Source: an uncultured Clostridia bacterium
Lineage (GTDB): Bacteria > Bacillota > Clostridia > Christensenellales > Borkfalkiaceae
Assembly: GCA_947631325.1 (NCBI GenBank)
Contig: CANRKX010000006.1
Location: 1-52,580, forward strand
DNA length: 52,580 bases
Direction of reading: 5' to 3'
The notes beneath the pieces were generated by a model. That model made no database searches and had not been told where the DNA came from. It saw only the letters and a list, made by a program, of their open reading frames with translations. Position 1 is the stretch's first letter; each line of letters starts with the position of its first letter. A program made the position numbers and the translations under genes. Shown one piece after another: positions 1 to 52,580 of the stretch.

Positions 1-157
1 CCCCTTTTTTTGATATACTCTATACTAATTATAATCATTTTGCAAGCCGAAAAAGCCCGATTGAACTCCACGAGTCGAAAAAGGCGGGGAACTTTAAAAT
101 TTTTTGACTCTACCACCGAAATTTCATACTCTACTCACAGTAGAATGGGCAATTTGC

Positions 158-186
158 TTGTGTTTTTTTTGTATATATGTTAAAAT
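158..186 (+). promoter_or_regulatory. Promoter of the XRE regulator gene, probably leaderless
   Basis: A -10 box TAAAAT at 181-186 carries an upstream TG (extended -10). A weak -35, TTGTGT, lies 17 bp upstream at 158-163. Six bases separate the -10 from the ATG at 193, so the predicted transcript would begin at the start codon. No Shine-Dalgarno sequence is present. The rest of 1-157 shows only AT-rich sequence and a small inverted repeat (TCTAC/GTAGA) near 130-145. Confidence 0.5.
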
Positions 187-192
187 ATCGCT

Positions 193-804
193 ATGGATGA
201 TTTGAAGGACGTTATAGCTAAAAATCTTGTGGAGTTGAGGACGCAGGCGGGACTGACGCAGCTGCAGCTTGCCGAGATGCTCAACTATTCGGATAAAGCA
301 GTCTCGAAATGGGAGAGGGGGGAAGCCATTCCCGATCTGAGGGTGTTGATACAGCTGTCGCAGATATACGGAATTACCCTTGACGGGCTGGTTTCGGGGG
401 CGGCACCCGCGGTGAGCGCGCAGCCCAAAAAGCACATCGCTTCGAAGAGGGCGTTTATAGTGGCGTTGAGCGTAATTTTGGTGTGGTTCGTGGCGACGGG
501 GGTGTATGCCCTGTTCTTCTTTATACCCGTGACGGCGGAATACGCATACCTTGTATTCGTCGTCGCGCCCCTGCCGACGGGCATAGTTTTGACGGTGTTC
601 TCGGTAAAATGGGGCAACAGGGTGACAAACGCGGCGGCAATATCGGTGATACTGTGGGCGTGCGTGCTGATTTTCCATATATACGTCATAACCTTTTCGC
701 AGTTTTCCAAGATATATTTCCTGTATATCGTGGCGGCGGTGTTTGAGATACTTATAATTCTGTGGTTCGTATACAGGTGGTATTCGGCGAAAAAGGGAAA
801 GTGA
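193..804 (+). CDS. XRE/Cro-CI family regulator with C-terminal membrane segments
   Basis: Predicted DNA-binding regulator. Residues about 8-62 form an HTH_3 domain with the typical recognition stretch SDKAVSKWERG and the IPDLRVL segment. A short linker leads to about four hydrophobic stretches (residues about 84-198), so the HTH domain is probably tethered to the membrane, a common clostridial architecture. The C-terminal part has no enzyme motif I recognise; sensing of envelope state is inference. The start is fixed by homology at the HTH N-terminus, although no ribosome-binding site precedes it (see the promoter entry). gltX follows after 12 bp, so the two are probably co-transcribed. The target genes are unknown. 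Confidence 0.85.
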   Translation: MDDLKDVIAKNLVELRTQAGLTQLQLAEMLNYSDKAVSKWERGEAIPDLRVLIQLSQIYGITLDGLVSGAAPAVSAQPKKHIASKRAFIVALSVILVWFVATGVYALFFFIPVTAEYAYLVFVVAPLPTGIVLTVFSVKWGNRVTNAAAISVILWACVLIFHIYVITFSQFSKIYFLYIVAAVFEILIILWFVYRWYSAKKGK

Positions 805-816
805 GAGGATAGTACT

Positions 817-2472
817 ATGGATTTAAATAAACTTGCGGACGCGCTTATCCCCGACGAGGGGCTGCTTCCGCCCGAAGAATACGAAATAATTTTCCCTCCG
901 CGCGAGATGAAGAAGGGCGCCGAGGTCACCCGACTTGCGCCCTCGCCCACGGGATTTATACACCTCGGCAACCTCTATTCGGCGCTCGCGGACGAGAGGG
1001 CGGCGCACACGACGGGCGGGGTGTTTTACCTGCGCATTGAGGACACCGACGAAAAGAGGAAGGTGGAGGGCGCGGTGGAGAGCGTCATCCGTTCCCTGAA
1101 ATACTTCGGCATAAACTTCGACGAGGGGGCGGAGATAGATTCGCCGCTCAACGTTTACGGACCCTACTACCAAAGGCAGAGGGCAAAGATATACAGAAGT
1201 TTTGTGAAAAAGCTCATAAAAGAGGGCAGGGCGTACCCCTGTTTCTGCACCGAAGAGGAGCTGGAAAAGATACGCGCCGAACAGACCGAAAAGAAGTTGG
1301 TTACGGGATATTATGGTGCGTATGCCAAGTGCAGGGGGCTTTCGGAGGAGCAGATATATAAAAATCTCGCCGAGAAAAAGCCCTATGTGATAAGGCTGAA
1401 ATCGATGGGAGACGTCAACGTAAAACACCCCTTTCACGACGCAATAAAGGGGGAGATAACGGTCACCGAGAACGACCAGGACGTGGTCATATTGAAGTCG
1501 GACGGAATTCCCACCTATCACTTCGCCCATGCAATAGACGACCATTTTATGCGCACGACGCTCGTCATTAGGGGGGAAGAATGGCTTTCGAGCCTGCCCA
1601 TACACATAGAACTGTTCTCGGTTTTGGGCTTCAAGCCGCCGAGATATGCGCACACCTGCTCGCTGATGAAAGTGGACGGCGAGACCAAGAGGAAGCTTTC
1701 AAAGCGCAAGGACCCCGAGCTGTCGTTAGATTATTACAGGAAGGCGGGATATTACCCCGAGGCGGTCATAAGATATCTGATGACGCTATTAAATTCCGAC
1801 TTCGAAGAGTGGACGTTGAAGTTCCCCCAAGCCGACTGGCACGACTTCAAATTCAGAATTGAGAAGATGGGCAAGAGCGGGGCGTTATTCGACCTCGACA
1901 AGCTATCCGACGTCTCCAAAACTCTGATATCCACCAAATCGCCCGAGGATATATACGACTTTTTGAAGGGCTGGACGGACGAATTCGGAAATGAGAAGGA
2001 CCGTGCGCACTTTGAGGAGCGGGAGTATATAATAAAAATATTGAACCTTATAATGGGCACGGGCGGCAAGAAGAGGAGAAAGGACATCGAGCGCGCCGAG
2101 CAGGGCGTGAGGTTGATGGATTACTTCTTTGACGACAGTTTTGCGCCCCGATATGAGTTCCGCTTTGATAGGGAGACGGTGGACGCCGTTTTGGAAAGAT
2201 TTGAAAGGCTTTACGACCCCGCAGACGACAACGGCGCGTGGTTTTCAAAGGTGAAGAGCGTGGCGGCGGAGTTGGGCTTTGCCGCGGAGATGGCGGACTT
2301 TAAGCTTCGACCCGAGGCGTACAGGGGGAGCGTTGCAGACGTTGCCGAGATTTTGAGGATTGCCGTGACGGGAAGTGCGAACTCGCCCGATTTGTGCACC
2401 ATTATGTCAATTTTGGGCAAGGAGAGGTGCGTTGCGAGGTTGAGAGCGGCGAGGATGAGGGGGAAGGAATAA
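817..2472 (+). CDS. gltX: Glutamate--tRNA ligase
   Basis: Charges tRNA-Glu with glutamate in the cytoplasm. It is a class I synthetase: the HIGH motif appears as HLGN at residues 49-52 within APSPTGFIHLGN, FYLRIEDTD follows, and the KMSKS loop is KLSKR at about 293-297. At 551 residues it is longer than the usual bacterial enzyme (about 485). It has a roughly 35-residue N-terminal extension before the Rossmann core, as in the longer clostridial GltX form. A good ribosome-binding site (AGAGGA) lies at 803-808. It follows the membrane-tethered XRE gene closely. No T-box leader is visible. Whether it discriminates tRNA-Glu from tRNA-Gln cannot be judged, and gatCAB is not in the window. Confidence 0.95.
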   Translation: MDLNKLADALIPDEGLLPPEEYEIIFPPREMKKGAEVTRLAPSPTGFIHLGNLYSALADERAAHTTGGVFYLRIEDTDEKRKVEGAVESVIRSLKYFGINFDEGAEIDSPLNVYGPYYQRQRAKIYRSFVKKLIKEGRAYPCFCTEEELEKIRAEQTEKKLVTGYYGAYAKCRGLSEEQIYKNLAEKKPYVIRLKSMGDVNVKHPFHDAIKGEITVTENDQDVVILKSDGIPTYHFAHAIDDHFMRTTLVIRGEEWLSSLPIHIELFSVLGFKPPRYAHTCSLMKVDGETKRKLSKRKDPELSLDYYRKAGYYPEAVIRYLMTLLNSDFEEWTLKFPQADWHDFKFRIEKMGKSGALFDLDKLSDVSKTLISTKSPEDIYDFLKGWTDEFGNEKDRAHFEEREYIIKILNLIMGTGGKKRRKDIERAEQGVRLMDYFFDDSFAPRYEFRFDRETVDAVLERFERLYDPADDNGAWFSKVKSVAAELGFAAEMADFKLRPEAYRGSVADVAEILRIAVTGSANSPDLCTIMSILGKERCVARLRAARMRGKE

Positions 2473-2495
2473 AGAGGTTGCGGGGTGAAAGGGAA

Positions 2496-2653
2496 ACCTT
2501 CTCTCCCCCGAACCTTTGGGTTCGGGTACTCTCCCCCTTAGAAAGTGGGAAAGTCAAAATGAGGTGAAATTATTAGAAGTAGTCGCCGCATACCCGATGG
2601 GATTCTTCGGCAGGCGCGCGGCGTTCACGCCGCGCGCCGCTCAGAATGACAGC
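2496..2653 (+). repeat. Composite intergenic repeat A+B, copy 1
   Basis: Module A (2496-2565) starts 24 bp after the gltX stop. It contains a CGAACC-TTT-GGTTCG hairpin flanked by two copies of a CTCTCCCCC arm, then the partner arm GTGGGAAAGT. Module B (2573-2653) begins TAGAAGTAGTCGCCG, holds a long inverted repeat (GCGCGCGGCGT/ACGCCGCGCGC) and ends GCTCAGAATGACAG. No gene is visible in 2473-2908. Confidence 0.85.
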
Positions 2654-2676
2654 AAGGGAGGGGCGCGGTTATTATT

Positions 2677-2724
2677 GTTAATCATAAGCAATGCTCATCA
2701 TAAGCCGTGCCCATAGAAAGACGC
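2677..2724 (+). repeat. 16-bp tandem repeat, three degenerate units
   Basis: Units begin at 2677, 2693 and 2709. The middle one reads GCTCATCATAAGCCGT. The same unit forms a five-copy array at 37197-37275. Confidence 0.7.
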
Positions 2725-2768
2725 GGGACAGAGATGCGAGCAGGCAAGGAATAATAAGGAAAAATAAT

Positions 2769-2850
2769 TAGAAGTAGGCACCGCATACCCTATGGGATTC
2801 TTCGACAGGAGCGCGGCGTTCACGCCGCGCTCCGCTCAGAATGACAGCAT
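2769..2850 (+). repeat. Module B repeat, copy 2 (solo)
   Basis: TAGAAGTAGGCACCGCAT start, a perfect inverted repeat GGAGCGCGGCGT/ACGCCGCGCTCC, then the GCTCAGAATGACAG end. It has no adjacent A module. It is followed by a 17-base stretch (2870-2886, GTTTATACGAAGCGCGA) shared with 37381 and 39315. Confidence 0.8.
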
Positions 2851-2908
2851 TGGAAGAGCCGCGCAAAATGTTTATACGAAGCGCGAAAGTAGTACAAAGG
2901 AGAGGAAT

Positions 2909-3640
2909 ATGGAGATAGTAACAGCGTTACTTGTGGCGGCGTTTCTGTTCATCACCGGCAGCATGCTCGGGTGGGTGACGGAAGTGCTGTTCAGAAGATT
3001 TTTTACGGCTAAGAAATGGATAAATCCCGGGTTCCTTACAGGTCCCTATCTGCCCCTGTACGGCTTCGGACTGGCGGGGCTGTTCGCCGTTTCGTTTTTA
3101 CCGATATATACGGGTTACGCGTGGCTCGACGCCATACTTATAATACTTATAATGGGCGTCACGATGACGCTAATCGAGTACATAGCGGGGCTGATATTCA
3201 TAAAGGGAATGAAGATAAAGCTTTGGGATTACTCCAACAGGTGGGGAAACGTGCAGGGCATAATTTGCCCGCTGTTTTCGCTGTTTTGGCTGATTGTGGC
3301 GGCGTTCTACTACCTTGTCATAAGGCTGTATGTGATTGACGCGGTGGTGTGGTTTGTCGAAAATATAGAGTTTTCCTTTGTGGTGGGGCTGTTTCTCGGC
3401 GTGTTTTTGGTCGATTTGGGGCACTCGCTGCATATTTCGGCGAAGATACGCGCGTTTGCGAAGAAGCATGAGATTGTCGTGTCCTTCGAGAAGTTGAAGG
3501 AGAGCGTGAAAGATAAGATTGAGTCGATTGGCAGCAAGGCGAGCTTTGTGTTCCCCTTTAAGTCGGCGAGACCCTTGGACGATGAGTTGGAGAGTTACAA
3601 GGACGAACAGGAGAAGGGGAAGGAGAGAGAGACCCATTGA
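2909..3640 (+). CDS. Polytopic membrane protein of the CmpB / putative ABC-permease (PF06541-like) family
   Basis: 243-residue integral membrane protein with about five or six hydrophobic segments in residues 1-180, containing GWVTEVLFRRF and NPGFLTGPYLPLYG, which match the family annotated as putative ABC transporter type IV (CmpB). The C-terminal 60 residues are charged and cytoplasmic. The transport substrate is unknown and no ATPase partner is adjacent. I place the start at the ATG at 2909, behind the strong AAAGGAGAGG site. The frame stays open upstream to 2792, but that extension is the translated repeat and has no family similarity. Repeats flank the gene on both sides, so it is probably a single transcription unit. 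Confidence 0.8.
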   Translation: MEIVTALLVAAFLFITGSMLGWVTEVLFRRFFTAKKWINPGFLTGPYLPLYGFGLAGLFAVSFLPIYTGYAWLDAILIILIMGVTMTLIEYIAGLIFIKGMKIKLWDYSNRWGNVQGIICPLFSLFWLIVAAFYYLVIRLYVIDAVVWFVENIEFSFVVGLFLGVFLVDLGHSLHISAKIRAFAKKHEIVVSFEKLKESVKDKIESIGSKASFVFPFKSARPLDDELESYKDEQEKGKERETH

Positions 3641-3647
3641 GCGGGCG

Positions 3648-3803
3648 ACCTTCTCTCCCCCGAACCTTGGGGTTCGGGTACTCTCCCCCGTAAACGGTGG
3701 AAAGTTATAATGAGGTGGGATTATTAGAAGTAATCGCCGAGACCACGGGGGGATATTTCGACTGCGCTCGACTTATAAGTCTCGCTTCGCTCAATATGAC
3801 AGG
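3648..3803 (+). repeat. Composite intergenic repeat A+B, copy 3
   Basis: Module A begins 8 bp after the stop codon: CGAACC/GGTTCG hairpin, then CTCTCCCCCG-TAA-ACGGTGG stem. Module B (3724-3803) ends GCTCAATATGACAG. No gene is visible in 3641-4029. Confidence 0.85.
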
Positions 3804-3885
3804 AAGAGATGAGCCGCGGCGTTGTGTGTCACAAAAAATTTTAAAATAATAAAAAAACAATATGACCAAGCTCGATAAGGAAGCG

Positions 3886-4017
3886 TTGCGGAGATGCGAG
3901 CAGAACAAGGAGAGCGCGGATTGTCCCGACGGGAGCGTACAATGAAGTACGTGACCGAGGGCAAACGCAAGCTCGACACAGTTATGCGAAGTATATACGC
4001 GGCGCGCAAGTATAGAC
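3886..4017 (+). repeat. Repeat module D, copy 1, with a GTAC hairpin
   Basis: About 130 bp similar to 37276-37410. It holds the stem-loop CGTAC-AATGAA-GTACG (3936-3951). In the other copy the stem is GTGTAC/GTACAC. It lies directly upstream of the ABC exporter ORF and may act in its leader. Confidence 0.6.
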
Positions 4018-4029
4018 AGAGGTGCTAAT

Positions 4030-6981
4030 ATGCTTGAGTTGATAAATATAACAAAAGACTATCCCGTGGCGGGGGGAAAGGTGCAGGCGTTAAAGGGCGT
4101 CAGCATCAAGTTCAGAAAGAATGAGTTCGTCTCCATTCTCGGCGCTTCGGGCTGCGGAAAAACCACCCTCTTAAACATTATAGGCGGGCTCGACAAGTAC
4201 ACGTCGGGCGACCTTCTGATTGAGGGAGTCAGTACCAAGCAGTACGGCGACAGGGATTGGGATACCTACCGCAACCATTCGATAGGCTTTATCTTCCAGA
4301 GCTATCACCTTATACCCCAACAGACAATTTTGCAGAACGTGGAGCTTGCGCTCACCATTGCGGGCGTTGCCAAGGACGAGAGGAAGAGAAGGGCGATTGA
4401 AGCCCTCGAAAAGGTGGGGCTTTCGGATAAATTGAACAACCGACCCAACCAGCTTTCGGGCGGGCAGGCGCAGAGGGTGGCGATTGCGCGCGCCCTTATA
4501 AACGACCCCGAAATAGTGCTCGCCGACGAGCCGACGGGCGCGCTCGACTCCAAGACCAGCGTGCAGATAATGGAGCTTTTGAAGGAAATCTCCAAGGACA
4601 GACTCGTTATTATGGTCACGCACAACCCCGAGCTTGCCGAGAAGTACTCGACGAGAATTATAAGGCTGTTGGACGGAACGGTGACCGACGACAGCATGCC
4701 TTACGACGGCGGGGAAGAGGGCTTGGATAAGGGATATGCAGGGGGCAATTTACAAAATAACAATAATGACGCTATCATTGGCGAGGACGGCGGGAAAGAA
4801 GAGGACGGCGACACAGCCGAGAAAAAAGAGCAGATAGAAAGCCCGAACGCCGAGGAGAGCGGAGAGGAGAAAGAAGGCGGGGCGGCAATACCCCAAAAGA
4901 AAAAGACCAACAAGGGCAGAAAGAAAAAGACTTCGATGTCCTTTGGGATGGCGTTTATGCTGTCGCTCAAAAACCTGCTGTCGAAGAGCAAGCGGACAAT
5001 TATGGTCTCCATTGCGGGGAGCATAGGAATTATAGGCGTCTCGATGGTGCTCGCCATTTCCGCGGGCGTGCAGGGCTACATCGATAAGATGGAGGACGAC
5101 ATGCTGTCGGGCTATCCCCTTACGGTGGCGGAGATGGCGGTGGATATAAATTCGCTTATGGGCACAGCCGCCGAGCAGAATACCAAGGTGGACCCGAGAA
5201 GGATAGACGACAAGGTGTACGTGGATTCGGTTGTAGACAGCCTGATGGAGATGAACAACGCCTTTGTCACCAATATAGTGAGCGAGCAATACATAGACTA
5301 TGTGAAGAAGATGCCCGAGAGCTACTATAACGCCATAACATACGATTACGGCACACAGATGGCGAACAATATCTTCGCCGAATATCACATTAAGGACGGC
5401 GACGAGGGGGAGATGATTTCCGTCACGGGAATAAGGCAGACCTATTCGTCGGTGCTCATGAATATTGCGACGAGCGATAAGGCAAACGAGGCGTTTATGT
5501 ACTTTGCGGGATATATCCCCATGGTGCGCTCGTTCAGTCAATTGCCCGACAACTATAACTATGTGCTGTCGCAGTACGACATAGTGGCGACGAGTCTCGG
5601 AAAGACGGAAAATCTGACAGAGAGCCAGCTTGAGGACATTTTCGAAAATAAAGACAGCCTTATAATGGTTTTGAACAACGGGGCGACGAGCGATTTGGAC
5701 CTTGCGCAGTACGGATTTGTGTCGCAGAATTACTTTATAGACTATGCCGAGAACGTCAAGCACATTGCGCAGGACGGAAAAGAGGTGACGAACGAGAACA
5801 ATCCCGACCTCATAAACTTTGACTATTCGCAGTTCCTCGGGGGAGACAAGGCGCACTTCAGGTGGTACCCTGCGGATACTGTGTACGTGCCCGTGGACGA
5901 GGGGGAGAAAATACCCCTTCCGAGCGATATTACGACGGCGACTTCGCAGTTTGCCGAATATAAATATCTGCCCAAAGAGAGCGAATTTGATGAAAACCGC
6001 GAAAAGGGAGACGACGTTGATTTGAAGGTCAAGGTAATACTCCAAAAGAAGGAGGGCGTTTCCTACGGGTGCCTTGCTTCGGGAATGTACTACACTAAGG
6101 CGCTGTCCGACCACGCCTTAAAGACGGGCAGAGAGAGCAAGCTTGCAAAATACATAAACGAACACGGAGCGTTGGCGGGGGTGCCGTATATGCTATCATA
6201 CCAATACCCCGCAGACGTGGTGCACAATCCCATTATTCCAAACTATCTCATTTCGCAATCGGACAATATGATGGAACGGGTGATGGGGTCGTTTACGGGG
6301 AGCGATGCGGTCAACAATAAATATAAAATCGACCTATCATACGTCGGGGCGGGCGAACTTCCAAAGACTTTCGAGATATACCCCCTCGACTTCGAGAAAA
6401 AGGAGCTTGTGACAGATTACCTCGACGGGTGGAACGACATGTGCGAGAGCAAAGCCGAATATACATACACGGCGGCGGACGGGAGCGAGGTTAAAATAAC
6501 CTTAGACGAGGACTATGAAATTGAATACACCGACACGGTTGGGTTGATAATCAGTATGGTCAACACGATGATTGAGATGATAACCGTGGCGTTGGTGGCG
6601 TTCACCGCGCTGTCGCTCGTCGTATCTACTGTCATGGTGGGCATTATAACCTATGTGTCCGTCGTCGAGAGGATAAAGGAGATAGGAATTCTGCGCGCCG
6701 TGGGTGCGAGAAAGAAGGACATAAAGCGACTGTTCATGGCGGAGACCTTTATAATAGGGCTTGCGGCGGGAATTGTCGGCATTGCGGTGACATATATACT
6801 GTCGCTCATATTGAATCTGATAATAGGGGGGCTGTTCGGAATTTATACCATTGCGGCTCTCCCCATATGGCAGGCGGTTATCATGGTGCTGATAAGCGTG
6901 ATGCTGACGCTCATTTCGGGGCTGTTGCCCGCGGCGGCGGCGGCGAAAAAGGACCCCGTTGTGGCGTTGAGGACGGAGTGA
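4030..6981 (+). CDS. MacB-like ABC exporter: ATPase fused to an FtsX-type permease
   Basis: 983-residue fused ABC protein. The nucleotide-binding domain (about 1-225) has Walker [10 protein letters not shown], signature LSGGQ, Walker [12 protein letters not shown] and an H-loop (VTHN), all intact. An acidic then lysine-rich linker (about 226-310) leads to TM1 (about 318-345), a large extracytoplasmic domain of about 500 residues, and three C-terminal TM helices with the FtsX-type segment [21 protein letters not shown]. This is the MacB mechanotransmission architecture. Peptides, lipids or drugs are typical substrates; the actual one is unknown. Likely a homodimer. The start is at 4030, with AGAGG nearby (4018-4022). 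Repeats lie on both sides. Confidence 0.9.
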
Positions 6982-6993
6982 GCTGCCGAAACA

Positions 6994-7158
6994 ACCTTCT
7001 CTCCCCCGCGTTTTAAGAACGCGGGTACTCTCCCCCGTAAACGGGGGAAAGGTATAATAAGGATATAATAAATAGAAGTAATAACCGAGACCACGAGGGG
7101 ATTCTTCCACTCAATCGAACCTGCTTCGCAGGATTCTCATTCGGTCAGAATGACAACA
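6994..7158 (+). repeat. Composite intergenic repeat A+B, copy 4
   Basis: Module A begins 13 bp after the ABC stop. Its inner hairpin is CGCGTT-TTAAG-AACGCG, a different sequence from copy 1 but still paired. The second stem, CCCCCGT-AA-ACGGGGG, is near-perfect. Module B (7073-7158) contains CCTGC/GCAGG and ends GGTCAGAATGACA. Confidence 0.85.
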
Positions 7159-7257
7159 TGGAACGAGCTCGGATATTATTGTAAATAGGAAGCCGTGGCG
7201 CGGAATGACAGCATAGGACGGGCGGGGTTATAAATATATAAATAGGGAGGAAAAAAT

Positions 7258-8079
7258 ATGGATAAATATAAACTTAACGACGGAGTGGAAATTCCGAGTA
7301 TCGGGTTGGGGACGTGGCAGTCGGAGAAGAGCGACGCGTATAGGGCGACGCTGGCGGCTATCGCATGCGGTTACAGACATATCGACACCGCGTACGCTTA
7401 CGAAAACGAGGACGCAGTGGGGCGCGCCGTCAAGGACTGCGCCTTGAGCCGCGACCAAATATTTATAGGCACAAAACTGCCCTCGCATATCAAGAGTTAC
7501 GACGGGGCGAAGGAGTACCTTGAACTGTCGCTTAAAGCGTTGGGCACGGACTATGTGGACCTATATATGATACACGCGCCGTGGCCGTGGATCGCGCCCG
7601 GGACGGACTGCACTGAGGGAAATATCGAGGCTTTCCGCGCCATGATAGACATGAAGGCGGAGGGGAAAATAAGGACTGTGGGCGTTTCCAACTTCAACGG
7701 CGAGCAGATAGACAGCATAATTGCGGCGACGGGCGTGACGCCGTCGGTCAATCAGATAAGATTTTTTATCGGCAATACCCAGCAGCCCATATATGAATAT
7801 TGCCAAAAGAAGGGCATACTCGTCGAGGCATATTCGCCGCTTGCGACGGGGAAGATGGGCGAGGTGGACAAGATAGGCGAGATGGCGGCAAAATACGGCG
7901 TGTCGTTTGCGAAGATTTGCATTGCTTACTGTCTGCAAAAGGGGACGCTGCCGCTGCCCAAGTCGGTGACGCCCGCGAGGATTGCCGAAAATTTTGAAGT
8001 GGGCGTGGTCATTTCCGACGAGGACATAGCTGTGTTGGACGGCATTAAGGGGCTGTTCCCGAGGCCTTATAGGAGTTGA
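7258..8079 (+). CDS. Aldo/keto reductase
   Basis: NAD(P)H-dependent carbonyl reductase of the AKR superfamily: a 273-residue TIM barrel of usual length. The catalytic tetrad is visible as D43, Y48, K73 and H106. Signature regions are GYRHIDTAYAYENE, the GKIRTVGVSNFN strand and LPKSVTPARIAENF near the cofactor site. It resembles the 2,5-diketo-gluconate reductase-like branch found widely in Bacillota; the physiological substrate cannot be told from sequence. A strong AGGGAGGA site precedes the ATG. Single gene between two repeat clusters, with no operon partner. Confidence 0.9.
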   Translation: MDKYKLNDGVEIPSIGLGTWQSEKSDAYRATLAAIACGYRHIDTAYAYENEDAVGRAVKDCALSRDQIFIGTKLPSHIKSYDGAKEYLELSLKALGTDYVDLYMIHAPWPWIAPGTDCTEGNIEAFRAMIDMKAEGKIRTVGVSNFNGEQIDSIIAATGVTPSVNQIRFFIGNTQQPIYEYCQKKGILVEAYSPLATGKMGEVDKIGEMAAKYGVSFAKICIAYCLQKGTLPLPKSVTPARIAENFEVGVVISDEDIAVLDGIKGLFPRPYRS

Positions 8080-8095
8080 GGGGGCTGACGAAACA

Positions 8096-8280
8096 ACCTT
8101 CATCCGTCTTTTTCTCGCTTTGCTACGAAAAAGACACCTTCCCCCTTACAAAGTGGGAAGGGTATAATAAGGTGGGATATTTAGAAATAGTCGCCGCATA
8201 CCCGATGGGATATTTCGTCGTACCGCTGCGATAGCAGACTACGCGCGGCGTGAACGCCGCGCTCCGCTCAGGATGACAGC
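8096..8280 (+). repeat. Composite intergenic repeat A'+B, copy 5
   Basis: Variant A' starts 17 bp after the stop with stem GTCTTTTTC/GAAAAAGAC, then CCTTCCC/GGGAAGG. Module B (8182-8280) carries GCGCGGCGT/ACGCCGCGC and ends GCTCAGGATGACAG. Nothing else is seen in 8080-8385 apart from AT-rich sequence and the next gene's ribosome-binding site. Confidence 0.85.
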
Positions 8281-8385
8281 ATTGTGTGAGCCGCGCTTTG
8301 GGAAAACACATACGCGGTAGAACGGGCGGATAAGATATAAATAAAGAAATAAACTGCCGAAAATAAAGGCGGGAAGGAGTTATAT

Positions 8386-9273
8386 ATGAAAAAGTCAAAG
8401 AAAAAAAGTGTGGTGGCGAAAGTTGCCGTTTGCCTTGCGGCGGCGGCTATGACAATTGCCGTGGCGTTCACGGCGGGGTGCTCGATTGCAGAGTATGAGG
8501 GAGAGTACTCATACCCCAATCAATGGGCTCCCACTGCGCCCTACTATGGCATTAAGGTCAACGTGAAGGTGCAGACCGACAAGAAGGGCGACAGAATAAG
8601 GGAAGTCAAGATTGTGGACAGCGACTATGTATCCGTCACCGAGACTTGGGAGGATAAACAGGTTTGGCTGGACGGCGTGGACGAGCTGGTGACCAAGTAC
8701 CGCGGCAGATACCTTGCGGACGTGCTCTGCGAGACGGTTGAAACGGACGCAAACGGACAGCCCGAGACCCGCGACAACCAGCCCGGGCAGGCGCAGACCT
8801 TCGGGGGGCTTATCGTAACGGGCGCGACGCAGGGGTCGGGAAGGCTTTTGCTCGCCGTGCAGGACGCCCTCGAAAAGGCGGCGAAGGACCTTGGATATGA
8901 ATTCAAGGACGGCGAATACGAATATCCCAACGCGTGGTCTCCCGCTGCGCCGCATTACGGAATGAAGGTGCGCGTCATGGTGCGGGACGGCATAATATAC
9001 GGCGTCAAGAAGCTGAAGAGCGACTATGTGGAAGTTTCGGCGGACAACGCGGCGGCGGGTTGGAAGAGCTCGATGTGGACAAATTACGAGGCGGACGCAT
9101 TCAAAAAATATGCGGGGATCAAAGTTGAGGACGTGCTTGCGGTGGGGACGACGATGTCGACGTCCGTGCCCGGGCAGGTTGACGGGCTTACCGACGAGAA
9201 CCTTGTGATTGCGGGGGCGACGCAGAGTTCGGGAAGGCTGTTGCTTGCGGTGCAGAATGCGCTGAAGAAGTGA
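8386..9273 (+). CDS. Lipoprotein with two tandem FMN-binding-like domains
   Basis: 295 residues. A signal peptide ends in lipobox TAGC (Cys32), so the protein is predicted to be lipid-anchored outside the membrane. It consists of two similar halves (about 36-165 and 172-295). Each starts with YPNxWxPxAPxYG, followed by a VKV/VRV beta strand, and each ends with GATQxSGRLLLAVQxAL (Thr148 and Thr279 in the GAT motif). The GAT-then-Ser/Gly-then-AV pattern is that of the FMN-binding domain (PF04205; RnfG/NqrC), where the Thr can be covalently flavinylated by ApbE. I infer a bi-flavin extracytosolic electron carrier. The first halves of the motifs (IVTGAT, VIAGAT) are not perfect matches to the flavinylation consensus. 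No apbE or redox partner is in the window. GAAGGAG precedes the ATG. Confidence 0.7.
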   Translation: MKKSKKKSVVAKVAVCLAAAAMTIAVAFTAGCSIAEYEGEYSYPNQWAPTAPYYGIKVNVKVQTDKKGDRIREVKIVDSDYVSVTETWEDKQVWLDGVDELVTKYRGRYLADVLCETVETDANGQPETRDNQPGQAQTFGGLIVTGATQGSGRLLLAVQDALEKAAKDLGYEFKDGEYEYPNAWSPAAPHYGMKVRVMVRDGIIYGVKKLKSDYVEVSADNAAAGWKSSMWTNYEADAFKKYAGIKVEDVLAVGTTMSTSVPGQVDGLTDENLVIAGATQSSGRLLLAVQNALKK

Positions 9274-9289
9274 GAAAAAATCATCGCTC

Positions 9290-9536
9290 GCCTTCTCTCC
9301 CACGAACCTTTGGGTTCGTGTACTCTCCCCCGCTTGCGGGGGAAAGTTATAATGAGGTGGGATTATTAGAAATAGTCGCCGCATACCCGGGGGGATATTT
9401 CGACTGCGCTCGACTTTTAAGTCTCGCTCCGCTCAATATGACATGTTGGGACGGGCGGGATTCTTAATCGCTCTGCCGTTTCCCAAAGGGAACCCTCGGC
9501 AGGGCTTCGGGCTTACGCCCTCGCGCAATATGACAG
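9290..9536 (+). repeat. Composite intergenic repeat A+B+C, copy 6
   Basis: Module A (9290-9360) has stems CGAACC/GGTTCG and CCCCCGC-TT-GCGGGGG. Module B (9367-9443) ends GCTCAATATGACA. Module C (9460-9536) is a nested hairpin, CTGCCG/CGGCAG enclosing TTCCC/GGGAA, ending GCGCAATATGACAG. No gene in 9274-9614. Confidence 0.85.
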
Positions 9537-9614
9537 CACGGGACGGCAATAATAAAAAAATACAATAGTTATAACGATAAAAAATACAAAAAATGTTAAT
9601 ATATAGGTGAATTT

Positions 9615-10418
9615 ATGGAAAATTGCAGGGTGTTGACGATGCAGGATTTGTCCTGCGTGGGGCAGTGTTCGCTGACGGTGGCGCTGCCAATACTGTCGCG
9701 TTACGGAATCGAGACTTGCGTGCTGCCGACGGCGGTGCTTTCAAACCATACCATGTTCAAGGGGTGGAGCTATCTCGATTTGACCGACGAAATACCCAAT
9801 ATTTTTGAATATTGGCAAAAAAACGACTTGAAGTTTGACGGCTTTTTGCTGGGGTATTTGGGCAAGGCGAGGCTCATGGACATTGCCGTGGAGTGCTTTG
9901 AAAAGTTTGCAAACGAGGGCGCGAAGATAATTATCGACCCCGTTTTCGGCGACAACGGCAAACTGTACGGCGGATTCGACCTACAATACGTCAAAGAGAT
10001 GGGCAAGCTTTTGGGGCATGCCGACATTATTCTGCCCAACGTCACCGAGGCTTGCTATCTTACGGGAACGCAATATAGAGAGGTCTACGACGGGGAGTTT
10101 GTGGACGAACTTTGCCGAAAATTGAGGAAGATGACGGCTGCCGATATCGTGATGACGGGCGTGGAGTACGGCGGAAAGATAGGCGAAAAGATTTACTTGA
10201 AGGACGGCAAGGGCAAGATGACGTGGCATGTGCTTTTGCCCTCGAAAAAGCATGGCACGGGCGATATCTTCGCATCCGTCTTTACCGCAAATTTGTTGGG
10301 CGGGAAGGACATGAAGTCCTGCTGCGACGCGGCGGCGGAGTTTGTGGCGGACTGCCTTAAAATTACGGGCAAGGATCACTTCTACGGCGTGGAGTTCGAG
10401 AAGGTGTTAAAGGGCTGA
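9615..10418 (+). CDS. pdxY: Pyridoxal/pyridoxamine kinase
   Basis: Phosphorylates B6 vitamers to the 5'-phosphate forms (PLP salvage), cytoplasmic. 267-residue ribokinase-fold protein. The N-terminus contains VLTMQDLSCVGQCSLTVALP, SNHTMFKGW lies at the substrate pocket, and DPVFGDNGKLY is typical of the family. The catalytic anion-hole motif appears as HGTGDIFAS (about 214-222), with the Asp as catalytic base. AGGTGA at 9605-9610 sets the start. An extended -10-like TGTTAATAT lies at 9594-9602. It converges on the DeoR gene across a palindromic terminator. Exact vitamer preference (PdxK versus PdxY type) cannot be assigned. Confidence 0.88.
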   Translation: MENCRVLTMQDLSCVGQCSLTVALPILSRYGIETCVLPTAVLSNHTMFKGWSYLDLTDEIPNIFEYWQKNDLKFDGFLLGYLGKARLMDIAVECFEKFANEGAKIIIDPVFGDNGKLYGGFDLQYVKEMGKLLGHADIILPNVTEACYLTGTQYREVYDGEFVDELCRKLRKMTAADIVMTGVEYGGKIGEKIYLKDGKGKMTWHVLLPSKKHGTGDIFASVFTANLLGGKDMKSCCDAAAEFVADCLKITGKDHFYGVEFEKVLKG

Positions 10419-10435
10419 AAAGGGCAAAAATTTAA

Positions 10436-10471
10436 CGCCCGCGGCGCTTGAAATTTCAAGCGCCGCGGGCG
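10436..10471. terminator. 36-bp perfect palindrome between convergent genes
   Basis: Two 18-nt arms (CGCCCGCGGCGCTTGAAA and its exact complement) with no spacer. A T-rich tract follows on the minus-strand side, so it best fits termination of the DeoR transcript; bidirectional use is likely. Confidence 0.75.
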
Positions 10472-10508
10472 TACTTATACCCAAATATTTAAATATATAT
10501 CGATATTT

Positions 10509-11267
10509 TTACATTACGACGACGTTATGCTCGTCGAAGATGTCCTTATATTCCTTGGGGAGATGACCGTCGGTCACGAGGACGTCGATATCGTCGACGT
10601 CTGCAAAGGCATAGGGATTGATTTTGCCCACCTTGGACGTGTCGAGCATCATGAACACCTGCCTTGCCTTTTTGAGGACGTCCCTCAACAGGTCGCTTTC
10701 AACCTGACTGTTGCAGGAGAAGCCGTTTTCGGGAGTGAACGCCGTTGCCGAGACAATGGCTATCTGGAAATTGCTGATATCGAAATAGTGCTTCGAGGCG
10801 GGGGAGGCGGTGGAGAGATTATCCTTCATCAACATTCCGCCGACGACGGTTACCTTTATATTCTTTTTCTGCGCAAGCTCCATTGCAACGGCGAGACCGT
10901 TGGTGAAGATGGTGCACTTTATGTCGGGCATTTCCTTGGCGAGATACATTGCCGTGGTGCCGCCGTCGAGGAAGGCGCAGTAGCCCTCTTCGATGAGAGT
11001 TGCGGCTTTCTGGGCGATGATTATCTTTGCGTCGGTGTTTATGGTGGTCTTCTTGGTGTAGGCTTCGCCCGATACCTTCTGGACTTCCTTGACGCTCATT
11101 GCGCCGCCGCGAATTCTTATAATTCTGCCGTCCTCTTCAAGCTGGAACAAGTCGCGCCGTAAAGTCATCTGCGAGACGCTGGGGAAAAATTCCTCAAGCT
11201 GTTCCAAAGTCATTTTGCCGCGTTTGTCGAGAATTTCCGCTATCTCCTCGATCCTTTCCCTTTTCAT
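10509..11267 (-). CDS. DeoR/GlpR family transcriptional repressor
   Basis: 252-residue DeoR-type regulator. The winged-helix HTH spans about residues 5-57 (SQMTLRRDLFQLEEDGRIIRIRGGA), followed by a sugar-phosphate isomerase-like effector domain with DGGTTAMYLA, TIFTNGLAVA, VTVVGGML and MMLDTSKVGK. Members usually sense a phosphorylated sugar and control a carbohydrate operon. Here no sugar operon adjoins it, so the target lies elsewhere or it acts on its own promoter. AGAGGT serves as ribosome-binding site 8 nt before the ATG. It converges with the pyridoxal kinase gene and diverges from cysE. Confidence 0.9.
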   Translation of the reverse strand: MKRERIEEIAEILDKRGKMTLEQLEEFFPSVSQMTLRRDLFQLEEDGRIIRIRGGAMSVKEVQKVSGEAYTKKTTINTDAKIIIAQKAATLIEEGYCAFLDGGTTAMYLAKEMPDIKCTIFTNGLAVAMELAQKKNIKVTVVGGMLMKDNLSTASPASKHYFDISNFQIAIVSATAFTPENGFSCNSQVESDLLRDVLKKARQVFMMLDTSKVGKINPYAFADVDDIDVLVTDGHLPKEYKDIFDEHNVVVM

Positions 11268-11313
11268 AAAAAACCTCTGTGAAAATTTAACAGCCGAAAA
11301 CTGTTTCTATATT

Positions 11314-11342
11314 ATTTTAATCTTTCGGTCTTGAAAAGTCAA
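11314..11342 (-). promoter_or_regulatory. Promoter of the DeoR-family gene
   Basis: On the minus strand, TTGACT (11342-11337), 17-bp spacer, TAAAAT (11319-11314). An inverted repeat CAGCCGAAAACTG lies just downstream and could be an operator. Confidence 0.6.
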
Positions 11343-11443
11343 GAAAATAAGGGGGTAATTTAACATTCTTTATAAAAAATTGTTAAAAATGTTCATTGGG
11401 GGAGAAAAATTAATAATCGGGCGGCAAAGGGCGCGAAAATAAA

Positions 11444-11472
11444 TTGATTTTAATAAGATATTAATATATAAT
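11444..11472 (+). promoter_or_regulatory. Promoter of cysE-cysS-alaS, near-leaderless
   Basis: TTGATT (11444-11449), 17-bp spacer, TATAAT (11467-11472). The cysE ATG is at 11483, so the 5' leader would be only about 4 nt, and there is no ribosome-binding site. Confidence 0.6.
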
Positions 11473-11482
11473 GTGGTAGAAT

Positions 11483-12148
11483 ATGTTTTTCAGAAGATTG
11501 AGGGCGGACATCGCGGCTGCCAAAGCCAACGACCCCGCCGCGCGCAACAAGTTCGAGATATGGCTCACCTATTCGGGCGTGCATGCGCTCTCTCACCACC
11601 GATTGGCGAACAGGCTGTATAAAATGCACCTGAAGCTGTTGGCGAGGATAGTTTCGCAGTGGTCGAAGCGCAGGACGGGCATCGAAATTCACCCCGCCGC
11701 CAAGATTTCGGAGGGGGTGTTCATCGACCACGGGCAGGGAGTCGTCATTGGCGAGACTGCCGAAGTGGGCAGGGGAACCGTTCTATACCAAGGCTGCACT
11801 TTGGGCGGCACGGGAAAGGAGACGGGCAAGCGTCACCCGACGGTGGGCGAGCACTGCGTGATTTCGGCGGGCGCGAAGGTGCTGGGAAATATTAAGATAG
11901 GAGATTATGCCAAGGTGGGCGCGGGCGCGGTGGTGCTGAGGGATATTCCCCCGCATGCGACGGTAGTCGGCGTTCCCGGGCGGATTGTGAGGATAAACGG
12001 CAACAGCGCGGTGGACTTGATGCCCGAGAAGGAAGATCCCCTTGTAAAGGAAGTCTGCGCCGTGCGCGAGAGGGAAATTGCCCTTGAAGAGAGGATTGCC
12101 GAGCTTGAGAGAAGGCTCAATAAAGAGGACGAAGATGAGAATTTATAA
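11483..12148 (+). CDS. cysE: Serine O-acetyltransferase
   Basis: Acetylates L-serine with acetyl-CoA, the first step of cysteine synthesis. 221 residues, the EpsC/short CysE form. A helical N-terminus contains the typical DPAARNKFEIWLTYSGVHALSHHRLA; the left-handed beta-helix hexapeptide domain includes IEIHPAAKISEGVFIDHGQGVVIGETA (His and Asp of the active site) and CTLGGTGKETGKRHP. The tail after about residue 175 is charged and coiled-coil-like. The start is fixed by family homology even though no Shine-Dalgarno site exists. Overlaps cysS by 14 nt, the gene order seen in the Bacillus gltX-cysE-cysS cluster, coupling cysteine supply to tRNA-Cys charging. Confidence 0.93.
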   Translation: MFFRRLRADIAAAKANDPAARNKFEIWLTYSGVHALSHHRLANRLYKMHLKLLARIVSQWSKRRTGIEIHPAAKISEGVFIDHGQGVVIGETAEVGRGTVLYQGCTLGGTGKETGKRHPTVGEHCVISAGAKVLGNIKIGDYAKVGAGAVVLRDIPPHATVVGVPGRIVRINGNSAVDLMPEKEDPLVKEVCAVREREIALEERIAELERRLNKEDEDENL

Positions 12149-13538
12149 TACGCTTACGCGCAGGAAGGAAGAGTTCGTTCCCCTCGAAGAGGGGAAGGTC
12201 AAGATGTACGCCTGCGGAATAACCGTTTCGGGGGAGGCGCACGTCGGTCACGGCTATCAAGCCCTTATCTACGACGTGATGAGAAAGTTCCTCGAAAAAG
12301 AGGGATATAAGGTGGTTTACGCCCGCAACTATACCGATGTGGACGACAAGATAATCGCAAAGAGCCGCGAGACGGGAATTCCCGCCGACAAATACGCCGC
12401 CATGATGATTGAAAAGACGGACGGCGTGATGAAAAAATTCGGAGTGGACGATCCCACCGTGTGGCTCAAAGCGACCGAAAATATCGGAAATATCATTGAT
12501 TTTATACAAAAACTCATAGAGAAGGGGCACGCATACGCCGCGGAGTGCGGGGACGTGTACTTCGACGTGTCGAGCTTCAAAAGATACGGATGCCTTTCTA
12601 ACAGGAGCGTCGAGGACATGCTTGACGGCGTTCGCGTGGAGAACGGCGAGGAGAAGAGAAACCCCGCGGACTTCGCCCTGTGGAAGGCGGCGAAGGAGGG
12701 GGAGATAAGCTGGCAGTCGCCCTGGGGAAAGGGGAGACCGGGCTGGCACATAGAGTGCTCTGCGATGAACAGGGCGGCGTTCGGCGAACAGATAGATATA
12801 CACGGCGGCGGGCGCGACCTCATTTTTCCTCATCACGAGAACGAGATTGCGCAGTCGGAGAGCCTGACGGGGAAGCAATTCGCAAAATATTGGACGCACA
12901 ACGGACTTATAAAGGTCAACGGGCAGAAGATGTCGAAGAGCCTCGGCAATACCCTCTTATTGGAAGACCTGCTTCAAAAATATACCAACGAAGCCATAAA
13001 ATTCGCGCTGTTGCAGAATAATTACCGAAACGATATCAACATAACCGACGACCTCTTCCCCGACGCCGAGAAGCACATGACCGAGTTCTACAAAATCATA
13101 AAAAAGGTGGAAGAAAAGTTCGGCAAGGGCGAAAGGGGAAACGGGGCGATTGACGACAAGTTCAACGAGGATATGAGAGAGGACTTCAACACCGCGCTGG
13201 CGTTATCCGAGCTGTTTGCGCTTTTTAAGGGCGTTTCTTCAAAGCTCGCGGCGGGTGATGAAAGCTGCGCCGAGGACGTTCGGCAGATCAGGGAGACCTA
13301 TTCGCTGTTGGGGATATTCAAAAAGGACGCCGACCAATACCTTGCCGAGGTTGCAGAAAAGACGCAGGATTTGGGAGCGGAGGCTATCCCCCAAGAGATA
13401 AAAGAGCTGGCAGAAAGGCGTTGGCAGGCGAAGAGAGAGAGAAATTTTGCCTTGGCGGACCAACTGCGCGCCGAGCTGGACGGGCTGGGATATGCCGTGA
13501 AGGACGGCAAGGAAGATTACGAAATAATTAAAAAATAA
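12135..13538 (+). CDS. cysS: Cysteine--tRNA ligase
   Basis: Class I synthetase, 467 residues. YACGITVSGEAHVGHG contains the HIGH-like motif and the first zinc-ligand Cys. GWHIECSAM and HHENEIAQSE supply the remaining Cys/His/Glu ligands of the zinc site that discriminates cysteine. KMSKSLGNT is the KMSKS loop. The C-terminal ERRWQAKRERNFALADQLR helix matches the family's anticodon-side domain. The start at 12135 (MRIYNTLTRRKEEF) agrees with homologues; the frame runs open further upstream inside cysE. Translational coupling with cysE is likely, since the ATG lies within the cysE coding region. Confidence 0.95.
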   Translation: MRIYNTLTRRKEEFVPLEEGKVKMYACGITVSGEAHVGHGYQALIYDVMRKFLEKEGYKVVYARNYTDVDDKIIAKSRETGIPADKYAAMMIEKTDGVMKKFGVDDPTVWLKATENIGNIIDFIQKLIEKGHAYAAECGDVYFDVSSFKRYGCLSNRSVEDMLDGVRVENGEEKRNPADFALWKAAKEGEISWQSPWGKGRPGWHIECSAMNRAAFGEQIDIHGGGRDLIFPHHENEIAQSESLTGKQFAKYWTHNGLIKVNGQKMSKSLGNTLLLEDLLQKYTNEAIKFALLQNNYRNDINITDDLFPDAEKHMTEFYKIIKKVEEKFGKGERGNGAIDDKFNEDMREDFNTALALSELFALFKGVSSKLAAGDESCAEDVRQIRETYSLLGIFKKDADQYLAEVAEKTQDLGAEAIPQEIKELAERRWQAKRERNFALADQLRAELDGLGYAVKDGKEDYEIIKK

Positions 13539-13548
13539 AGGTGTATAT

Positions 13549-15354
13549 ATGAAAAAATTCACAAGCGAAACGTTGCGCGAGACCTATCTTAAATTTTTCG
13601 GCGGCAAGGGACATGCCATAATTCCCTCGGCGTCGCTAATACCCGAAAACGACCCCACCGTGCTGTTTACGACGGCGGGCATGCACCCCCTCGTGCCCTA
13701 TCTTTTGGGCGAAAAACACCCCGCGGGAAGGCGGCTTTGCGACGTGCAGAAGTGCGTTAGGACGGGGGATATTGACGAAGTGGGCGACAGCGCGCACTGC
13801 ACCTTTTTCGAGATGCTCGGCAACTGGTCGCTCGGCGACTACTTCAAAGAGGAGATGATTCCCTGGTCGTTTGAATTTCTTACTTCCGAAGAGTACTTGG
13901 GGATACCCGCGGACGATATCGCCGTTACCTGCTTTGCGGGAGACGGGGATTGCCCCCGCGACGAGGAGAGCGCAAGGCTGTGGCAGGAGTGCGGCATTAA
14001 AAAGGAGCATATATTCTTTCTCCCCAAGTCGGGAAACTGGTGGGGACCTGCGGGAACGACGGGACCCTGCGGACCCGATACCGAGATGCATATAATAAGA
14101 AATCATGAAGAAGCCGACAAGCTTGCGCCCGACCAATTCGACGACGCGCCCAAGGGGACCTTCCTCGAGATCTGGAACGACGTCTTTATGCAATACAACA
14201 AGAACGCGGAGGGCAAATACGAGCCGTTGAAGCAGAAAAACGTGGATACGGGCATGGGGCTTGAGCGGACATTGTGTATTCTGAACGGGAAGGACAGCGT
14301 TTACGAGACGGATATCTTTGAAAGGGCGATACAGAAAATAGAGACGCTGACGGGCAAAAAATACGGGGAAGGCGGGGAGATTACCAAAGCTTTCCGCGTC
14401 GTGCTCGACCACGTGCGCACGGCGACGTTTATGCTCGGCGACACCAAGGGGGTCGTGCCGTCCAATACCGACCAAGGATATATTTTGAGGAGAATAATAA
14501 GGCGGGCGGTGCGCTTCGGAAGAAATATCGGGCTGCCGCAGGGGGCTTTGAAAGACGTTGCGGCGACCATAGTCGAAAAATACGCCCAAGTATACCCCGA
14601 ACTCGTCAAAAATTCTTCCAAAATCTACGAAGAACTCGAAAAGGAAGAGCTGAAGTTCTCGCGTACCCTTCAACAGGGATTGAAGGAGTTCGAAAAGGTG
14701 GCGGCTGCCCTTTCGGAGAGCGGAGAAATTGACGGAGCGACGGCTTTCCACCTATACGATACCTATGGATTCCCCGTCGAAATCACGGGCGAAATGGCGC
14801 GCGAAAAGGGGCTGACGGTGGACGTTAAGGGATATGAGGCGGCTTTTTCGGAGCATCAGGAGAAGAGCCGCGCGGGGAGTGAGCAGAAGTTTGCCTGCGG
14901 ACTTGCCGATCACAAGGAAGAGACGACGCGCCTGCACACCGCGACACACCTTTTACAGGCGGCTCTGCGCCGCGTCTGCTCGCCCGATATCGAACAGAAG
15001 GGGAGCAACATAACCGAGGAGAGATTGCGCTTTGACTTCAACTTTGCGCGCAAGCTCACGCCCGAGGAAGTGGCGGCGGTTGAGGAGCTTGTGAACGGGG
15101 TAATAGCGCAAAATATTCCCGTCGTGATGGAGGAAATGAGCCTTGAGGACGCCAAAAAGCAGGGATTTACCGGGCTTTTCGAGAGCAAGTACGGCGAGAG
15201 GGTAAAGACCTATTCCATAGGCGATTTTTCAAAGGAGATTTGCGGCGGACCGCATGCCGCGACCACGGGCGAGCTGGGGACTTTCAAGATTGTCAAGCAG
15301 GAGAACGTGTCGGCGGGCGTGAAGAGGATTAAGGCGGTGCTGATAAACGAGTGA
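13549..15354 (+). CDS. alaS: Alanine--tRNA ligase, short form lacking the C-Ala domain
   Basis: Class II synthetase that charges tRNA-Ala. The catalytic core is complete (TTAGMHPLVPYLLG, SAHCTFFEMLGNWSLGDYFK, GPCGPDTEMH, DTGMGLER, DQGYILRRIIRRAVRFG). The editing domain keeps both zinc/active-site motifs, HTATH at 463-467 and CGGPH at 565-569. The protein ends at residue 601, while typical enzymes run to about 870. The DHHA1/C-Ala region that helps oligomerisation and tRNA elbow contact is absent. The stop is followed by non-coding sequence and a terminator, so this is a natural end and not a frameshift that I can see. It starts 10 bp after cysS, making a cysE-cysS-alaS operon. Confidence 0.92.
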   Translation: MKKFTSETLRETYLKFFGGKGHAIIPSASLIPENDPTVLFTTAGMHPLVPYLLGEKHPAGRRLCDVQKCVRTGDIDEVGDSAHCTFFEMLGNWSLGDYFKEEMIPWSFEFLTSEEYLGIPADDIAVTCFAGDGDCPRDEESARLWQECGIKKEHIFFLPKSGNWWGPAGTTGPCGPDTEMHIIRNHEEADKLAPDQFDDAPKGTFLEIWNDVFMQYNKNAEGKYEPLKQKNVDTGMGLERTLCILNGKDSVYETDIFERAIQKIETLTGKKYGEGGEITKAFRVVLDHVRTATFMLGDTKGVVPSNTDQGYILRRIIRRAVRFGRNIGLPQGALKDVAATIVEKYAQVYPELVKNSSKIYEELEKEELKFSRTLQQGLKEFEKVAAALSESGEIDGATAFHLYDTYGFPVEITGEMAREKGLTVDVKGYEAAFSEHQEKSRAGSEQKFACGLADHKEETTRLHTATHLLQAALRRVCSPDIEQKGSNITEERLRFDFNFARKLTPEEVAAVEELVNGVIAQNIPVVMEEMSLEDAKKQGFTGLFESKYGERVKTYSIGDFSKEICGGPHAATTGELGTFKIVKQENVSAGVKRIKAVLINE

Positions 15355-15499
15355 GGGTTGACGGCGACCCCGAGGGCGGCGCGGAAGAGCCCGAATGGGC
15401 GGCGGCGCGAATGACGCTGCGGCTTGGGCGCGGAATAGCCCGAGAGAGGGGCGGCGAGCCTTATAAATAATATGATATAGAATATAAAAATATAAAAAT

Positions 15500-15543
15500 A
15501 TCAAAATAGCGCGCTTGCGGGGTGGCAAGCGCGCTATTTTGAT
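15500..15543 (+). terminator. Terminator hairpin after alaS
   Basis: 19-bp stem (ATCAAAATAGCGCGCTTGC and complement) with loop GGGGTG. The flanking A/T tracts make it usable on either strand. 15355-15480 upstream holds only an imperfect GC-rich direct repeat (GGCGCGGAA-AGCCCGA). Confidence 0.8.
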
Positions 15544-15548
15544 GGGGA

Positions 15549-15838
15549 ACCTTCTCTCCCCCGAACCTTAGTAGCGGTTCGGGTACTCGTCTCAACGGCT
15601 GTAAGGAAAGACAGCCGTCTCGGGCACCGCTCGCGCGGACGTATGCGCTCGCTCTTCTCACACAAAAAAACAGCGGGTGTCCGCTGTTTTAAGAATTTTG
15701 TGTTCGTCCCTTAAAAAGTGGGAAGGTTATAATGAGGATATAATATTAATAATCAGAAATAGTCGCCGAGACCACCATGGGATCCCTCGACTCTATCGAA
15801 CTCGCTTCGCGAGGTTCTTAATCGCTCGGGATGACAGG
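15549..15838 (+). repeat. Composite repeat A+B, copy 7, A interrupted by about 110 bp
   Basis: Module A starts at 15549 with stem CCGAACC/GGTTCGG, breaks off after about 15598, and resumes near 15707 with the GTGGGAAGGT arm. Module B covers 15755-15838. The insert carries its own hairpin (15667-15690). Apart from these repeats and the rplM promoter and leader, 15355-16062 contains no gene. Confidence 0.75.
15667..15690. terminator. Bidirectional terminator-like hairpin inside the A-repeat insert
   Basis: AAAACAGCGG-GTGT-CCGCTGTTTT: 10-bp stem with an A tract on one side and a T tract on the other, as in two-way intrinsic terminators. Confidence 0.6.
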
Positions 15839-15965
15839 TTGGGAGAGAGGTTCTTGTTTGTACAATATGAAAGGGGTGAAAATGGGGTGGAAGTGGGGGG
15901 ATTTTGGGAGAGTTAAAATAAATTTAAAATTTATAAAAAACTTTGTAAACGCAACTCAAAACAGC

Positions 15966-15994
15966 TTGACAGATATTTTATAAAATAATAAAAT
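15966..15994 (+). promoter_or_regulatory. Strong promoter of rplM-rpsI
   Basis: TTGACA (15966-15971), 17-bp spacer, TAAAAT (15989-15994): 11 of 12 consensus positions. The leader of about 60 nt carries the hairpin described at 16025. Confidence 0.75.
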
Positions 15995-16024
15995 AATCTT
16001 ACTTGCAACAAGAAGTTAAGGATA

Positions 16025-16043
16025 GCCTGAAGTCTTTTCAGGC
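16025..16043 (+). promoter_or_regulatory. Hairpin in the rplM leader (possible L13 autoregulatory leader)
   Basis: GCCTGAA-GTCTT-TTCAGGC ends 8 nt before the AAGGAG site of rplM. Ribosomal-protein leaders in Bacillota often carry such stems for feedback by L13. The match to that family is by position and size only. Confidence 0.4.
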
Positions 16044-16062
16044 ATATTTTAAGGAGTAGAAA

Positions 16063-16494
16063 ATGAAAACCTATATGGCAAAGGCGGAGGCAGTAGAGAG
16101 AAAGTGGTATGTCGTCGATGCAAGCGGCGTCCCTCTCGGCAGGCTCGCTTCTAAAGTTGCAGCCATACTTCGCGGCAAAAATAAGCCTACCTTTACCCCC
16201 AACGTCGATACGGGTGATTTTGTCATAGTCGTCAATTGCGACAAGGTAAAGCTCACGGGCAAGAAGTTAGAGGATAAATATTACAGATATCACACCGGAT
16301 ATATCGGCGGGTTGAAGGAAGTATCCTATAAAAAGCTCATTGCGGAGAAGAGCGATCTTGCCGTATACGAGGCGGTTAAGGGTATGCTCCCCAAAAATTC
16401 GCTGGGAAGAGATATGATAAAGAAGCTCAAAGTATTCAAGGGTCCCGAGCACAATCATGAAGCGCAGCAGCCCGTTGAGCTGAAATTATTTTAA
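16063..16494 (+). CDS. rplM: 50S ribosomal protein L13
   Basis: 143 residues, usual length. The N-terminus reads [20 protein letters not shown], followed by [19 protein letters not shown] and [18 protein letters not shown], all classic L13. The central [21 protein letters not shown] segment and the C-terminal HNHEAQQP are conserved. It binds 23S rRNA early in large-subunit assembly. AAGGAG lies 7 nt before the ATG. It forms the standard rplM-rpsI operon (20-bp gap) behind a near-consensus promoter. Confidence 0.98.
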
Positions 16495-16514
16495 GTTGAG
16501 AGGTATAGTTTGAT

Positions 16515-16928
16515 ATGGCTAAAGCTAATTTAAAGAAAAAGCTTCAATTCTGGGGAACGGGCAGGAGGAAGAAGGCAATCGCCCGCGTTCGTCTCATTCC
16601 CGCAGGAACGGGCATAATCAAAATTAACGACAGGGCTTTCGAGGACTATTTCCCTCAATCGGTTTTGCAATATGTCGTCAAGCAGCCCCTCGTGCTGTTG
16701 GGCGTTGAGGCGAAGTACGACGTGCTCGTCAACGTCTACGGCGGAGGATTTACGGGGCAGGCGAACGCCATACGTTTGGGCGTTGCGAGGGCGCTTTTGC
16801 AGGCGGAAGAAGGCAGCCGCCCCGCGTTGAAGAAGGAGGGCTTCCTCACGCGCGACCCGAGAGTCAAGGAGAGGAAGAAGTACGGCTTGAAGAAGGCGCG
16901 TCGCGCTCCTCAGTTCTCGAAGAGATAA
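16515..16928 (+). CDS. rpsI: 30S ribosomal protein S9
   Basis: 137 residues. [22 protein letters not shown], the [11 protein letters not shown] segment and the C-terminal [18 protein letters not shown] tail, which reaches the P-site tRNA, identify S9. A terminator hairpin follows at 16957. Transcribed with rplM. Confidence 0.98.
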
Positions 16929-16956
16929 GTTTTCGGGACAAATTCACAAAAAAGTG

Positions 16957-16991
16957 CAGGCATTGCGATTGGGCAATGCCTGTTGTTTTTT
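16957..16991 (+). terminator. Terminator of rplM-rpsI
   Basis: CAGGCATTGC-GATTGG-GCAATGCCTG stem-loop followed by a T tract. The following 17012-17068 holds an imperfect tandem repeat of about 28 bp (TTTTAGGT...GATTGAT...). Confidence 0.9.
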
Positions 16992-17098
16992 GTGGGGACG
17001 CATGGGCGGTCTTTTAGGTGCTGATTGATTGTAATGACGGTTTTTAGGTTGCGGATTGATAATGGCGGCGGGTTTTTATAAAATTTTTAATAAATAGG

Positions 17099-17127
17099 TT
17101 GATTTTTAGCTATAATTTGTGTATAAT
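17099..17127 (+). promoter_or_regulatory. Promoter of the phd-doc pair
   Basis: TTGATT (17099-17104), 17-bp spacer, TATAAT (17122-17127). A second TATAAT lies at 17111-17116. GAGGTGAT follows as ribosome-binding site. Confidence 0.65.
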
Positions 17128-17144
17128 TTGATTGAGGTGATATT

Positions 17145-17387
17145 ATGATGATAAATACCAATCAAGTGTTGTCGATAACCGAAGCAAATCAAAATTTTTC
17201 CAAGGCGGCGCGAATTGCCGACAGGGAGGGGAGCGTTGTGATTTTCAAGAACAACAAGCCGCGGTATATGCTTGTGAATTTGGCGGACAATCCCGCTATC
17301 GACTTGACGGACGACGAAAAGATTGACGTTGTGGCGGGGCGCATACTCGAAAGGCACCGCAAGGCGTTCGAGGAACTTGCGAAATGA
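17145..17387 (+). CDS. Phd/YefM family antitoxin
   Basis: 80-residue antitoxin. The N-terminal Phd/YefM fold begins VLSITEANQNFSKAARIADREGSVVIFKNNKPRYMLVN, which dimerises and binds the operator. The charged C-terminal tail (after about residue 50) is expected to block the toxin. It overlaps the toxin ORF by 4 nt (ATGA), so translation is coupled. Autoregulation of the promoter at 17099 is inferred from the family. GAGGTGAT lies before the ATG. Confidence 0.9.
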   Translation: MMINTNQVLSITEANQNFSKAARIADREGSVVIFKNNKPRYMLVNLADNPAIDLTDDEKIDVVAGRILERHRKAFEELAK

Positions 17388-17764
17388 TAAAATTCAGCAG
17401 GGAAAAGGTGATGCTTTTGCACCGTCTTTTAATTGAACAGACGGGCGGAGAGGACGGTATTCGCGATATCGGGTTGTTGGAATCGGCGCTCGAAGCATGT
17501 TATGCAACGTTTGACGGCGTGGAACTGTTTCCGACCAAGGAAGAGAAAGCCGCGCGGCAATGCATGGGGTTAGTGAGTAACCATGCGTTTGTGGACGGCA
17601 ATAAGAGAATAGGCATATATGTTTTGCTGACCTTTCTCGAAGTCAATGGAATCGGATTGGAAGCGGAGGACGAAGAACTTGTGGAATTAGGGCTTGCGCT
17701 TGCCAAAGGTGAAATGAAGTATGAGGAGTTGCTTGGCTGGATTAAAGTGCACGAAGTGGTTTGA
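17384..17764 (+). CDS. doc: Doc-type toxin (Fic/DOC family)
   Basis: 126-residue death-on-curing toxin. The Fic-type motif is HAFVDGNKR at residues 67-75, matching the Doc form HxFx(D)xNKR, in which the altered anion-binding loop makes the protein a kinase. Known Doc phosphorylates elongation factor Tu. Here Gly replaces the Ala of phage P1 Doc (DGNKR versus DANKR); the missing second Arg of true Fic AMPylases supports Doc-like chemistry. It is paired with the preceding antitoxin. No phage or plasmid genes adjoin, so this is a chromosomal copy. Confidence 0.9.
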   Translation: MIKFSREKVMLLHRLLIEQTGGEDGIRDIGLLESALEACYATFDGVELFPTKEEKAARQCMGLVSNHAFVDGNKRIGIYVLLTFLEVNGIGLEAEDEELVELGLALAKGEMKYEELLGWIKVHEVV

Positions 17765-17827
17765 AGTTGATTGTATAGATTATTGGATAAAATTTTCAAA
17801 ATAGTGGGAAAATTTTCATTTTCGATA

Positions 17828-17856
17828 TTGCAATTCGGGGTTTTTTGTGTTATAAT
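17828..17856 (+). promoter_or_regulatory. Promoter of the phosphofructokinase gene
   Basis: TTGCAA (17828-17833), 17-bp spacer, TATAAT (17851-17856). The predicted transcript would start with a small stem TACGGC/GCCGTA (17865-17885), which may protect the 5' end. Confidence 0.65.
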
Positions 17857-17922
17857 GTACAAAGTACGGCGGGGTTGCTGCCGTAAAATTTCAATCCAAA
17901 AATTTTTTAGGGGGATTTCTAA

Positions 17923-19164
17923 ATGAAAAACGTAATTGTAGGGCAGTCGGGCGGACCCACCGCGGTAATCAATTCCAGCCTTCTCGGTGTGTTCAAAACG
18001 GCGAAAGACAGGGGCGCGGACGTTGTATACGGCATGGTCCACGGCATTAAAGGGCTTTTGGACAGGGACATTGTGGACCTTTCTACCCGCCTTAAAACCA
18101 GCCTTGATATGGACCTTTTGAAGAGGACTCCTTCGTCCTTCCTCGGCTCCTGCCGCTACAAACTGCCCGATATCGAGGGCAATGAGGAGACTTACGACAA
18201 GATTTTCGCCATACTCGAAGAGCTTGAAATTTACGCTTTCTTCTACATAGGCGGCAACGATTCCATGGACACCATAAAGAAGCTGTCCGATTACGCTGTC
18301 AAGATAAAGAGCCCCATACACTTCATGGGCGTTCCCAAGACCATAGACAACGACCTTGCCATAACCGACCATACGCCCGGTTACGGCAGTGCGGCGAAGT
18401 ACATTGCGGCGACCACCAAGGAGATTATCCGCGACGGTCTCGTATACGACTATCCCGTCGTATCCGTCATCGAGGTCATGGGGCGCAACGCGGGCTGGCT
18501 TACCGCCGCTACCGCGCTTGCACGCGGAGAGGACTGCGAGGGAGTGGACGCTATCTACCTTCCCGAAGTCGTGTTTGACGTGGACAAGTTCCTCGACTAT
18601 GTTGGCAAGCTCTTGAAGGAGGACAGGTCGATAGTCGTAGCCGTTTCCGAGGGCGTTAAAGTTGCGGACGGCAGATATGTTTGCGAGCTTTCAGACCACG
18701 TCGACTATGTGGATGCATTCGGACACAAGCAGTTGGCGGGCACGGCGCGCTATCTTGCGGGCAAGGTTGCCGAAAAGTACGGCGTTAAGACGAGGGCTAT
18801 CGAGCTTTCGTCTCTTCAAAGGTGCGCATCTCACATTCAGGCGCGCGTGGACGTAACCGAGGCGTTCAACGTCGGCGGTGCGGCAGTTAAGGCGGCGTTC
18901 GAGGGAATGTCGGGACAGGTTATCACCTTGAAGAGAGTTTCGGACGACCCCTATATGTGCGTCACCGAGCCTGCGGACGTTCACTTCATCGCAAACGTCG
19001 AGAAGAAGGTTCCCCGCGAGTGGATAACCGACGACGGCACAAACGTAAAGCCCGAGCTTGTACACTATATAACCCCGCTCATTCAGGCGGAGATCTCGCC
19101 CCTGTGGGTAGACGGTCTGCCCCGCCATATAAGGTTGCACGTCAAGTCAACCGTTAAAAAGTAA
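17923..19164 (+). CDS. pfp: PPi-dependent 6-phosphofructokinase
   Basis: Converts fructose 6-phosphate to fructose 1,6-bisphosphate in glycolysis. 413 residues. The two positions that separate phosphoryl donors are both of the pyrophosphate type: GGNDS at 110-114 (Asp113 where ATP enzymes have Gly) and PKTIDND at 138-144 (Lys139 where ATP enzymes have Gly). Other markers are GQSGGPTAVINSS, HTPGYGSAAKY and VIEVMGRNAGWLTAA. With PPi the reaction is reversible, so it could also serve gluconeogenesis. Donor choice is inferred from these residues only. Monocistronic, with its own promoter and a strong terminator; GGGGG lies before the ATG. Confidence 0.92.
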   Translation: MKNVIVGQSGGPTAVINSSLLGVFKTAKDRGADVVYGMVHGIKGLLDRDIVDLSTRLKTSLDMDLLKRTPSSFLGSCRYKLPDIEGNEETYDKIFAILEELEIYAFFYIGGNDSMDTIKKLSDYAVKIKSPIHFMGVPKTIDNDLAITDHTPGYGSAAKYIAATTKEIIRDGLVYDYPVVSVIEVMGRNAGWLTAATALARGEDCEGVDAIYLPEVVFDVDKFLDYVGKLLKEDRSIVVAVSEGVKVADGRYVCELSDHVDYVDAFGHKQLAGTARYLAGKVAEKYGVKTRAIELSSLQRCASHIQARVDVTEAFNVGGAAVKAAFEGMSGQVITLKRVSDDPYMCVTEPADVHFIANVEKKVPREWITDDGTNVKPELVHYITPLIQAEISPLWVDGLPRHIRLHVKSTVKK

Positions 19165-19179
19165 TTAAAAATTTTCCGT

Positions 19180-19213
19180 GCGGCGCGCAAAAAATTGCGC
19201 GCCGCTATTTTTT
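19180..19213 (+). terminator. Terminator of the phosphofructokinase gene
   Basis: GCGGCGCGCAA-AAAA-TTGCGCGCCGC followed by TATTTTTTG. It overlaps the stop codon of the minus-strand small gene. Confidence 0.9.
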
Positions 19214-19444
19214 GCGGCGCAGGCGGTTGCTTATCTCCTCATGGCGCATTAAGGTAGAATAGAGGAGGTTGCCGTCGCCGGAATTTGAGCCGTCATTAAT
19301 ATATTTGCCATCTGCCGACGAGCGTTCGTTTGGCGAAGGAGCGTTTGCCGCGGGGGAGGAAGAGGGCTCTCTTGCGCCCGCGCTTTTTGCGCCTTGAAGC
19401 CCGTCTATCGCTTTAAGTAAGTTCAAAAGTGCGAATTTTTCCAA
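19205..19444 (-). CDS. Small hypothetical protein with TTG start
   Basis: 79 residues, not recognised. The N-terminal 20 residues are helical and hydrophobic-patterned (FALLNLLKAIDGLQG). The middle is Ser/Ala/Asn-rich and probably disordered, and the C-terminus is basic and helical (LYSTLMRHEEISNRLRRKK). The main support is a near-perfect AAGGAG site 8 nt before the TTG, and the ORF ending exactly at a terminator. The pattern suggests a small adaptor or sporulation-type protein, but no function can be given. It could still be spurious. Confidence 0.5.
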   Translation of the reverse strand: MEKFALLNLLKAIDGLQGAKSAGAREPSSSPAANAPSPNERSSADGKYINDGSNSGDGNLLYSTLMRHEEISNRLRRKK

Positions 19445-19492
19445 ATCTGCTCTCCTTTTTACACATTTTTTTTCAAAATCAAGTCAAATTTA

Positions 19493-19521
19493 TTGATTAA
19501 AAATATCGTTTGGTATATAAT
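19493..19521 (+). promoter_or_regulatory. Promoter of the large lipoprotein gene
   Basis: TTGATT (19493-19498), 17-bp spacer, TATAAT (19516-19521). It supports the start at 19571 with a leader of about 40 nt. Confidence 0.55.
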
Positions 19522-19570
19522 TAGAAATGCTTGAATTGTAATGCAAGTATTCCATCTGCGGAGTGACGAA

Positions 19571-21859
19571 ATGAGAAAACGTTTCACTGAAATTATATGC
19601 GCCGCGCTCGCTTCGGTTGTCGCGTTAGGCGCTTCGGTTGCCGCGGGCTGCGCGCCCTATTACGACGGCGAGGCGCTGCCGGGCGAATACCATACGGAGG
19701 CTGCCGCCATATCCAACGGCGGATTTGCCGTTCAGAAGGGCGACTACGTATACTTTATCAACGGCGTACAGAGCAATGCCGCCGACAATACCTTCGGCAA
19801 GCCCTTGAAGGGCTCAATTATGCGCATTGCGGCGGACGATCTGAAAGGTCATAACTACTCTTCCGCCGACGTGGTCGTTCCCCTTATAGCATATTCCGCA
19901 GACCATGACACGGGTATATTCGTATACGGCGACTATATATATTATGCCACTCCCTCGACGGCGAGAGACGCGGACGGCGTCGTCCAGAACGCCCGCCTCG
20001 ACATGAAGAGAACCAAGCTCGACGGCACGGAGACATTGAAATCGCCCTACGTGCAGTTTGCTTCCAACTCCGACGACTACCGCTTTGTAGAGGTGGACGG
20101 GACTGTATATATTCTATATATCGCATCTTCGGAGACGCTGTATGACGAGTCTACGGGGGTCACCAATATACACTCATACAACACGGCGACGGGAGTTGAC
20201 ACGTTGCTTGCATACAACGTGGCTTCCTATGCCTTCGACTCGCGCGAGAAGGGCAATGCGACGCTCTACTACACCATGAACGTGCGCAACTATTCGACGG
20301 GGTCGGACTATAAATACAACCAAGTTTACCGCGTGACAGCCGACGCAACCGAGGCGAAGGAGTACGATACCTCTAAAATCGTGGGCTGGGACGACGACAG
20401 CAACAGATATATCAACTGCGGCACCCTCGTCTTTGACGGCAGGGGGCAGATGGACGAAAAGACGCCCTTCAACTCTCAGGAACAGTCGGCGAACAGGCTG
20501 AGCTATACCTATACCTTAAAACAGTACGTGGGGGGGCACCTGTTCTATACCCGCCATACGACGCAGAATTCTTCGGAATATCTCTTCGATCTTAAAGACG
20601 GGGCGGTCAACGAAGAGTGGAAGCCCGTTGCGGGCAATGCCGCGGAGGACGAGAGAATAAAGAACGACGGCTCGGCGGCGGACGGATATATCTATATATT
20701 CGACAATAACAACGATTTGTCCTCCGTAATCGCTTCCGAGAACAGCACGATAACGGTAAACAGGGTGAAGGACGGCAAGCTTTCGGGCGAGCTTTCCAAC
20801 GAAAACGGATACTTCACGATCGTGTCCGAGTCGGCGACACTGCTGTTTGCGGACGGGAACTATCTGTACTACTCGCTGTCGGGCGGGAACGGATATACCT
20901 TCAACAGGATTGACTACACGGGCGGCTGGCGTTCGTACGAGGCGGCTTCGCCCGACGGCAAGGTGAACGAATATACACCCGTCAAAATCCTCGACCTCGA
21001 CAGCGTGAGCGACTGGTACGCGCCCGAGCTTTTGTGCAACCACCTGCTGTTTGCGAGCGAGACGGACAGCATGGCGACGTATAACTATATTATGGCGTTC
21101 GACCTTAACGACGGCGACGGAGCGATGAGCAACGCCGATATAGACGCCCTCAACGACAGATATAACGGAATTGTGGGCGAGGACGGAATTATCGAGGGCT
21201 ACAACGACAGCGAAAAATACCCCACCGACAAGTACGCAAACCTCTCGGCGGCGGCGAAATATCTGTTCTATACGGGCGATATCGACTATGTGAAGGATTT
21301 GGCGGCGGCGACCAACGCGGCGCGCGAGGAGGACACAGACCCCGTGTACTCCGACGCGACGCTTTCCCTCCTCGAAGGCTTGCTTGCGCCCTCTGCGGAT
21401 AACGACTGGAAGGATTACACCGACACGCGCAAGGTGAACGGCGTTGACGTCAAAGCCAACACGCGCGACTTCTACTACTCGGTGCTCGGCAAGATGACCG
21501 AGGACGACGAGGAGGCGTTGAGGAGCGACTTCAGGGCGAGCCTTGTCGCCTACCCCGAGGATGAGAGCGTGGGCTGGTATGACAGCCTGTCCACGGGAGC
21601 CAAGGTTGGGTTTATAGTCGGCGTGTGTGCGGGCGGACTGCTCATATTGGGCTGCGGCGCGTTTGTGGCGATAAGGCTTATTAAAAAGTCCAAGCGCGAG
21701 AAGGAGCAGGAGCTTGTTCCCTATAAGAAGAGAATCAAAGTCGACACGACGGACGACAAGAGCGTCAACGTCTATGAGGACGAGGACGCGGGGGCGACCG
21801 AGGCCGAAGGGGAAGAGAGCCAAGGCGAAACCGACGGAGAGCAAAATACCCAAAACTAA
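19571..21859 (+). CDS. Large lipoprotein with a second, C-terminal membrane anchor
   Basis: 762 residues, family not recognised. The signal peptide ends in lipobox AAGC (Cys27). The long extracellular part (about 30-690) has repeated short aromatic beta motifs such as GDYVYFINGV, GDYIYYATPS, DGTVYILYI and DGNYLYYSLS, the style of DUF5050-like beta-propellers. A single TM helix (GFIVGVCAGGLLILGCGAFVAIRLI) lies near residue 690, followed by a cytoplasmic tail, basic then strongly acidic. N-terminal lipid plus C-terminal TM gives two anchors, which is unusual. The start is placed at 19571, directly before MRKRFTEI; the frame is open to 19541 but the extra ten residues would spoil the signal peptide. 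Monocistronic. Sensor or cell-wall-monitoring role is speculation. Confidence 0.75.
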   Translation: MRKRFTEIICAALASVVALGASVAAGCAPYYDGEALPGEYHTEAAAISNGGFAVQKGDYVYFINGVQSNAADNTFGKPLKGSIMRIAADDLKGHNYSSADVVVPLIAYSADHDTGIFVYGDYIYYATPSTARDADGVVQNARLDMKRTKLDGTETLKSPYVQFASNSDDYRFVEVDGTVYILYIASSETLYDESTGVTNIHSYNTATGVDTLLAYNVASYAFDSREKGNATLYYTMNVRNYSTGSDYKYNQVYRVTADATEAKEYDTSKIVGWDDDSNRYINCGTLVFDGRGQMDEKTPFNSQEQSANRLSYTYTLKQYVGGHLFYTRHTTQNSSEYLFDLKDGAVNEEWKPVAGNAAEDERIKNDGSAADGYIYIFDNNNDLSSVIASENSTITVNRVKDGKLSGELSNENGYFTIVSESATLLFADGNYLYYSLSGGNGYTFNRIDYTGGWRSYEAASPDGKVNEYTPVKILDLDSVSDWYAPELLCNHLLFASETDSMATYNYIMAFDLNDGDGAMSNADIDALNDRYNGIVGEDGIIEGYNDSEKYPTDKYANLSAAAKYLFYTGDIDYVKDLAAATNAAREEDTDPVYSDATLSLLEGLLAPSADNDWKDYTDTRKVNGVDVKANTRDFYYSVLGKMTEDDEEALRSDFRASLVAYPEDESVGWYDSLSTGAKVGFIVGVCAGGLLILGCGAFVAIRLIKKSKREKEQELVPYKKRIKVDTTDDKSVNVYEDEDAGATEAEGEESQGETDGEQNTQN

Positions 21860-22009
21860 AATCTTTAAGATGATTGAAGCGACGGTCGGAGAGCGGCGGC
21901 GAGTAATTCGGCGATAAGACCGACGGCGATATAACCGCTTGGCGGCGAGATAAGCGACGACGGCGGCGGATATAGACTTAAAGGATAAAAAATATCGGGC
22001 AAAATTTGC

Positions 22010-22036
22010 GCCTTCCGCATATGCGGAAGGCTTTTT
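22010..22036 (+). terminator. Terminator after the large lipoprotein gene
   Basis: GCCTTCCGCAT directly followed by its complement (22-nt palindrome) and a T5 tract. Between 21860 and 22210 I otherwise see only this and the promoter at 22100. Confidence 0.85.
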
Positions 22037-22099
22037 GCATACAACTTTTTATGTCGGGCGAAAAAGTTATAATAAAATTCAAAAATCATTGAAAAACAG

Positions 22100-22128
22100 T
22101 TTACAAATGCCGAAAATGTTAATATAAT
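22100..22128 (+). promoter_or_regulatory. Promoter of the acidic zinc-ribbon gene
   Basis: TTTACA (22100-22105), 17-bp spacer, TATAAT (22123-22128), then a leader of about 75 nt with GGGGGAAA upstream of the ATG. Confidence 0.65.
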
Positions 22129-22210
22129 GTTACCGAAAAATTTACGGATAACGCGCGGGGTTATATCGCGCATATGCTGTATGGATTAATATATCGGGGG
22201 AAATGTTCAA

Positions 22211-22729
22211 ATGATTCATTACGTCAAGTGTCCGAGGTGCGACCTCAACTATATAGACCCGGAGACGCAGGAGTACTGCGACGTGTGCATCGCGGAGATG
22301 CAGGGCAATAAATTGCAGTTTGCAGACCTCGACGACGAGGACTACGAACAGCTGGACGAGGAGCTCGGCGACGGCGACGATATCTGCCCCGTCTGCGGCG
22401 TCAACCCCATACGTCTCGGCGAGAAAATGTGCGAGAGCTGCCGCATGCAGCAGGAGTACGAAGAGGACGAGGACGTCGATATGGATAAGGACGAGGAGTG
22501 GAAGGAATACCTCGACGAGGACGACAGCGATTTGACGGTGGACGCCGAACTCGAGCAGGAGCTTGAAGCCGAGCTCGACGAGGAAGAAGAGGAGGACGAA
22601 GAGTACGACGGGGAGAGCGCGGACGACGAGCTTGAGGACGACTTCGAGGACGTCGGCTCGCTCGACGACTATGACGATGACGACGATGACGACGAGGACG
22701 AAGAGGACGAGGACGACGACGATTTTTAA
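22211..22729 (+). CDS. Acidic protein with two zinc-ribbon knuckle pairs
   Basis: 172 residues. The N-terminal 80 residues carry four CxxC knuckles: C7/C10 with C23/C26, and C59/C62 with C74/C77, giving two probable zinc sites (CPRC..CDVC and CPVC..CESC). Everything after about residue 82 is almost only Asp and Glu with few hydrophobics and ends in an Asp run. The architecture suggests a nucleic-acid mimic or a metal- or ribosome-associated adaptor, but no named family is recognised. Own promoter and terminator, so monocistronic. Confidence 0.8.
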   Translation: MIHYVKCPRCDLNYIDPETQEYCDVCIAEMQGNKLQFADLDDEDYEQLDEELGDGDDICPVCGVNPIRLGEKMCESCRMQQEYEEDEDVDMDKDEEWKEYLDEDDSDLTVDAELEQELEAELDEEEEEDEEYDGESADDELEDDFEDVGSLDDYDDDDDDDEDEEDEDDDDF

Positions 22730-22858
22730 GGGCGGTTTATCTTAAAAATATCAATATATATTTAAAAATCGCGCATTTTAGGTAAATGAAAGAGACTGAA
22801 AAATTGCGCTTTAAAAAATATTGCGTTTAATAAAAAAATTGCGTTTGATAAAAAAATT

Positions 22859-22887
22859 GCGCCGCTTTGAAAGCGGCGCTTTTTTTG
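22859..22887 (+). terminator. Terminator after the acidic zinc-ribbon gene
   Basis: GCGCCGCTTT-G-AAAGCGGCGC followed by eight T. Upstream (about 22800-22860) is a degenerate tandem repeat of the type AAAAAATTGCGTTT. Confidence 0.85.
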
Positions 22888-22893
22888 CGGGGA

Positions 22894-23217
22894 TTATTTC
22901 AATAAAATCAATTGGTCTAAAATGGTATTGAGCAACGGATAATATCGGGTGGGAAGGGCTGAAATTTTATTTGTTATATTGCTTGCCATACTTTCATTTT
23001 CGTCGCCCGTAAGCCCCAAAAGATAGTCGGCAGTGGTCGAAAGGGCGATACATAAATTTTTTAGAGTCATAAGCGAAACGCCCACCTTTCCGCCTTCCAC
23101 GTCGGCTAAAAACCGAGGGCTGACATCCACTTTTTCCGCCAATTTTTCGCGGGTCATATTGTTATTTTTCCGCAACAAATTTATTCGCTCACCGAGAGTT
23201 TTGTTTATATCTTTCAC
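22894..23217 (-). CDS. XRE-family repressor, divergent from the LRR lipoprotein
   Basis: 107 residues. HTH_3 spans about 8-65 (LGERINLLRKNNNMTREKLAEKVDVSPRFLADVEGGK), and a short helical C-terminal part probably serves dimerisation. It looks like a phage- or integrative-element-type repressor in size. GAGGTGAT precedes the ATG. The 144-bp region shared with the LRR gene carries a mirrored sequence (see 23267-23326), so it likely controls both itself and the lipoprotein. Base composition drops in AT content back to normal just outside this pair. Confidence 0.85.
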   Translation of the reverse strand: MKDINKTLGERINLLRKNNNMTREKLAEKVDVSPRFLADVEGGKVGVSLMTLKNLCIALSTTADYLLGLTGDENESMASNITNKISALPTRYYPLLNTILDQLILLK

Positions 23218-23266
23218 GTTATCACCTCTATAAAGTATGAGCCGTTATTTATAGTTTATATGAGTG

Positions 23267-23326
23267 ATTACTTCATATCAATGATGTGTCAATACACTTG
23301 ACAAATGAAGTAATACCTCATATAAT
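23267..23326 (+). promoter_or_regulatory. Divergent operator and consensus promoter of the LRR gene
   Basis: Perfect consensus promoter TTGACA (23298-23303), 17 bp, TATAAT (23321-23326). ATGAAGTAAT lies in its spacer (23305-23314) and again, inverted, at 23267-23276, where it sits just upstream of a TATAAA on the minus strand. The mirrored similarity extends through CTCATATAA. This looks like one operator per promoter. Confidence 0.65.
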
Positions 23327-23361
23327 TATTATAAGGGTAATTACTTACGAGGTATAATTTT

Positions 23362-25710
23362 ATGAAACGTAAAGGTTTGATTATTTTGCTTGCGATGATT
23401 TGCATAGTTTGTTGCGCGTTTGCTTTATCTGCCTGTGGCAATTCTGGCGGCGGCAATAACTCTGGCGACACCGATCAAACAGATCCAAACGGTGGGACAA
23501 TTTCAGGTAGCGACGAAAACTGCGAACACAAATGGAGTTCATGGTCAACCGTTTCGGAAGCAACGTGTACCGAAAAAGGCAGTGAGGAACGCACCTGTTC
23601 GGTCTGTGGTGGTAAGGAAACAAAAGAGATACCTGCTCTCGGACACGTCTTTGGCACTGACAATGTTTGTACGAGGTGCGGCTTTGAGTTAAAGCCTACC
23701 GTCGGTCTTGAATACGAATTGATTAACGATACAAGCAGTTATTATGCAAGTAGTTACTATACCGTTACGGGTTTGGGCAATGCCGATGCCAAAGAAATTG
23801 TAATTCCTGCATATCATGCAGGCAAGACTGTTAAAAAAATAGCGGATGAAGCCTTTTACGGCAGCGATTATATTACAAGCGTTTATTTGCCGGGAACGAT
23901 AAATGAAATTGGCAAGGAAGCGTTTTATTGGTGCGAAAATTTAAGTGAGCTGACAATCTCTAAACCTACAGATTACTCATTAATAATAAATGAGCAAGCA
24001 TTTTATGGTTGCACTAAACTAAAAAATATAAGCCTGCCTGACGTAGTAACCGAAATTTATTCAAATTCGTTTGAAAATACAGGCTACTACAAAGATAAAA
24101 ACAACTGGAAAAACGGAGCTTTGTTTTTGTGTGGCTGGCTGTTGACCACCGACAGCGCCGCGCCTACCGAATTAACATTGGATTCGTCGGCAAAAGGTAT
24201 AGCAAACAACGCACTTTCAAACAGCAATATTACAAAAATAATTATCGAGACATCTATCAAATGCATAGAGAAATCTTTTGCAAACTGCAAGATTACCTCT
24301 GCAACTATTGCCGACAGGGATAATTTAATTTATCTGCCTAAAAAGCAGATAACAGAATTAAATATAATTTCGGACGAGCTATATGAAAATGATTTAAATG
24401 GATTTGGTTATTTGCAGAAATTGACAGTTCCGTCTTTATTGATTCATGAAAGGGGCTCTTCACGTCGATATAATGCGCAATTGCATTATCTGTTCGGACA
24501 AGCTCAGTATGAAGGCGCAGTAGAGGTGATAAGAGGATATTATAATAAAAATAATTATGAAACTGAATCGAAGCCATACTATATACCTTCTTCATTATGC
24601 GAAATAACCGTTCTGAGTGGTGCTATACCTGATTGTGCATTTTCAGGTATTTTATCTCTTAATAAATTCAATATAGGTAGCAGCGTTACTAGTTTAGGCA
24701 AATATATATGTAAGTTTAGTAATGAAAACGTCATTTTTAACTTTGTAGATGTAAATAGTTTTCTCAATGTAGATAAGGTTGCTTCAAATTGGTGTGCATA
24801 CTCAATAAAACACTGGATGAATGATGATGTGAATTCAGGAATTTACACGTTGGGTGACGAGTATTTTAAAATAACTTTAAATAATAATATAATTGTTGAT
24901 TTTAACTTACCTGACGGCACAACTAAAATTAAAGATTATACTTTCTGTAGTTGTACAAGCCTTGAAAGCATAACCATACCTAACAGCGTAACTTCTATTG
25001 GAAAAAATGCGTTCTGTAATTGCACAAGCCTTGAAAGCATAACCATACCTAACAGCGTAACTTCTATTGGAAATAATGCGTTCTATTATTGTACAAACCT
25101 TAAAAGTATTTATATAACCGATTTCACGGCTTGGTGTAATATTTTTGATTGTTCCTTTCCACCTTTGTCTAATGAATACAATCTTTATTTAAACAATGAA
25201 CCTGTAACCGAAATCACCGCCAATATGCTGAAAGGCGTAACTGAAATCAAAAGTTATGCGTTCCTGTATTGCGCAAGTCTTAAAAGCATAACTATAGCCG
25301 ACTACATAACTTCTATCGGAGATCATGCGTTTGAGCACTGCACAAATCTTAAAAGCGTGAATTTTAGCAATAATAGCAAACTAACTTCAATCGGCGATTG
25401 GGCGTTTGAGGGTTGCACAAGCCTTGAAAGCATAACCATACCTAACAGCGTTGCTTCTATCGGCTATGGTGCGTTCAAGCGTTGCACAAAACTTACGAGC
25501 ATAACCATCCCCGACAGCGTAACTTCTATCGGTGCTGCTGCGTTCGAGTATTGCACAAGCCTTACAAGCGTAACTTTTAATAACACCGTTGGCTGGAAAG
25601 TTTCACTTAGCAGTAATATGTCAAACGCAATAAGCGTAACTGTTACTGACCCTACACAAAATGCTGAATATTTTCGGACCTATTTGAATTATTACTGGAG
25701 ACGAGAGTAA
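23362..25710 (+). CDS. BspA-type leucine-rich-repeat lipoprotein
   Basis: 782 residues. The signal peptide ends in lipobox LSAC (Cys25). A Gly/Ser/Asp-rich linker is followed (about 55-105) by a Cys/His module (CEHKWSSW...ATCTEKG...CSVCGG...PALGH) common in clostridial surface proteins. LRR_5 repeats follow (about 150-240 and 520-770), of the form IPNSVTSIGxxAFxxCTSLESIT. Such proteins bind host matrix or other cells. The repeats are nearly identical at DNA level in places (69-bp units), and the gene is clearly AT-richer than its surroundings, suggesting acquisition from another genome. Consensus promoter; weak ribosome-binding site (GAGG, 12 nt before the ATG). Terminator at 25765. Confidence 0.88.
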   Translation: MKRKGLIILLAMICIVCCAFALSACGNSGGGNNSGDTDQTDPNGGTISGSDENCEHKWSSWSTVSEATCTEKGSEERTCSVCGGKETKEIPALGHVFGTDNVCTRCGFELKPTVGLEYELINDTSSYYASSYYTVTGLGNADAKEIVIPAYHAGKTVKKIADEAFYGSDYITSVYLPGTINEIGKEAFYWCENLSELTISKPTDYSLIINEQAFYGCTKLKNISLPDVVTEIYSNSFENTGYYKDKNNWKNGALFLCGWLLTTDSAAPTELTLDSSAKGIANNALSNSNITKIIIETSIKCIEKSFANCKITSATIADRDNLIYLPKKQITELNIISDELYENDLNGFGYLQKLTVPSLLIHERGSSRRYNAQLHYLFGQAQYEGAVEVIRGYYNKNNYETESKPYYIPSSLCEITVLSGAIPDCAFSGILSLNKFNIGSSVTSLGKYICKFSNENVIFNFVDVNSFLNVDKVASNWCAYSIKHWMNDDVNSGIYTLGDEYFKITLNNNIIVDFNLPDGTTKIKDYTFCSCTSLESITIPNSVTSIGKNAFCNCTSLESITIPNSVTSIGNNAFYYCTNLKSIYITDFTAWCNIFDCSFPPLSNEYNLYLNNEPVTEITANMLKGVTEIKSYAFLYCASLKSITIADYITSIGDHAFEHCTNLKSVNFSNNSKLTSIGDWAFEGCTSLESITIPNSVASIGYGAFKRCTKLTSITIPDSVTSIGAAAFEYCTSLTSVTFNNTVGWKVSLSSNMSNAISVTVTDPTQNAEYFRTYLNYYWRRE

Positions 25711-25764
25711 TAATTAAGTTAAATTATAAATCAAAATAAAACACAAAAGATTAAATGAAATGAA

Positions 25765-25812
25765 AGCAGCCCCGCCGACGGTTGAGAAACCGTCGGCGGG
25801 GCTGCTGTTTTT
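25765..25812 (+). terminator. Terminator of the LRR lipoprotein gene
   Basis: 19-bp perfect stem AGCAGCCCCGCCGACGGTT and complement with a 4-base loop, then GTTTTT. Confidence 0.92.
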
Positions 25813-25813
25813 A

Positions 25814-25956
25814 AGGATATGGTGGGATTATTAGAAGTAGTAACCGAGACCACGGGCGGGTGGGGATAACCATAATATTGTAATAATATTTAGAAATGCA
25901 AGCCGCATACCCGATGGGATATTTCGACTTCGCTTCGCTTCGCGCAATATGACAGC
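25814..25956 (+). repeat. Module B repeats, truncated copy plus second copy
   Basis: TTAGAAGTAGTAACCGAGACC (first 30 bp of B) is interrupted at about 25860. A second B start (TTTAGAAATGCAAGCCGCAT) follows at 25890 and runs to GCGCAATATGACAG at 25956. Looks like one B inserted into another. Confidence 0.75.
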
Positions 25957-26023
25957 AGGGAACGGGCGCAGGGAGGGGGAGAAGGGGTGCATAAGATTGG
26001 GGGGAATTGGCAAAAATTATAGT

Positions 26024-26287
26024 ATGATTAAGGTCAATATTACCATAAATTCCATTAAGGAGAGGATTGCGGCGTTGGCGGGGGCGGACGTTACGGTTAA
26101 ACTCAATCTCGGCAGAAATAAATACGTAACCTTTCCCGCGACATTGAACGGGGTGTATCCGTCGCTGTTTACGGTGAGCCCTTTCGACAAGAATTTTCTC
26201 GGCAAGACTGCCTATTCGTACTCCGAAATACTGTGCGGAAGGGTGAAAATTATGCCGATTGCGGCGGGGGAAGCCGAAAAAGCCTGA
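26024..26287 (+). CDS. veg: Veg family protein
   Basis: 87 residues. The segment VTVKLNLGRNKYVTFPATLNGVYPSLFTV followed by TAYSYSEILCGRVKI matches Veg (DUF1021), a small beta-barrel protein that in Bacillus stimulates biofilm matrix genes and is highly expressed in vegetative cells. The ATG at 26024 fits homologue length; the frame remains open to 25949 through repeat-derived sequence. The ribosome-binding site is poor (GGGGG about 19 nt upstream), and TATAGT directly abuts the ATG. It lies 70 bp before the SPOCS/LysM gene and near ispE, echoing the Bacillus veg-ispE neighbourhood. Confidence 0.85.
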   Translation: MIKVNITINSIKERIAALAGADVTVKLNLGRNKYVTFPATLNGVYPSLFTVSPFDKNFLGKTAYSYSEILCGRVKIMPIAAGEAEKA

Positions 26288-26357
26288 AAATCGGGAATAT
26301 GGGGGCGGCGAGCGGCATATTATACCTTGTAACACGGCGTGTGCCGTAGGAGGAGAT

Positions 26358-27830
26358 ATGTTGAACGCAACCTTTCAGTCGGGCGCGTACACCCGCAAAG
26401 TAGCCGATATCAAGGCGCAGACAATTGTTGAGATAAAATTTTCGGGACAGGACGCGGGGGAGATTGTAGCCGCCTATCCGCAGGTGTCTTTAAATTCCGC
26501 GGAGGTGGCTTCGGGCAGGATAACGTACAGCGCGCGGCTCATATGCACCGTGGTCTGTTCGGACGGAGAGGGAAAACTTTTCAGAGTGCAGAAGGGGGCG
26601 GAATTTTCGCACTATGCCGACGACGAAAGGCTTGCGCCCGCCCAGCACGGCGACTGTCACCTTGCCTGCGAACGCGTTCAGATAAAGCGCGAGGGCTCCA
26701 ATTTTTCAGTTGCCGTCGTTATAGGCGCGAGCATGGCTATCTTTGAAAATACCGCGAAAAACTATCTGTCGGACGTTGACGGAGCCATTGTAAGGCGGGA
26801 AGAGGGCAAACTTTATAACGCAATCACCTTTAACGGCGAGAGCGAGATTGACGACGACTTCGACTGTGTGGCGAGCGACGTCTTGGCGCCCTGCGCGAAG
26901 GCGGTCGTTACCGACTGCAACGTGAAGACGGGGCTCGTGGAGGTCTCGGGCGAAATATACTTAAATATGCTTGCCGTGCGCGACGGGCAGCCCGTGGGAT
27001 TGGACAGAATTGCGCCCTTTAAGTGCGAGATATCCTGCGAGCAGGCGATAATATCCCGCAGGGCTATTGCCAAAGCCGAGATTAAGGACATGAGCGTCAA
27101 CTGCAAGGTGGACGACGACAGCGGCAAGTGCAGTGTGGACTTTGCGGCGACGCTGGCGATATCGGGGGCTTTTTACGAAGAGGAGCAGATAACCTTTGTG
27201 GCGGACGCCTTTTCGACGGAGTGCGAGCTGGATATCGTGAAGAGCTGTGAGAGCGGGGAGATATATAACGATTTAAAGGTCTTTTCGGAGAGGGTTTCGG
27301 GACTGTGCGCGACAAAGGCGAAGTTGGACTACACCTGTGCCTTTCTTGCGACCGCCCTGCCCGCGGTGGACTTCACGCGGGCGGACGGCGGAGTTGAGGG
27401 GAGCGTTTCGGCGACTCTGCTTTACAGGCAGGGCAAGGAGCTGAAATCCACCGAGATAAATTTGCCTTTCTCCGTGCGCCTTGCGGGGCTTAACGTCGGG
27501 GGCGGAAGGGTGGATATTGCCGTTAGCGGGGTGACCGTAAGGCAGCGCGCCGAGGGCGAGTGCGAGGCGGAAGCCGTGCTTAAAATAGTAGCCGAGGACG
27601 GCGAGAGCCAAAATTTAGAGCTTGTGAGCGAGATAACCGAGGGAAAGGCGCGTGAGGGGAGCGGGAGTGCGATAAGCGTTTACATACCCTCTGCGGGCGA
27701 CGGGCTGTGGGAGACGGCGAAAAAGCTGTGCTGTGCGCCCGAGGAGATAAAAAAGACAAATCCCGAACTCTGCTATCCGCTTAACGGCAACGAAAGAATA
27801 GTGGTGTTCCGCGCGAAAGAAGGAGTTTAA
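26358..27830 (+). CDS. SPOCS (DUF3794) and LysM protein, SipL-like spore morphogenesis factor
   Basis: 490 residues. It contains repeated SPOCS/DUF3794 beta domains (for example AQTIVEIKFSGQD, FDCVASDVLAPCAKAVVTDCNVKTGLVEVSGEIYLNML, VKSCESGEIYNDL) and a C-terminal LysM domain (about 443-488: SVYIPSAGDGLWETAKKLCCAPEEIKKTNP). This order is that of clostridial SipL, which links SpoIVA to the forming spore surface. Start at 26358 with a textbook AGGAGGAG site; the longer frame from 26259 has no support. Expression in the mother cell is expected from the family. It sits between veg and ispE, as in other clostridia. Confidence 0.88.
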   Translation: MLNATFQSGAYTRKVADIKAQTIVEIKFSGQDAGEIVAAYPQVSLNSAEVASGRITYSARLICTVVCSDGEGKLFRVQKGAEFSHYADDERLAPAQHGDCHLACERVQIKREGSNFSVAVVIGASMAIFENTAKNYLSDVDGAIVRREEGKLYNAITFNGESEIDDDFDCVASDVLAPCAKAVVTDCNVKTGLVEVSGEIYLNMLAVRDGQPVGLDRIAPFKCEISCEQAIISRRAIAKAEIKDMSVNCKVDDDSGKCSVDFAATLAISGAFYEEEQITFVADAFSTECELDIVKSCESGEIYNDLKVFSERVSGLCATKAKLDYTCAFLATALPAVDFTRADGGVEGSVSATLLYRQGKELKSTEINLPFSVRLAGLNVGGGRVDIAVSGVTVRQRAEGECEAEAVLKIVAEDGESQNLELVSEITEGKAREGSGSAISVYIPSAGDGLWETAKKLCCAPEEIKKTNPELCYPLNGNERIVVFRAKEGV

Positions 27831-27961
27831 AAGAGCTCGGGCGTGAGGGCGATTTGCCTAAACCCGCCGAGATCGGGCGGGCGAGGGAGCAATAATATAA
27901 CAAAAAATAAAATTTGAGACGACCGCCGCGAGAAATTGCGGCGGATTTTTGGGTCAACTTA

Positions 27962-27990
27962 TTGAAATAAGACAATTCTTATGCTATAAT
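27962..27990 (+). promoter_or_regulatory. Promoter of ispE, leaderless
   Basis: TTGAAA (27962-27967), 17-bp spacer, TATAAT (27985-27990), then 6 nt and the ATG at 27997. The predicted transcription start coincides with the A of ATG. No Shine-Dalgarno sequence. Confidence 0.7.
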
Positions 27991-27996
27991 CTATTT

Positions 27997-28848
27997 ATGA
28001 CAGTGCATGTTAAGAGCTACGCGAAGGTCAACCTGACGCTCACCGTGACGGGCAAGGAGGGGGGATATCACACCCTCGACAGCCTTGTGACGACAATCGA
28101 TATGTTTGACAGAATTTCCCTTTCGAAGAGGAGGGATAAGAGGATAACCGTCGAGATGCACGGGCGGGAGAGCGAGAGCTTGCCCTTCGACATAAACAAT
28201 GCCGCCATTGCCGCGGAGAGATACGTGGAGAGATTCGATACCTGCGGGGCGGACATCGTCGTCTATAAGAACATTCCCATGGGCGCGGGGCTGGGCGGTT
28301 CGTCCGCGGACGCGGCGGGAGTGCTGCGGGGGATGAGTAAGCTCTACGGCGCGGGGAGCGAGCGGGAGCTTAAAGTTCTTGCGGACTCGCTGGGGAGCGA
28401 TTCGGGCTATCTTTTGTCGGGCGGAACGGCGCGGATGACTGGACGGGGCGACTTGGTGGAGCACATAGACTTTAATGGGCTTTTACACCTACTTCTTCTC
28501 GTTCCGAAGGGCGGAATTTCGACGGCGGAGTGCTTCAATAAATTCGACGAGCTCGGCGGGGCTGCCGAACACACGACGGACGGGGCGATTGAAGCCCTCA
28601 AAAGGGGAGATCTCGTCGCCCTCGGAAAGTGTATGAATAACGACTTATATCCCGCGGCGGCGGCGTTGAACCCCGACGTTGAGATTGCTTGCAGGGAGCT
28701 TTTGGGCTTTTCACCCCTCGGGGTGACGGTCACGGGCTCGGGGAGCGCGGTGTTTGCGCTGTTCGAGAACGAGCACTTTTGCAGGTGGGCGAAGAGCCGC
28801 TATCGCGGAAAATTCGAATGTATACACGTAAAAAGCGTGAATTTTTAG
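27997..28848 (+). CDS. ispE: 4-diphosphocytidyl-2-C-methyl-D-erythritol kinase
   Basis: GHMP kinase of the non-mevalonate (MEP) isoprenoid pathway; phosphorylates CDP-methylerythritol with ATP. 283 residues. SYAKVNLTLTVTGKEGGYHTLDSLVTTID at the N-terminus, the ATP loop PMGAGLGGSSADAAG, the Asp/Lys active-site environment near GSDSGYLLSGGTARMTGRG, and the GHMP C-terminal GVTVTGSGSAVFALF are all present. Start at 27997 matches homologues exactly, although no ribosome-binding site exists (see promoter). The gene at 28857 follows closely. Confidence 0.95.
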   Translation: MTVHVKSYAKVNLTLTVTGKEGGYHTLDSLVTTIDMFDRISLSKRRDKRITVEMHGRESESLPFDINNAAIAAERYVERFDTCGADIVVYKNIPMGAGLGGSSADAAGVLRGMSKLYGAGSERELKVLADSLGSDSGYLLSGGTARMTGRGDLVEHIDFNGLLHLLLLVPKGGISTAECFNKFDELGGAAEHTTDGAIEALKRGDLVALGKCMNNDLYPAAAALNPDVEIACRELLGFSPLGVTVTGSGSAVFALFENEHFCRWAKSRYRGKFECIHVKSVNF

Positions 28849-28856
28849 GAGATAAT

Positions 28857-29762
28857 ATGGCTGAAGAGAGACTTATCGACGACGACCTCGACAAGGACAG
28901 AAAATACAAAATAAGAAAGAACGCCGACGGAGAGGACGAGCTGTACTTCGACGAACAGGAAGAGGGAGAGGCTGAGGAGAGCAGTTCCCGATTCGAGGTG
29001 CCCGACTTCGGATACGACGACGAGGAAGCGGCAATTCTCACGCCCGAACAGCTCGCCGAGCGCGAGAGATTGAAGCGAGAGGAAGAAAAGAATAGGGCGG
29101 AAAAGATTGAAGAGCTTTTAAAGAACGCCGAGGATAAGTGCGGGGAAAAAGATTTTTCCAACGCGCTATACTACATTTCGCTCTTGGAGGAGATAGACGG
29201 AGAGTGCGGGAAGGCGTACTTTATAAAATTCAGGGCGTTGACGGCGGAATTTTCGGACTTTTCGAGGACGGACGACTTGAAGGCGACGTCCGAAAAGGTC
29301 AAAGAATTTTGCACGGAGGAGGAGAGAGAACAGCTTAAAAAGGGGTGCGCGGCGTTGAATTCAAAGGTGGAAGCCCAGGAGGAGCATGCCGCGGAGCTGC
29401 ACGTCGAGAACGAGAAGAAGAAGGAAGAGCGGCGCGAGGTGTTCGCCGCCGACGCGAGAAAATCGCTTATCTGGTTTTCGGTTACAGCTCTGCCGTTCGC
29501 CCTCTTTTTGGTGCTGACGGCGGCGTTCGGGTCGGTGCTGTTTGCATACAGGGACGGGCGGAACGTCATTCTTACAATAGTGTTCGCATCCCTTGCGGCT
29601 ATCTTCTTTATAGCGACGCTTTTTACGGCGCACAGGCTTTGGGACGCGCGGAAAAAGCTATCTTTAAACCAAAAAAATTCCTCGACGAAGCTTGGAAGGG
29701 AATACGAAGCGGCGGTCGCGGAGATTGAAAAATACAGGTCGATTTTAAATGATTTATCTTGA
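28857..29762 (+). CDS. Hypothetical acidic coiled-coil protein with two TM helices
   Basis: 301 residues, family not recognised. Residues 1-75 are strongly acidic and probably disordered. Residues about 78-205 are helical with coiled-coil character (AERERLKREEEKNRAEKIEELLKNAEDK) and resemble a TPR-like packing (DFSNALYYISLLEEID). Two TM helices follow (about 217-240 and 250-272). A charged C-terminal helix ends the protein. AGGAG lies directly before the ATG, overlapping the ispE stop region, and the C-terminus overlaps the next gene by 14 nt, so it belongs to an ispE-X-desulfurase operon. Confidence 0.75.
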   Translation: MAEERLIDDDLDKDRKYKIRKNADGEDELYFDEQEEGEAEESSSRFEVPDFGYDDEEAAILTPEQLAERERLKREEEKNRAEKIEELLKNAEDKCGEKDFSNALYYISLLEEIDGECGKAYFIKFRALTAEFSDFSRTDDLKATSEKVKEFCTEEEREQLKKGCAALNSKVEAQEEHAAELHVENEKKKEERREVFAADARKSLIWFSVTALPFALFLVLTAAFGSVLFAYRDGRNVILTIVFASLAAIFFIATLFTAHRLWDARKKLSLNQKNSSTKLGREYEAAVAEIEKYRSILNDLS

Positions 29763-30861
29763 CAACGCGGCGACAACGCCCCTCGACGGAGACGTTTTAA
29801 GGGCAATGTCGCCTTACTTTACGCAAAATTTCGGGAACGCGCAGTCGCGGCACGCCATGGGAAGGAGTGCGGCGGCGGCGCTTATGTCCGCGCGGGATAA
29901 GACGGCGGAAATTTTCGGCTGTAAATCAGACGAAGTCATATTTATGTCGGGCGGCACCGAGGCGGGCAACTTTGCCGTGAAGGGCGCATGCCTTGCGCGG
30001 GGCAAGGGGCATATAGTTATATCGGCAATAGAGCACCCCTGCGTTTACGAGAGCGCGAAAAGCTTAGAAGAGCGGGGCTTTGAGGTGACGATAATAGAGC
30101 CCGACGGGGACGGCGTGATATCGGGTGAGGCGGTGGAAAGAGGGCTTCGTTCCGACACAATCTTTTGCGCGGTCATGGCTGTGAACAATGAGACGGGCGT
30201 TATACAGCCCTATGAAGAAATAGGAAAAATTTGCAGGGAGCGCGGGGTGTTTTACTACTGCGACTTCGTGCAGGCGGTGGGCTTTCTGCCCTTCCCAAAA
30301 TATGCTTCGGCGTTTGCCGTGTCCGCGCATAAATTTTACGGACCCAAGGGCATTGCCGCAATGTGTTTAAAAAGCGGAAGCCGCGTCGTGCCCTTTATGG
30401 ACGGGGGCAGGCAGGAGCGCGGGCTGAGAGGGGGAACTTCTGACGTGCCCTCTGCGGTGGGGCTTGCGGCTGCCCTTGAAAGGGCGACGGACGGGGCGAG
30501 CGGTGACGCTGTAAATAAAAAAATAGCCGCCCTCTCGGAGAGATTTATAAAGAGGGTGGAAGGAGAAATTGAGTGCGCCGTCGTAAACGGAAAGGGGAGA
30601 GCGCCGAGCATTGTGAACCTCTCCTTTGAGGGGCTGAACGGGGCGAATATCCTCGACTGTCTCGATTTGAAGGGCATTTGCGTTTCAAACGGGTCGGCGT
30701 GTTCGGCGGGCGCGCCGCTGCCGTCGCGGGTGATAACTTCGGCGTGGGGAGAAAATAGGGCAAAGAGCGCGGTGCGCTTCTCGTTCGGAAAATACAATAC
30801 CCTCGAAGAGGCGGACGCGGCGGTGGACGCGCTGAAAGAGATAATAACTAATATGAAATAA
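29749..30861 (+). CDS. Cysteine desulfurase (NifS/IscS class)
   Basis: PLP-dependent enzyme that removes sulfur from cysteine for Fe-S clusters or tRNA thiolation. 370 residues. YLDNAATTPLD start, SGGTEAGNFAVKG, IEHPCVYESAKSLEERG, VNNETGVIQP, the PLP lysine in SAHKFYGPKG, GGRQERGLRGGT, and the catalytic Cys in SNGSACSAGAPLPS. It resembles the NifS-like branch with the short CSAG loop. No IscU/SufU or ThiI gene is adjacent, so the sulfur acceptor is unknown. Translation is coupled to the upstream gene by overlap. Terminator at 30932. Confidence 0.92.
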   Translation: MIYLDNAATTPLDGDVLRAMSPYFTQNFGNAQSRHAMGRSAAAALMSARDKTAEIFGCKSDEVIFMSGGTEAGNFAVKGACLARGKGHIVISAIEHPCVYESAKSLEERGFEVTIIEPDGDGVISGEAVERGLRSDTIFCAVMAVNNETGVIQPYEEIGKICRERGVFYYCDFVQAVGFLPFPKYASAFAVSAHKFYGPKGIAAMCLKSGSRVVPFMDGGRQERGLRGGTSDVPSAVGLAAALERATDGASGDAVNKKIAALSERFIKRVEGEIECAVVNGKGRAPSIVNLSFEGLNGANILDCLDLKGICVSNGSACSAGAPLPSRVITSAWGENRAKSAVRFSFGKYNTLEEADAAVDALKEIITNMK

Positions 30862-30931
30862 AGGTAAAGCAATAAGACAATCGCAAAAACAAAAATTTTT
30901 CACAATATGCCTTTGGGCGAGTCAAAAAGAG

Positions 30932-30965
30932 AAGTCGGGAGCAAAACTCCCGACTTAATTTTTTT
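30932..30965 (+). terminator. Terminator after the cysteine desulfurase
   Basis: AAGTCGGGAG-CAAAA-CTCCCGACTT then AATTTTTTT. Confidence 0.92.
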
Positions 30966-31001
30966 GTGAACTGTAAAAATGATGGCGGGGAAGGGGGGAT
31001 T

Positions 31002-31853
31002 TTATTCTTCCTCGTAATAATAGGAGTAGTCGACGCCCTTCATGAACAGCTCGCGGTCGTCGATTTTTGAGGTCAACGCGCCCTCGATAAGTCTGAAGAT
31101 ATCCGAATAATCGACGGGGCTCTTTTGCATGGCGTTAAGATAGGCGGACTTGTCGATTTTACTCCAATCGACGCACTTTTGCAGATTTTTCTTCAAGATG
31201 AGGTCGAGCCAGATGCGCGTGCTTCGCCCGTTGCCCTCCATGAAGGGGTGGGCGATATTCATTTCGACGTATTTTTTTACGATATCTTGGAGGGTGGTTT
31301 CGGGCATCTTCTCGATGAGGGCGAGATTATCCTTTAAATACATTGCCGGCGCAAAGGCAAAGCCGCCCTTATAGATATTGAGACCGCGGATTTGACCCGC
31401 AAAGTCATACAGCCCGCCGAAGATATAGCCGTGGATTTGCCGTAATCCCCTTACGGTGCCGACTTCGATTTCAGATATCATGCCGCTTTCGAACAGCTCG
31501 TAAGCCTTTTGCTTGCTCTTTTCGTCGATTGTGCTGCCCATGGCGGAAAGCCAACGGACGAAATTTTCGCGGTTTTTGGCGGGGATTAGGGCGACGACAA
31601 TATTTACGCCGTCGGCGTCAACCATATCGGTGAGATAGGTTTTTCCGTCGCGGGCGGCGAGTTTGAGTTGTTTACAAATTGTAATCAACTGTGGGTTGCG
31701 GCGTTTCAACTGCGCCCAATAGACGCGCGGATTTTTGCTCTTTTTGAGAGCTCGGGCAATATCGACGGCGCAAAAATACCATTTGGAATTTTCGTCGTTC
31801 CAGACGGCTCTTACGGGGATATCTTCAAAAAATCGGATAGACGTCTTAATCAT
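31002..31853 (-). CDS. BRO-N-like domain fused to a Fic domain
   Basis: 283 residues. The N-terminus (about 5-100) resembles the BRO-N/phage antirepressor domain ([41 protein letters not shown]). The C-terminal part is a Fic domain with flap [12 protein letters not shown] and the full active-site motif [12 protein letters not shown] (202-213), which predicts AMPylation activity. No clear inhibitory (S/T)xxxE(G/N) helix is seen. A regulator that both binds DNA and modifies a protein is a reasonable inference. Own promoter (31878-31906) and AAAGG before the ATG. Phage-derived domains but no other phage genes nearby. Second Fic-fold gene in the window besides doc. Confidence 0.82.
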
Positions 31854-31877
31854 GGGGCTTCGACCTTTACGCTATCG

Positions 31878-31906
31878 ATTTTAACAGACAATTCAAAATA
31901 AGTCAA
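31878..31906 (-). promoter_or_regulatory. Promoter of the BRO-N/Fic gene
   Basis: Minus strand: TTGACT (31906-31901), 17-bp spacer, TAAAAT (31883-31878). Confidence 0.65.
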
Positions 31907-31919
31907 ACGGAGAGGGAGT

Positions 31920-31965
31920 GAATAATTATAAAAATAAAAAGAAACGACGCAAACCGGAGTTTGCG
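31920..31965 (-). terminator. Terminator of spmA-spmB
   Basis: CGCAAAC-CGGA-GTTTGCG hairpin (31948-31965), followed on the minus strand by a T-rich tract. The region 31966-32134 has no gene; it contains the antisense promoter at 32068. Confidence 0.55.
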
Positions 31966-32067
31966 CCGCCTCTATATGATAAGGGGGAAAAATGATGAGC
32001 AAGTGTTAAAACTTAACTTCAATTACAGTTATAATTATAGCCTTTCGACAAAAAAAGTAAATTATTT

Positions 32068-32097
32068 TTGACAACTTTTTTCAATACTTTTTAAAAT
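32068..32097 (+). promoter_or_regulatory. Orphan plus-strand promoter facing spmB antisense
   Basis: TTGACA (32068-32073), 18-bp spacer, TAAAAT (32092-32097) with no plus-strand gene until 33283. A GTGAATTT/AAATTCAC hairpin follows shortly after. Could drive a short antisense RNA. Confidence 0.35.
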
Positions 32098-32134
32098 AGT
32101 GTCTATAAACAGCTTTTGTGAATTTTTATCAAAT

Positions 32135-32638
32135 TCACATAAATTTGCATATCAGACAGCCTAAAATGGTGGTAAAAAAGGTAGAAATTAACACAATTGC
32201 TATGGGGGCAGCTAAATTTTTCTTCTTCAAGCCCGCAAAGTAGACGGCGGAGATATAGAACACCGTCTCAGACGAGCCAAAGCAGACGCAGGCGCAGCGG
32301 GCAATGTAGCTGTCGGCGCCGTATTTTTGTATAATTTCGGTGAGATATGCAATGGAACCGCTCCCCGAAAAGGGCTTTATGAGGACGAGTTTTGTCAGTT
32401 CTTTGGGGATTCCGAGAAGGGAGAAGAGGGGGGAGAGAAGGTCGGTGAGCCTTTGGGAGAGGGTGGAGACTTCGAAGAGTTCGCACATCATAAATACGGC
32501 GGCAAGGCAGGGGAGAAGGGAGAGGGTGAAGCGCACCGCCTCGCCTATGCCCAAGGAAAATTCGTCGTAAATTTTCACCTTTTTTACGAGGGCGAATACA
32601 AGGACGATGAGGAAGATTGCGGGAATCAGGTACGCCAT
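32135..32638 (-). CDS. spmB: Spore maturation protein B
   Basis: 167 residues, integral membrane protein of the nucleoside-recognition (Gate) family. Characteristic segments are LLPCLAAVFMMCELFEVSTLSQRL, LVLIKPFSGSGSIAYL and CFGSSETVFYISAVYF. In Bacillus, SpmA and SpmB are needed for spore core dehydration and heat resistance; they may move dipicolinate or its partner ions, but that is not proven. It overlaps spmA by 13 nt in the usual spmAB order, so the pair is one transcript. Confidence 0.93.
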   Translation of the reverse strand: MAYLIPAIFLIVLVFALVKKVKIYDEFSLGIGEAVRFTLSLLPCLAAVFMMCELFEVSTLSQRLTDLLSPLFSLLGIPKELTKLVLIKPFSGSGSIAYLTEIIQKYGADSYIARCACVCFGSSETVFYISAVYFAGLKKKNLAAPIAIVLISTFFTTILGCLICKFM

Positions 32639-33180
32639 ACTTTACACCAAAAAATAAAGAGGACGACGGCAAACAGGGTGGAAAAAGCCGTGCAGATAAG
32701 GGAGGGCAAAAAGATATCGGCTGCCGCCGCACTGCCCGCGCCCGACCTTAAAGCTATTACCGTCGTGGGCACAATCTGCACCGAGGTGGCGTTTATGACG
32801 AAGAGGAGCTTTTGGGCATAGTCGTTGCCCTCCTTTTCGAGGGCTTCGATGGCTTTGACGGCGAAGGGGGTCGCCGCGCCGCCTATACCCAAGAGATTGC
32901 AGGATAAATTCATGGCTATATTTTGAGTGGCGACACTATCCGAAGTCTTGAAAAACTTCTTTGAAAGGGGGGAGAGGGCGCGGGCGGCATATTTATTCAA
33001 GCCGCTCTTTTCGGCAATTCGCGAGAGCCCCATCCATACTGCGTAAATGCAAAAGAGAGTTACCGCTATCGACAGGGAGCTTTCAACCCCCGAAAGGAGG
33101 GCGGGAAGGAAGGACGAGGGGGAGATGATTGTGACGGCGACGAGCGATATAATAAAAATAACTGTAAAGACGGTATTCAT
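32626..33180 (-). CDS. spmA: Spore maturation protein A
   Basis: 184 residues with several TM helices, Gate family. Typical segments are VTLFCIYAVWMGLSRIAEKSGLN, SCNLLGIGGAATPFAVKAIEAL and FVINATSVQIVPTTVIALRSGAG. No Shine-Dalgarno site precedes the ATG. Upstream on the minus strand is GCATA, 16 bp, CATAAAC, a rough match to a forespore (sigma-G type) promoter ending close to the start codon; spacing is shorter than the usual 17-18, so this is weak. Divergent from metG. Confidence 0.93.
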   Translation of the reverse strand: MNTVFTVIFIISLVAVTIISPSSFLPALLSGVESSLSIAVTLFCIYAVWMGLSRIAEKSGLNKYAARALSPLSKKFFKTSDSVATQNIAMNLSCNLLGIGGAATPFAVKAIEALEKEGNDYAQKLLFVINATSVQIVPTTVIALRSGAGSAAAADIFLPSLICTAFSTLFAVVLFIFWCKVWRT

Positions 33181-33228
33181 AAACTATGTTTATGAGCGCA
33201 AAAATTGAGATATGCGCTGTCAATATAA

Positions 33229-33257
33229 TTTACAATCGACGCAAAAGATGATATAAT
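33229..33257 (+). promoter_or_regulatory. Promoter of metG-tatD
   Basis: TTTACA (33229-33234), 17-bp spacer, TATAAT (33252-33257); AAAGGAG at 33270-33276 then serves the ATG at 33283. Confidence 0.7.
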
Positions 33258-33282
33258 TTTGATAGATTGAAAGGAGTTGGAC

Positions 33283-35277
33283 ATGGCTGAAAAATTTTAT
33301 ATAACGACGGCGATAACCTATACTTCGGGGAAGCCCCATATCGGCAACACTTACGAGATAATTCTGACCGACGCCATTGCGAGATTCAAGAGGGCGGAGG
33401 GCTTTGACGTGTTCTTTATGACGGGCACCGACGAGCACGGGCTTAAAGTGGAGCAGAAGGCGAAGGAAAAGGGGGTGAGCCCCAAACAGTTCGTCGACGA
33501 CGTGGTGGACGTTATAAAGAAAATTTGGGACGGCATGGACATAAGTTACGATAAGTTCATAAGGACGACGGACGACTACCATGTAGCCGCCGTGCAGAAA
33601 ATTTTCAAGAAATTTTACGAACAGGGAGATATATACAAGGGGGCGTACGAGGGGCTTTACTGCACCCCGTGCGAGAGCTTCTGGTCTGAAAGCCAGCTTG
33701 TAAACGGGCGTTGCCCCGACTGCGGAAGGGAGGTGAAGCCCGCAAAGGAGGAGGCGTACTTCTTCAAGATGGGCAAGTACGCGGACAGGCTTGTAAAGCA
33801 CATAATAACCCACCCCGAATTCATAAAACCCCTATCGAGAAAGCGCGAGATGATGAATAACTTTTTGCTCGCCGACGAGTTCGCGGGCAAGAGCGACGAG
33901 GAGATTTTGGAGGCTATTGAAAAGGGGCAGTTAAAGACAAAGTTGCAGGATCTTTGCGTGTCGCGCTCTACCTTCAAGTGGGGGATCCCCGTCGACTTCG
34001 ACGATAGGCACGTGGTATACGTATGGCTGGACGCGCTGACCAACTATATAACGGGCGTCGGATTTACGGGCGGGGAGAACGGCGAAAATTATAAAAAGTA
34101 TTGGCCCGCCGACGTGCATGTGATAGGCAAAGATATAATTAGATTTCATACCATCTATTGGCCCATATTTTTGATGGCGTTGGGCGAGCCGCTGCCTAAG
34201 TGCGTGTTCGGGCACGGGTGGCTTTTGCAGGGCGGCGACAAGATGTCAAAATCCAAGGGAAACGTGATGTATGCCGACGATTTATCTTCACTCTTCGGCA
34301 AGGACGCGGTGAGATACTTCGTGCTGCACGAGATGCCCTATGCCGACGACGGAGTTATAACCTATGAGCTTCTCTGCGAGAAGATAAATTCAGACCTCGC
34401 CAATACCCTCGGCAACCTCGTGAAGCGCACGGTCTCCATGACCAACCAATACTTCGGCGGCAAGGCTTCGCCCGAAGAGGAGGCGGCGGAGAGCGACGGC
34501 GAGTTTATCGAGACCTTTTCCGCCCTTTCGGACAGGGTGCGCGAGAAAATGGACGAGTTTAAAGTGGCGGACGCGCTGGATATGATAATTTCGGCTTTCC
34601 GCCGCGCCAACAAGTACATTGACGAGACCACCCCTTGGCTGCTTGCGCGCGACGAGGGCAAGAGGGCGAGACTTTCGACTGTTCTTTATAATCTTCTTTC
34701 GGCGATAGATATCGGCGCAAACCTCTTAAAGCCCTTTATGCCCACGACGGCGGACAGAATACTTGCCGAAATCGGGGGCAGGGAGCGCAAGTTTGACGAG
34801 CTGAAAATATTCAGATATATGCAAAATTACAAGGTTACGGGCGAGCCCGCGACGCTGTTTGAGAGAGTAAAGATAGAGGATATCAGACCTGCTATCGACA
34901 GGATAGAAAAGGCGCAAAAGGAGGAAGCTGCGGCTGTGGAAGAGGAGAAGAAGCCCCAAATAACCATTGACGACTTTGCGAAGATCCAGATGCGCTTAGG
35001 CACTGTGGTTGCCTGCGAGGGGGTCAAAAAGAGCAAGCTGTTGCACGAGACGATAGATATCGGCGGGCGGAAAATTTCCGTTCTTTCGGGCATCGCCAAG
35101 TACTATACCCCCGAGGAGATGGTGGGCAAGAGAGTGGTCGTCGTGACCAACCTGCCGCCCCGCGAGATGAAGGGCATTTTGTCGGAGGGAATGATAATCT
35201 GCGCCGAGGGACCCGACGGCGAATTGAGCCTTATAAGCCCCGAAAAGGACCTGCCCGACGGGAGCTTGCTTTCGTGA
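33283..35277 (+). CDS. metG: Methionine--tRNA ligase with C-terminal tRNA-binding domain
   Basis: Class I synthetase, 664 residues, cytoplasmic. HIGH appears as HIGN (KPHIGNTYEI), the zinc knuckle as CTPCESFW...CPDCGR, the KMSKS loop as KMSKSKGNVMYADDL. The last about 110 residues (ITIDDFAKIQMRLGTVVACEGVKKSKLL...) form the EMAP/Trbp111-type OB-fold that dimerises and helps bind tRNA. I take ATG 33283; an in-frame TTG two codons upstream is not needed. The stop overlaps the tatD start, matching the conserved Bacillus metS-tatD pair. Confidence 0.96.
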   Translation: MAEKFYITTAITYTSGKPHIGNTYEIILTDAIARFKRAEGFDVFFMTGTDEHGLKVEQKAKEKGVSPKQFVDDVVDVIKKIWDGMDISYDKFIRTTDDYHVAAVQKIFKKFYEQGDIYKGAYEGLYCTPCESFWSESQLVNGRCPDCGREVKPAKEEAYFFKMGKYADRLVKHIITHPEFIKPLSRKREMMNNFLLADEFAGKSDEEILEAIEKGQLKTKLQDLCVSRSTFKWGIPVDFDDRHVVYVWLDALTNYITGVGFTGGENGENYKKYWPADVHVIGKDIIRFHTIYWPIFLMALGEPLPKCVFGHGWLLQGGDKMSKSKGNVMYADDLSSLFGKDAVRYFVLHEMPYADDGVITYELLCEKINSDLANTLGNLVKRTVSMTNQYFGGKASPEEEAAESDGEFIETFSALSDRVREKMDEFKVADALDMIISAFRRANKYIDETTPWLLARDEGKRARLSTVLYNLLSAIDIGANLLKPFMPTTADRILAEIGGRERKFDELKIFRYMQNYKVTGEPATLFERVKIEDIRPAIDRIEKAQKEEAAAVEEEKKPQITIDDFAKIQMRLGTVVACEGVKKSKLLHETIDIGGRKISVLSGIAKYYTPEEMVGKRVVVVTNLPPREMKGILSEGMIICAEGPDGELSLISPEKDLPDGSLLS

Positions 35278-36053
35278 AATTTATCGACGTTCACTGCCAC
35301 CTCGACGGCGATTGGTGCGGGAATATGCCCGAATTAATCAAAAAAATCGGCGATTGCGGCGTACAAAAGATAATAGCCGCGGGATACGATTTAAAGACTT
35401 CCGAATTCTCAAAAAATCTTTCGGAAGAATATGAAGGGGTGTACTTCACGGCGGGATTTCACCCGACGGAGATTGGCAAATTCAAAGAGGGAGACCTTGA
35501 AAAAATAGAAAGGCTGTCCGAGCATGAAAAGTGTGTGGCGATCGGGGAGATTGGGCTTGATTACCACTATCCCGACACCGACAAAGAGGGGCAGAGGGAG
35601 ATGTTTTTAAGGCAGCTTGAACTTGCACACGGGAAGAGACTGCCCGTCGTCATACACTCGCGCGACTGTGCCGAGGATATGCTATCCGTTTTGAAAGAAA
35701 ACAGGGAGCTGTTAAAGGACGGCGCGTTGTTGCACTGCTTTTCGCACTCGACGGAGATTGCCCTTGAATTGCAGGAGATGGGCGCGTACTTTTCCTTCGG
35801 CGGCGCGAGCACGTGGCAAGGCAGCAAGAAGGCGAGACGGACGATAGCCGCCCTCTCGCAAGACAGGCTTCTGACCGAGACGGACAGCCCCTATATGCCG
35901 CCCAAAAGCCTTTACGGAACCTTCCCCAATACTCCCCAAAATATCCCCGAAATTCTCTTCAACATGGCGGAGGTGCGCGGGGTTGACAGGGAAGAGATGG
36001 CGGAAATCGTATATAAAAATGCGCATATATTGTTCAAAAAACTTGCAAATTAA
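35274..36053 (+). CDS. tatD: TatD family metal-dependent hydrolase (DNase)
   Basis: 259 residues. FIDVHCHLDG gives the metal-binding HxH, IGEIGLDYHY the Glu, VVIHSRD and LHCFSH the further His ligands, and TETDSPYMPP the Asp. TatD proteins are two-metal deoxyribonucleases or phosphoesterases involved in DNA repair and quality control. GTG start at 35274 overlaps the metG stop by 4 nt, so it is translationally coupled. rsmA follows after 119 bp; the rnmV gene that separates them in Bacillus is missing here. Confidence 0.93.
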   Translation: MKFIDVHCHLDGDWCGNMPELIKKIGDCGVQKIIAAGYDLKTSEFSKNLSEEYEGVYFTAGFHPTEIGKFKEGDLEKIERLSEHEKCVAIGEIGLDYHYPDTDKEGQREMFLRQLELAHGKRLPVVIHSRDCAEDMLSVLKENRELLKDGALLHCFSHSTEIALELQEMGAYFSFGGASTWQGSKKARRTIAALSQDRLLTETDSPYMPPKSLYGTFPNTPQNIPEILFNMAEVRGVDREEMAEIVYKNAHILFKKLAN

Positions 36054-36061
36054 AAAAATCA

Positions 36062-36090
36062 AAGTCTGCCCCGAAGAGCAGACTTCTTTA
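36062..36090 (+). terminator. Terminator after tatD
   Basis: AAGTCTGC-CCCGAAGA-GCAGACTT followed by CTTTA. The T tract is short, so some read-through into rsmA is possible. Confidence 0.6.
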
Positions 36091-36172
36091 TCATTAGTCG
36101 GGCGAAATTTGTTTCGCTGAAATTATTTTGTTTCAGACGGGGGCGGATATGCGCCGACGGGCAGGCTAAATT

Positions 36173-36997
36173 ATGGAAGATATAAAGAATATTTTAAGAA
36201 GCGAGGGCTTTAACTTCAAAAAGAGCCTCGGGCAGAACTTTATAACCGATACCAAACTGCTTTCGGAGATTGTAAAAAGGGCGGAAGTGGAGAGCGGGGA
36301 TACCGTGGTGGAGATAGGCTGCGGCGCGGGAACGCTGACGCGGGCGATTGCGGCGAGCGCGAAAAGGGTGGTGGCTTTCGAGCTGGACAGGGCGTTGAAG
36401 CCCGTGCTCGAAAGGACGCTTAAAGGCGTTGAAAATGCCGAGGTCGTGTTTGAGGATTTTTTGAAGTGCGACTTAAAAAAGCTTGAGGGGGAGCTGGGGG
36501 CTTATAAGGTGGTGGCAAACATTCCATACTACGTCACAACACCCCTTATAACCAAGATTTTCGACGGGGCGAAAGGCTGTGAAAGCCTGACACTTATGGT
36601 GCAGGACGAAGTGGCGAAAAGGCTGTGCGCGCGCGAAAACACCCCCGACTATGGCGCGATTACCGCGTATATAGCCCTGCGCGCGCGGGCGGAATATATA
36701 ATAAAGGTTCCGAAAGAGAAGTTTATACCCAGCCCCAAGGTGGACAGCGCGGTCGTCAAGATGACCTTTGAGGACGGGCGGCTGGGCGACGTGGATTGCG
36801 AAATGTACAAAAGGGCGGTGAGAGCGGCTTTTTCGGCGAGGAGAAAGACGTTGGAAAACAACCTTGTGTCCTCGTTCGGGATGACGAGGGAGAGGGCGCA
36901 GGCGGTGCTTTCGGACTGCGGCATCGATTTGAAGGCGAGGGGGGAGACGCTTTCGCCCCTCATGTTTGCGGCGTTGGCGAAGAGATTGGGGGAGTGA
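36173..36997 (+). CDS. rsmA: 16S rRNA dimethyladenosine transferase
   Basis: Dimethylates A1518 and A1519 (E. coli numbering) in helix 45 of 16S rRNA using SAM, a late small-subunit assembly checkpoint. 274 residues. FKKSLGQNFITDTKLL start, SAM motif I VVEIGCGAGTLTRAI, motif II VVAFELDR, catalytic NIPYYVTTPLI (NxPY), and C-terminal FIPSPKVDSAVVKM. The Shine-Dalgarno match is weak. Module A' follows 21 bp after the stop. Confidence 0.95.
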   Translation: MEDIKNILRSEGFNFKKSLGQNFITDTKLLSEIVKRAEVESGDTVVEIGCGAGTLTRAIAASAKRVVAFELDRALKPVLERTLKGVENAEVVFEDFLKCDLKKLEGELGAYKVVANIPYYVTTPLITKIFDGAKGCESLTLMVQDEVAKRLCARENTPDYGAITAYIALRARAEYIIKVPKEKFIPSPKVDSAVVKMTFEDGRLGDVDCEMYKRAVRAAFSARRKTLENNLVSSFGMTRERAQAVLSDCGIDLKARGETLSPLMFAALAKRLGE

Positions 36998-37017
36998 GAG
37001 GGGGAACTCCCGAAACA

Positions 37018-37184
37018 ACCTTCATCCGTCTTTTTCTCGCTTCGTTACGAAAAAGACACCTTCCCCCTTTGAAAGTGGGAAGGGTATAATAAGGAATAAT
37101 AATAATTAGAAATAGTAACCTCATACCCGAGGGGATATTTCGACAGGAGCGCGGCGTTTACGCCGCGCTCCGCTCAATATGACA
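37018..37184 (+). repeat. Composite intergenic repeat A'+B, copy 9
   Basis: A' (37018-37095) with stems GTCTTTTTC/GAAAAAGAC and CCTTCCC/GGGAAGG; B (37107-37184) with GGAGCGCGGCGTTTACGCCG and GCTCAATATGACA end. 36998-37491 contains only repeats and the next gene's ribosome-binding site. Confidence 0.85.
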
Positions 37185-37196
37185 CTCTCTGCCGTC

Positions 37197-37275
37197 GCCC
37201 ATCATAAGCCGTGCCCATAGGACGCCGTGTTCATCATAATCCTTGCCCATCATAAGCCGTGCCCATAGGAAGCCG
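37197..37275 (+). repeat. 16-bp tandem repeat, five units
   Basis: Units at 37197, 37213, 37229, 37245 and 37261. Units 1 and 4 are identical (GCCCATCATAAGCCGT); units 2 and 5 share GCCCATAGGA. Same unit as 2677-2724. Confidence 0.8.
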
Positions 37276-37410
37276 CGGTTCGGAGAAACGAGCGAGACAA
37301 GGCGAACGAGCGACGACCGCAGGGAGTGTACAATGAAGTACACGACCAAGGCGGAGCGAAGTTCAACACAGTATCGCGACGTTTATACGAAGCGCGAAAG
37401 CGGGAGCGAG
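37276..37410 (+). repeat. Repeat module D, copy 2
   Basis: Similar to 3886-4017. Stem-loop GTGTAC-AATGAA-GTACAC at 37326-37343. It includes the GTTTATACGAAGCGCGA block (37381) shared with 2870 and 39315. Confidence 0.6.
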
Positions 37411-37491
37411 AGAAGAATATGGGAAAAACAGGTCTATAATGCTTGTCCGCGGAATATATTAAGTTAGACTTAAAATTCCGGAGGAAATTTC

Positions 37492-38232
37492 ATGCAGGAT
37501 CTTGACTATGCCGAAATGCTGGAAATACCCGTCAGCACGGTGAACGTTACCAAGAAAAAGAGCTTTTTCAGGCGTCCGAAAGCCGAAGAGAGGACAAAGG
37601 ACGACGAGCTTAAGGATATGGTCGTAGACAGCGTAAACGAGAGAGCGGGGGCGTACGTCGCCGCAGAGGACCTTTCCGACCCGCCTAAAATCAAAAATAA
37701 AACAGCCGCCGCAAAAAACGACGGCAGCCGCATAATAATTGCGGAAATGGCTGCGGTGTGCCTTATCGCCCTCGCCATATTCCTCACAAATCTATTCATG
37801 CCCAACAGCGCTATCAACACCTTTATAGCGTCTTTATCGCACCCGACGAAGGAAGTTGCGGAGCCTACCTATACCGAGTTCGAGCTTTCGCCCGTGGTGG
37901 GAAGTTTTTCGGACGCAGAGATAACGCTATCGCAAAACGGCGTAATATCCTTTACGGCGGCGGGCGGCGTCTACCCCGTGTGCGAGGGCAAGGTTGCCGC
38001 TATCACCCAATCGGGCGAACTTTATACAGTTGAAATTGCGCACACTTCGACTTTTAAGAGCGTGATTTCGGGGCTTTCGGACGTGTACTCGGCGGAGGGA
38101 ACGCAGGTGCTGCCCAACGTGCCCTTTGCATACTCCGACGGAAGCGCCGAGGTGAAGGTGTCGATGTACGACAACGGCGAGCTTTTGAACTGTTACAGCC
38201 TGTCGGGGGTTGTGCCCGTCTGGAATTCGTGA
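37492..38232 (+). CDS. spoIVFA: SpoIVFA-like regulator (M23-type domain)
   Basis: 246 residues. A cytoplasmic N-terminus of about 80 residues, one TM helix (about 82-103, IIIAEMAAVCLIALAIFLTNLF), and an extracytoplasmic M23/LytM-like domain (VYPVCEGKVAAITQSGELYTVEIAHTSTFKSVISGLSDVYSAEGTQV) that lacks the zinc-binding His/Asp set, as in SpoIVFA. SpoIVFA tethers and inhibits the SpoIVFB protease in the forespore outer membrane. The assignment rests on this architecture plus the adjacent spoIVFB, whose GTG start overlaps by 4 nt. Strong GGAGG site. Sequence is far from Bacillus SpoIVFA. Confidence 0.75.
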   Translation: MQDLDYAEMLEIPVSTVNVTKKKSFFRRPKAEERTKDDELKDMVVDSVNERAGAYVAAEDLSDPPKIKNKTAAAKNDGSRIIIAEMAAVCLIALAIFLTNLFMPNSAINTFIASLSHPTKEVAEPTYTEFELSPVVGSFSDAEITLSQNGVISFTAAGGVYPVCEGKVAAITQSGELYTVEIAHTSTFKSVISGLSDVYSAEGTQVLPNVPFAYSDGSAEVKVSMYDNGELLNCYSLSGVVPVWNS

Positions 38233-39026
38233 AAATAACGATACATCCGCTGTTTTTGGCGGCAGGCGTGTTGTCTGCGTTCTTCGGCGGGTTCCCCATA
38301 TTCATAATATGCGCGCTGACCGCACTTTTGCACGAGTGCGGTCACATTTTTTGCGCGGAGCGGCTGGGATTTGAGTGCACGAAGATAAGCCTTATGCCTT
38401 ACGGCGCGGCGGCGGTGTGCGACATTGAGGGAATTTCCGCCGCAGACGAAATACGGCTTGCGCTCGCGGGACCCGCCGTGAATTTGGGACTGTGCATAAT
38501 TATTGCGGGGCTGTGGTGGTTTTTTCCGCCGACGTACGCATATACCGACGTGCTGTTTTACTCCAACGCGGCGATGCTTTTACTTAATCTTCTGCCCGCA
38601 TATCCCCTTGACGGGGGAAGGATTGTAAGAAGGTGCCTTACAAAATTTCTGAGTGCGAAGAGGGCGGCAATAGTTTTAAGGGCGTTGTGCCTTTTGACGG
38701 CGGCAATATTAATAACACTGTACTTTACAATATTTAAAAACCTGACAATTCTGGCTGTGGCGGCGATGCTCGTGTTTTCGGCGTTTGAAAAGACCCCGCC
38801 CGCGAGGAAGATCGCATTTTCGCCGCGCAAGCGGAAGAGGGGCAGGGAGATAAGATATGTGATTTTGGACGAGAGCGCGACCTATCGCGACGCCTTGGGG
38901 TTTGTGGATTCGGGGAGATATCTTATTTTGCAGATTTACGGGGAGAAGTTCCTCGACGAGATTTCGGAGGAGGAGCTGTTTGAGAGGTTGCAGACGCACG
39001 GGCTTTACGACAGGATTTTTGAGTAG
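38229..39026 (+). CDS. spoIVFB: SpoIVFB-like site-2 protease (M50)
   Basis: 265 residues. Intramembrane zinc metalloprotease: HECGH (the HExxH motif) in TM2 and the third ligand Asp in LLNLLPAYPLDGGRI. About six hydrophobic segments are followed by a cytosolic C-terminal domain (about 195-265, CBS-like region IRYVILDESATYRDALGFVDS). In Bacillus this enzyme cleaves pro-sigma-K in the mother cell, opening the last stage of sporulation. sigK is not in the window. GTG start overlaps the spoIVFA stop. Followed by module A' 40 bp downstream. Confidence 0.88.
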   Translation: MKITIHPLFLAAGVLSAFFGGFPIFIICALTALLHECGHIFCAERLGFECTKISLMPYGAAAVCDIEGISAADEIRLALAGPAVNLGLCIIIAGLWWFFPPTYAYTDVLFYSNAAMLLLNLLPAYPLDGGRIVRRCLTKFLSAKRAAIVLRALCLLTAAILITLYFTIFKNLTILAVAAMLVFSAFEKTPPARKIAFSPRKRKRGREIRYVILDESATYRDALGFVDSGRYLILQIYGEKFLDEISEEELFERLQTHGLYDRIFE

Positions 39027-39065
39027 GGGGAAAGAAAAAACCGCCGCGATTTGGCGGAGGGGGGA

Positions 39066-39292
39066 ACCTTCATCCGTCTTTTTCTCGCTTCGTTACGAAA
39101 AAGACACCTTCCCCCTTTGGAATGGGGAAGGTTATAATAAGGAATAATAATTAGAAATAGCTGCCGCATACCCGATGGGATCCTTCGACAAGCTCAGGAT
39201 GACAGGTTGGGACGGGCGAAGTTCTTAATCGGTCTGCCGTTTCCGCAAGCGGAGCCTCGGCAGGGCTTCGCTTCGCTCGCGCAGAATGACAA
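39066..39292 (+). repeat. Composite intergenic repeat A'+B+C, copy 10
   Basis: A' (39066-39140), a shortened B (39151-39204) ending GCTCAGGATGACAG, and C (39220-39292) with outer stem CTGCCG/CGGCAG (39234-39239/39258-39263) and inner stem TCCGC/GCGGA. A 28-nt block at 39304-39331 is shared with 2859-2886 (one mismatch). No plus-strand gene in 39027-39333. Confidence 0.85.
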
Positions 39293-39333
39293 TCCTTAAC
39301 GAGCCGCGCAGAATGTTTATACGAAGCGCGAGG

Positions 39334-40008
39334 TTATCTCTGCAAAAATTGGCGGGAGAAAATGGACTCGTCAATATTTCCGCTCATGAGGGCGCTGACA
39401 CAGGTCACGCCGAAGTCAATCGCCTCCTCAATTACCCCCGCGAACAGCGAAAAATCATACTCGCAGGAATAGGTCTGCTTCTTGTTGCGATAGAGATATC
39501 GCGTATAGTTGAAGTGGCGTTTTAAACACCTTTCTACGCCCGTCACCGTCAAGGTGGGGACGAGAGATTTCATACTGTCATACACGGGTCCCGTGCAGGC
39601 GAGAACGCTTTCGCGCGGCAATATGGTGCGGCGAATACCGAAATATTTACTTACGTACAGCCCCACGTCCGCCTCGAATTTCTGGTGGATGAAGGGCTTT
39701 TTTTTGCCCTCTATATAGGCATATATCATGGGGTGAACGGTGGAGTCGAGGGCGTAATGGGTGGCGTATCCCGCCGCATAGCACATGTTGCCCAAGGAGA
39801 GCCTGCGGAAGGTTTCCAACGCCGAAGTGTTGTGAAGTCTGCGCCCGAGATTTTTTTGGGAAGTCTTGAGATTGTACATGAAAAACACGTCGCCGCCCTG
39901 TGCGCCGAGAAGATACAAATCCCTGTTCTTTATGGAGTTTTTGGTGTCGTCGTCGAGCTTGTCGAATATCTTCGACGCGGCGATTAAGTGTGTGAAATAA
40001 TCGGGCAT
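39334..40008 (-). CDS. Zinc-dependent phospholipase C-like protein
   Basis: 224 residues. MPDYFTHLIAASKIFDKL followed by DLYLLGAQGGDVFF, MCYAAGYATHYALDSTVHPMIYAY and IHQKFEADV fits the zinc-dependent phospholipase C-like family (PF00882), with several His/Asp ligands in place (H in YATHYALDSTVHP and IHQKFE). The true phospholipases are secreted; this protein has no signal peptide, so it is a cytoplasmic relative of unknown substrate. Start at 40008 (MPDYF) fits homologues; a longer frame exists inside the OGG gene. It begins 2 nt after the OGG stop, so the two are co-transcribed. Confidence 0.75.
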   Translation of the reverse strand: MPDYFTHLIAASKIFDKLDDDTKNSIKNRDLYLLGAQGGDVFFMYNLKTSQKNLGRRLHNTSALETFRRLSLGNMCYAAGYATHYALDSTVHPMIYAYIEGKKKPFIHQKFEADVGLYVSKYFGIRRTILPRESVLACTGPVYDSMKSLVPTLTVTGVERCLKRHFNYTRYLYRNKKQTYSCEYDFSLFAGVIEEAIDFGVTCVSALMSGNIDESIFSRQFLQR

Positions 40009-40009
40009 A

Positions 40010-40834
40010 TTATAAGTTTGACCTTTTTCCGTAAAATAAATACTGTTGGGCATAGCCCGAATTTTCGCCGAAGAGATTGCAAAAATATTGGGATATCTTG
40101 TTCCTGTCGCTCTCTTTGCCGCCGAAGTCGTCGTGATAGACCTTTTCAAGCCATGTATCTACGGGGAAGCTATCCCTTTTAGAAAAGCCGAAGAGGGCTA
40201 TGCAGTCGGCGACCTTTCCGCCTATACCCTTATACGTTAAAAGCCGCTTTTTGAGTTCCGCGGAGGGCAGGGGATAGAGGTCTTTTATGCCCTCTTTTTT
40301 TATGCGATTGGAAGTGTCAAAGAGAAAACTGTCGCGATAGCCGCAACCGCAATCCTTAAAAAATTTTACCCCTGCCGCGGCGAGTTTCGGGGTGGAGGGG
40401 AAGGTGAAAAATTGCCTGCCCATGAATTCCCTTTTTTCGCCTAAACCCCCACATATCCTTGAAATAATGCCCTTTATCCGCGGAATGTTGTTGTTCTGCG
40501 AGATGATGAAGGAGTATATCATTTCCTCGGCGTCTTGGTTTAAGAGCCGAAGCCCCGAACATATCTCGGCGCTCCTTGAAAGGAGGGGAACGCCGAATTT
40601 TTTCATTTCGCCGTTAATCTTTGAGTAGTCGCGGGCGAGGTCGAAAAAGTTATAAAAATATTCCGAATTCTCGCTCTCGACAACAGTCTTTACGCCGTCG
40701 GAATGGACGTAACAGGCGTTATCGCGCGAGAGGACGAAAAAGCCCTCTTTGAATTGCTCGAAGCGGAAAATCTGACCGCAGTCGAGGGTGTGGAGGGGGT
40801 TGAAATATCTTGCGTCGTAATCGAATTTTTCCAT
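40010..40834 (-). CDS. ogg: 8-oxoguanine DNA glycosylase/AP lyase
   Basis: Removes oxidised guanine from DNA. 274 residues. The N-terminal beta domain contains LDCGQIFRFEQ. The helix-hairpin-helix is LLTYKGIGGKVADCIALFGF, with the catalytic Lys in GGKVADC and the catalytic Asp in SFPVDTWLEK, the arrangement of OGG1 and its clostridial homologues. Its promoter (40862-40890) overlaps the terminator of the preceding operon. Forms an operon with the phospholipase C-like gene. Confidence 0.92.
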   Translation of the reverse strand: MEKFDYDARYFNPLHTLDCGQIFRFEQFKEGFFVLSRDNACYVHSDGVKTVVESENSEYFYNFFDLARDYSKINGEMKKFGVPLLSRSAEICSGLRLLNQDAEEMIYSFIISQNNNIPRIKGIISRICGGLGEKREFMGRQFFTFPSTPKLAAAGVKFFKDCGCGYRDSFLFDTSNRIKKEGIKDLYPLPSAELKKRLLTYKGIGGKVADCIALFGFSKRDSFPVDTWLEKVYHDDFGGKESDRNKISQYFCNLFGENSGYAQQYLFYGKRSNL

Positions 40835-40839
40835 AGTAA

Positions 40840-40866
40840 AAAATGCAGCCTTTTGAACTGCATTTT
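40840..40866 (-). terminator. Terminator of padR-DUF1700-DUF4097, overlapping the ogg promoter
   Basis: AAAATGCAG/CTGCATTTT stem, continuing into a T6 tract on the minus strand. Its right arm contains the -10 box of ogg. Confidence 0.75.
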
Positions 40867-40890
40867 ATCATTTAGGATATATTTTGTCAA
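40862..40890 (-). promoter_or_regulatory. Promoter of ogg
   Basis: Minus strand: TTGACA (40890-40885), 17-bp spacer, TAAAAT (40867-40862). The start site falls in the loop of the terminator above. Confidence 0.75.
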
Positions 40891-40898
40891 GTTATCTA

Positions 40899-41627
40899 TT
40901 AAACCGCCTTTCTGAACGAGATATTGACAGAGCCAGCCGAGACGTCGATATCCAATCTCTTGTCTCCGCCGACGCGACTTACGGCGTTGCAACTGCCCGC
41001 AGATTTATCGACGGTTATCGTGTAGTCGCTCTCGGGATAATATAGACCTAACTCCGCCGAGCCCGCAGAGACGTCGAGCTTGATATTTTCGCTCTTCAAG
41101 AGGTCTACTTTTGCCGAGCCCGCCGAAAGGTCGAGCGAAAATTTGTCACATTCGAGATTTTGCGATTGGAATTTTCCCGCGCTCAGCTCTATATCGACAA
41201 GCCCGAATTTGCCCTGCGTTGTCAAGGAGCCCGCCGAAAGATCGGCGTTGAGATTGTAAGATTTGCCCTTGGGGAGGGAGATTATGGTCTTGGGGAGGGA
41301 GCCGAAATTGACGAAGAGGATAAACTTTTTACTGCCGACGCCGAATTTGAGTTCGCCGCCCACGACTTCTATGGTGGTATGCAAGCTGTCGGACTTGGGA
41401 TATTCTATCTTTGCGGTCTGCCCGTCATAGTAGCATATTTCCACTTCGCCGACCGACATATCTATATCTATCGTGTTAAAATCGCCGTCAACAGTTTGCT
41501 CCGCCATTTCATATCTGACGTTGAAGTCGAATTTCCAATCGTTCAAAGACAGTCCGACGAGAAAGACGATTAAGCCTAAAATAACAATTATGAGACCAAC
41601 TATAAGCGCCTTGTAATAGCCTTTCAT
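40899..41627 (-). CDS. DUF4097-type beta-solenoid membrane protein
   Basis: 242 residues from the ATG at 41627 (AAGGTGG site). One N-terminal TM helix, then an extracytoplasmic beta-solenoid with five or more repeats of the form DLSAGS (NADLSAGSLTT, IELSAGKFQ, LDLSAGSAKV, LDVSAGSAELG, IDVSAGSVNIS). This is the DUF4097/adhesin-like family that often follows a PadR regulator and a DUF1700 membrane protein, thought to sense or respond to envelope stress. Its ATG overlaps the DUF1700 stop. Confidence 0.85.
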   Translation of the reverse strand: MKGYYKALIVGLIIVILGLIVFLVGLSLNDWKFDFNVRYEMAEQTVDGDFNTIDIDMSVGEVEICYYDGQTAKIEYPKSDSLHTTIEVVGGELKFGVGSKKFILFVNFGSLPKTIISLPKGKSYNLNADLSAGSLTTQGKFGLVDIELSAGKFQSQNLECDKFSLDLSAGSAKVDLLKSENIKLDVSAGSAELGLYYPESDYTITVDKSAGSCNAVSRVGGDKRLDIDVSAGSVNISFRKAV

Positions 41628-42292
41628 GCTTCCACCTTGCACGCGTTAAAAAGCGCGGTAAATATTTTTTTGCAGAGGATAAATAAAAATTTGAGGAGTT
41701 TGAAAAGGAGGGGAGTGACGATGACCCCGAGACCTACGGCGATAATTCCGCCGCCGATGAGCGCGACGCCGCTGCCCGTCGCCCCGCCGACGATCTGGCT
41801 TACGCCGCCGCCTATCATTCCGCCGCCCGTGGCAAAGATGGTGAATGGCGCGACAATTATTGCCGCCAAAAGCCCGAACATTGCCGAAAAAATGCCCACG
41901 GCTAAACCCGCCATGACTATACATAAAATCACAAAGAGCAATATGTTGGTGCGACCCTTTTTATTGCTTTCGGAGCTCTCTTTTTTACTTGAAGCGTCGC
42001 CCGAGTCGGCTTTAATCGGCACGTCTTTTTCGCCTTTAAACTCTTCGCAAAAATCGCTTTGTCGGGGCATATTCCCGCACGAATTGAAATTTTCGGCTTC
42101 GTTATCGTCGAGAATTGCCTGAGCCGCGTCATAGGGCGCGCCGAAGCCGTCGATTATCTCGCTCTCGGAAAAGCCCGCGCTGCGCCTGTCGGCATAGGCT
42201 TCGGCATAGTAGTCGAGAACGCGCTTTCTCTCGCTTTCGGAAACGCATAAAAGATTGTTCTTCAATTCATCCCGCCATTCGGTGTATTTCAT
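41624..42292 (-). CDS. DUF1700/HAAS-domain membrane protein
   Basis: 222 residues. The N-terminal 70 residues (EWRDELKNNL...SERKRVLDYYAEAYADRRSAGFSESEIIDGFGAPYDAA) are the HAAS/DUF1700 helical domain. A Ser/Glu/Lys-rich linker follows, then about three TM segments rich in glycine (IFATGGGMIGGGVSQIVGGATGSGVALIGGGIIAVGLG). Such proteins are encoded beside PadR regulators and are presumed membrane partners of the DUF4097 protein. Overlaps its neighbour by 4 nt. Confidence 0.85.
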   Translation of the reverse strand: MKYTEWRDELKNNLLCVSESERKRVLDYYAEAYADRRSAGFSESEIIDGFGAPYDAAQAILDDNEAENFNSCGNMPRQSDFCEEFKGEKDVPIKADSGDASSKKESSESNKKGRTNILLFVILCIVMAGLAVGIFSAMFGLLAAIIVAPFTIFATGGGMIGGGVSQIVGGATGSGVALIGGGIIAVGLGVIVTPLLFKLLKFLFILCKKIFTALFNACKVEA

Positions 42293-42293
42293 T

Positions 42294-42605
42294 TCAAATC
42301 CTGCCTTTGAAAATCTTTTTATATATTTGGTTTATCTCCATAAGGTCGTTTTGACCCGCTTTGAGTTTGCTGAGCCCCAACCGCGTTATCTTGTAATATC
42401 GCCTGAGCCGCCCCGAAAATTCCGCCGTCCTCGTCGTTAAGCAACCGCCCGCTTCAAGCCTTTTTAAAATAGGGTATAGGGTGCTTTCGGAAATCTCGAT
42501 TATTCCCTGCAAGTCGCTGATTATCTTATAACCATAGCTTTCGCCGCGCTCCAAAGCCGACAATACGCATATTTCGAGAACACCTTTTTTAAGCTGAATT
42601 TCCAT
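42294..42605 (-). CDS. PadR-family transcriptional regulator
   Basis: 103 residues, the short PadR-s1 type. Winged helix containing LKKGVLEICVLSALERGESYGYKII, ISESTLYPILKRLEAGGCL and RLRRYYKIT. First gene of a padR-DUF1700-DUF4097 operon (one-base gap to the next). A palindrome in its promoter (42628-42646) suggests autorepression. AGGG lies 9 nt before the ATG. Confidence 0.93.
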   Translation of the reverse strand: MEIQLKKGVLEICVLSALERGESYGYKIISDLQGIIEISESTLYPILKRLEAGGCLTTRTAEFSGRLRRYYKITRLGLSKLKAGQNDLMEINQIYKKIFKGRI

Positions 42606-42627
42606 ATCAATACCCTGTTTCGTAGAA

Positions 42628-42657
42628 TACTATACAATACATAGTAATGATTGTCAA
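42628..42657 (-). promoter_or_regulatory. padR promoter with palindromic operator
   Basis: Minus strand: TTGACA (42657-42652), 17-bp spacer, TATAGT (42634-42629). Palindrome TACTAT-N7-ATAGTA (42628-42646) covers the -10 box and adjacent spacer, fitting PadR autoregulation. Confidence 0.7.
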
Positions 42658-42691
42658 GTATTTTTTGTCAAATTTTACTGATAATATTTGC

Positions 42692-44128
42692 ATGACTTCA
42701 TTGGATAAAAACGTTAAGGCGGTAAAAAAGATTCTCTCGAGCGAGGACGTGCTGGTATTTGAGTTCGCCTCGGAAGGGGGGAAGAAGTTTGCCGCCGTGT
42801 ACGCCGACGGCATTTCGGATAAGGCTTTATTGGGCGAGCTGGTCGTAAAGCCCCTGCGCGACGTCAAAAAAGACGAAAAGCTGGAAAGAATAAAGCTTCT
42901 TCTTGCATCGCCCGAGGTCAAGGACGGCAAAAAGATTGAGGACGCCGTAAATGAGATTTCGGACGGCAACGCCGTGCTGTTTGTGGACGGCGAGGCGGAG
43001 TACTTTATAATAGGTCTTAAAAAACCGCCCGCCCGCGCCGTGGCGGAGCCGCCCACGCAGATAGCCGTGAAAGGTCCGAGGGAGGGATTTATCGAGGAGA
43101 TAAAGACCAACATGGGGCTTGTGCGAAAGAGAATAAAGAGCGACAAATTGCAGATAAAGACAGTAAAGTGCGGCAAGCGTTCGGACACGGCGGTGGCTAT
43201 CGTCTATATCGAGGGGGTGTGCCCCAAGGGACTGCCCGAGAAGATACAAAAGGAGATTGAAAAGAACGAGATAGACATTGTTCCCGACTCGTCATACATT
43301 TCGGCGTTCGTCTCTAAAAAGCCGAGGTCGGTGTTCAAGAGGTGCGCGACGGCGGAAAAGCCCGACATATTCTGCGCGAAGGTGTGCGAGGGTAGGGTGG
43401 GAATTCTCGTCGACGGGTCGCCAATAGCCCTGACGGTGCCCTATATGATCGTTGAGGACTTCCAGACGGGCGAGGACTATTACACGAGTTCATACAGGGC
43501 GACGACGCTGAGAATAATAAGATTTATATCCGTAATGATAGGCGTTTTTCTGCCCGCGCTGTATGTGTCGGCGCAGCTGTTTAAAATACAGCTCATACCC
43601 TTTCGGCTGTTGTTGAAGATATCGAGTTCGGTGCAGGGGCTGGCGCTATCGCCGAGCATTGAAATGTTTCTGACGCTGCTCGTGTTGGAAGTTTTAAACG
43701 AGGCTTCCATACGCATGCCTAAATACGTGGGACTGGCACTGTCGGTGGTCGGCGCGTTGGTCTTGGGCGACACCGCCGTGAAAGCGGGAATAATTTCGAC
43801 GCCTGCGATAATAATCATAGCGTTTTCGGCAATCTGCCTTTATACCGTGCCAGACCTCGTGGAGACGACGACAACTTTGAGGTGGATATTTCTGATCGTC
43901 GCGGGGAGCGTGGGACCCTTCGGGGTGGTAGTTCTGACCTGTTTCCTCATAAGCTATCTCGTCACAGAACAGTCCTACGGCGTGCCCCTTTTGGCGCCCT
44001 TTGCGCCCATCGTTAAAAGCGATTTGGCGGACAGCCTTTATAAAGCCAACGGCTATTCGCTCAAAAAACGACCGAAGGTATTGAAGACGCCCGACAAAGT
44101 GAGATTGAAAAGTGAAGATAAAAGTTAG
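42692..44128 (+). CDS. gerAA: Spore germination protein GerA (A subunit of a germinant receptor)
   Basis: 478 residues. N-terminal cytosolic domain, then the GerA membrane domain with CAKVCEGRVGILVDGSPIALTVPYMIVEDFQTGEDYYTSSYRATTLRIIRF and several TM helices (RMPKYVGLALSVVGALVLGDTAVKAGIIS). Together with B and C subunits it senses germinants in the spore inner membrane. I prefer ATG 42692; an in-frame ATG at 42647 lies within the padR control region. No Shine-Dalgarno site. AGTATT, 17 bp, GATAATA (42657-42686) resembles a forespore sigma-G promoter ending at the start codon; weak evidence. Confidence 0.9.
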   Translation: MTSLDKNVKAVKKILSSEDVLVFEFASEGGKKFAAVYADGISDKALLGELVVKPLRDVKKDEKLERIKLLLASPEVKDGKKIEDAVNEISDGNAVLFVDGEAEYFIIGLKKPPARAVAEPPTQIAVKGPREGFIEEIKTNMGLVRKRIKSDKLQIKTVKCGKRSDTAVAIVYIEGVCPKGLPEKIQKEIEKNEIDIVPDSSYISAFVSKKPRSVFKRCATAEKPDIFCAKVCEGRVGILVDGSPIALTVPYMIVEDFQTGEDYYTSSYRATTLRIIRFISVMIGVFLPALYVSAQLFKIQLIPFRLLLKISSSVQGLALSPSIEMFLTLLVLEVLNEASIRMPKYVGLALSVVGALVLGDTAVKAGIISTPAIIIIAFSAICLYTVPDLVETTTTLRWIFLIVAGSVGPFGVVVLTCFLISYLVTEQSYGVPLLAPFAPIVKSDLADSLYKANGYSLKKRPKVLKTPDKVRLKSEDKS

Positions 44129-45179
44129 ACAGATTTGTTTTATGCTTATAGCGTACACTGTGGCGGCGAGACTGTTGCAGTACCCCACGCTGTTGTCTGA
44201 GTACAGCGGAAGGGATTTGATATTGTCCGCCCTTATCGACTTCGCCGTGCAGACTGTCGTGATATGGGCGGTGGCGTACCTCTGCTCGCGCACGGATAAG
44301 ACCTTTTTCGGGCTGTTGGAAGGGGCTTTGGGAAGGGTTGCGGCGCGAATTATAATTGGACTTTTCGGGGCGTTCTTCATCCTCGCTTCATTCGTGCCAC
44401 TCTATGAGCAAAAGTTATATGTGCATGCGACTTTTTACGACACGGTGCCGTCGCTGTACGTCTTTTTACCCATCATTTTCTTCACCATATATGCGGGGGC
44501 AAAGTCCTTTACCAATATCGGGCGTTCGGCGGATATCTGCGCCGTCATATTCGCGCTATCATTTATATTTATACTCGCAATGTCTTTAAGCGAGGTTGAC
44601 TTTACCAATTTACTGCCCATTGCAAAGACGGGCGCGGGCGCGATATTCGGCGGGGCGTTGAAGTCGGCATACAGATTTGTCGAGCCCGCCTATTTGTTGA
44701 TGTTTATGGGGAGATTTGAGTATAAGAAGGGGGACGCGGCGAAGATAACTTTAAGCTATGCCTTCGGCGCGCTCATCGTAATGGCGTTTTTGGCGATTTT
44801 TTACGGAATATATGCAGATATCGCCCCGTCAAGGCAGTTTGCCATATCCAAGACTTCGCTATATTTTTCGGCGATAGACATGATTGGAAGGGTTGACCTG
44901 ATTGCCCTGTACGCCCTCGAAATAGTCATGCTGTTCGCAATAGTTTTAAATCTGCAACTTGCGGTGAACTGCATTGAGGAGTGCCTGAATATAAGGGGGG
45001 CGGAGTGGCTGTCGCTCGCGGTGACGGCGGCGTTGACTGCGACAATTTTAATCTTCAACAACCATTTCAACAATATTTCAAACTTCTTTGCGGATTGGAT
45101 GTGGATTGTGACCGTAGTCTTTGCTACTTTGCTGCCGCTGTGCGCGCATGCGCTGCCGAGGAGGAAAAATGAGAATTAA
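44112..45179 (+). CDS. gerAB: Spore germination protein, B subunit (GerAB/amino-acid permease type)
   Basis: 355 residues with about ten TM helices, the APC-superfamily fold of GerAB (QICFMLIAYTVAARLLQYPTLLSEYSGRD start; FFGLLEGALGRVAARIIIG). This subunit binds the germinant in known receptors. GTG start at 44112 overlaps the gerAA end by 17 nt. The last codons overlap gerAC by 11 nt, so translation through the operon is coupled. Which amino acid or nucleoside is sensed cannot be told. Confidence 0.9.
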   Translation: MKIKVRQICFMLIAYTVAARLLQYPTLLSEYSGRDLILSALIDFAVQTVVIWAVAYLCSRTDKTFFGLLEGALGRVAARIIIGLFGAFFILASFVPLYEQKLYVHATFYDTVPSLYVFLPIIFFTIYAGAKSFTNIGRSADICAVIFALSFIFILAMSLSEVDFTNLLPIAKTGAGAIFGGALKSAYRFVEPAYLLMFMGRFEYKKGDAAKITLSYAFGALIVMAFLAIFYGIYADIAPSRQFAISKTSLYFSAIDMIGRVDLIALYALEIVMLFAIVLNLQLAVNCIEECLNIRGAEWLSLAVTAALTATILIFNNHFNNISNFFADWMWIVTVVFATLLPLCAHALPRRKNEN

Positions 45180-46533
45180 GAGATATTCATTTGTAATCTT
45201 TTGGCTGTTGATTATCGCCCTTTCCGCGCTGTACTTTACCAACGACTTCGGGTTGGTGGATATCCATAAGACGGCTATCATCGCGGCGGTGGGCGTGGAC
45301 GTCGAGGGCGAAGAGGTGCAGGTGACGGCGCAGCTTGCCGTTCCCAAGCCCTCGCAGAGCGGCGAAAACGTGGAATACACCGAGGTGCAGGGCAGCGGCG
45401 AGACCATAGCAGACGCCTTAAACGAGATAAACGCAAAGACGGGATTTTACCCCAAATTGCAGTTCTGCAAACTCATTTTATTGGGCGACAGCTGCCAAAA
45501 GCGCAATATATTTCAGGTTTTGGGGTGCTTTTACAGGAAGAATTATTCCGAGCTTACAGCGCTTGTGGCAATGTGCAAGGGCAAGGCTTCTGAGATGCTG
45601 TCCATGCCCGTGCCGACGAGCGACATGAATTCGACCGCAATACAGAGGGTGCTCGCCGAAGAGCTCAAAAAGTCGGCAAACGTGTCGAGCGTGAGCTTGA
45701 AGGACATTGCCGTCGATAACTTTTCGAAGAGCGCGGCGGTGTATATGCCCTATGTCGAGGCGAACAAGCAGGGAACTTCGGCGGCGGGCGGCGACGGCGA
45801 TAACGTTGGCGGCGAGCCGCCGCAGGGGTCGCAGGGCGGGTCGCAAGGAGAGAGCGGGTCGCAGGGCGGCGGCTCGGGAGAGAGCGGTGGCGGCTCGGGC
45901 GGCGGCGAGAGCGGTGGAAGCGGCGGTTCGGGTTCGTCGGGCGGCGGCGGAAGCGGTGGAAGTGGCGGCTCGGGAGAGAGCGGTGGCGGAAGCGGCGGCG
46001 GAAGTTCGGACAATGCGGGGCAATCGCCCGTGGAGTTCACGGCGAGAAAGACGGCAATCTTTTCGGGCGGGGAGTTTCGCGGAATTCTCGACGAAAGGCA
46101 GTCATTCGCCCTCGACCTCATCAAAAACGATATAAGGCTTGCGGTTTTGCCCTGCGACGCGGGGGGACTGCATTACACATTGGGGCTCAAAGGTTTGGGC
46201 GGCGGAAGCAAGATAAAGATAGAGGACGGAAAGCCCCGCCTCACCCTGAAATTTTCGGCGAACGCGCAGATTGCGGGCGTCAAGAAGGTGGTTGACCCCG
46301 ACGAGACGGCGAGCGACGACGTGCTCTCGCCCGAAGTAATTGAGGGGGCGAAAAGGGAAATCGAGGGCAGATTTCAATCCTTGATAGAGGTCTGCAGGGA
46401 GAAAAATTGCGACCTGTTGGGCGTTAAAAATATGATTTTCAAGTTCGATAATAAGAACTTCGATGAGTTTGCGGACAGCGTGCTTGGCGAGATGAAAGTG
46501 CAATATAAAATAGACATAAAGTCGGCAAACTGA
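45169..46533 (+). CDS. gerAC: Spore germination protein, C subunit, with Gly/Ser insert and no lipobox
   Basis: 454 residues. GerAC-type N-terminal domain (VDIHKTAIIAAVGVDVEGEEVQVTAQLAVP; LQFCKLILLGDSCQKRNI) and C-terminal domain (ALDLIKNDIRLAVL...VKNMIFKFDNKNFDEF). Two oddities. The usual lipoprotein signal with Cys is absent: the N-terminal hydrophobic helix (about 7-24) has no cysteine, so the protein is anchored by an uncleaved TM. And residues about 205-284 are a low-complexity Gly/Ser/Glu stretch splitting the middle of the protein. GAGGA precedes the ATG at 45169. Third gene of the gerA operon. Confidence 0.88.
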   Translation: MRIKRYSFVIFWLLIIALSALYFTNDFGLVDIHKTAIIAAVGVDVEGEEVQVTAQLAVPKPSQSGENVEYTEVQGSGETIADALNEINAKTGFYPKLQFCKLILLGDSCQKRNIFQVLGCFYRKNYSELTALVAMCKGKASEMLSMPVPTSDMNSTAIQRVLAEELKKSANVSSVSLKDIAVDNFSKSAAVYMPYVEANKQGTSAAGGDGDNVGGEPPQGSQGGSQGESGSQGGGSGESGGGSGGGESGGSGGSGSSGGGGSGGSGGSGESGGGSGGGSSDNAGQSPVEFTARKTAIFSGGEFRGILDERQSFALDLIKNDIRLAVLPCDAGGLHYTLGLKGLGGGSKIKIEDGKPRLTLKFSANAQIAGVKKVVDPDETASDDVLSPEVIEGAKREIEGRFQSLIEVCREKNCDLLGVKNMIFKFDNKNFDEFADSVLGEMKVQYKIDIKSAN

Positions 46534-46546
46534 AAAAAATTAAGAA

Positions 46547-46575
46547 GCGGCGGCGCGGAAAATCCGCGCCGCCGC
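46547..46575. terminator. Terminator between gerAC and the convergent membrane gene
   Basis: GCGGCGGCGCGGA-AAA-TCCGCGCCGCCGC. A T-rich stretch follows on the plus strand (TTCTTTTT). Confidence 0.8.
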
Positions 46576-46586
46576 CCCCATTCTTT

Positions 46587-47111
46587 TTACGGCGTTTTTT
46601 CAATGACTTCGAGCGTGCGGGAGATGAGTTCGGCAAGGGCCGAAAGTTCGCCCTCGGACACTTCGGACAGGGCAAAATTCTTGAGTATTTCAAGGATATC
46701 CCCGCTCCTTTTTTCGCCCGCCGCCGTCGCCGCAATCTCGGAAGCGACGGCGTTTTGGGACTGTTCTTCGATAAATCCCGAAAGCATACGAAAGATCAAA
46801 TCTTCCTTAAAAGTTCCGCTCTTTCCGCCCGACAACCGCTCATACATCACATAACCCGACGTCGCCAAAGCCCCGACGAGTATGCCGCGTTCAAAGAGGG
46901 TGAGATATCCCCCCAAATCGGAAAAGACGGAGCAATCGCCGAAAGCCATCAAAGCGGCGTAAAGGGCTACGCCCACCAAGAAGGGCAGAAAGGCGACTAT
47001 CTTTTTGTCGGCATACTTTAAAAGGGTCTTTTTTAAAATCTGGGTTACAAAGGCGGTGACGATTGCAAGCGCAGCCACGTCCGCGCCGTAACAGGTGAAA
47101 GCATCAAACAT
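46587..47111 (-). CDS. Hypothetical membrane protein, holin-like topology
   Basis: 174 residues, family not recognised. Three hydrophobic segments (about 8-27, 38-58 and 75-90) are followed by a soluble, mostly helical C-terminal half with alternating Glu and hydrophobic residues (SGFIEEQSQNAVASEIAATAAG; SALAELISRTLEVIE). Size and layout recall phage holin-like proteins or small membrane scaffolds, but no motif confirms it. A clear AAAGGAG precedes the ATG. Convergent with gerAC. Confidence 0.7.
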   Translation of the reverse strand: MFDAFTCYGADVAALAIVTAFVTQILKKTLLKYADKKIVAFLPFLVGVALYAALMAFGDCSVFSDLGGYLTLFERGILVGALATSGYVMYERLSGGKSGTFKEDLIFRMLSGFIEEQSQNAVASEIAATAAGEKRSGDILEILKNFALSEVSEGELSALAELISRTLEVIEKTP

Positions 47112-47237
47112 CAGAATTTTCTCCTTTATTCGTCATTTTCACCCGGCGTCTATTTGTAATCGCGATTGATATATTTAAAACGCCATATAAAAAAATAAAA
47201 TTAAAATTTATGCGTGACTTTTCGGCGCGCATAACTC

Positions 47238-47266
47238 TTGCAAAATTCAGATATATATGTTAAAAT
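47238..47266 (+). promoter_or_regulatory. Promoter of trmB
   Basis: TTGCAA (47238-47243), 17-bp spacer, TAAAAT (47261-47266) with an extended -10 TG, the same TATATATGTTAAAAT string as the promoter at 172-186. GGAGGA follows before the ATG at 47285. Confidence 0.7.
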
Positions 47267-47284
47267 CCGTATGGAGGAAGAAAA

Positions 47285-47950
47285 ATGCGTATGCACAGAA
47301 AAGCCCACCTCGACGAGCGGCTTTTATCCTGCGGCGATATCTTAACCGTCGCCGACATGACGGATAAGAACATGAGGACGGCGGCGGAAAAGCCCGCATA
47401 TATTGATTGGGAGGGGATTTTCAAAAATAATAATCCCATAAATCTTGAAATCGGCTGCGGGAAGGGCAAGTTCGTCACGGAAATGGCAAAAAATAATAAT
47501 AACGTCAACTTCGTCGCAATCGAAAAGATTTCAAACGTGTTGATTGAAGCCCTCGAGAGGGCGAAGGCGGAGGGGATAGAGAACGTGCATTTTATTAACT
47601 GCGCCGCCGAGGTGCTGCCCAAGTACTTCAAGGAGGGGAGCGTGGAGAAGATATATCTCAATTTTTCCAATCCTCTTCCCAAGGAGGGCTATAAAAAACA
47701 GCGGCTGACGCACCCCAAGTTTTTAGAGATGTACGGGCGCATTTTAAAGGACGGGGGCAAAATAATACAGAAGACGGACGACAGGGATTTTTATGCCTTT
47801 TCGCTCGAGAGTTATTTGAAGTCGGGATTTGAGATTGAGGAGAGGTGCGAGGACTATCAGCTTGCGGCGGGCGACGTGGAGACAGAGCACGAGAGACTTT
47901 TTAAAGAGCGCGGAAAGAAAATCTTCCGCATTGTGGCGGTGAAGGCATGA
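47285..47950 (+). CDS. trmB: tRNA (guanine-46-N7)-methyltransferase
   Basis: SAM-dependent methylation of G46 in the tRNA variable loop. 221 residues. N-terminus MRMHRKAHLDERLLSC, SAM motif NLEIGCGKGKFVTEMA, VAIEKISNVLIEALERA, and the catalytic-region loop NFSNPLPKEGYKKQRLTHPKF. In most homologues this loop reads FSDPWPK; here Asn and Leu replace Asp and Trp, so catalysis may be altered, although Asn at this site also occurs in other clostridia as far as I know. Overlaps the next gene by 4 nt. Confidence 0.9.
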   Translation: MRMHRKAHLDERLLSCGDILTVADMTDKNMRTAAEKPAYIDWEGIFKNNNPINLEIGCGKGKFVTEMAKNNNNVNFVAIEKISNVLIEALERAKAEGIENVHFINCAAEVLPKYFKEGSVEKIYLNFSNPLPKEGYKKQRLTHPKFLEMYGRILKDGGKIIQKTDDRDFYAFSLESYLKSGFEIEERCEDYQLAAGDVETEHERLFKERGKKIFRIVAVKA

Positions 47951-48744
47951 CGGGCGGGATAGCCGCCGCCGTGATATGCGGCATTGCAATCTTAATACTT
48001 TTGGGCTTTTTATTCGTGTACTTCAATAACGACCTGTTGACGGTCAAAAGATACAGAGCCGAGCTTAATATGGAAAAGCCCGTAAAGGTGTTGCACCTTT
48101 CGGACTTGCATGCGAAGTCGTTCGGACCCGACAACGCGAGATTGTTGCAAAAAGTCAGGGCGGAGAAGCCCGATTTTATAGCGTTTACGGGCGATATCGT
48201 GCATAATTACAGCCCAAAAAACAAGAGGGTGGCGTTGAGATTTATGTCCGACCTCACTAAGATTGCGCCCGTTTTATACGTTTCGGGCAACCACGAGATG
48301 AGGAACAAGGGCTATCGCTTTTTCAGAAAGGACCTTATGGAAGCTGGGGCGATTGTGCTCGACGACGAGGAAATAGAAATATGCGGCGTGAAAGTGGTGG
48401 GGCTAAACTGCGCGTCGCTTAAAAACGGCACGATAGATAGGTTTAAGGAGGGCGCGGAGAACAAGATTTTGCTGGCGCATATGCCGCAGTTTTTCGAGAC
48501 TTACAGGGACGCGGGGTTTAAGCTTGTGCTGTCTGGGCATGCCCACGGCGGGCAGTGGAATATACCCTTTACGAGGATAGGTGTGTATGCGCCCGGGCAG
48601 GGAATGTTCCCCAAGTACTGCTCGGGGCAATATGAAAAGGGCGGAATGAAGATGATAGTTTCGCGAGGGCTTGGCAATTCGGAATTTCCGCTGAGGTTGT
48701 TCAACCCGCCCGAGATTTGCGTGATTGAGGTTGGGGGGAGATAG
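47947..48744 (+). CDS. Membrane-anchored metallophosphoesterase
   Basis: 265 residues. One N-terminal TM helix (about 4-27), then a calcineurin-like phosphoesterase domain with all metal motifs: LSDLHAK, FTGDIVHN, SGNHEMR, LLAHMP and SGHAHGGQW. The YkuE-like group acts on phosphodiesters or pyrophosphates at the membrane; the substrate is not known. Coupled to trmB by an ATGA overlap. Module A' begins 36 bp after its stop. Confidence 0.88.
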   Translation: MTGGIAAAVICGIAILILLGFLFVYFNNDLLTVKRYRAELNMEKPVKVLHLSDLHAKSFGPDNARLLQKVRAEKPDFIAFTGDIVHNYSPKNKRVALRFMSDLTKIAPVLYVSGNHEMRNKGYRFFRKDLMEAGAIVLDDEEIEICGVKVVGLNCASLKNGTIDRFKEGAENKILLAHMPQFFETYRDAGFKLVLSGHAHGGQWNIPFTRIGVYAPGQGMFPKYCSGQYEKGGMKMIVSRGLGNSEFPLRLFNPPEICVIEVGGR

Positions 48745-48779
48745 AAGAAGCGCCTTGAAAGTTTGCGCTTTATACTTCA

Positions 48780-48852
48780 ACCTTCATCCGTCTTTTTCTC
48801 GCTTCGTTACGAAAAAGACACCTTCCCCCTTTGGAAGGGGGAAGGTTATAAT
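48780..48852 (+). repeat. Module A' repeat, copy 11 (solo)
   Basis: GTCTTTTTC/GAAAAAGAC stem, then near-perfect ACCTTCCCCCTTTGGAAGGGGGAAGGT-type hairpin arms (ACCTTCCCCC and GGGGGAAGGT). No B follows. Confidence 0.85.
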
Positions 48853-48858
48853 ATAGTT

Positions 48859-48888
48859 GCGGCGCGGACCGAAAAGGGTCCGCGCCGC
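48859..48888. terminator. Hairpin between the phosphoesterase and the convergent carbamoyltransferase gene
   Basis: GCGGCGCGGACC-GAAAAG-GGTCCGCGCCGC. No long T tract on either side, so strength is uncertain. Confidence 0.6.
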
Positions 48889-48909
48889 GTTGCATTAATT
48901 TATAATAAC

Positions 48910-49848
48910 TTATTTTATCAGTAAAGCCAAGATTGCCTTAATGGTGTGCAATTTATTTTCGCCCTGATCGAGGACGAGACTGCACTTGCCGTCGATTATG
49001 TCCGCCGTCACCTCGACGCCGCGGTTGGCGGGGAGGGAGTGCATAAACCTTGCGCCGTGGTTGGCAAAGGACATTAAAGAGTTGTTTACCTGATAGGGTT
49101 TGAGCGTTTCAAGCTCGCTTTCGGAGAGCGAGGTGTGATAGCTGTAGCTGTCGGTATACACTATATCTGCGTTGCGGACGGCTTCGACGGGGTTGTCGGT
49201 TATGGTTATATGCCCGTACTGCATGGCGTCGTTGACGTGGGCTTTGGGAATCTGGAACTGTTTTGGGGTGGCGACGGCTACGTTCAATCCGCACTTGATT
49301 GCGCCCATTATAAGCGACGAGCTGTTTGCCGTGCCCTTGCCGACATAGGCGAGTTTGAGACCCTCGAGCTTGCCGAGCTTTTCCCAAATGGTGAAGAGGT
49401 CGCAGAGGGTCTGCATGGGAATTCCGCTGTCGTTTGTGGAGTTTATAATGGAAATTTCGGAGAGGGCGCAGTACTCGTCGAGTTCCTTTTGCTTTATACC
49501 GCGGGTGACGAGCGCGCCCACGCCGTAGCGCATGATGACGTTGACGATATCCTTTACGTTTTCGCCCGCACGCATGTCGTGTTCGCTGTAAGGAAGATTG
49601 ACGCACACGCCGCCGAGCTGACGGATACCTATCTCGAGAGCCGAACGGGTGCGCAGCGACGTGTCGCCGAAGAGCAGGGCGACGGTTACGCCGTTTAAAA
49701 TCCTCGTGTCCTCATGGGCGATAAACTTGGATTTCATCGCCTTGGTCGCATACAATACTTCGAAAATCTCCTCGGTGGAGTAGTCCGAGAGCTTGACCAT
49801 GTGCTTGCTGCTTATGCCGTATGAGGGGGTGTATCTGTTAATATCCAT
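48910..49848 (-). CDS. Carbamoyltransferase family protein with altered active-site motifs
   Basis: 312 residues, aspartate/ornithine carbamoyltransferase fold of normal length. The carbamoyl-phosphate loop reads SLRTR (64-68) instead of STRTR; the HPxQ motif reads IPMQ (143-146), losing the His; HCLP becomes HSLP (270-273). The ornithine-binding SMG loop is not recognisable (YTDSYSYHTS). PANRGVEVT is conserved. It therefore belongs near the OTC/putrescine/YgeW group but is unlikely to be a plain ornithine enzyme, and may have a different substrate or weak activity. No arginine genes are nearby. GAGG before the ATG; queH lies upstream. Confidence 0.75.
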   Translation of the reverse strand: MDINRYTPSYGISSKHMVKLSDYSTEEIFEVLYATKAMKSKFIAHEDTRILNGVTVALLFGDTSLRTRSALEIGIRQLGGVCVNLPYSEHDMRAGENVKDIVNVIMRYGVGALVTRGIKQKELDEYCALSEISIINSTNDSGIPMQTLCDLFTIWEKLGKLEGLKLAYVGKGTANSSSLIMGAIKCGLNVAVATPKQFQIPKAHVNDAMQYGHITITDNPVEAVRNADIVYTDSYSYHTSLSESELETLKPYQVNNSLMSFANHGARFMHSLPANRGVEVTADIIDGKCSLVLDQGENKLHTIKAILALLIK

Positions 49849-49878
49849 ATAAATTTCCTCGCCGTTAATTAAATAATA

Positions 49879-50487
49879 TCACTTTTTTGCGTCTTTTTCA
49901 ACTCTTTGAGCGCGGGAAAATGCGCAACCGCAATAATTCTGTCTGTATAGGGAGTGTTCCTTTGAAAGTTCGAGGCTCCTTAAATACCCGTTGCGCTTTT
50001 TGAAGTCGCTATAAAGCCACTGCGCGCGGCAGGCTATGCTTTCGCCGATGGAGTTGATGACTTTCGAATCTTTTAAGGGGCTGAGGGTGAGAGTGGTCGA
50101 AAAATAGTCGAACCCGCCCAAATCCGCCGCCCTTGCCGTCTCCTCGAGGCGGAGGCGATAGCATATCTTGCACCTTTCGCCCCCCTCGGGACAGTCTTCA
50201 AATCCCTTGACAGCCTTAAAGAACTTATCCTGTTGATGGTCGCAATCTACAATTTTCACGCCGCCCGCTTCGCCGATAAAGCGGATGAGTTCGGCTTTTC
50301 TCTTTTCATACTCGCCGTCCTCTATGTTGGGATTATAAAAGAACACCGAGAGGTCGAAATAATCTTTTAGCCTTTCGATGGCGACGGTCGAGCAGGGGGC
50401 GCAGCAGCAGTGCAATAATAACTTTGAATTTTGCTTTGCGCCCTCTATCTGTTCGAGCATGAGTTTGTCGAAGGAGGGGACGTTCAT
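49879..50487 (-). CDS. queH: Epoxyqueuosine reductase QueH
   Basis: Last step of queuosine tRNA modification, reducing epoxyqueuosine at the wobble base; QueH replaces QueG in many anaerobes. 202 residues. LLLHCCCAPCSTVAIERL, VFFYNPNIEDGEYEKRK, DCPEGGERCKICYRLRLEETA, and DYFSTTLTLSPLKD are the family's conserved blocks; the Cys pairs bind an Fe-S cluster and an additional iron. No other queuosine genes are present. The promoter is leaderless (50494-50522), and no ribosome-binding site exists before the ATG. Confidence 0.94.
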   Translation of the reverse strand: MNVPSFDKLMLEQIEGAKQNSKLLLHCCCAPCSTVAIERLKDYFDLSVFFYNPNIEDGEYEKRKAELIRFIGEAGGVKIVDCDHQQDKFFKAVKGFEDCPEGGERCKICYRLRLEETARAADLGGFDYFSTTLTLSPLKDSKVINSIGESIACRAQWLYSDFKKRNGYLRSLELSKEHSLYRQNYCGCAFSRAQRVEKDAKK

Positions 50488-50493
50488 ACAAAA

Positions 50494-50522
50494 AGAATAT
50501 CACATTGCAAAAGATAATTCAA
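50494..50522 (-). promoter_or_regulatory. Leaderless promoter of queH
   Basis: Minus strand: TTGAAT (50522-50517), 17-bp spacer, TATTCT (50499-50494), six nt, then the ATG at 50487. Predicted start at the A of ATG. Confidence 0.6.
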
Positions 50523-50561
50523 CAATTTTGCAAAAATTTATGCGTTGCCCCCTCAAAGACA

Positions 50562-50590
50562 TTGAAAAAACTTTTGATTTATGTTATGAT
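50562..50590 (+). promoter_or_regulatory. Promoter of the degenerate ABC ATPase gene
   Basis: TTGAAA (50562-50567), 17-bp spacer, TATGAT (50585-50590); GGAG follows before the ATG at 50618. Confidence 0.65.
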
Positions 50591-50617
50591 GGCTATATAT
50601 AAATTACGGAGATTGAT

Positions 50618-51847
50618 ATGGCAAGCTTGAAACTCACCGACGTGACAAAAATATATCCGTCGGGCGCGACTGCGCTTTACAACATAAATCTTGACGCCGA
50701 CGACAGGGAGTTTCTCGTCATAGTCGGCGGGGAGAAGTGCGGAAAATCCACCCTTCTTCGCGTCATTGCGGGGCTCGAACAGGCGACGGGCGGCGTCGTG
50801 GAGATAGGGGGAAAGGACGTCTCCGACGTCGACCCCAAGGACAGGGACGTGGCGATGGTGTTCAGAAGCGACACGCTTTACCCCACTTTGAACGTCTATG
50901 AAAATATGGCGTTCGGCTTGAAGCTGAGGAAGGCTCCCCAAGCCCTCATCGACCAGCGCGTTAAGGCAGCCGCAAACATCTTAGGGCTCAACGAAGTGCT
51001 GTACAGAAAGCCCAAAACTCTCACCTCGCAGGCGAGACAGCGCGTGGCTTTAGGCAGGGCGATTGTGAGAGAGCCCAAGCTATACCTTTTCGACGAACCG
51101 CTTGCGGGGCTTGACGAGAAGCTGAGGCTGGACATGCTTAACGTCATAATAAACATGCAGGCGAGGATGAACGGGACGTTCGTGTATGCGACGAAGAACC
51201 TCTCGGAAGCGTTGACGATTGGCACGAGGATTGTCGTCATGAAGGAGGGGCTTGTGCAGCAGATTGACACCCCTTCAAACCTCTACGACTACCCCGCAAA
51301 CACCTTCGTCGCATTCTATATCGGCTCGCCCACGATAAACTTCGTGCAGAACGCCAGAATTTTGAAGGAGGGCGAGAGCTATTTCGCCGAGGCGGAGGAT
51401 ATAAAATTACAACTGCCGCAAAAGATTGTGGAGAGGTTCAAGGCTGTCGACGATTACTGCGGCGGGGAGAAGAATATAATTTTGGGAATCCGCCCCGAGG
51501 ACGTAACAGTTTGTGCGGAAGGGGAGATTGAGGGAGAGCTCGGCAAGTGCGAGAGCTCGGACGGCAAGACTTACGCCGAGTGCAAATTGGGAGATAAGTT
51601 GACGTTGCTTGCGACCTGCGAAAAAGAGGGCGAAAAGGGAGCGGCTGTCAAGATAAAGATAGATTGCGAAAGGCTTTTAATCTTCGACGGGGAGACCCGA
51701 TTGACTCTTTTGTCGAGAGACGGGGGATATAGAGTGACGGGCAAGAGCGACGCAGATTTCGTGCCGCTGGGATACCCCGAAGAGCGCGCCGTCGTCGAAA
51801 AGTTGAAGCCCAAAAAGGACGACAAAAAGGGCAAGAAGTTGAGATAA
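50618..51847 (+). CDS. MalK/UgpC-type ABC ATPase homologue with lost catalytic motifs
   Basis: 409 residues. Overall fold and order match sugar-importer ATPases (MalK/MsmK): NBD (about 4-235), then a C-terminal OB/TOBE region. Walker A GGEKCGKS (37-44) and Walker B LYLFDE (155-160) are intact. The other motifs are not: the Q-loop Gln is Arg83 (VFRSD where VFQSY is usual), the LSGGQ signature is LTSQA (135-139), and the H-switch His is Lys193 (YATKN where VTHD is usual). The protein can probably bind ATP but not hydrolyse it in the normal ABC dimer. No permease gene is adjacent. The C-terminus ends in a Lys-rich tail. A regulatory or scaffolding role is inferred. Confidence 0.88.
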   Translation: MASLKLTDVTKIYPSGATALYNINLDADDREFLVIVGGEKCGKSTLLRVIAGLEQATGGVVEIGGKDVSDVDPKDRDVAMVFRSDTLYPTLNVYENMAFGLKLRKAPQALIDQRVKAAANILGLNEVLYRKPKTLTSQARQRVALGRAIVREPKLYLFDEPLAGLDEKLRLDMLNVIINMQARMNGTFVYATKNLSEALTIGTRIVVMKEGLVQQIDTPSNLYDYPANTFVAFYIGSPTINFVQNARILKEGESYFAEAEDIKLQLPQKIVERFKAVDDYCGGEKNIILGIRPEDVTVCAEGEIEGELGKCESSDGKTYAECKLGDKLTLLATCEKEGEKGAAVKIKIDCERLLIFDGETRLTLLSRDGGYRVTGKSDADFVPLGYPEERAVVEKLKPKKDDKKGKKLR

Positions 51848-51892
51848 TCAAAATACTTCCTAAAAAATCAATATAATAAAACTTAAAACGTT

Positions 51893-51918
51893 GCCCCCCG
51901 AAAAATACGGGGGGCTTT
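51893..51918 (+). terminator. Hairpin between the ABC ATPase gene and the exporter gene
   Basis: GCCCCCCG-AAAAATA-CGGGGGGC then TTTAA. Short T tract; it ends only 12 bp before the next ATG, so it may attenuate rather than stop transcription. Confidence 0.6.
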
Positions 51919-51929
51919 AAAGAAAGTTT

Positions 51930-52580
51930 ATGTGGCAGACTTTGCTTGACGCCCTATTGGACACGTTGAAGGTCTTTCCGTTCCTCATTCTCATCTATGT
52001 ACTCATAGAACTTCTCGAACACAAGACCTCGCTTACGGGCAACACCAAAATTTTACAGGGAAATCTTGCGCCCCTCGTCGGTTCGGCGGCGGGCATTATA
52101 CCCCTATGCGGATTTTCGGTGATGGCGGCAAAGCTGTACGACAAGAGATATATAAGGACGGGCACGGTGATGGCGGTGTTTATCGCGACCTCCGACGAAG
52201 CCCTTATAATTTTATTGTCGGACGTAACCAATATGACGGCGTTGCGCGCCATACTGCCGCTGTTGGCGGTCAAGTTTGTGTTGGCGTTGGCGGTGGGATA
52301 TGCCGTCAACCTAATCTTGCGGGGGGAGAAGGTGGAAAAGCCCGTCGAGCATGCCGAGGAATATTCCTGCAAGGGCGAGCACAAGCACGAGTCGGCGTGG
52401 GATATATATCTTAAATATCCCCTTATTCACTCGCTGGAAATTGCGGCGTATCTGCTCGTCGTCAACATAATTTTCGGGCTGTTGTTTTACTATGTCGGCG
52501 AGGACAAAATAGCCGAAACGCTCGTGGGGAGCGAGGCGGTGCAACCCCTCGTTTCGGCGGCGGGGCGCGGAGAAAAAGGG
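51930..52580 (+). CDS. Putative 10-TM heavy-metal exporter (ArsP_2-like), partial
   Basis: Runs off the window edge. The first about 217 codons are open. My translation starts MWQTLLDALLDTLKVFPFLI and continues with a LIELLEHKTSL helix, SAAGIIPLCGFSVMAAKLY and GTVMAVFIATSDEALIILLSD. The PxCGFS and TSDEA motifs in paired helices are those of the putative 10-TM heavy-metal exporter family (PF11449, ArsP_2). A His/Glu/Cys-rich loop (CKGEHKHES) lies between the two halves and could bind metal. Ion specificity is unknown. Ribosome-binding site weak (AAAGAAAG). Confidence 0.7.
   Translation, partial: MWQTLLDALLDTLKVFPFLILIYVLIELLEHKTSLTGNTKILQGNLAPLVGSAAGIIPLCGFSVMAAKLYDKRYIRTGTVMAVFIATSDEALIILLSDVTNMTALRAILPLLAVKFVLALAVGYAVNLILRGEKVEKPVEHAEEYSCKGEHKHESAWDIYLKYPLIHSLEIAAYLLVVNIIFGLLFYYVGEDKIAETLVGSEAVQPLVSAAGRGEKG

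Follow-up and report, generated by a model that had tools for sequence, protein, structure and literature searches.

A stretch of 52,580 nucleotides (the window) from a Coproplasma-like Clostridia MAG, an uncultured gut bacterium, contains nine copies of a two-hairpin element, here module A, each lying after a gene. The question raised by this locus is whether these copies belong to the mRNA, as structured 3' ends, or are DNA repeats. The preliminary description had left both readings standing.

A composite intergenic repeat

All nine copies were found exactly where they had been described, and the inner- and outer-stem sequences quoted for them are genuine (Table 1). In the window they all lie 3' of plus-strand genes and in one orientation, at 7-39 bp from the stop codon for eight copies and at 194 bp for the remaining one; this regularity did not extend to the rest of the genome. 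The statement that module A is not an ordinary terminator holds for the window copies, with no U tract 3' of them; a U tract does follow certain A-like copies in other families.

The nine are not all like units, since the copy at 15549 is split by a cassette of ~120 bp (D). Furthermore, the element is real but not free-standing, as eight of the nine copies run on into two further modules, B and C, detected as model matches. Module A thus forms the 5' portion of an intergenic composite with the order A-B-C; some composites also carry cassette D, which was present in 8 of the 47 A copies of the own genome. These 47 copies were taken from stretches around matches. Over the whole genome, covariance models R1 and R2 gave 23 and 34 matches, mutually overlapping, and the R2 match at an end of contig C56 is one t1 copy beyond the set of 47.

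Table 1 Modules of the composite repeat in the window
Feature	Positions	Strand	Basis
Module A, subtype t1, two hairpins	2496..2556	+	
Module A, subtype t1	3648..3706	+	
Module A, subtype t1, inner stem CGCGTT	6994..7053	+	
Module A, subtype t2, inner stem GTCTTTTTC	8096..8162	+	
Module A, subtype t1	9290..9348	+	
Module A, subtype t1, hairpin 1 and start of hairpin 2, broken by cassette D	15549..15588	+	
Cassette D in second hairpin; terminator-like hairpin between A and T runs	15589..15707	+	
Remainder of hairpin 2 of the split A copy	15708..15726	+	
Module A, subtype t2	37018..37084	+	
Module A, subtype t2	39066..39132	+	
Module A, subtype t2, without B or C	48780..48846	+	
Module B	2555..2605	+	model match
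Module B, no A directly upstream	2751..2800	+	model match
Module B	3705..3755	+	model match
Module B	7053..7104	+	model match
Module B	8163..8212	+	model match
Module B	9347..9397	+	model match
Module B	15727..15785	+	model match
Module B, without A	25817..25855	+	model match
Module B, without A	25872..25921	+	model match
Module B	37085..37137	+	model match
Module B	39132..39183	+	model match
Module C (TTCGAC - variable palindrome - GCTCAGRATGACA)	2600..2675	+	model match
Module C	2795..2868	+	model match
Module C	3751..3822	+	model match
Module C	7099..7178	+	model match
Module C	8208..8298	+	model match
Module C	9393..9466	+	model match
Module C	15780..15848	+	model match
Module C	25917..25970	+	model match
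Module C	37133..37195	+	model match
Module C	39179..39227	+	model match

Folding and pairing of the stems

Six of the nine window copies of module A were folded and each gave two hairpins, with z values from -2.1 to -5.4. The existence of two exclusive folds had also been proposed. The alternative, in which arm 1 pairs with arm 3 and arm 2 is barred, was costlier by 1.8-13.6 kcal/mol in 35 own sequences, with a median of 8.5, and by a median of 11.2 kcal/mol in 23 sequences from relatives. Given this cost module A is no balanced switch in most copies, and a two-state RNA switch was rejected on the median penalty, though in one copy it fell to 1.8 kcal/mol.

The stems had been described as covarying. 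Pairing is indeed kept, but within the window the variation amounts to a few block alleles and not to many independent changes. Two alignments were used, one of 31 chosen sequences (8 own t2 copies and 23 others) and the other of 21 own t1 copies. Among 232 paired cells in alignment, 64 changes were two-sided versus a single one-sided one, and a single inner stem was common to all 16 own t2 copies aligned. G-U pairs occupied 1 of 232 and 2 of 166 paired cells in the module A alignments; the control, 6 of 35 in five tRNAs, is too small a sample to weigh much. Stems swapped as whole blocks, with hardly any G-U pairs, fit DNA palindromes. A scan of the whole window against 4227 Rfam families gave no match reaching the gathering score, and six weak matches to positions 2450-4000, from a scan at E up to 10, all fell below it.

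Orientation relative to genes

Outside the window, 20 A copies of the same genome were co-oriented with genes and 16 anti-oriented. Five congeners were sampled (115 copies in 60 stretches, 109 of them with a called upstream gene), and there 62 copies were co-oriented and 47 anti-oriented to the upstream gene, with tandem gaps split into 41 '++' and 42 '--'. Only one of the 115 was inside a called gene and four were in divergent gaps. Pooling own genome and congeners, divergent gaps were avoided (6 of 144 copies versus 44 of 247 background gaps, p=6e-5; background gap classes were cut off at 100 bp in the own genome and 60 bp in the congeners). Gene calls came from a home-made hexamer scorer, and individual gene distances may therefore be off.

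With respect to genes the composite is oriented at random; the strand that it follows is the G-rich one. Co-orientation in the window arises because the copies sit on this strand, presumably the leading one. Placement at random relative to gene strand elsewhere is what the preliminary description had named as speaking against an RNA element, and it is what was found both outside the window and in the congeners, so that the proposed genome-wide structured mRNA 3' element has to be given up. As a stabiliser or processing signal of the message, such an element would have accounted for the finding that nine of nine window copies follow co-oriented genes, with less than 40 bp between stop codon and element in eight, for the stable folds and for the avoidance of divergent gaps. 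However, the random gene orientation already contradicts this reading and, together with the paucity of G-U pairs, led us to reject it; 49 of 60 congeners have no match and the window scan retrieved no Rfam family, leaving it exceedingly improbable.

Insertion and distribution among relatives

The gap between gltX and the next gene measures 436 bp here versus a median of 11 and a maximum of 132 bp in 31 relatives (those of 80 loci with both genes, excluding pairs more than 1500 bp apart). A second element-bearing gap had 389 bp here and at most 378 bp in 28 relatives, and a third 708 bp here and at most 306 bp in five relatives. Three control gaps that carry no element matched the medians of the relatives. 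Inspection by eye of the short gaps of the relatives found no repeat-like sequence evident. At the level of the gene pair, if not of the exact base, this shows that the lineage acquired copies by insertion between genes that are tightly spaced in relatives.

Of 60 congeners, 11 were matched by model R1 of module A, and copy number in these ranged from 1 to at least 88. The A core pattern was also present in 13 of 290 other genomes of the class (14 of 291 counting our own), and the reversed-pattern control gave 0 in every row. Within the class, four further families have A-like cores whose inner stems are different yet paired. The A family is thus patchy in the genus and extends into other families of the class. 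The model of module B matched 1 of 93 genomes of the genus, the own genome only. Insertion specific to this lineage, patchy amplification in the genus and mosaic structure all support the other initial suggestion, a cruciform-forming mobile repeat.

Orientation relative to replication

The strand preference of the composite is nearly absolute. By sign, 46 of the 47 own A copies are on the G-rich strand. On contigs with resolved strand so are 75 of 75 B copies (76 of 77 adding contig C33) and 74 of 76 C copies, and B copies scoring at least 20 bits on resolved contigs conform in 76 of 76 cases. Five B copies that came to light once the rule had been noticed all follow it. The coding GC3 skew of the genes beside B was +0.051 for 58 co-oriented genes versus -0.262 for 76 anti-oriented ones (p=4e-21). 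Orientation relative to replication was judged by GC3 skew; the G-rich strand is presumably the leading strand, to which the rpoBC contig lends weak support.

The apparent A exception, at L113:3972, has a 20-nt B remnant nearby. The apparent B exception is a plus-strand copy at L263:15224, with C adjoining, on contig C33, which was outside the original B tally and entered only through retrieval for rpoB, yet passes the strand cut-off (r -0.045, se 0.017). The strand of contigs C11 and C37, with one A copy each, is weakly determined. Where B is not nearby, agreement with the rule persists in 7 of 8 copies of A and in 9 of 12 copies of C. In relatives, for which strand estimates are noisy, the A tallies were 33/64, 9/24, 10/15, 4/10 and 1/2, and in genome G042 the A copies are often arranged as inverted pairs. 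On these mixed strands a strand lock of A everywhere was rejected; that the lock is tied to B rather than to A is suggestive only.

Module B might instead be a polar mark of the chromosome, comparable to the sequences that orient FtsK/SpoIIIE or to permissively oriented fork barriers, with insertion at random and wrong-way copies selected out. Its near-total orientation exceeds the 61-63% leading-strand share that PMC3049150 gives for BOX, RUP and SPRITE, and the A exception and three C exceptions were, at the cut-off applied, without a neighbouring B. Against this, the octamers of B are scarce inside genes and have no consistent strand bias there, for which B was rejected as a carrier of polar octamers, while other octamers in genes, e.g. 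GAGAAGGG, are biased. Moreover, B is restricted to one species of 93, copies lacking it mostly obey the strand rule too and, in a recent repeat, strong selection would be needed on each copy. We consider the polar mark an unlikely explanation, albeit one deserving attention.

Mobiliser and mode of spread

No Y1 transposase gene (PF01797) was found in the own genome, with a control that was positive in 5 of 14; the assembly is 97% complete, so that the absence is not certain. Among congeners Y1 was found in 3 of the 11 that carry module A, two of these being partial matches, and in 15 of the 49 in which A had no match. A Y1/RAYT enzyme as present mobiliser was rejected on the missing gene and the lack of co-occurrence with A among congeners. 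Regarding the ends of the element, the candidate pair CAACCT...AGGTTG was complete in 7 of 37 A-C copies, CA precedes ACCTTC in 29 of 46 copies and the GACAGGTT end was present in 15 of 37.

On balance we favour, with some reserve, a mobile mosaic of palindromes that is BOX/REPIN-like, with a link between the direction of replication and either the spread or the survival of its copies. New copies would be generated in trans, at the replication fork or behind it, by a strand-specific step that probably acts on single strands and recognises hairpins; the composite would thereby enter with a single orientation to the moving fork. Copies would survive chiefly next to gene ends, since those landing between divergent promoters would be purged, and stems would remain paired because whole palindromes would be exchanged or copied as DNA blocks. 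In a bolder version, which we put forward tentatively, the composite, perhaps B especially, would either be a mobile unit bound obligately to the polarity of the fork or have begun as a selfish repeat that one species has domesticated to mark the polarity of its chromosome.

Spread could also have been free of any transposase, if hairpin repeats on the same strand recombined by template switching or single-strand annealing at the fork, a route that would also swap stem blocks and nest modules. The modules nested at fixed joints (D in 8 of 47 copies), the block-wise swapping of stems, the same-strand bias and the Y1 gene not found in the own genome are all consistent with it. Nevertheless, entry into gaps with a median of 11 bp and no evident repeat is hard without an enzyme, and the many copies in relatives are of mixed orientation; we regard this route as improbable.

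More generally, co-orientation with genes and stems that appear to covary can mimic a 3' RNA element, the source of this mimicry being replication-strand bias and block-swapped DNA palindromes. The strand lock of the mosaic repeat favoured here goes far beyond the share in the pneumococcal repeats and offers a natural system for the spread of small hairpin repeats. As nearly every copy marks the G-rich strand, it could also be used to orient contigs of draft genomes.

Comparison with known systems

Searches of the literature for such repeats in these bacteria gave none among the matches listed, and those by sequence string listed only matches on unrelated subjects, judging by title and start of the abstract. 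In the literature searched we found no description of an interspersed repeat carrying palindromic modules with near-absolute fidelity to one fork strand.

MITEs resemble the composite in being short and in many copies, with element-free sites in relatives (here at gene-pair level). In IS200/IS605 and in Tn7 through TnsE, orientation follows replication direction, according to PMC5371812. IS200/IS605 share this with the composite, as well as subterminal hairpins; the unit here differs in being non-coding and in that no Y1 transposase was found in the genome.

REP, BIME and REPIN sequences, mobilised by TnpA-REP (RAYT), are intergenic hairpins with compensatory changes (PMC3116915, PMC6006769). 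The inverted A pairs of G042 resemble REPINs, a form not seen in the window. REP hairpins have GTAG/GTGG at the foot, although atypical classes without it exist (PMC6006769). In the aligned copies here there is no 5' GT[AG]G, and CTCTCC or CATCC (or CATTC) stands 5' of the first hairpin. REP/REPIN differ, too, in that here the Y1 gene was not found and the composites have a single polarity.

The BOX elements of Streptococcus pneumoniae (boxA-boxB-boxC) are described in PMC3049150 as modular, structured, enriched between convergent genes and seen as parasitic. Like the composite they are made of modular blocks in intergenic space with strong secondary structure, a likeness of architecture. The units here, A, B, C and D, differ in having exchangeable palindromes, and the G-rich-strand placement of B, already given, contrasts with the 60.8% of BOX reported on the leading strand.

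Structure of the composite repeat

The nine A copies of the window start exactly where the preliminary description had placed them (9/9), and two hairpins per copy were obtained in each of the six of nine copies that were folded. Alignment of the A copies of the whole genome (a draft of 1.455 Mb in 78 contigs, the window being contig C6) separated two subtypes: t1, with ACCTTCTCTCCC and the inner stem CGAACC or CGCGTT, and t2, with ACCTTCATCC and the inner stem GTCTTTTTC. Usually A passes into B, a non-palindromic block of ~50 bp, and then into C, a hairpin whose palindromic core is exchangeable. Of 75 C copies, 63 adjoin a B that runs in their own direction, while 8 of 47 A copies are without B in reach, a contig end accounting for some of them. 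Copy 15549 is split by the ~120 bp cassette D, found at the identical joint in 8 of the 47 A copies. The cassette (also in stretches L090, L094 and L113) has AAAACAGCGGGTGTCCGCTGTTTT between flanking A and T runs, and is a possible two-way terminator that would travel inside A.

Coordinates of the repeat copies and other features in the window
Feature	Start	End	Remark
A copy	2496
A copy	3648
A copy	6994
A copy	8096
A copy	9290
A copy	15549
Cassette D	15589	15707
Open frame	22211	22729	repetitive stretch of GAC/GAG runs, very acidic when translated
Tandem-like repeats	24881	25568	unit length 69 nt; located where a long open frame ends
A copy	37018
A copy	39066
A copy	48780

Pairing in the inner stem

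Among 30 distinct family sequences the inner stem was paired in 92.1%, against 66.4% in shuffles, and its changes were two-sided in 64 cases and one-sided in 1. The number of pair types in this stem was not above that of shuffles (218 of 500 reached the observed number). In 21 t1 copies of the genome, 8 changes were two-sided and 2 one-sided. Stepwise RNA covariation is expected to leave G-U intermediates, whereas block exchange of whole palindromes is not; tRNAs (n=5 genes) were the G-U control. Compensatory changes are described also in REPIN hairpins (PMC3116915), so stem pairing by itself is no argument for RNA.

Insertion between genes

Gaps were compared in the best 80 of 211 relatives by gltX locus, Clostridia MAGs of which several are titled Candidatus Coproplasma. 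The gap between gltX and the next gene, which holds copy 2496, measures 436 bp here, against a median of 11 and a maximum of 132 bp in the 31 of 80 relatives with both genes at most 1500 bp apart; in several of them the two genes abut or overlap. For the following gap, with copy 3648, the 389 bp found here exceed the most extreme relatives by little and the median by much (-17 to 378, median 96.5, n=28). The alaS gap has 708 bp vs 154-306 in relatives (n=5). Element-free control gaps measured 12 bp vs a median of 13.5 (n=46, with 15 values exceeding 800 bp), 10 vs 9-28 (n=6) and 20 vs 19-20 (n=3). Among the gap values of this comparison, a single one (-774) is not real and was produced by extrapolating a gene start.

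The preliminary description had offered two readings of the hairpins, a structured mRNA 3' element or a mobile repeat. The hairpins are real and the second reading is supported; a role as mRNA 3' element is not. Of the genes upstream of the 47 A copies, 29 are co-oriented, 16 anti-oriented and 2 missing; outside the window the split is 20 to 16 (p=0.62), and for 115 A copies in five congeners (other genomes of the genus) it is 62 to 47. The 3' RNA element was rejected because gene orientation is random outside the window and in the congeners, and because G-U pairs are nearly lacking in the stems. Of the 115 copies, 41 lie in '++' and 42 in '--' tandem gaps, 19 in convergent and 4 in divergent ones. 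Divergent gaps are under-used (6 of 144 copies vs 44 of 247 gaps, p=6e-5), as tolerated insertion would have it.

Distribution in the genus and class

R1, a covariance model of A, detected between 1 and at least 88 A-like copies per genome in 11 of 60 congeners and none in the other 49, at E 0.001 with stricter filters and a capped number of candidates; a DNA query alone matched in 5 of the 60. The A core pattern occurs in 13 of 290 other genomes of the class, with differing inner stems and in four labelled families besides its own, the reversed-pattern control giving 0 in every row. B was found in 1 of 93 genus genomes, solely the one studied here. In G113, from another family of the class (L156, L163), a C-like end GCTCAGAATGACA is directly joined to the A core, so A and C meet outside the genus too. 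In other families (L146, L149, L153) a run of T follows the A-like copies, which suggests that their second hairpin may be an intrinsic terminator. A copies of G042 (L210-L229), whose genome gave at least 88 matches, are frequently back-to-back inverted pairs ~20 bp apart.

Strand lock of the composite

What is new here is that the composite is locked to one strand, a sequence pattern read in roughly one third of a single draft genome. On most contigs the copies share one direction, including where genes run opposite. The G-rich strand of each contig was defined by GC skew at third codon positions, after allowing for the strand of the genes. Judged by the sign of this skew, 46 of 47 A copies lie on the G-rich strand, the exception being L113:3972; for C11, which holds a single copy, the strand is within error. 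On contigs with a resolved strand, more of several contigs being included, the figures are 75/75 for B and 74/76 for C; the ambiguous contigs C22 and C37 hold 2 B and 5 C copies. Lowering the B cut-off to 20 bits gave 76/76, and the first opposite match is a 20-nt remnant (17.9 bits) close to L113:3972. Five B copies detected after the rule was formed (77 vs the earlier 72) all fit. The rpoBC contig C33, which came in for a reason other than this tally, has one B per strand and a weak skew above the cut-off (r -0.045, se 0.017); counting it, B becomes 76/77 and the C adjoining the odd B is a further exception. The lock may belong to B: outside C33, the A and C exceptions are without B at the cut-off used, but among copies with no B nearby, 7 of 8 (A) and 9 of 12 (C) are still on the G-rich strand. 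The position of rpoB on the G-rich strand of C33 is weak support for this being the leading strand. A copies on the G-rich strand number 33/64, 9/24, 10/15, 4/10 and 1/2 in congeners and are on mixed strands in the large contig C3 of G002, so the lock is not a general property of A.

Inside C13 (L097, L253, L098) repeat orientation flips, as does GC3 skew; an origin, a terminus, an inversion or a misassembly are candidates.

The best reading is that of a composite mobile palindromic element that would enter one strand of the replication fork, and it requires neither that the lock be perfect nor that B be its sole basis. Alternatively, selection against wrong-way copies may have produced the lock, but the octamers of B are not consistently polar inside genes. 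Another octamer, GAGAAGGG, which we take to be the SpoIIIE-orienting sequence of Bacillus subtilis, occurs inside genes of the window and other stretches of this genome 27 times on the G-rich strand and twice on the other.

Comparison with known systems

IS200/IS605 elements, and Tn7 via TnsE, are described as tracking the direction of replication (PMC5371812); the copies of the mobile repeat proposed here follow the G-rich strand. A present-day Y1 system as mobiliser is disfavoured, since a search for Y1 transposase found none in this genome and Y1 and A do not co-occur across the genus. Enrichment in convergent gaps, argued in print for pneumococcal repeats (PMC3049150), is not significant for A copies (27 of 144 copies vs 38 of 247 gaps, p=0.40). 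The leading-strand shares given in the same source for BOX (60.8%), RUP (60.9%) and SPRITE (63.3%) amount to a far weaker bias than the lock of the composite, and the Bordetella BRE, by the account in PMC3110155, is not co-oriented with the fork, whereas the composite is strand-locked.
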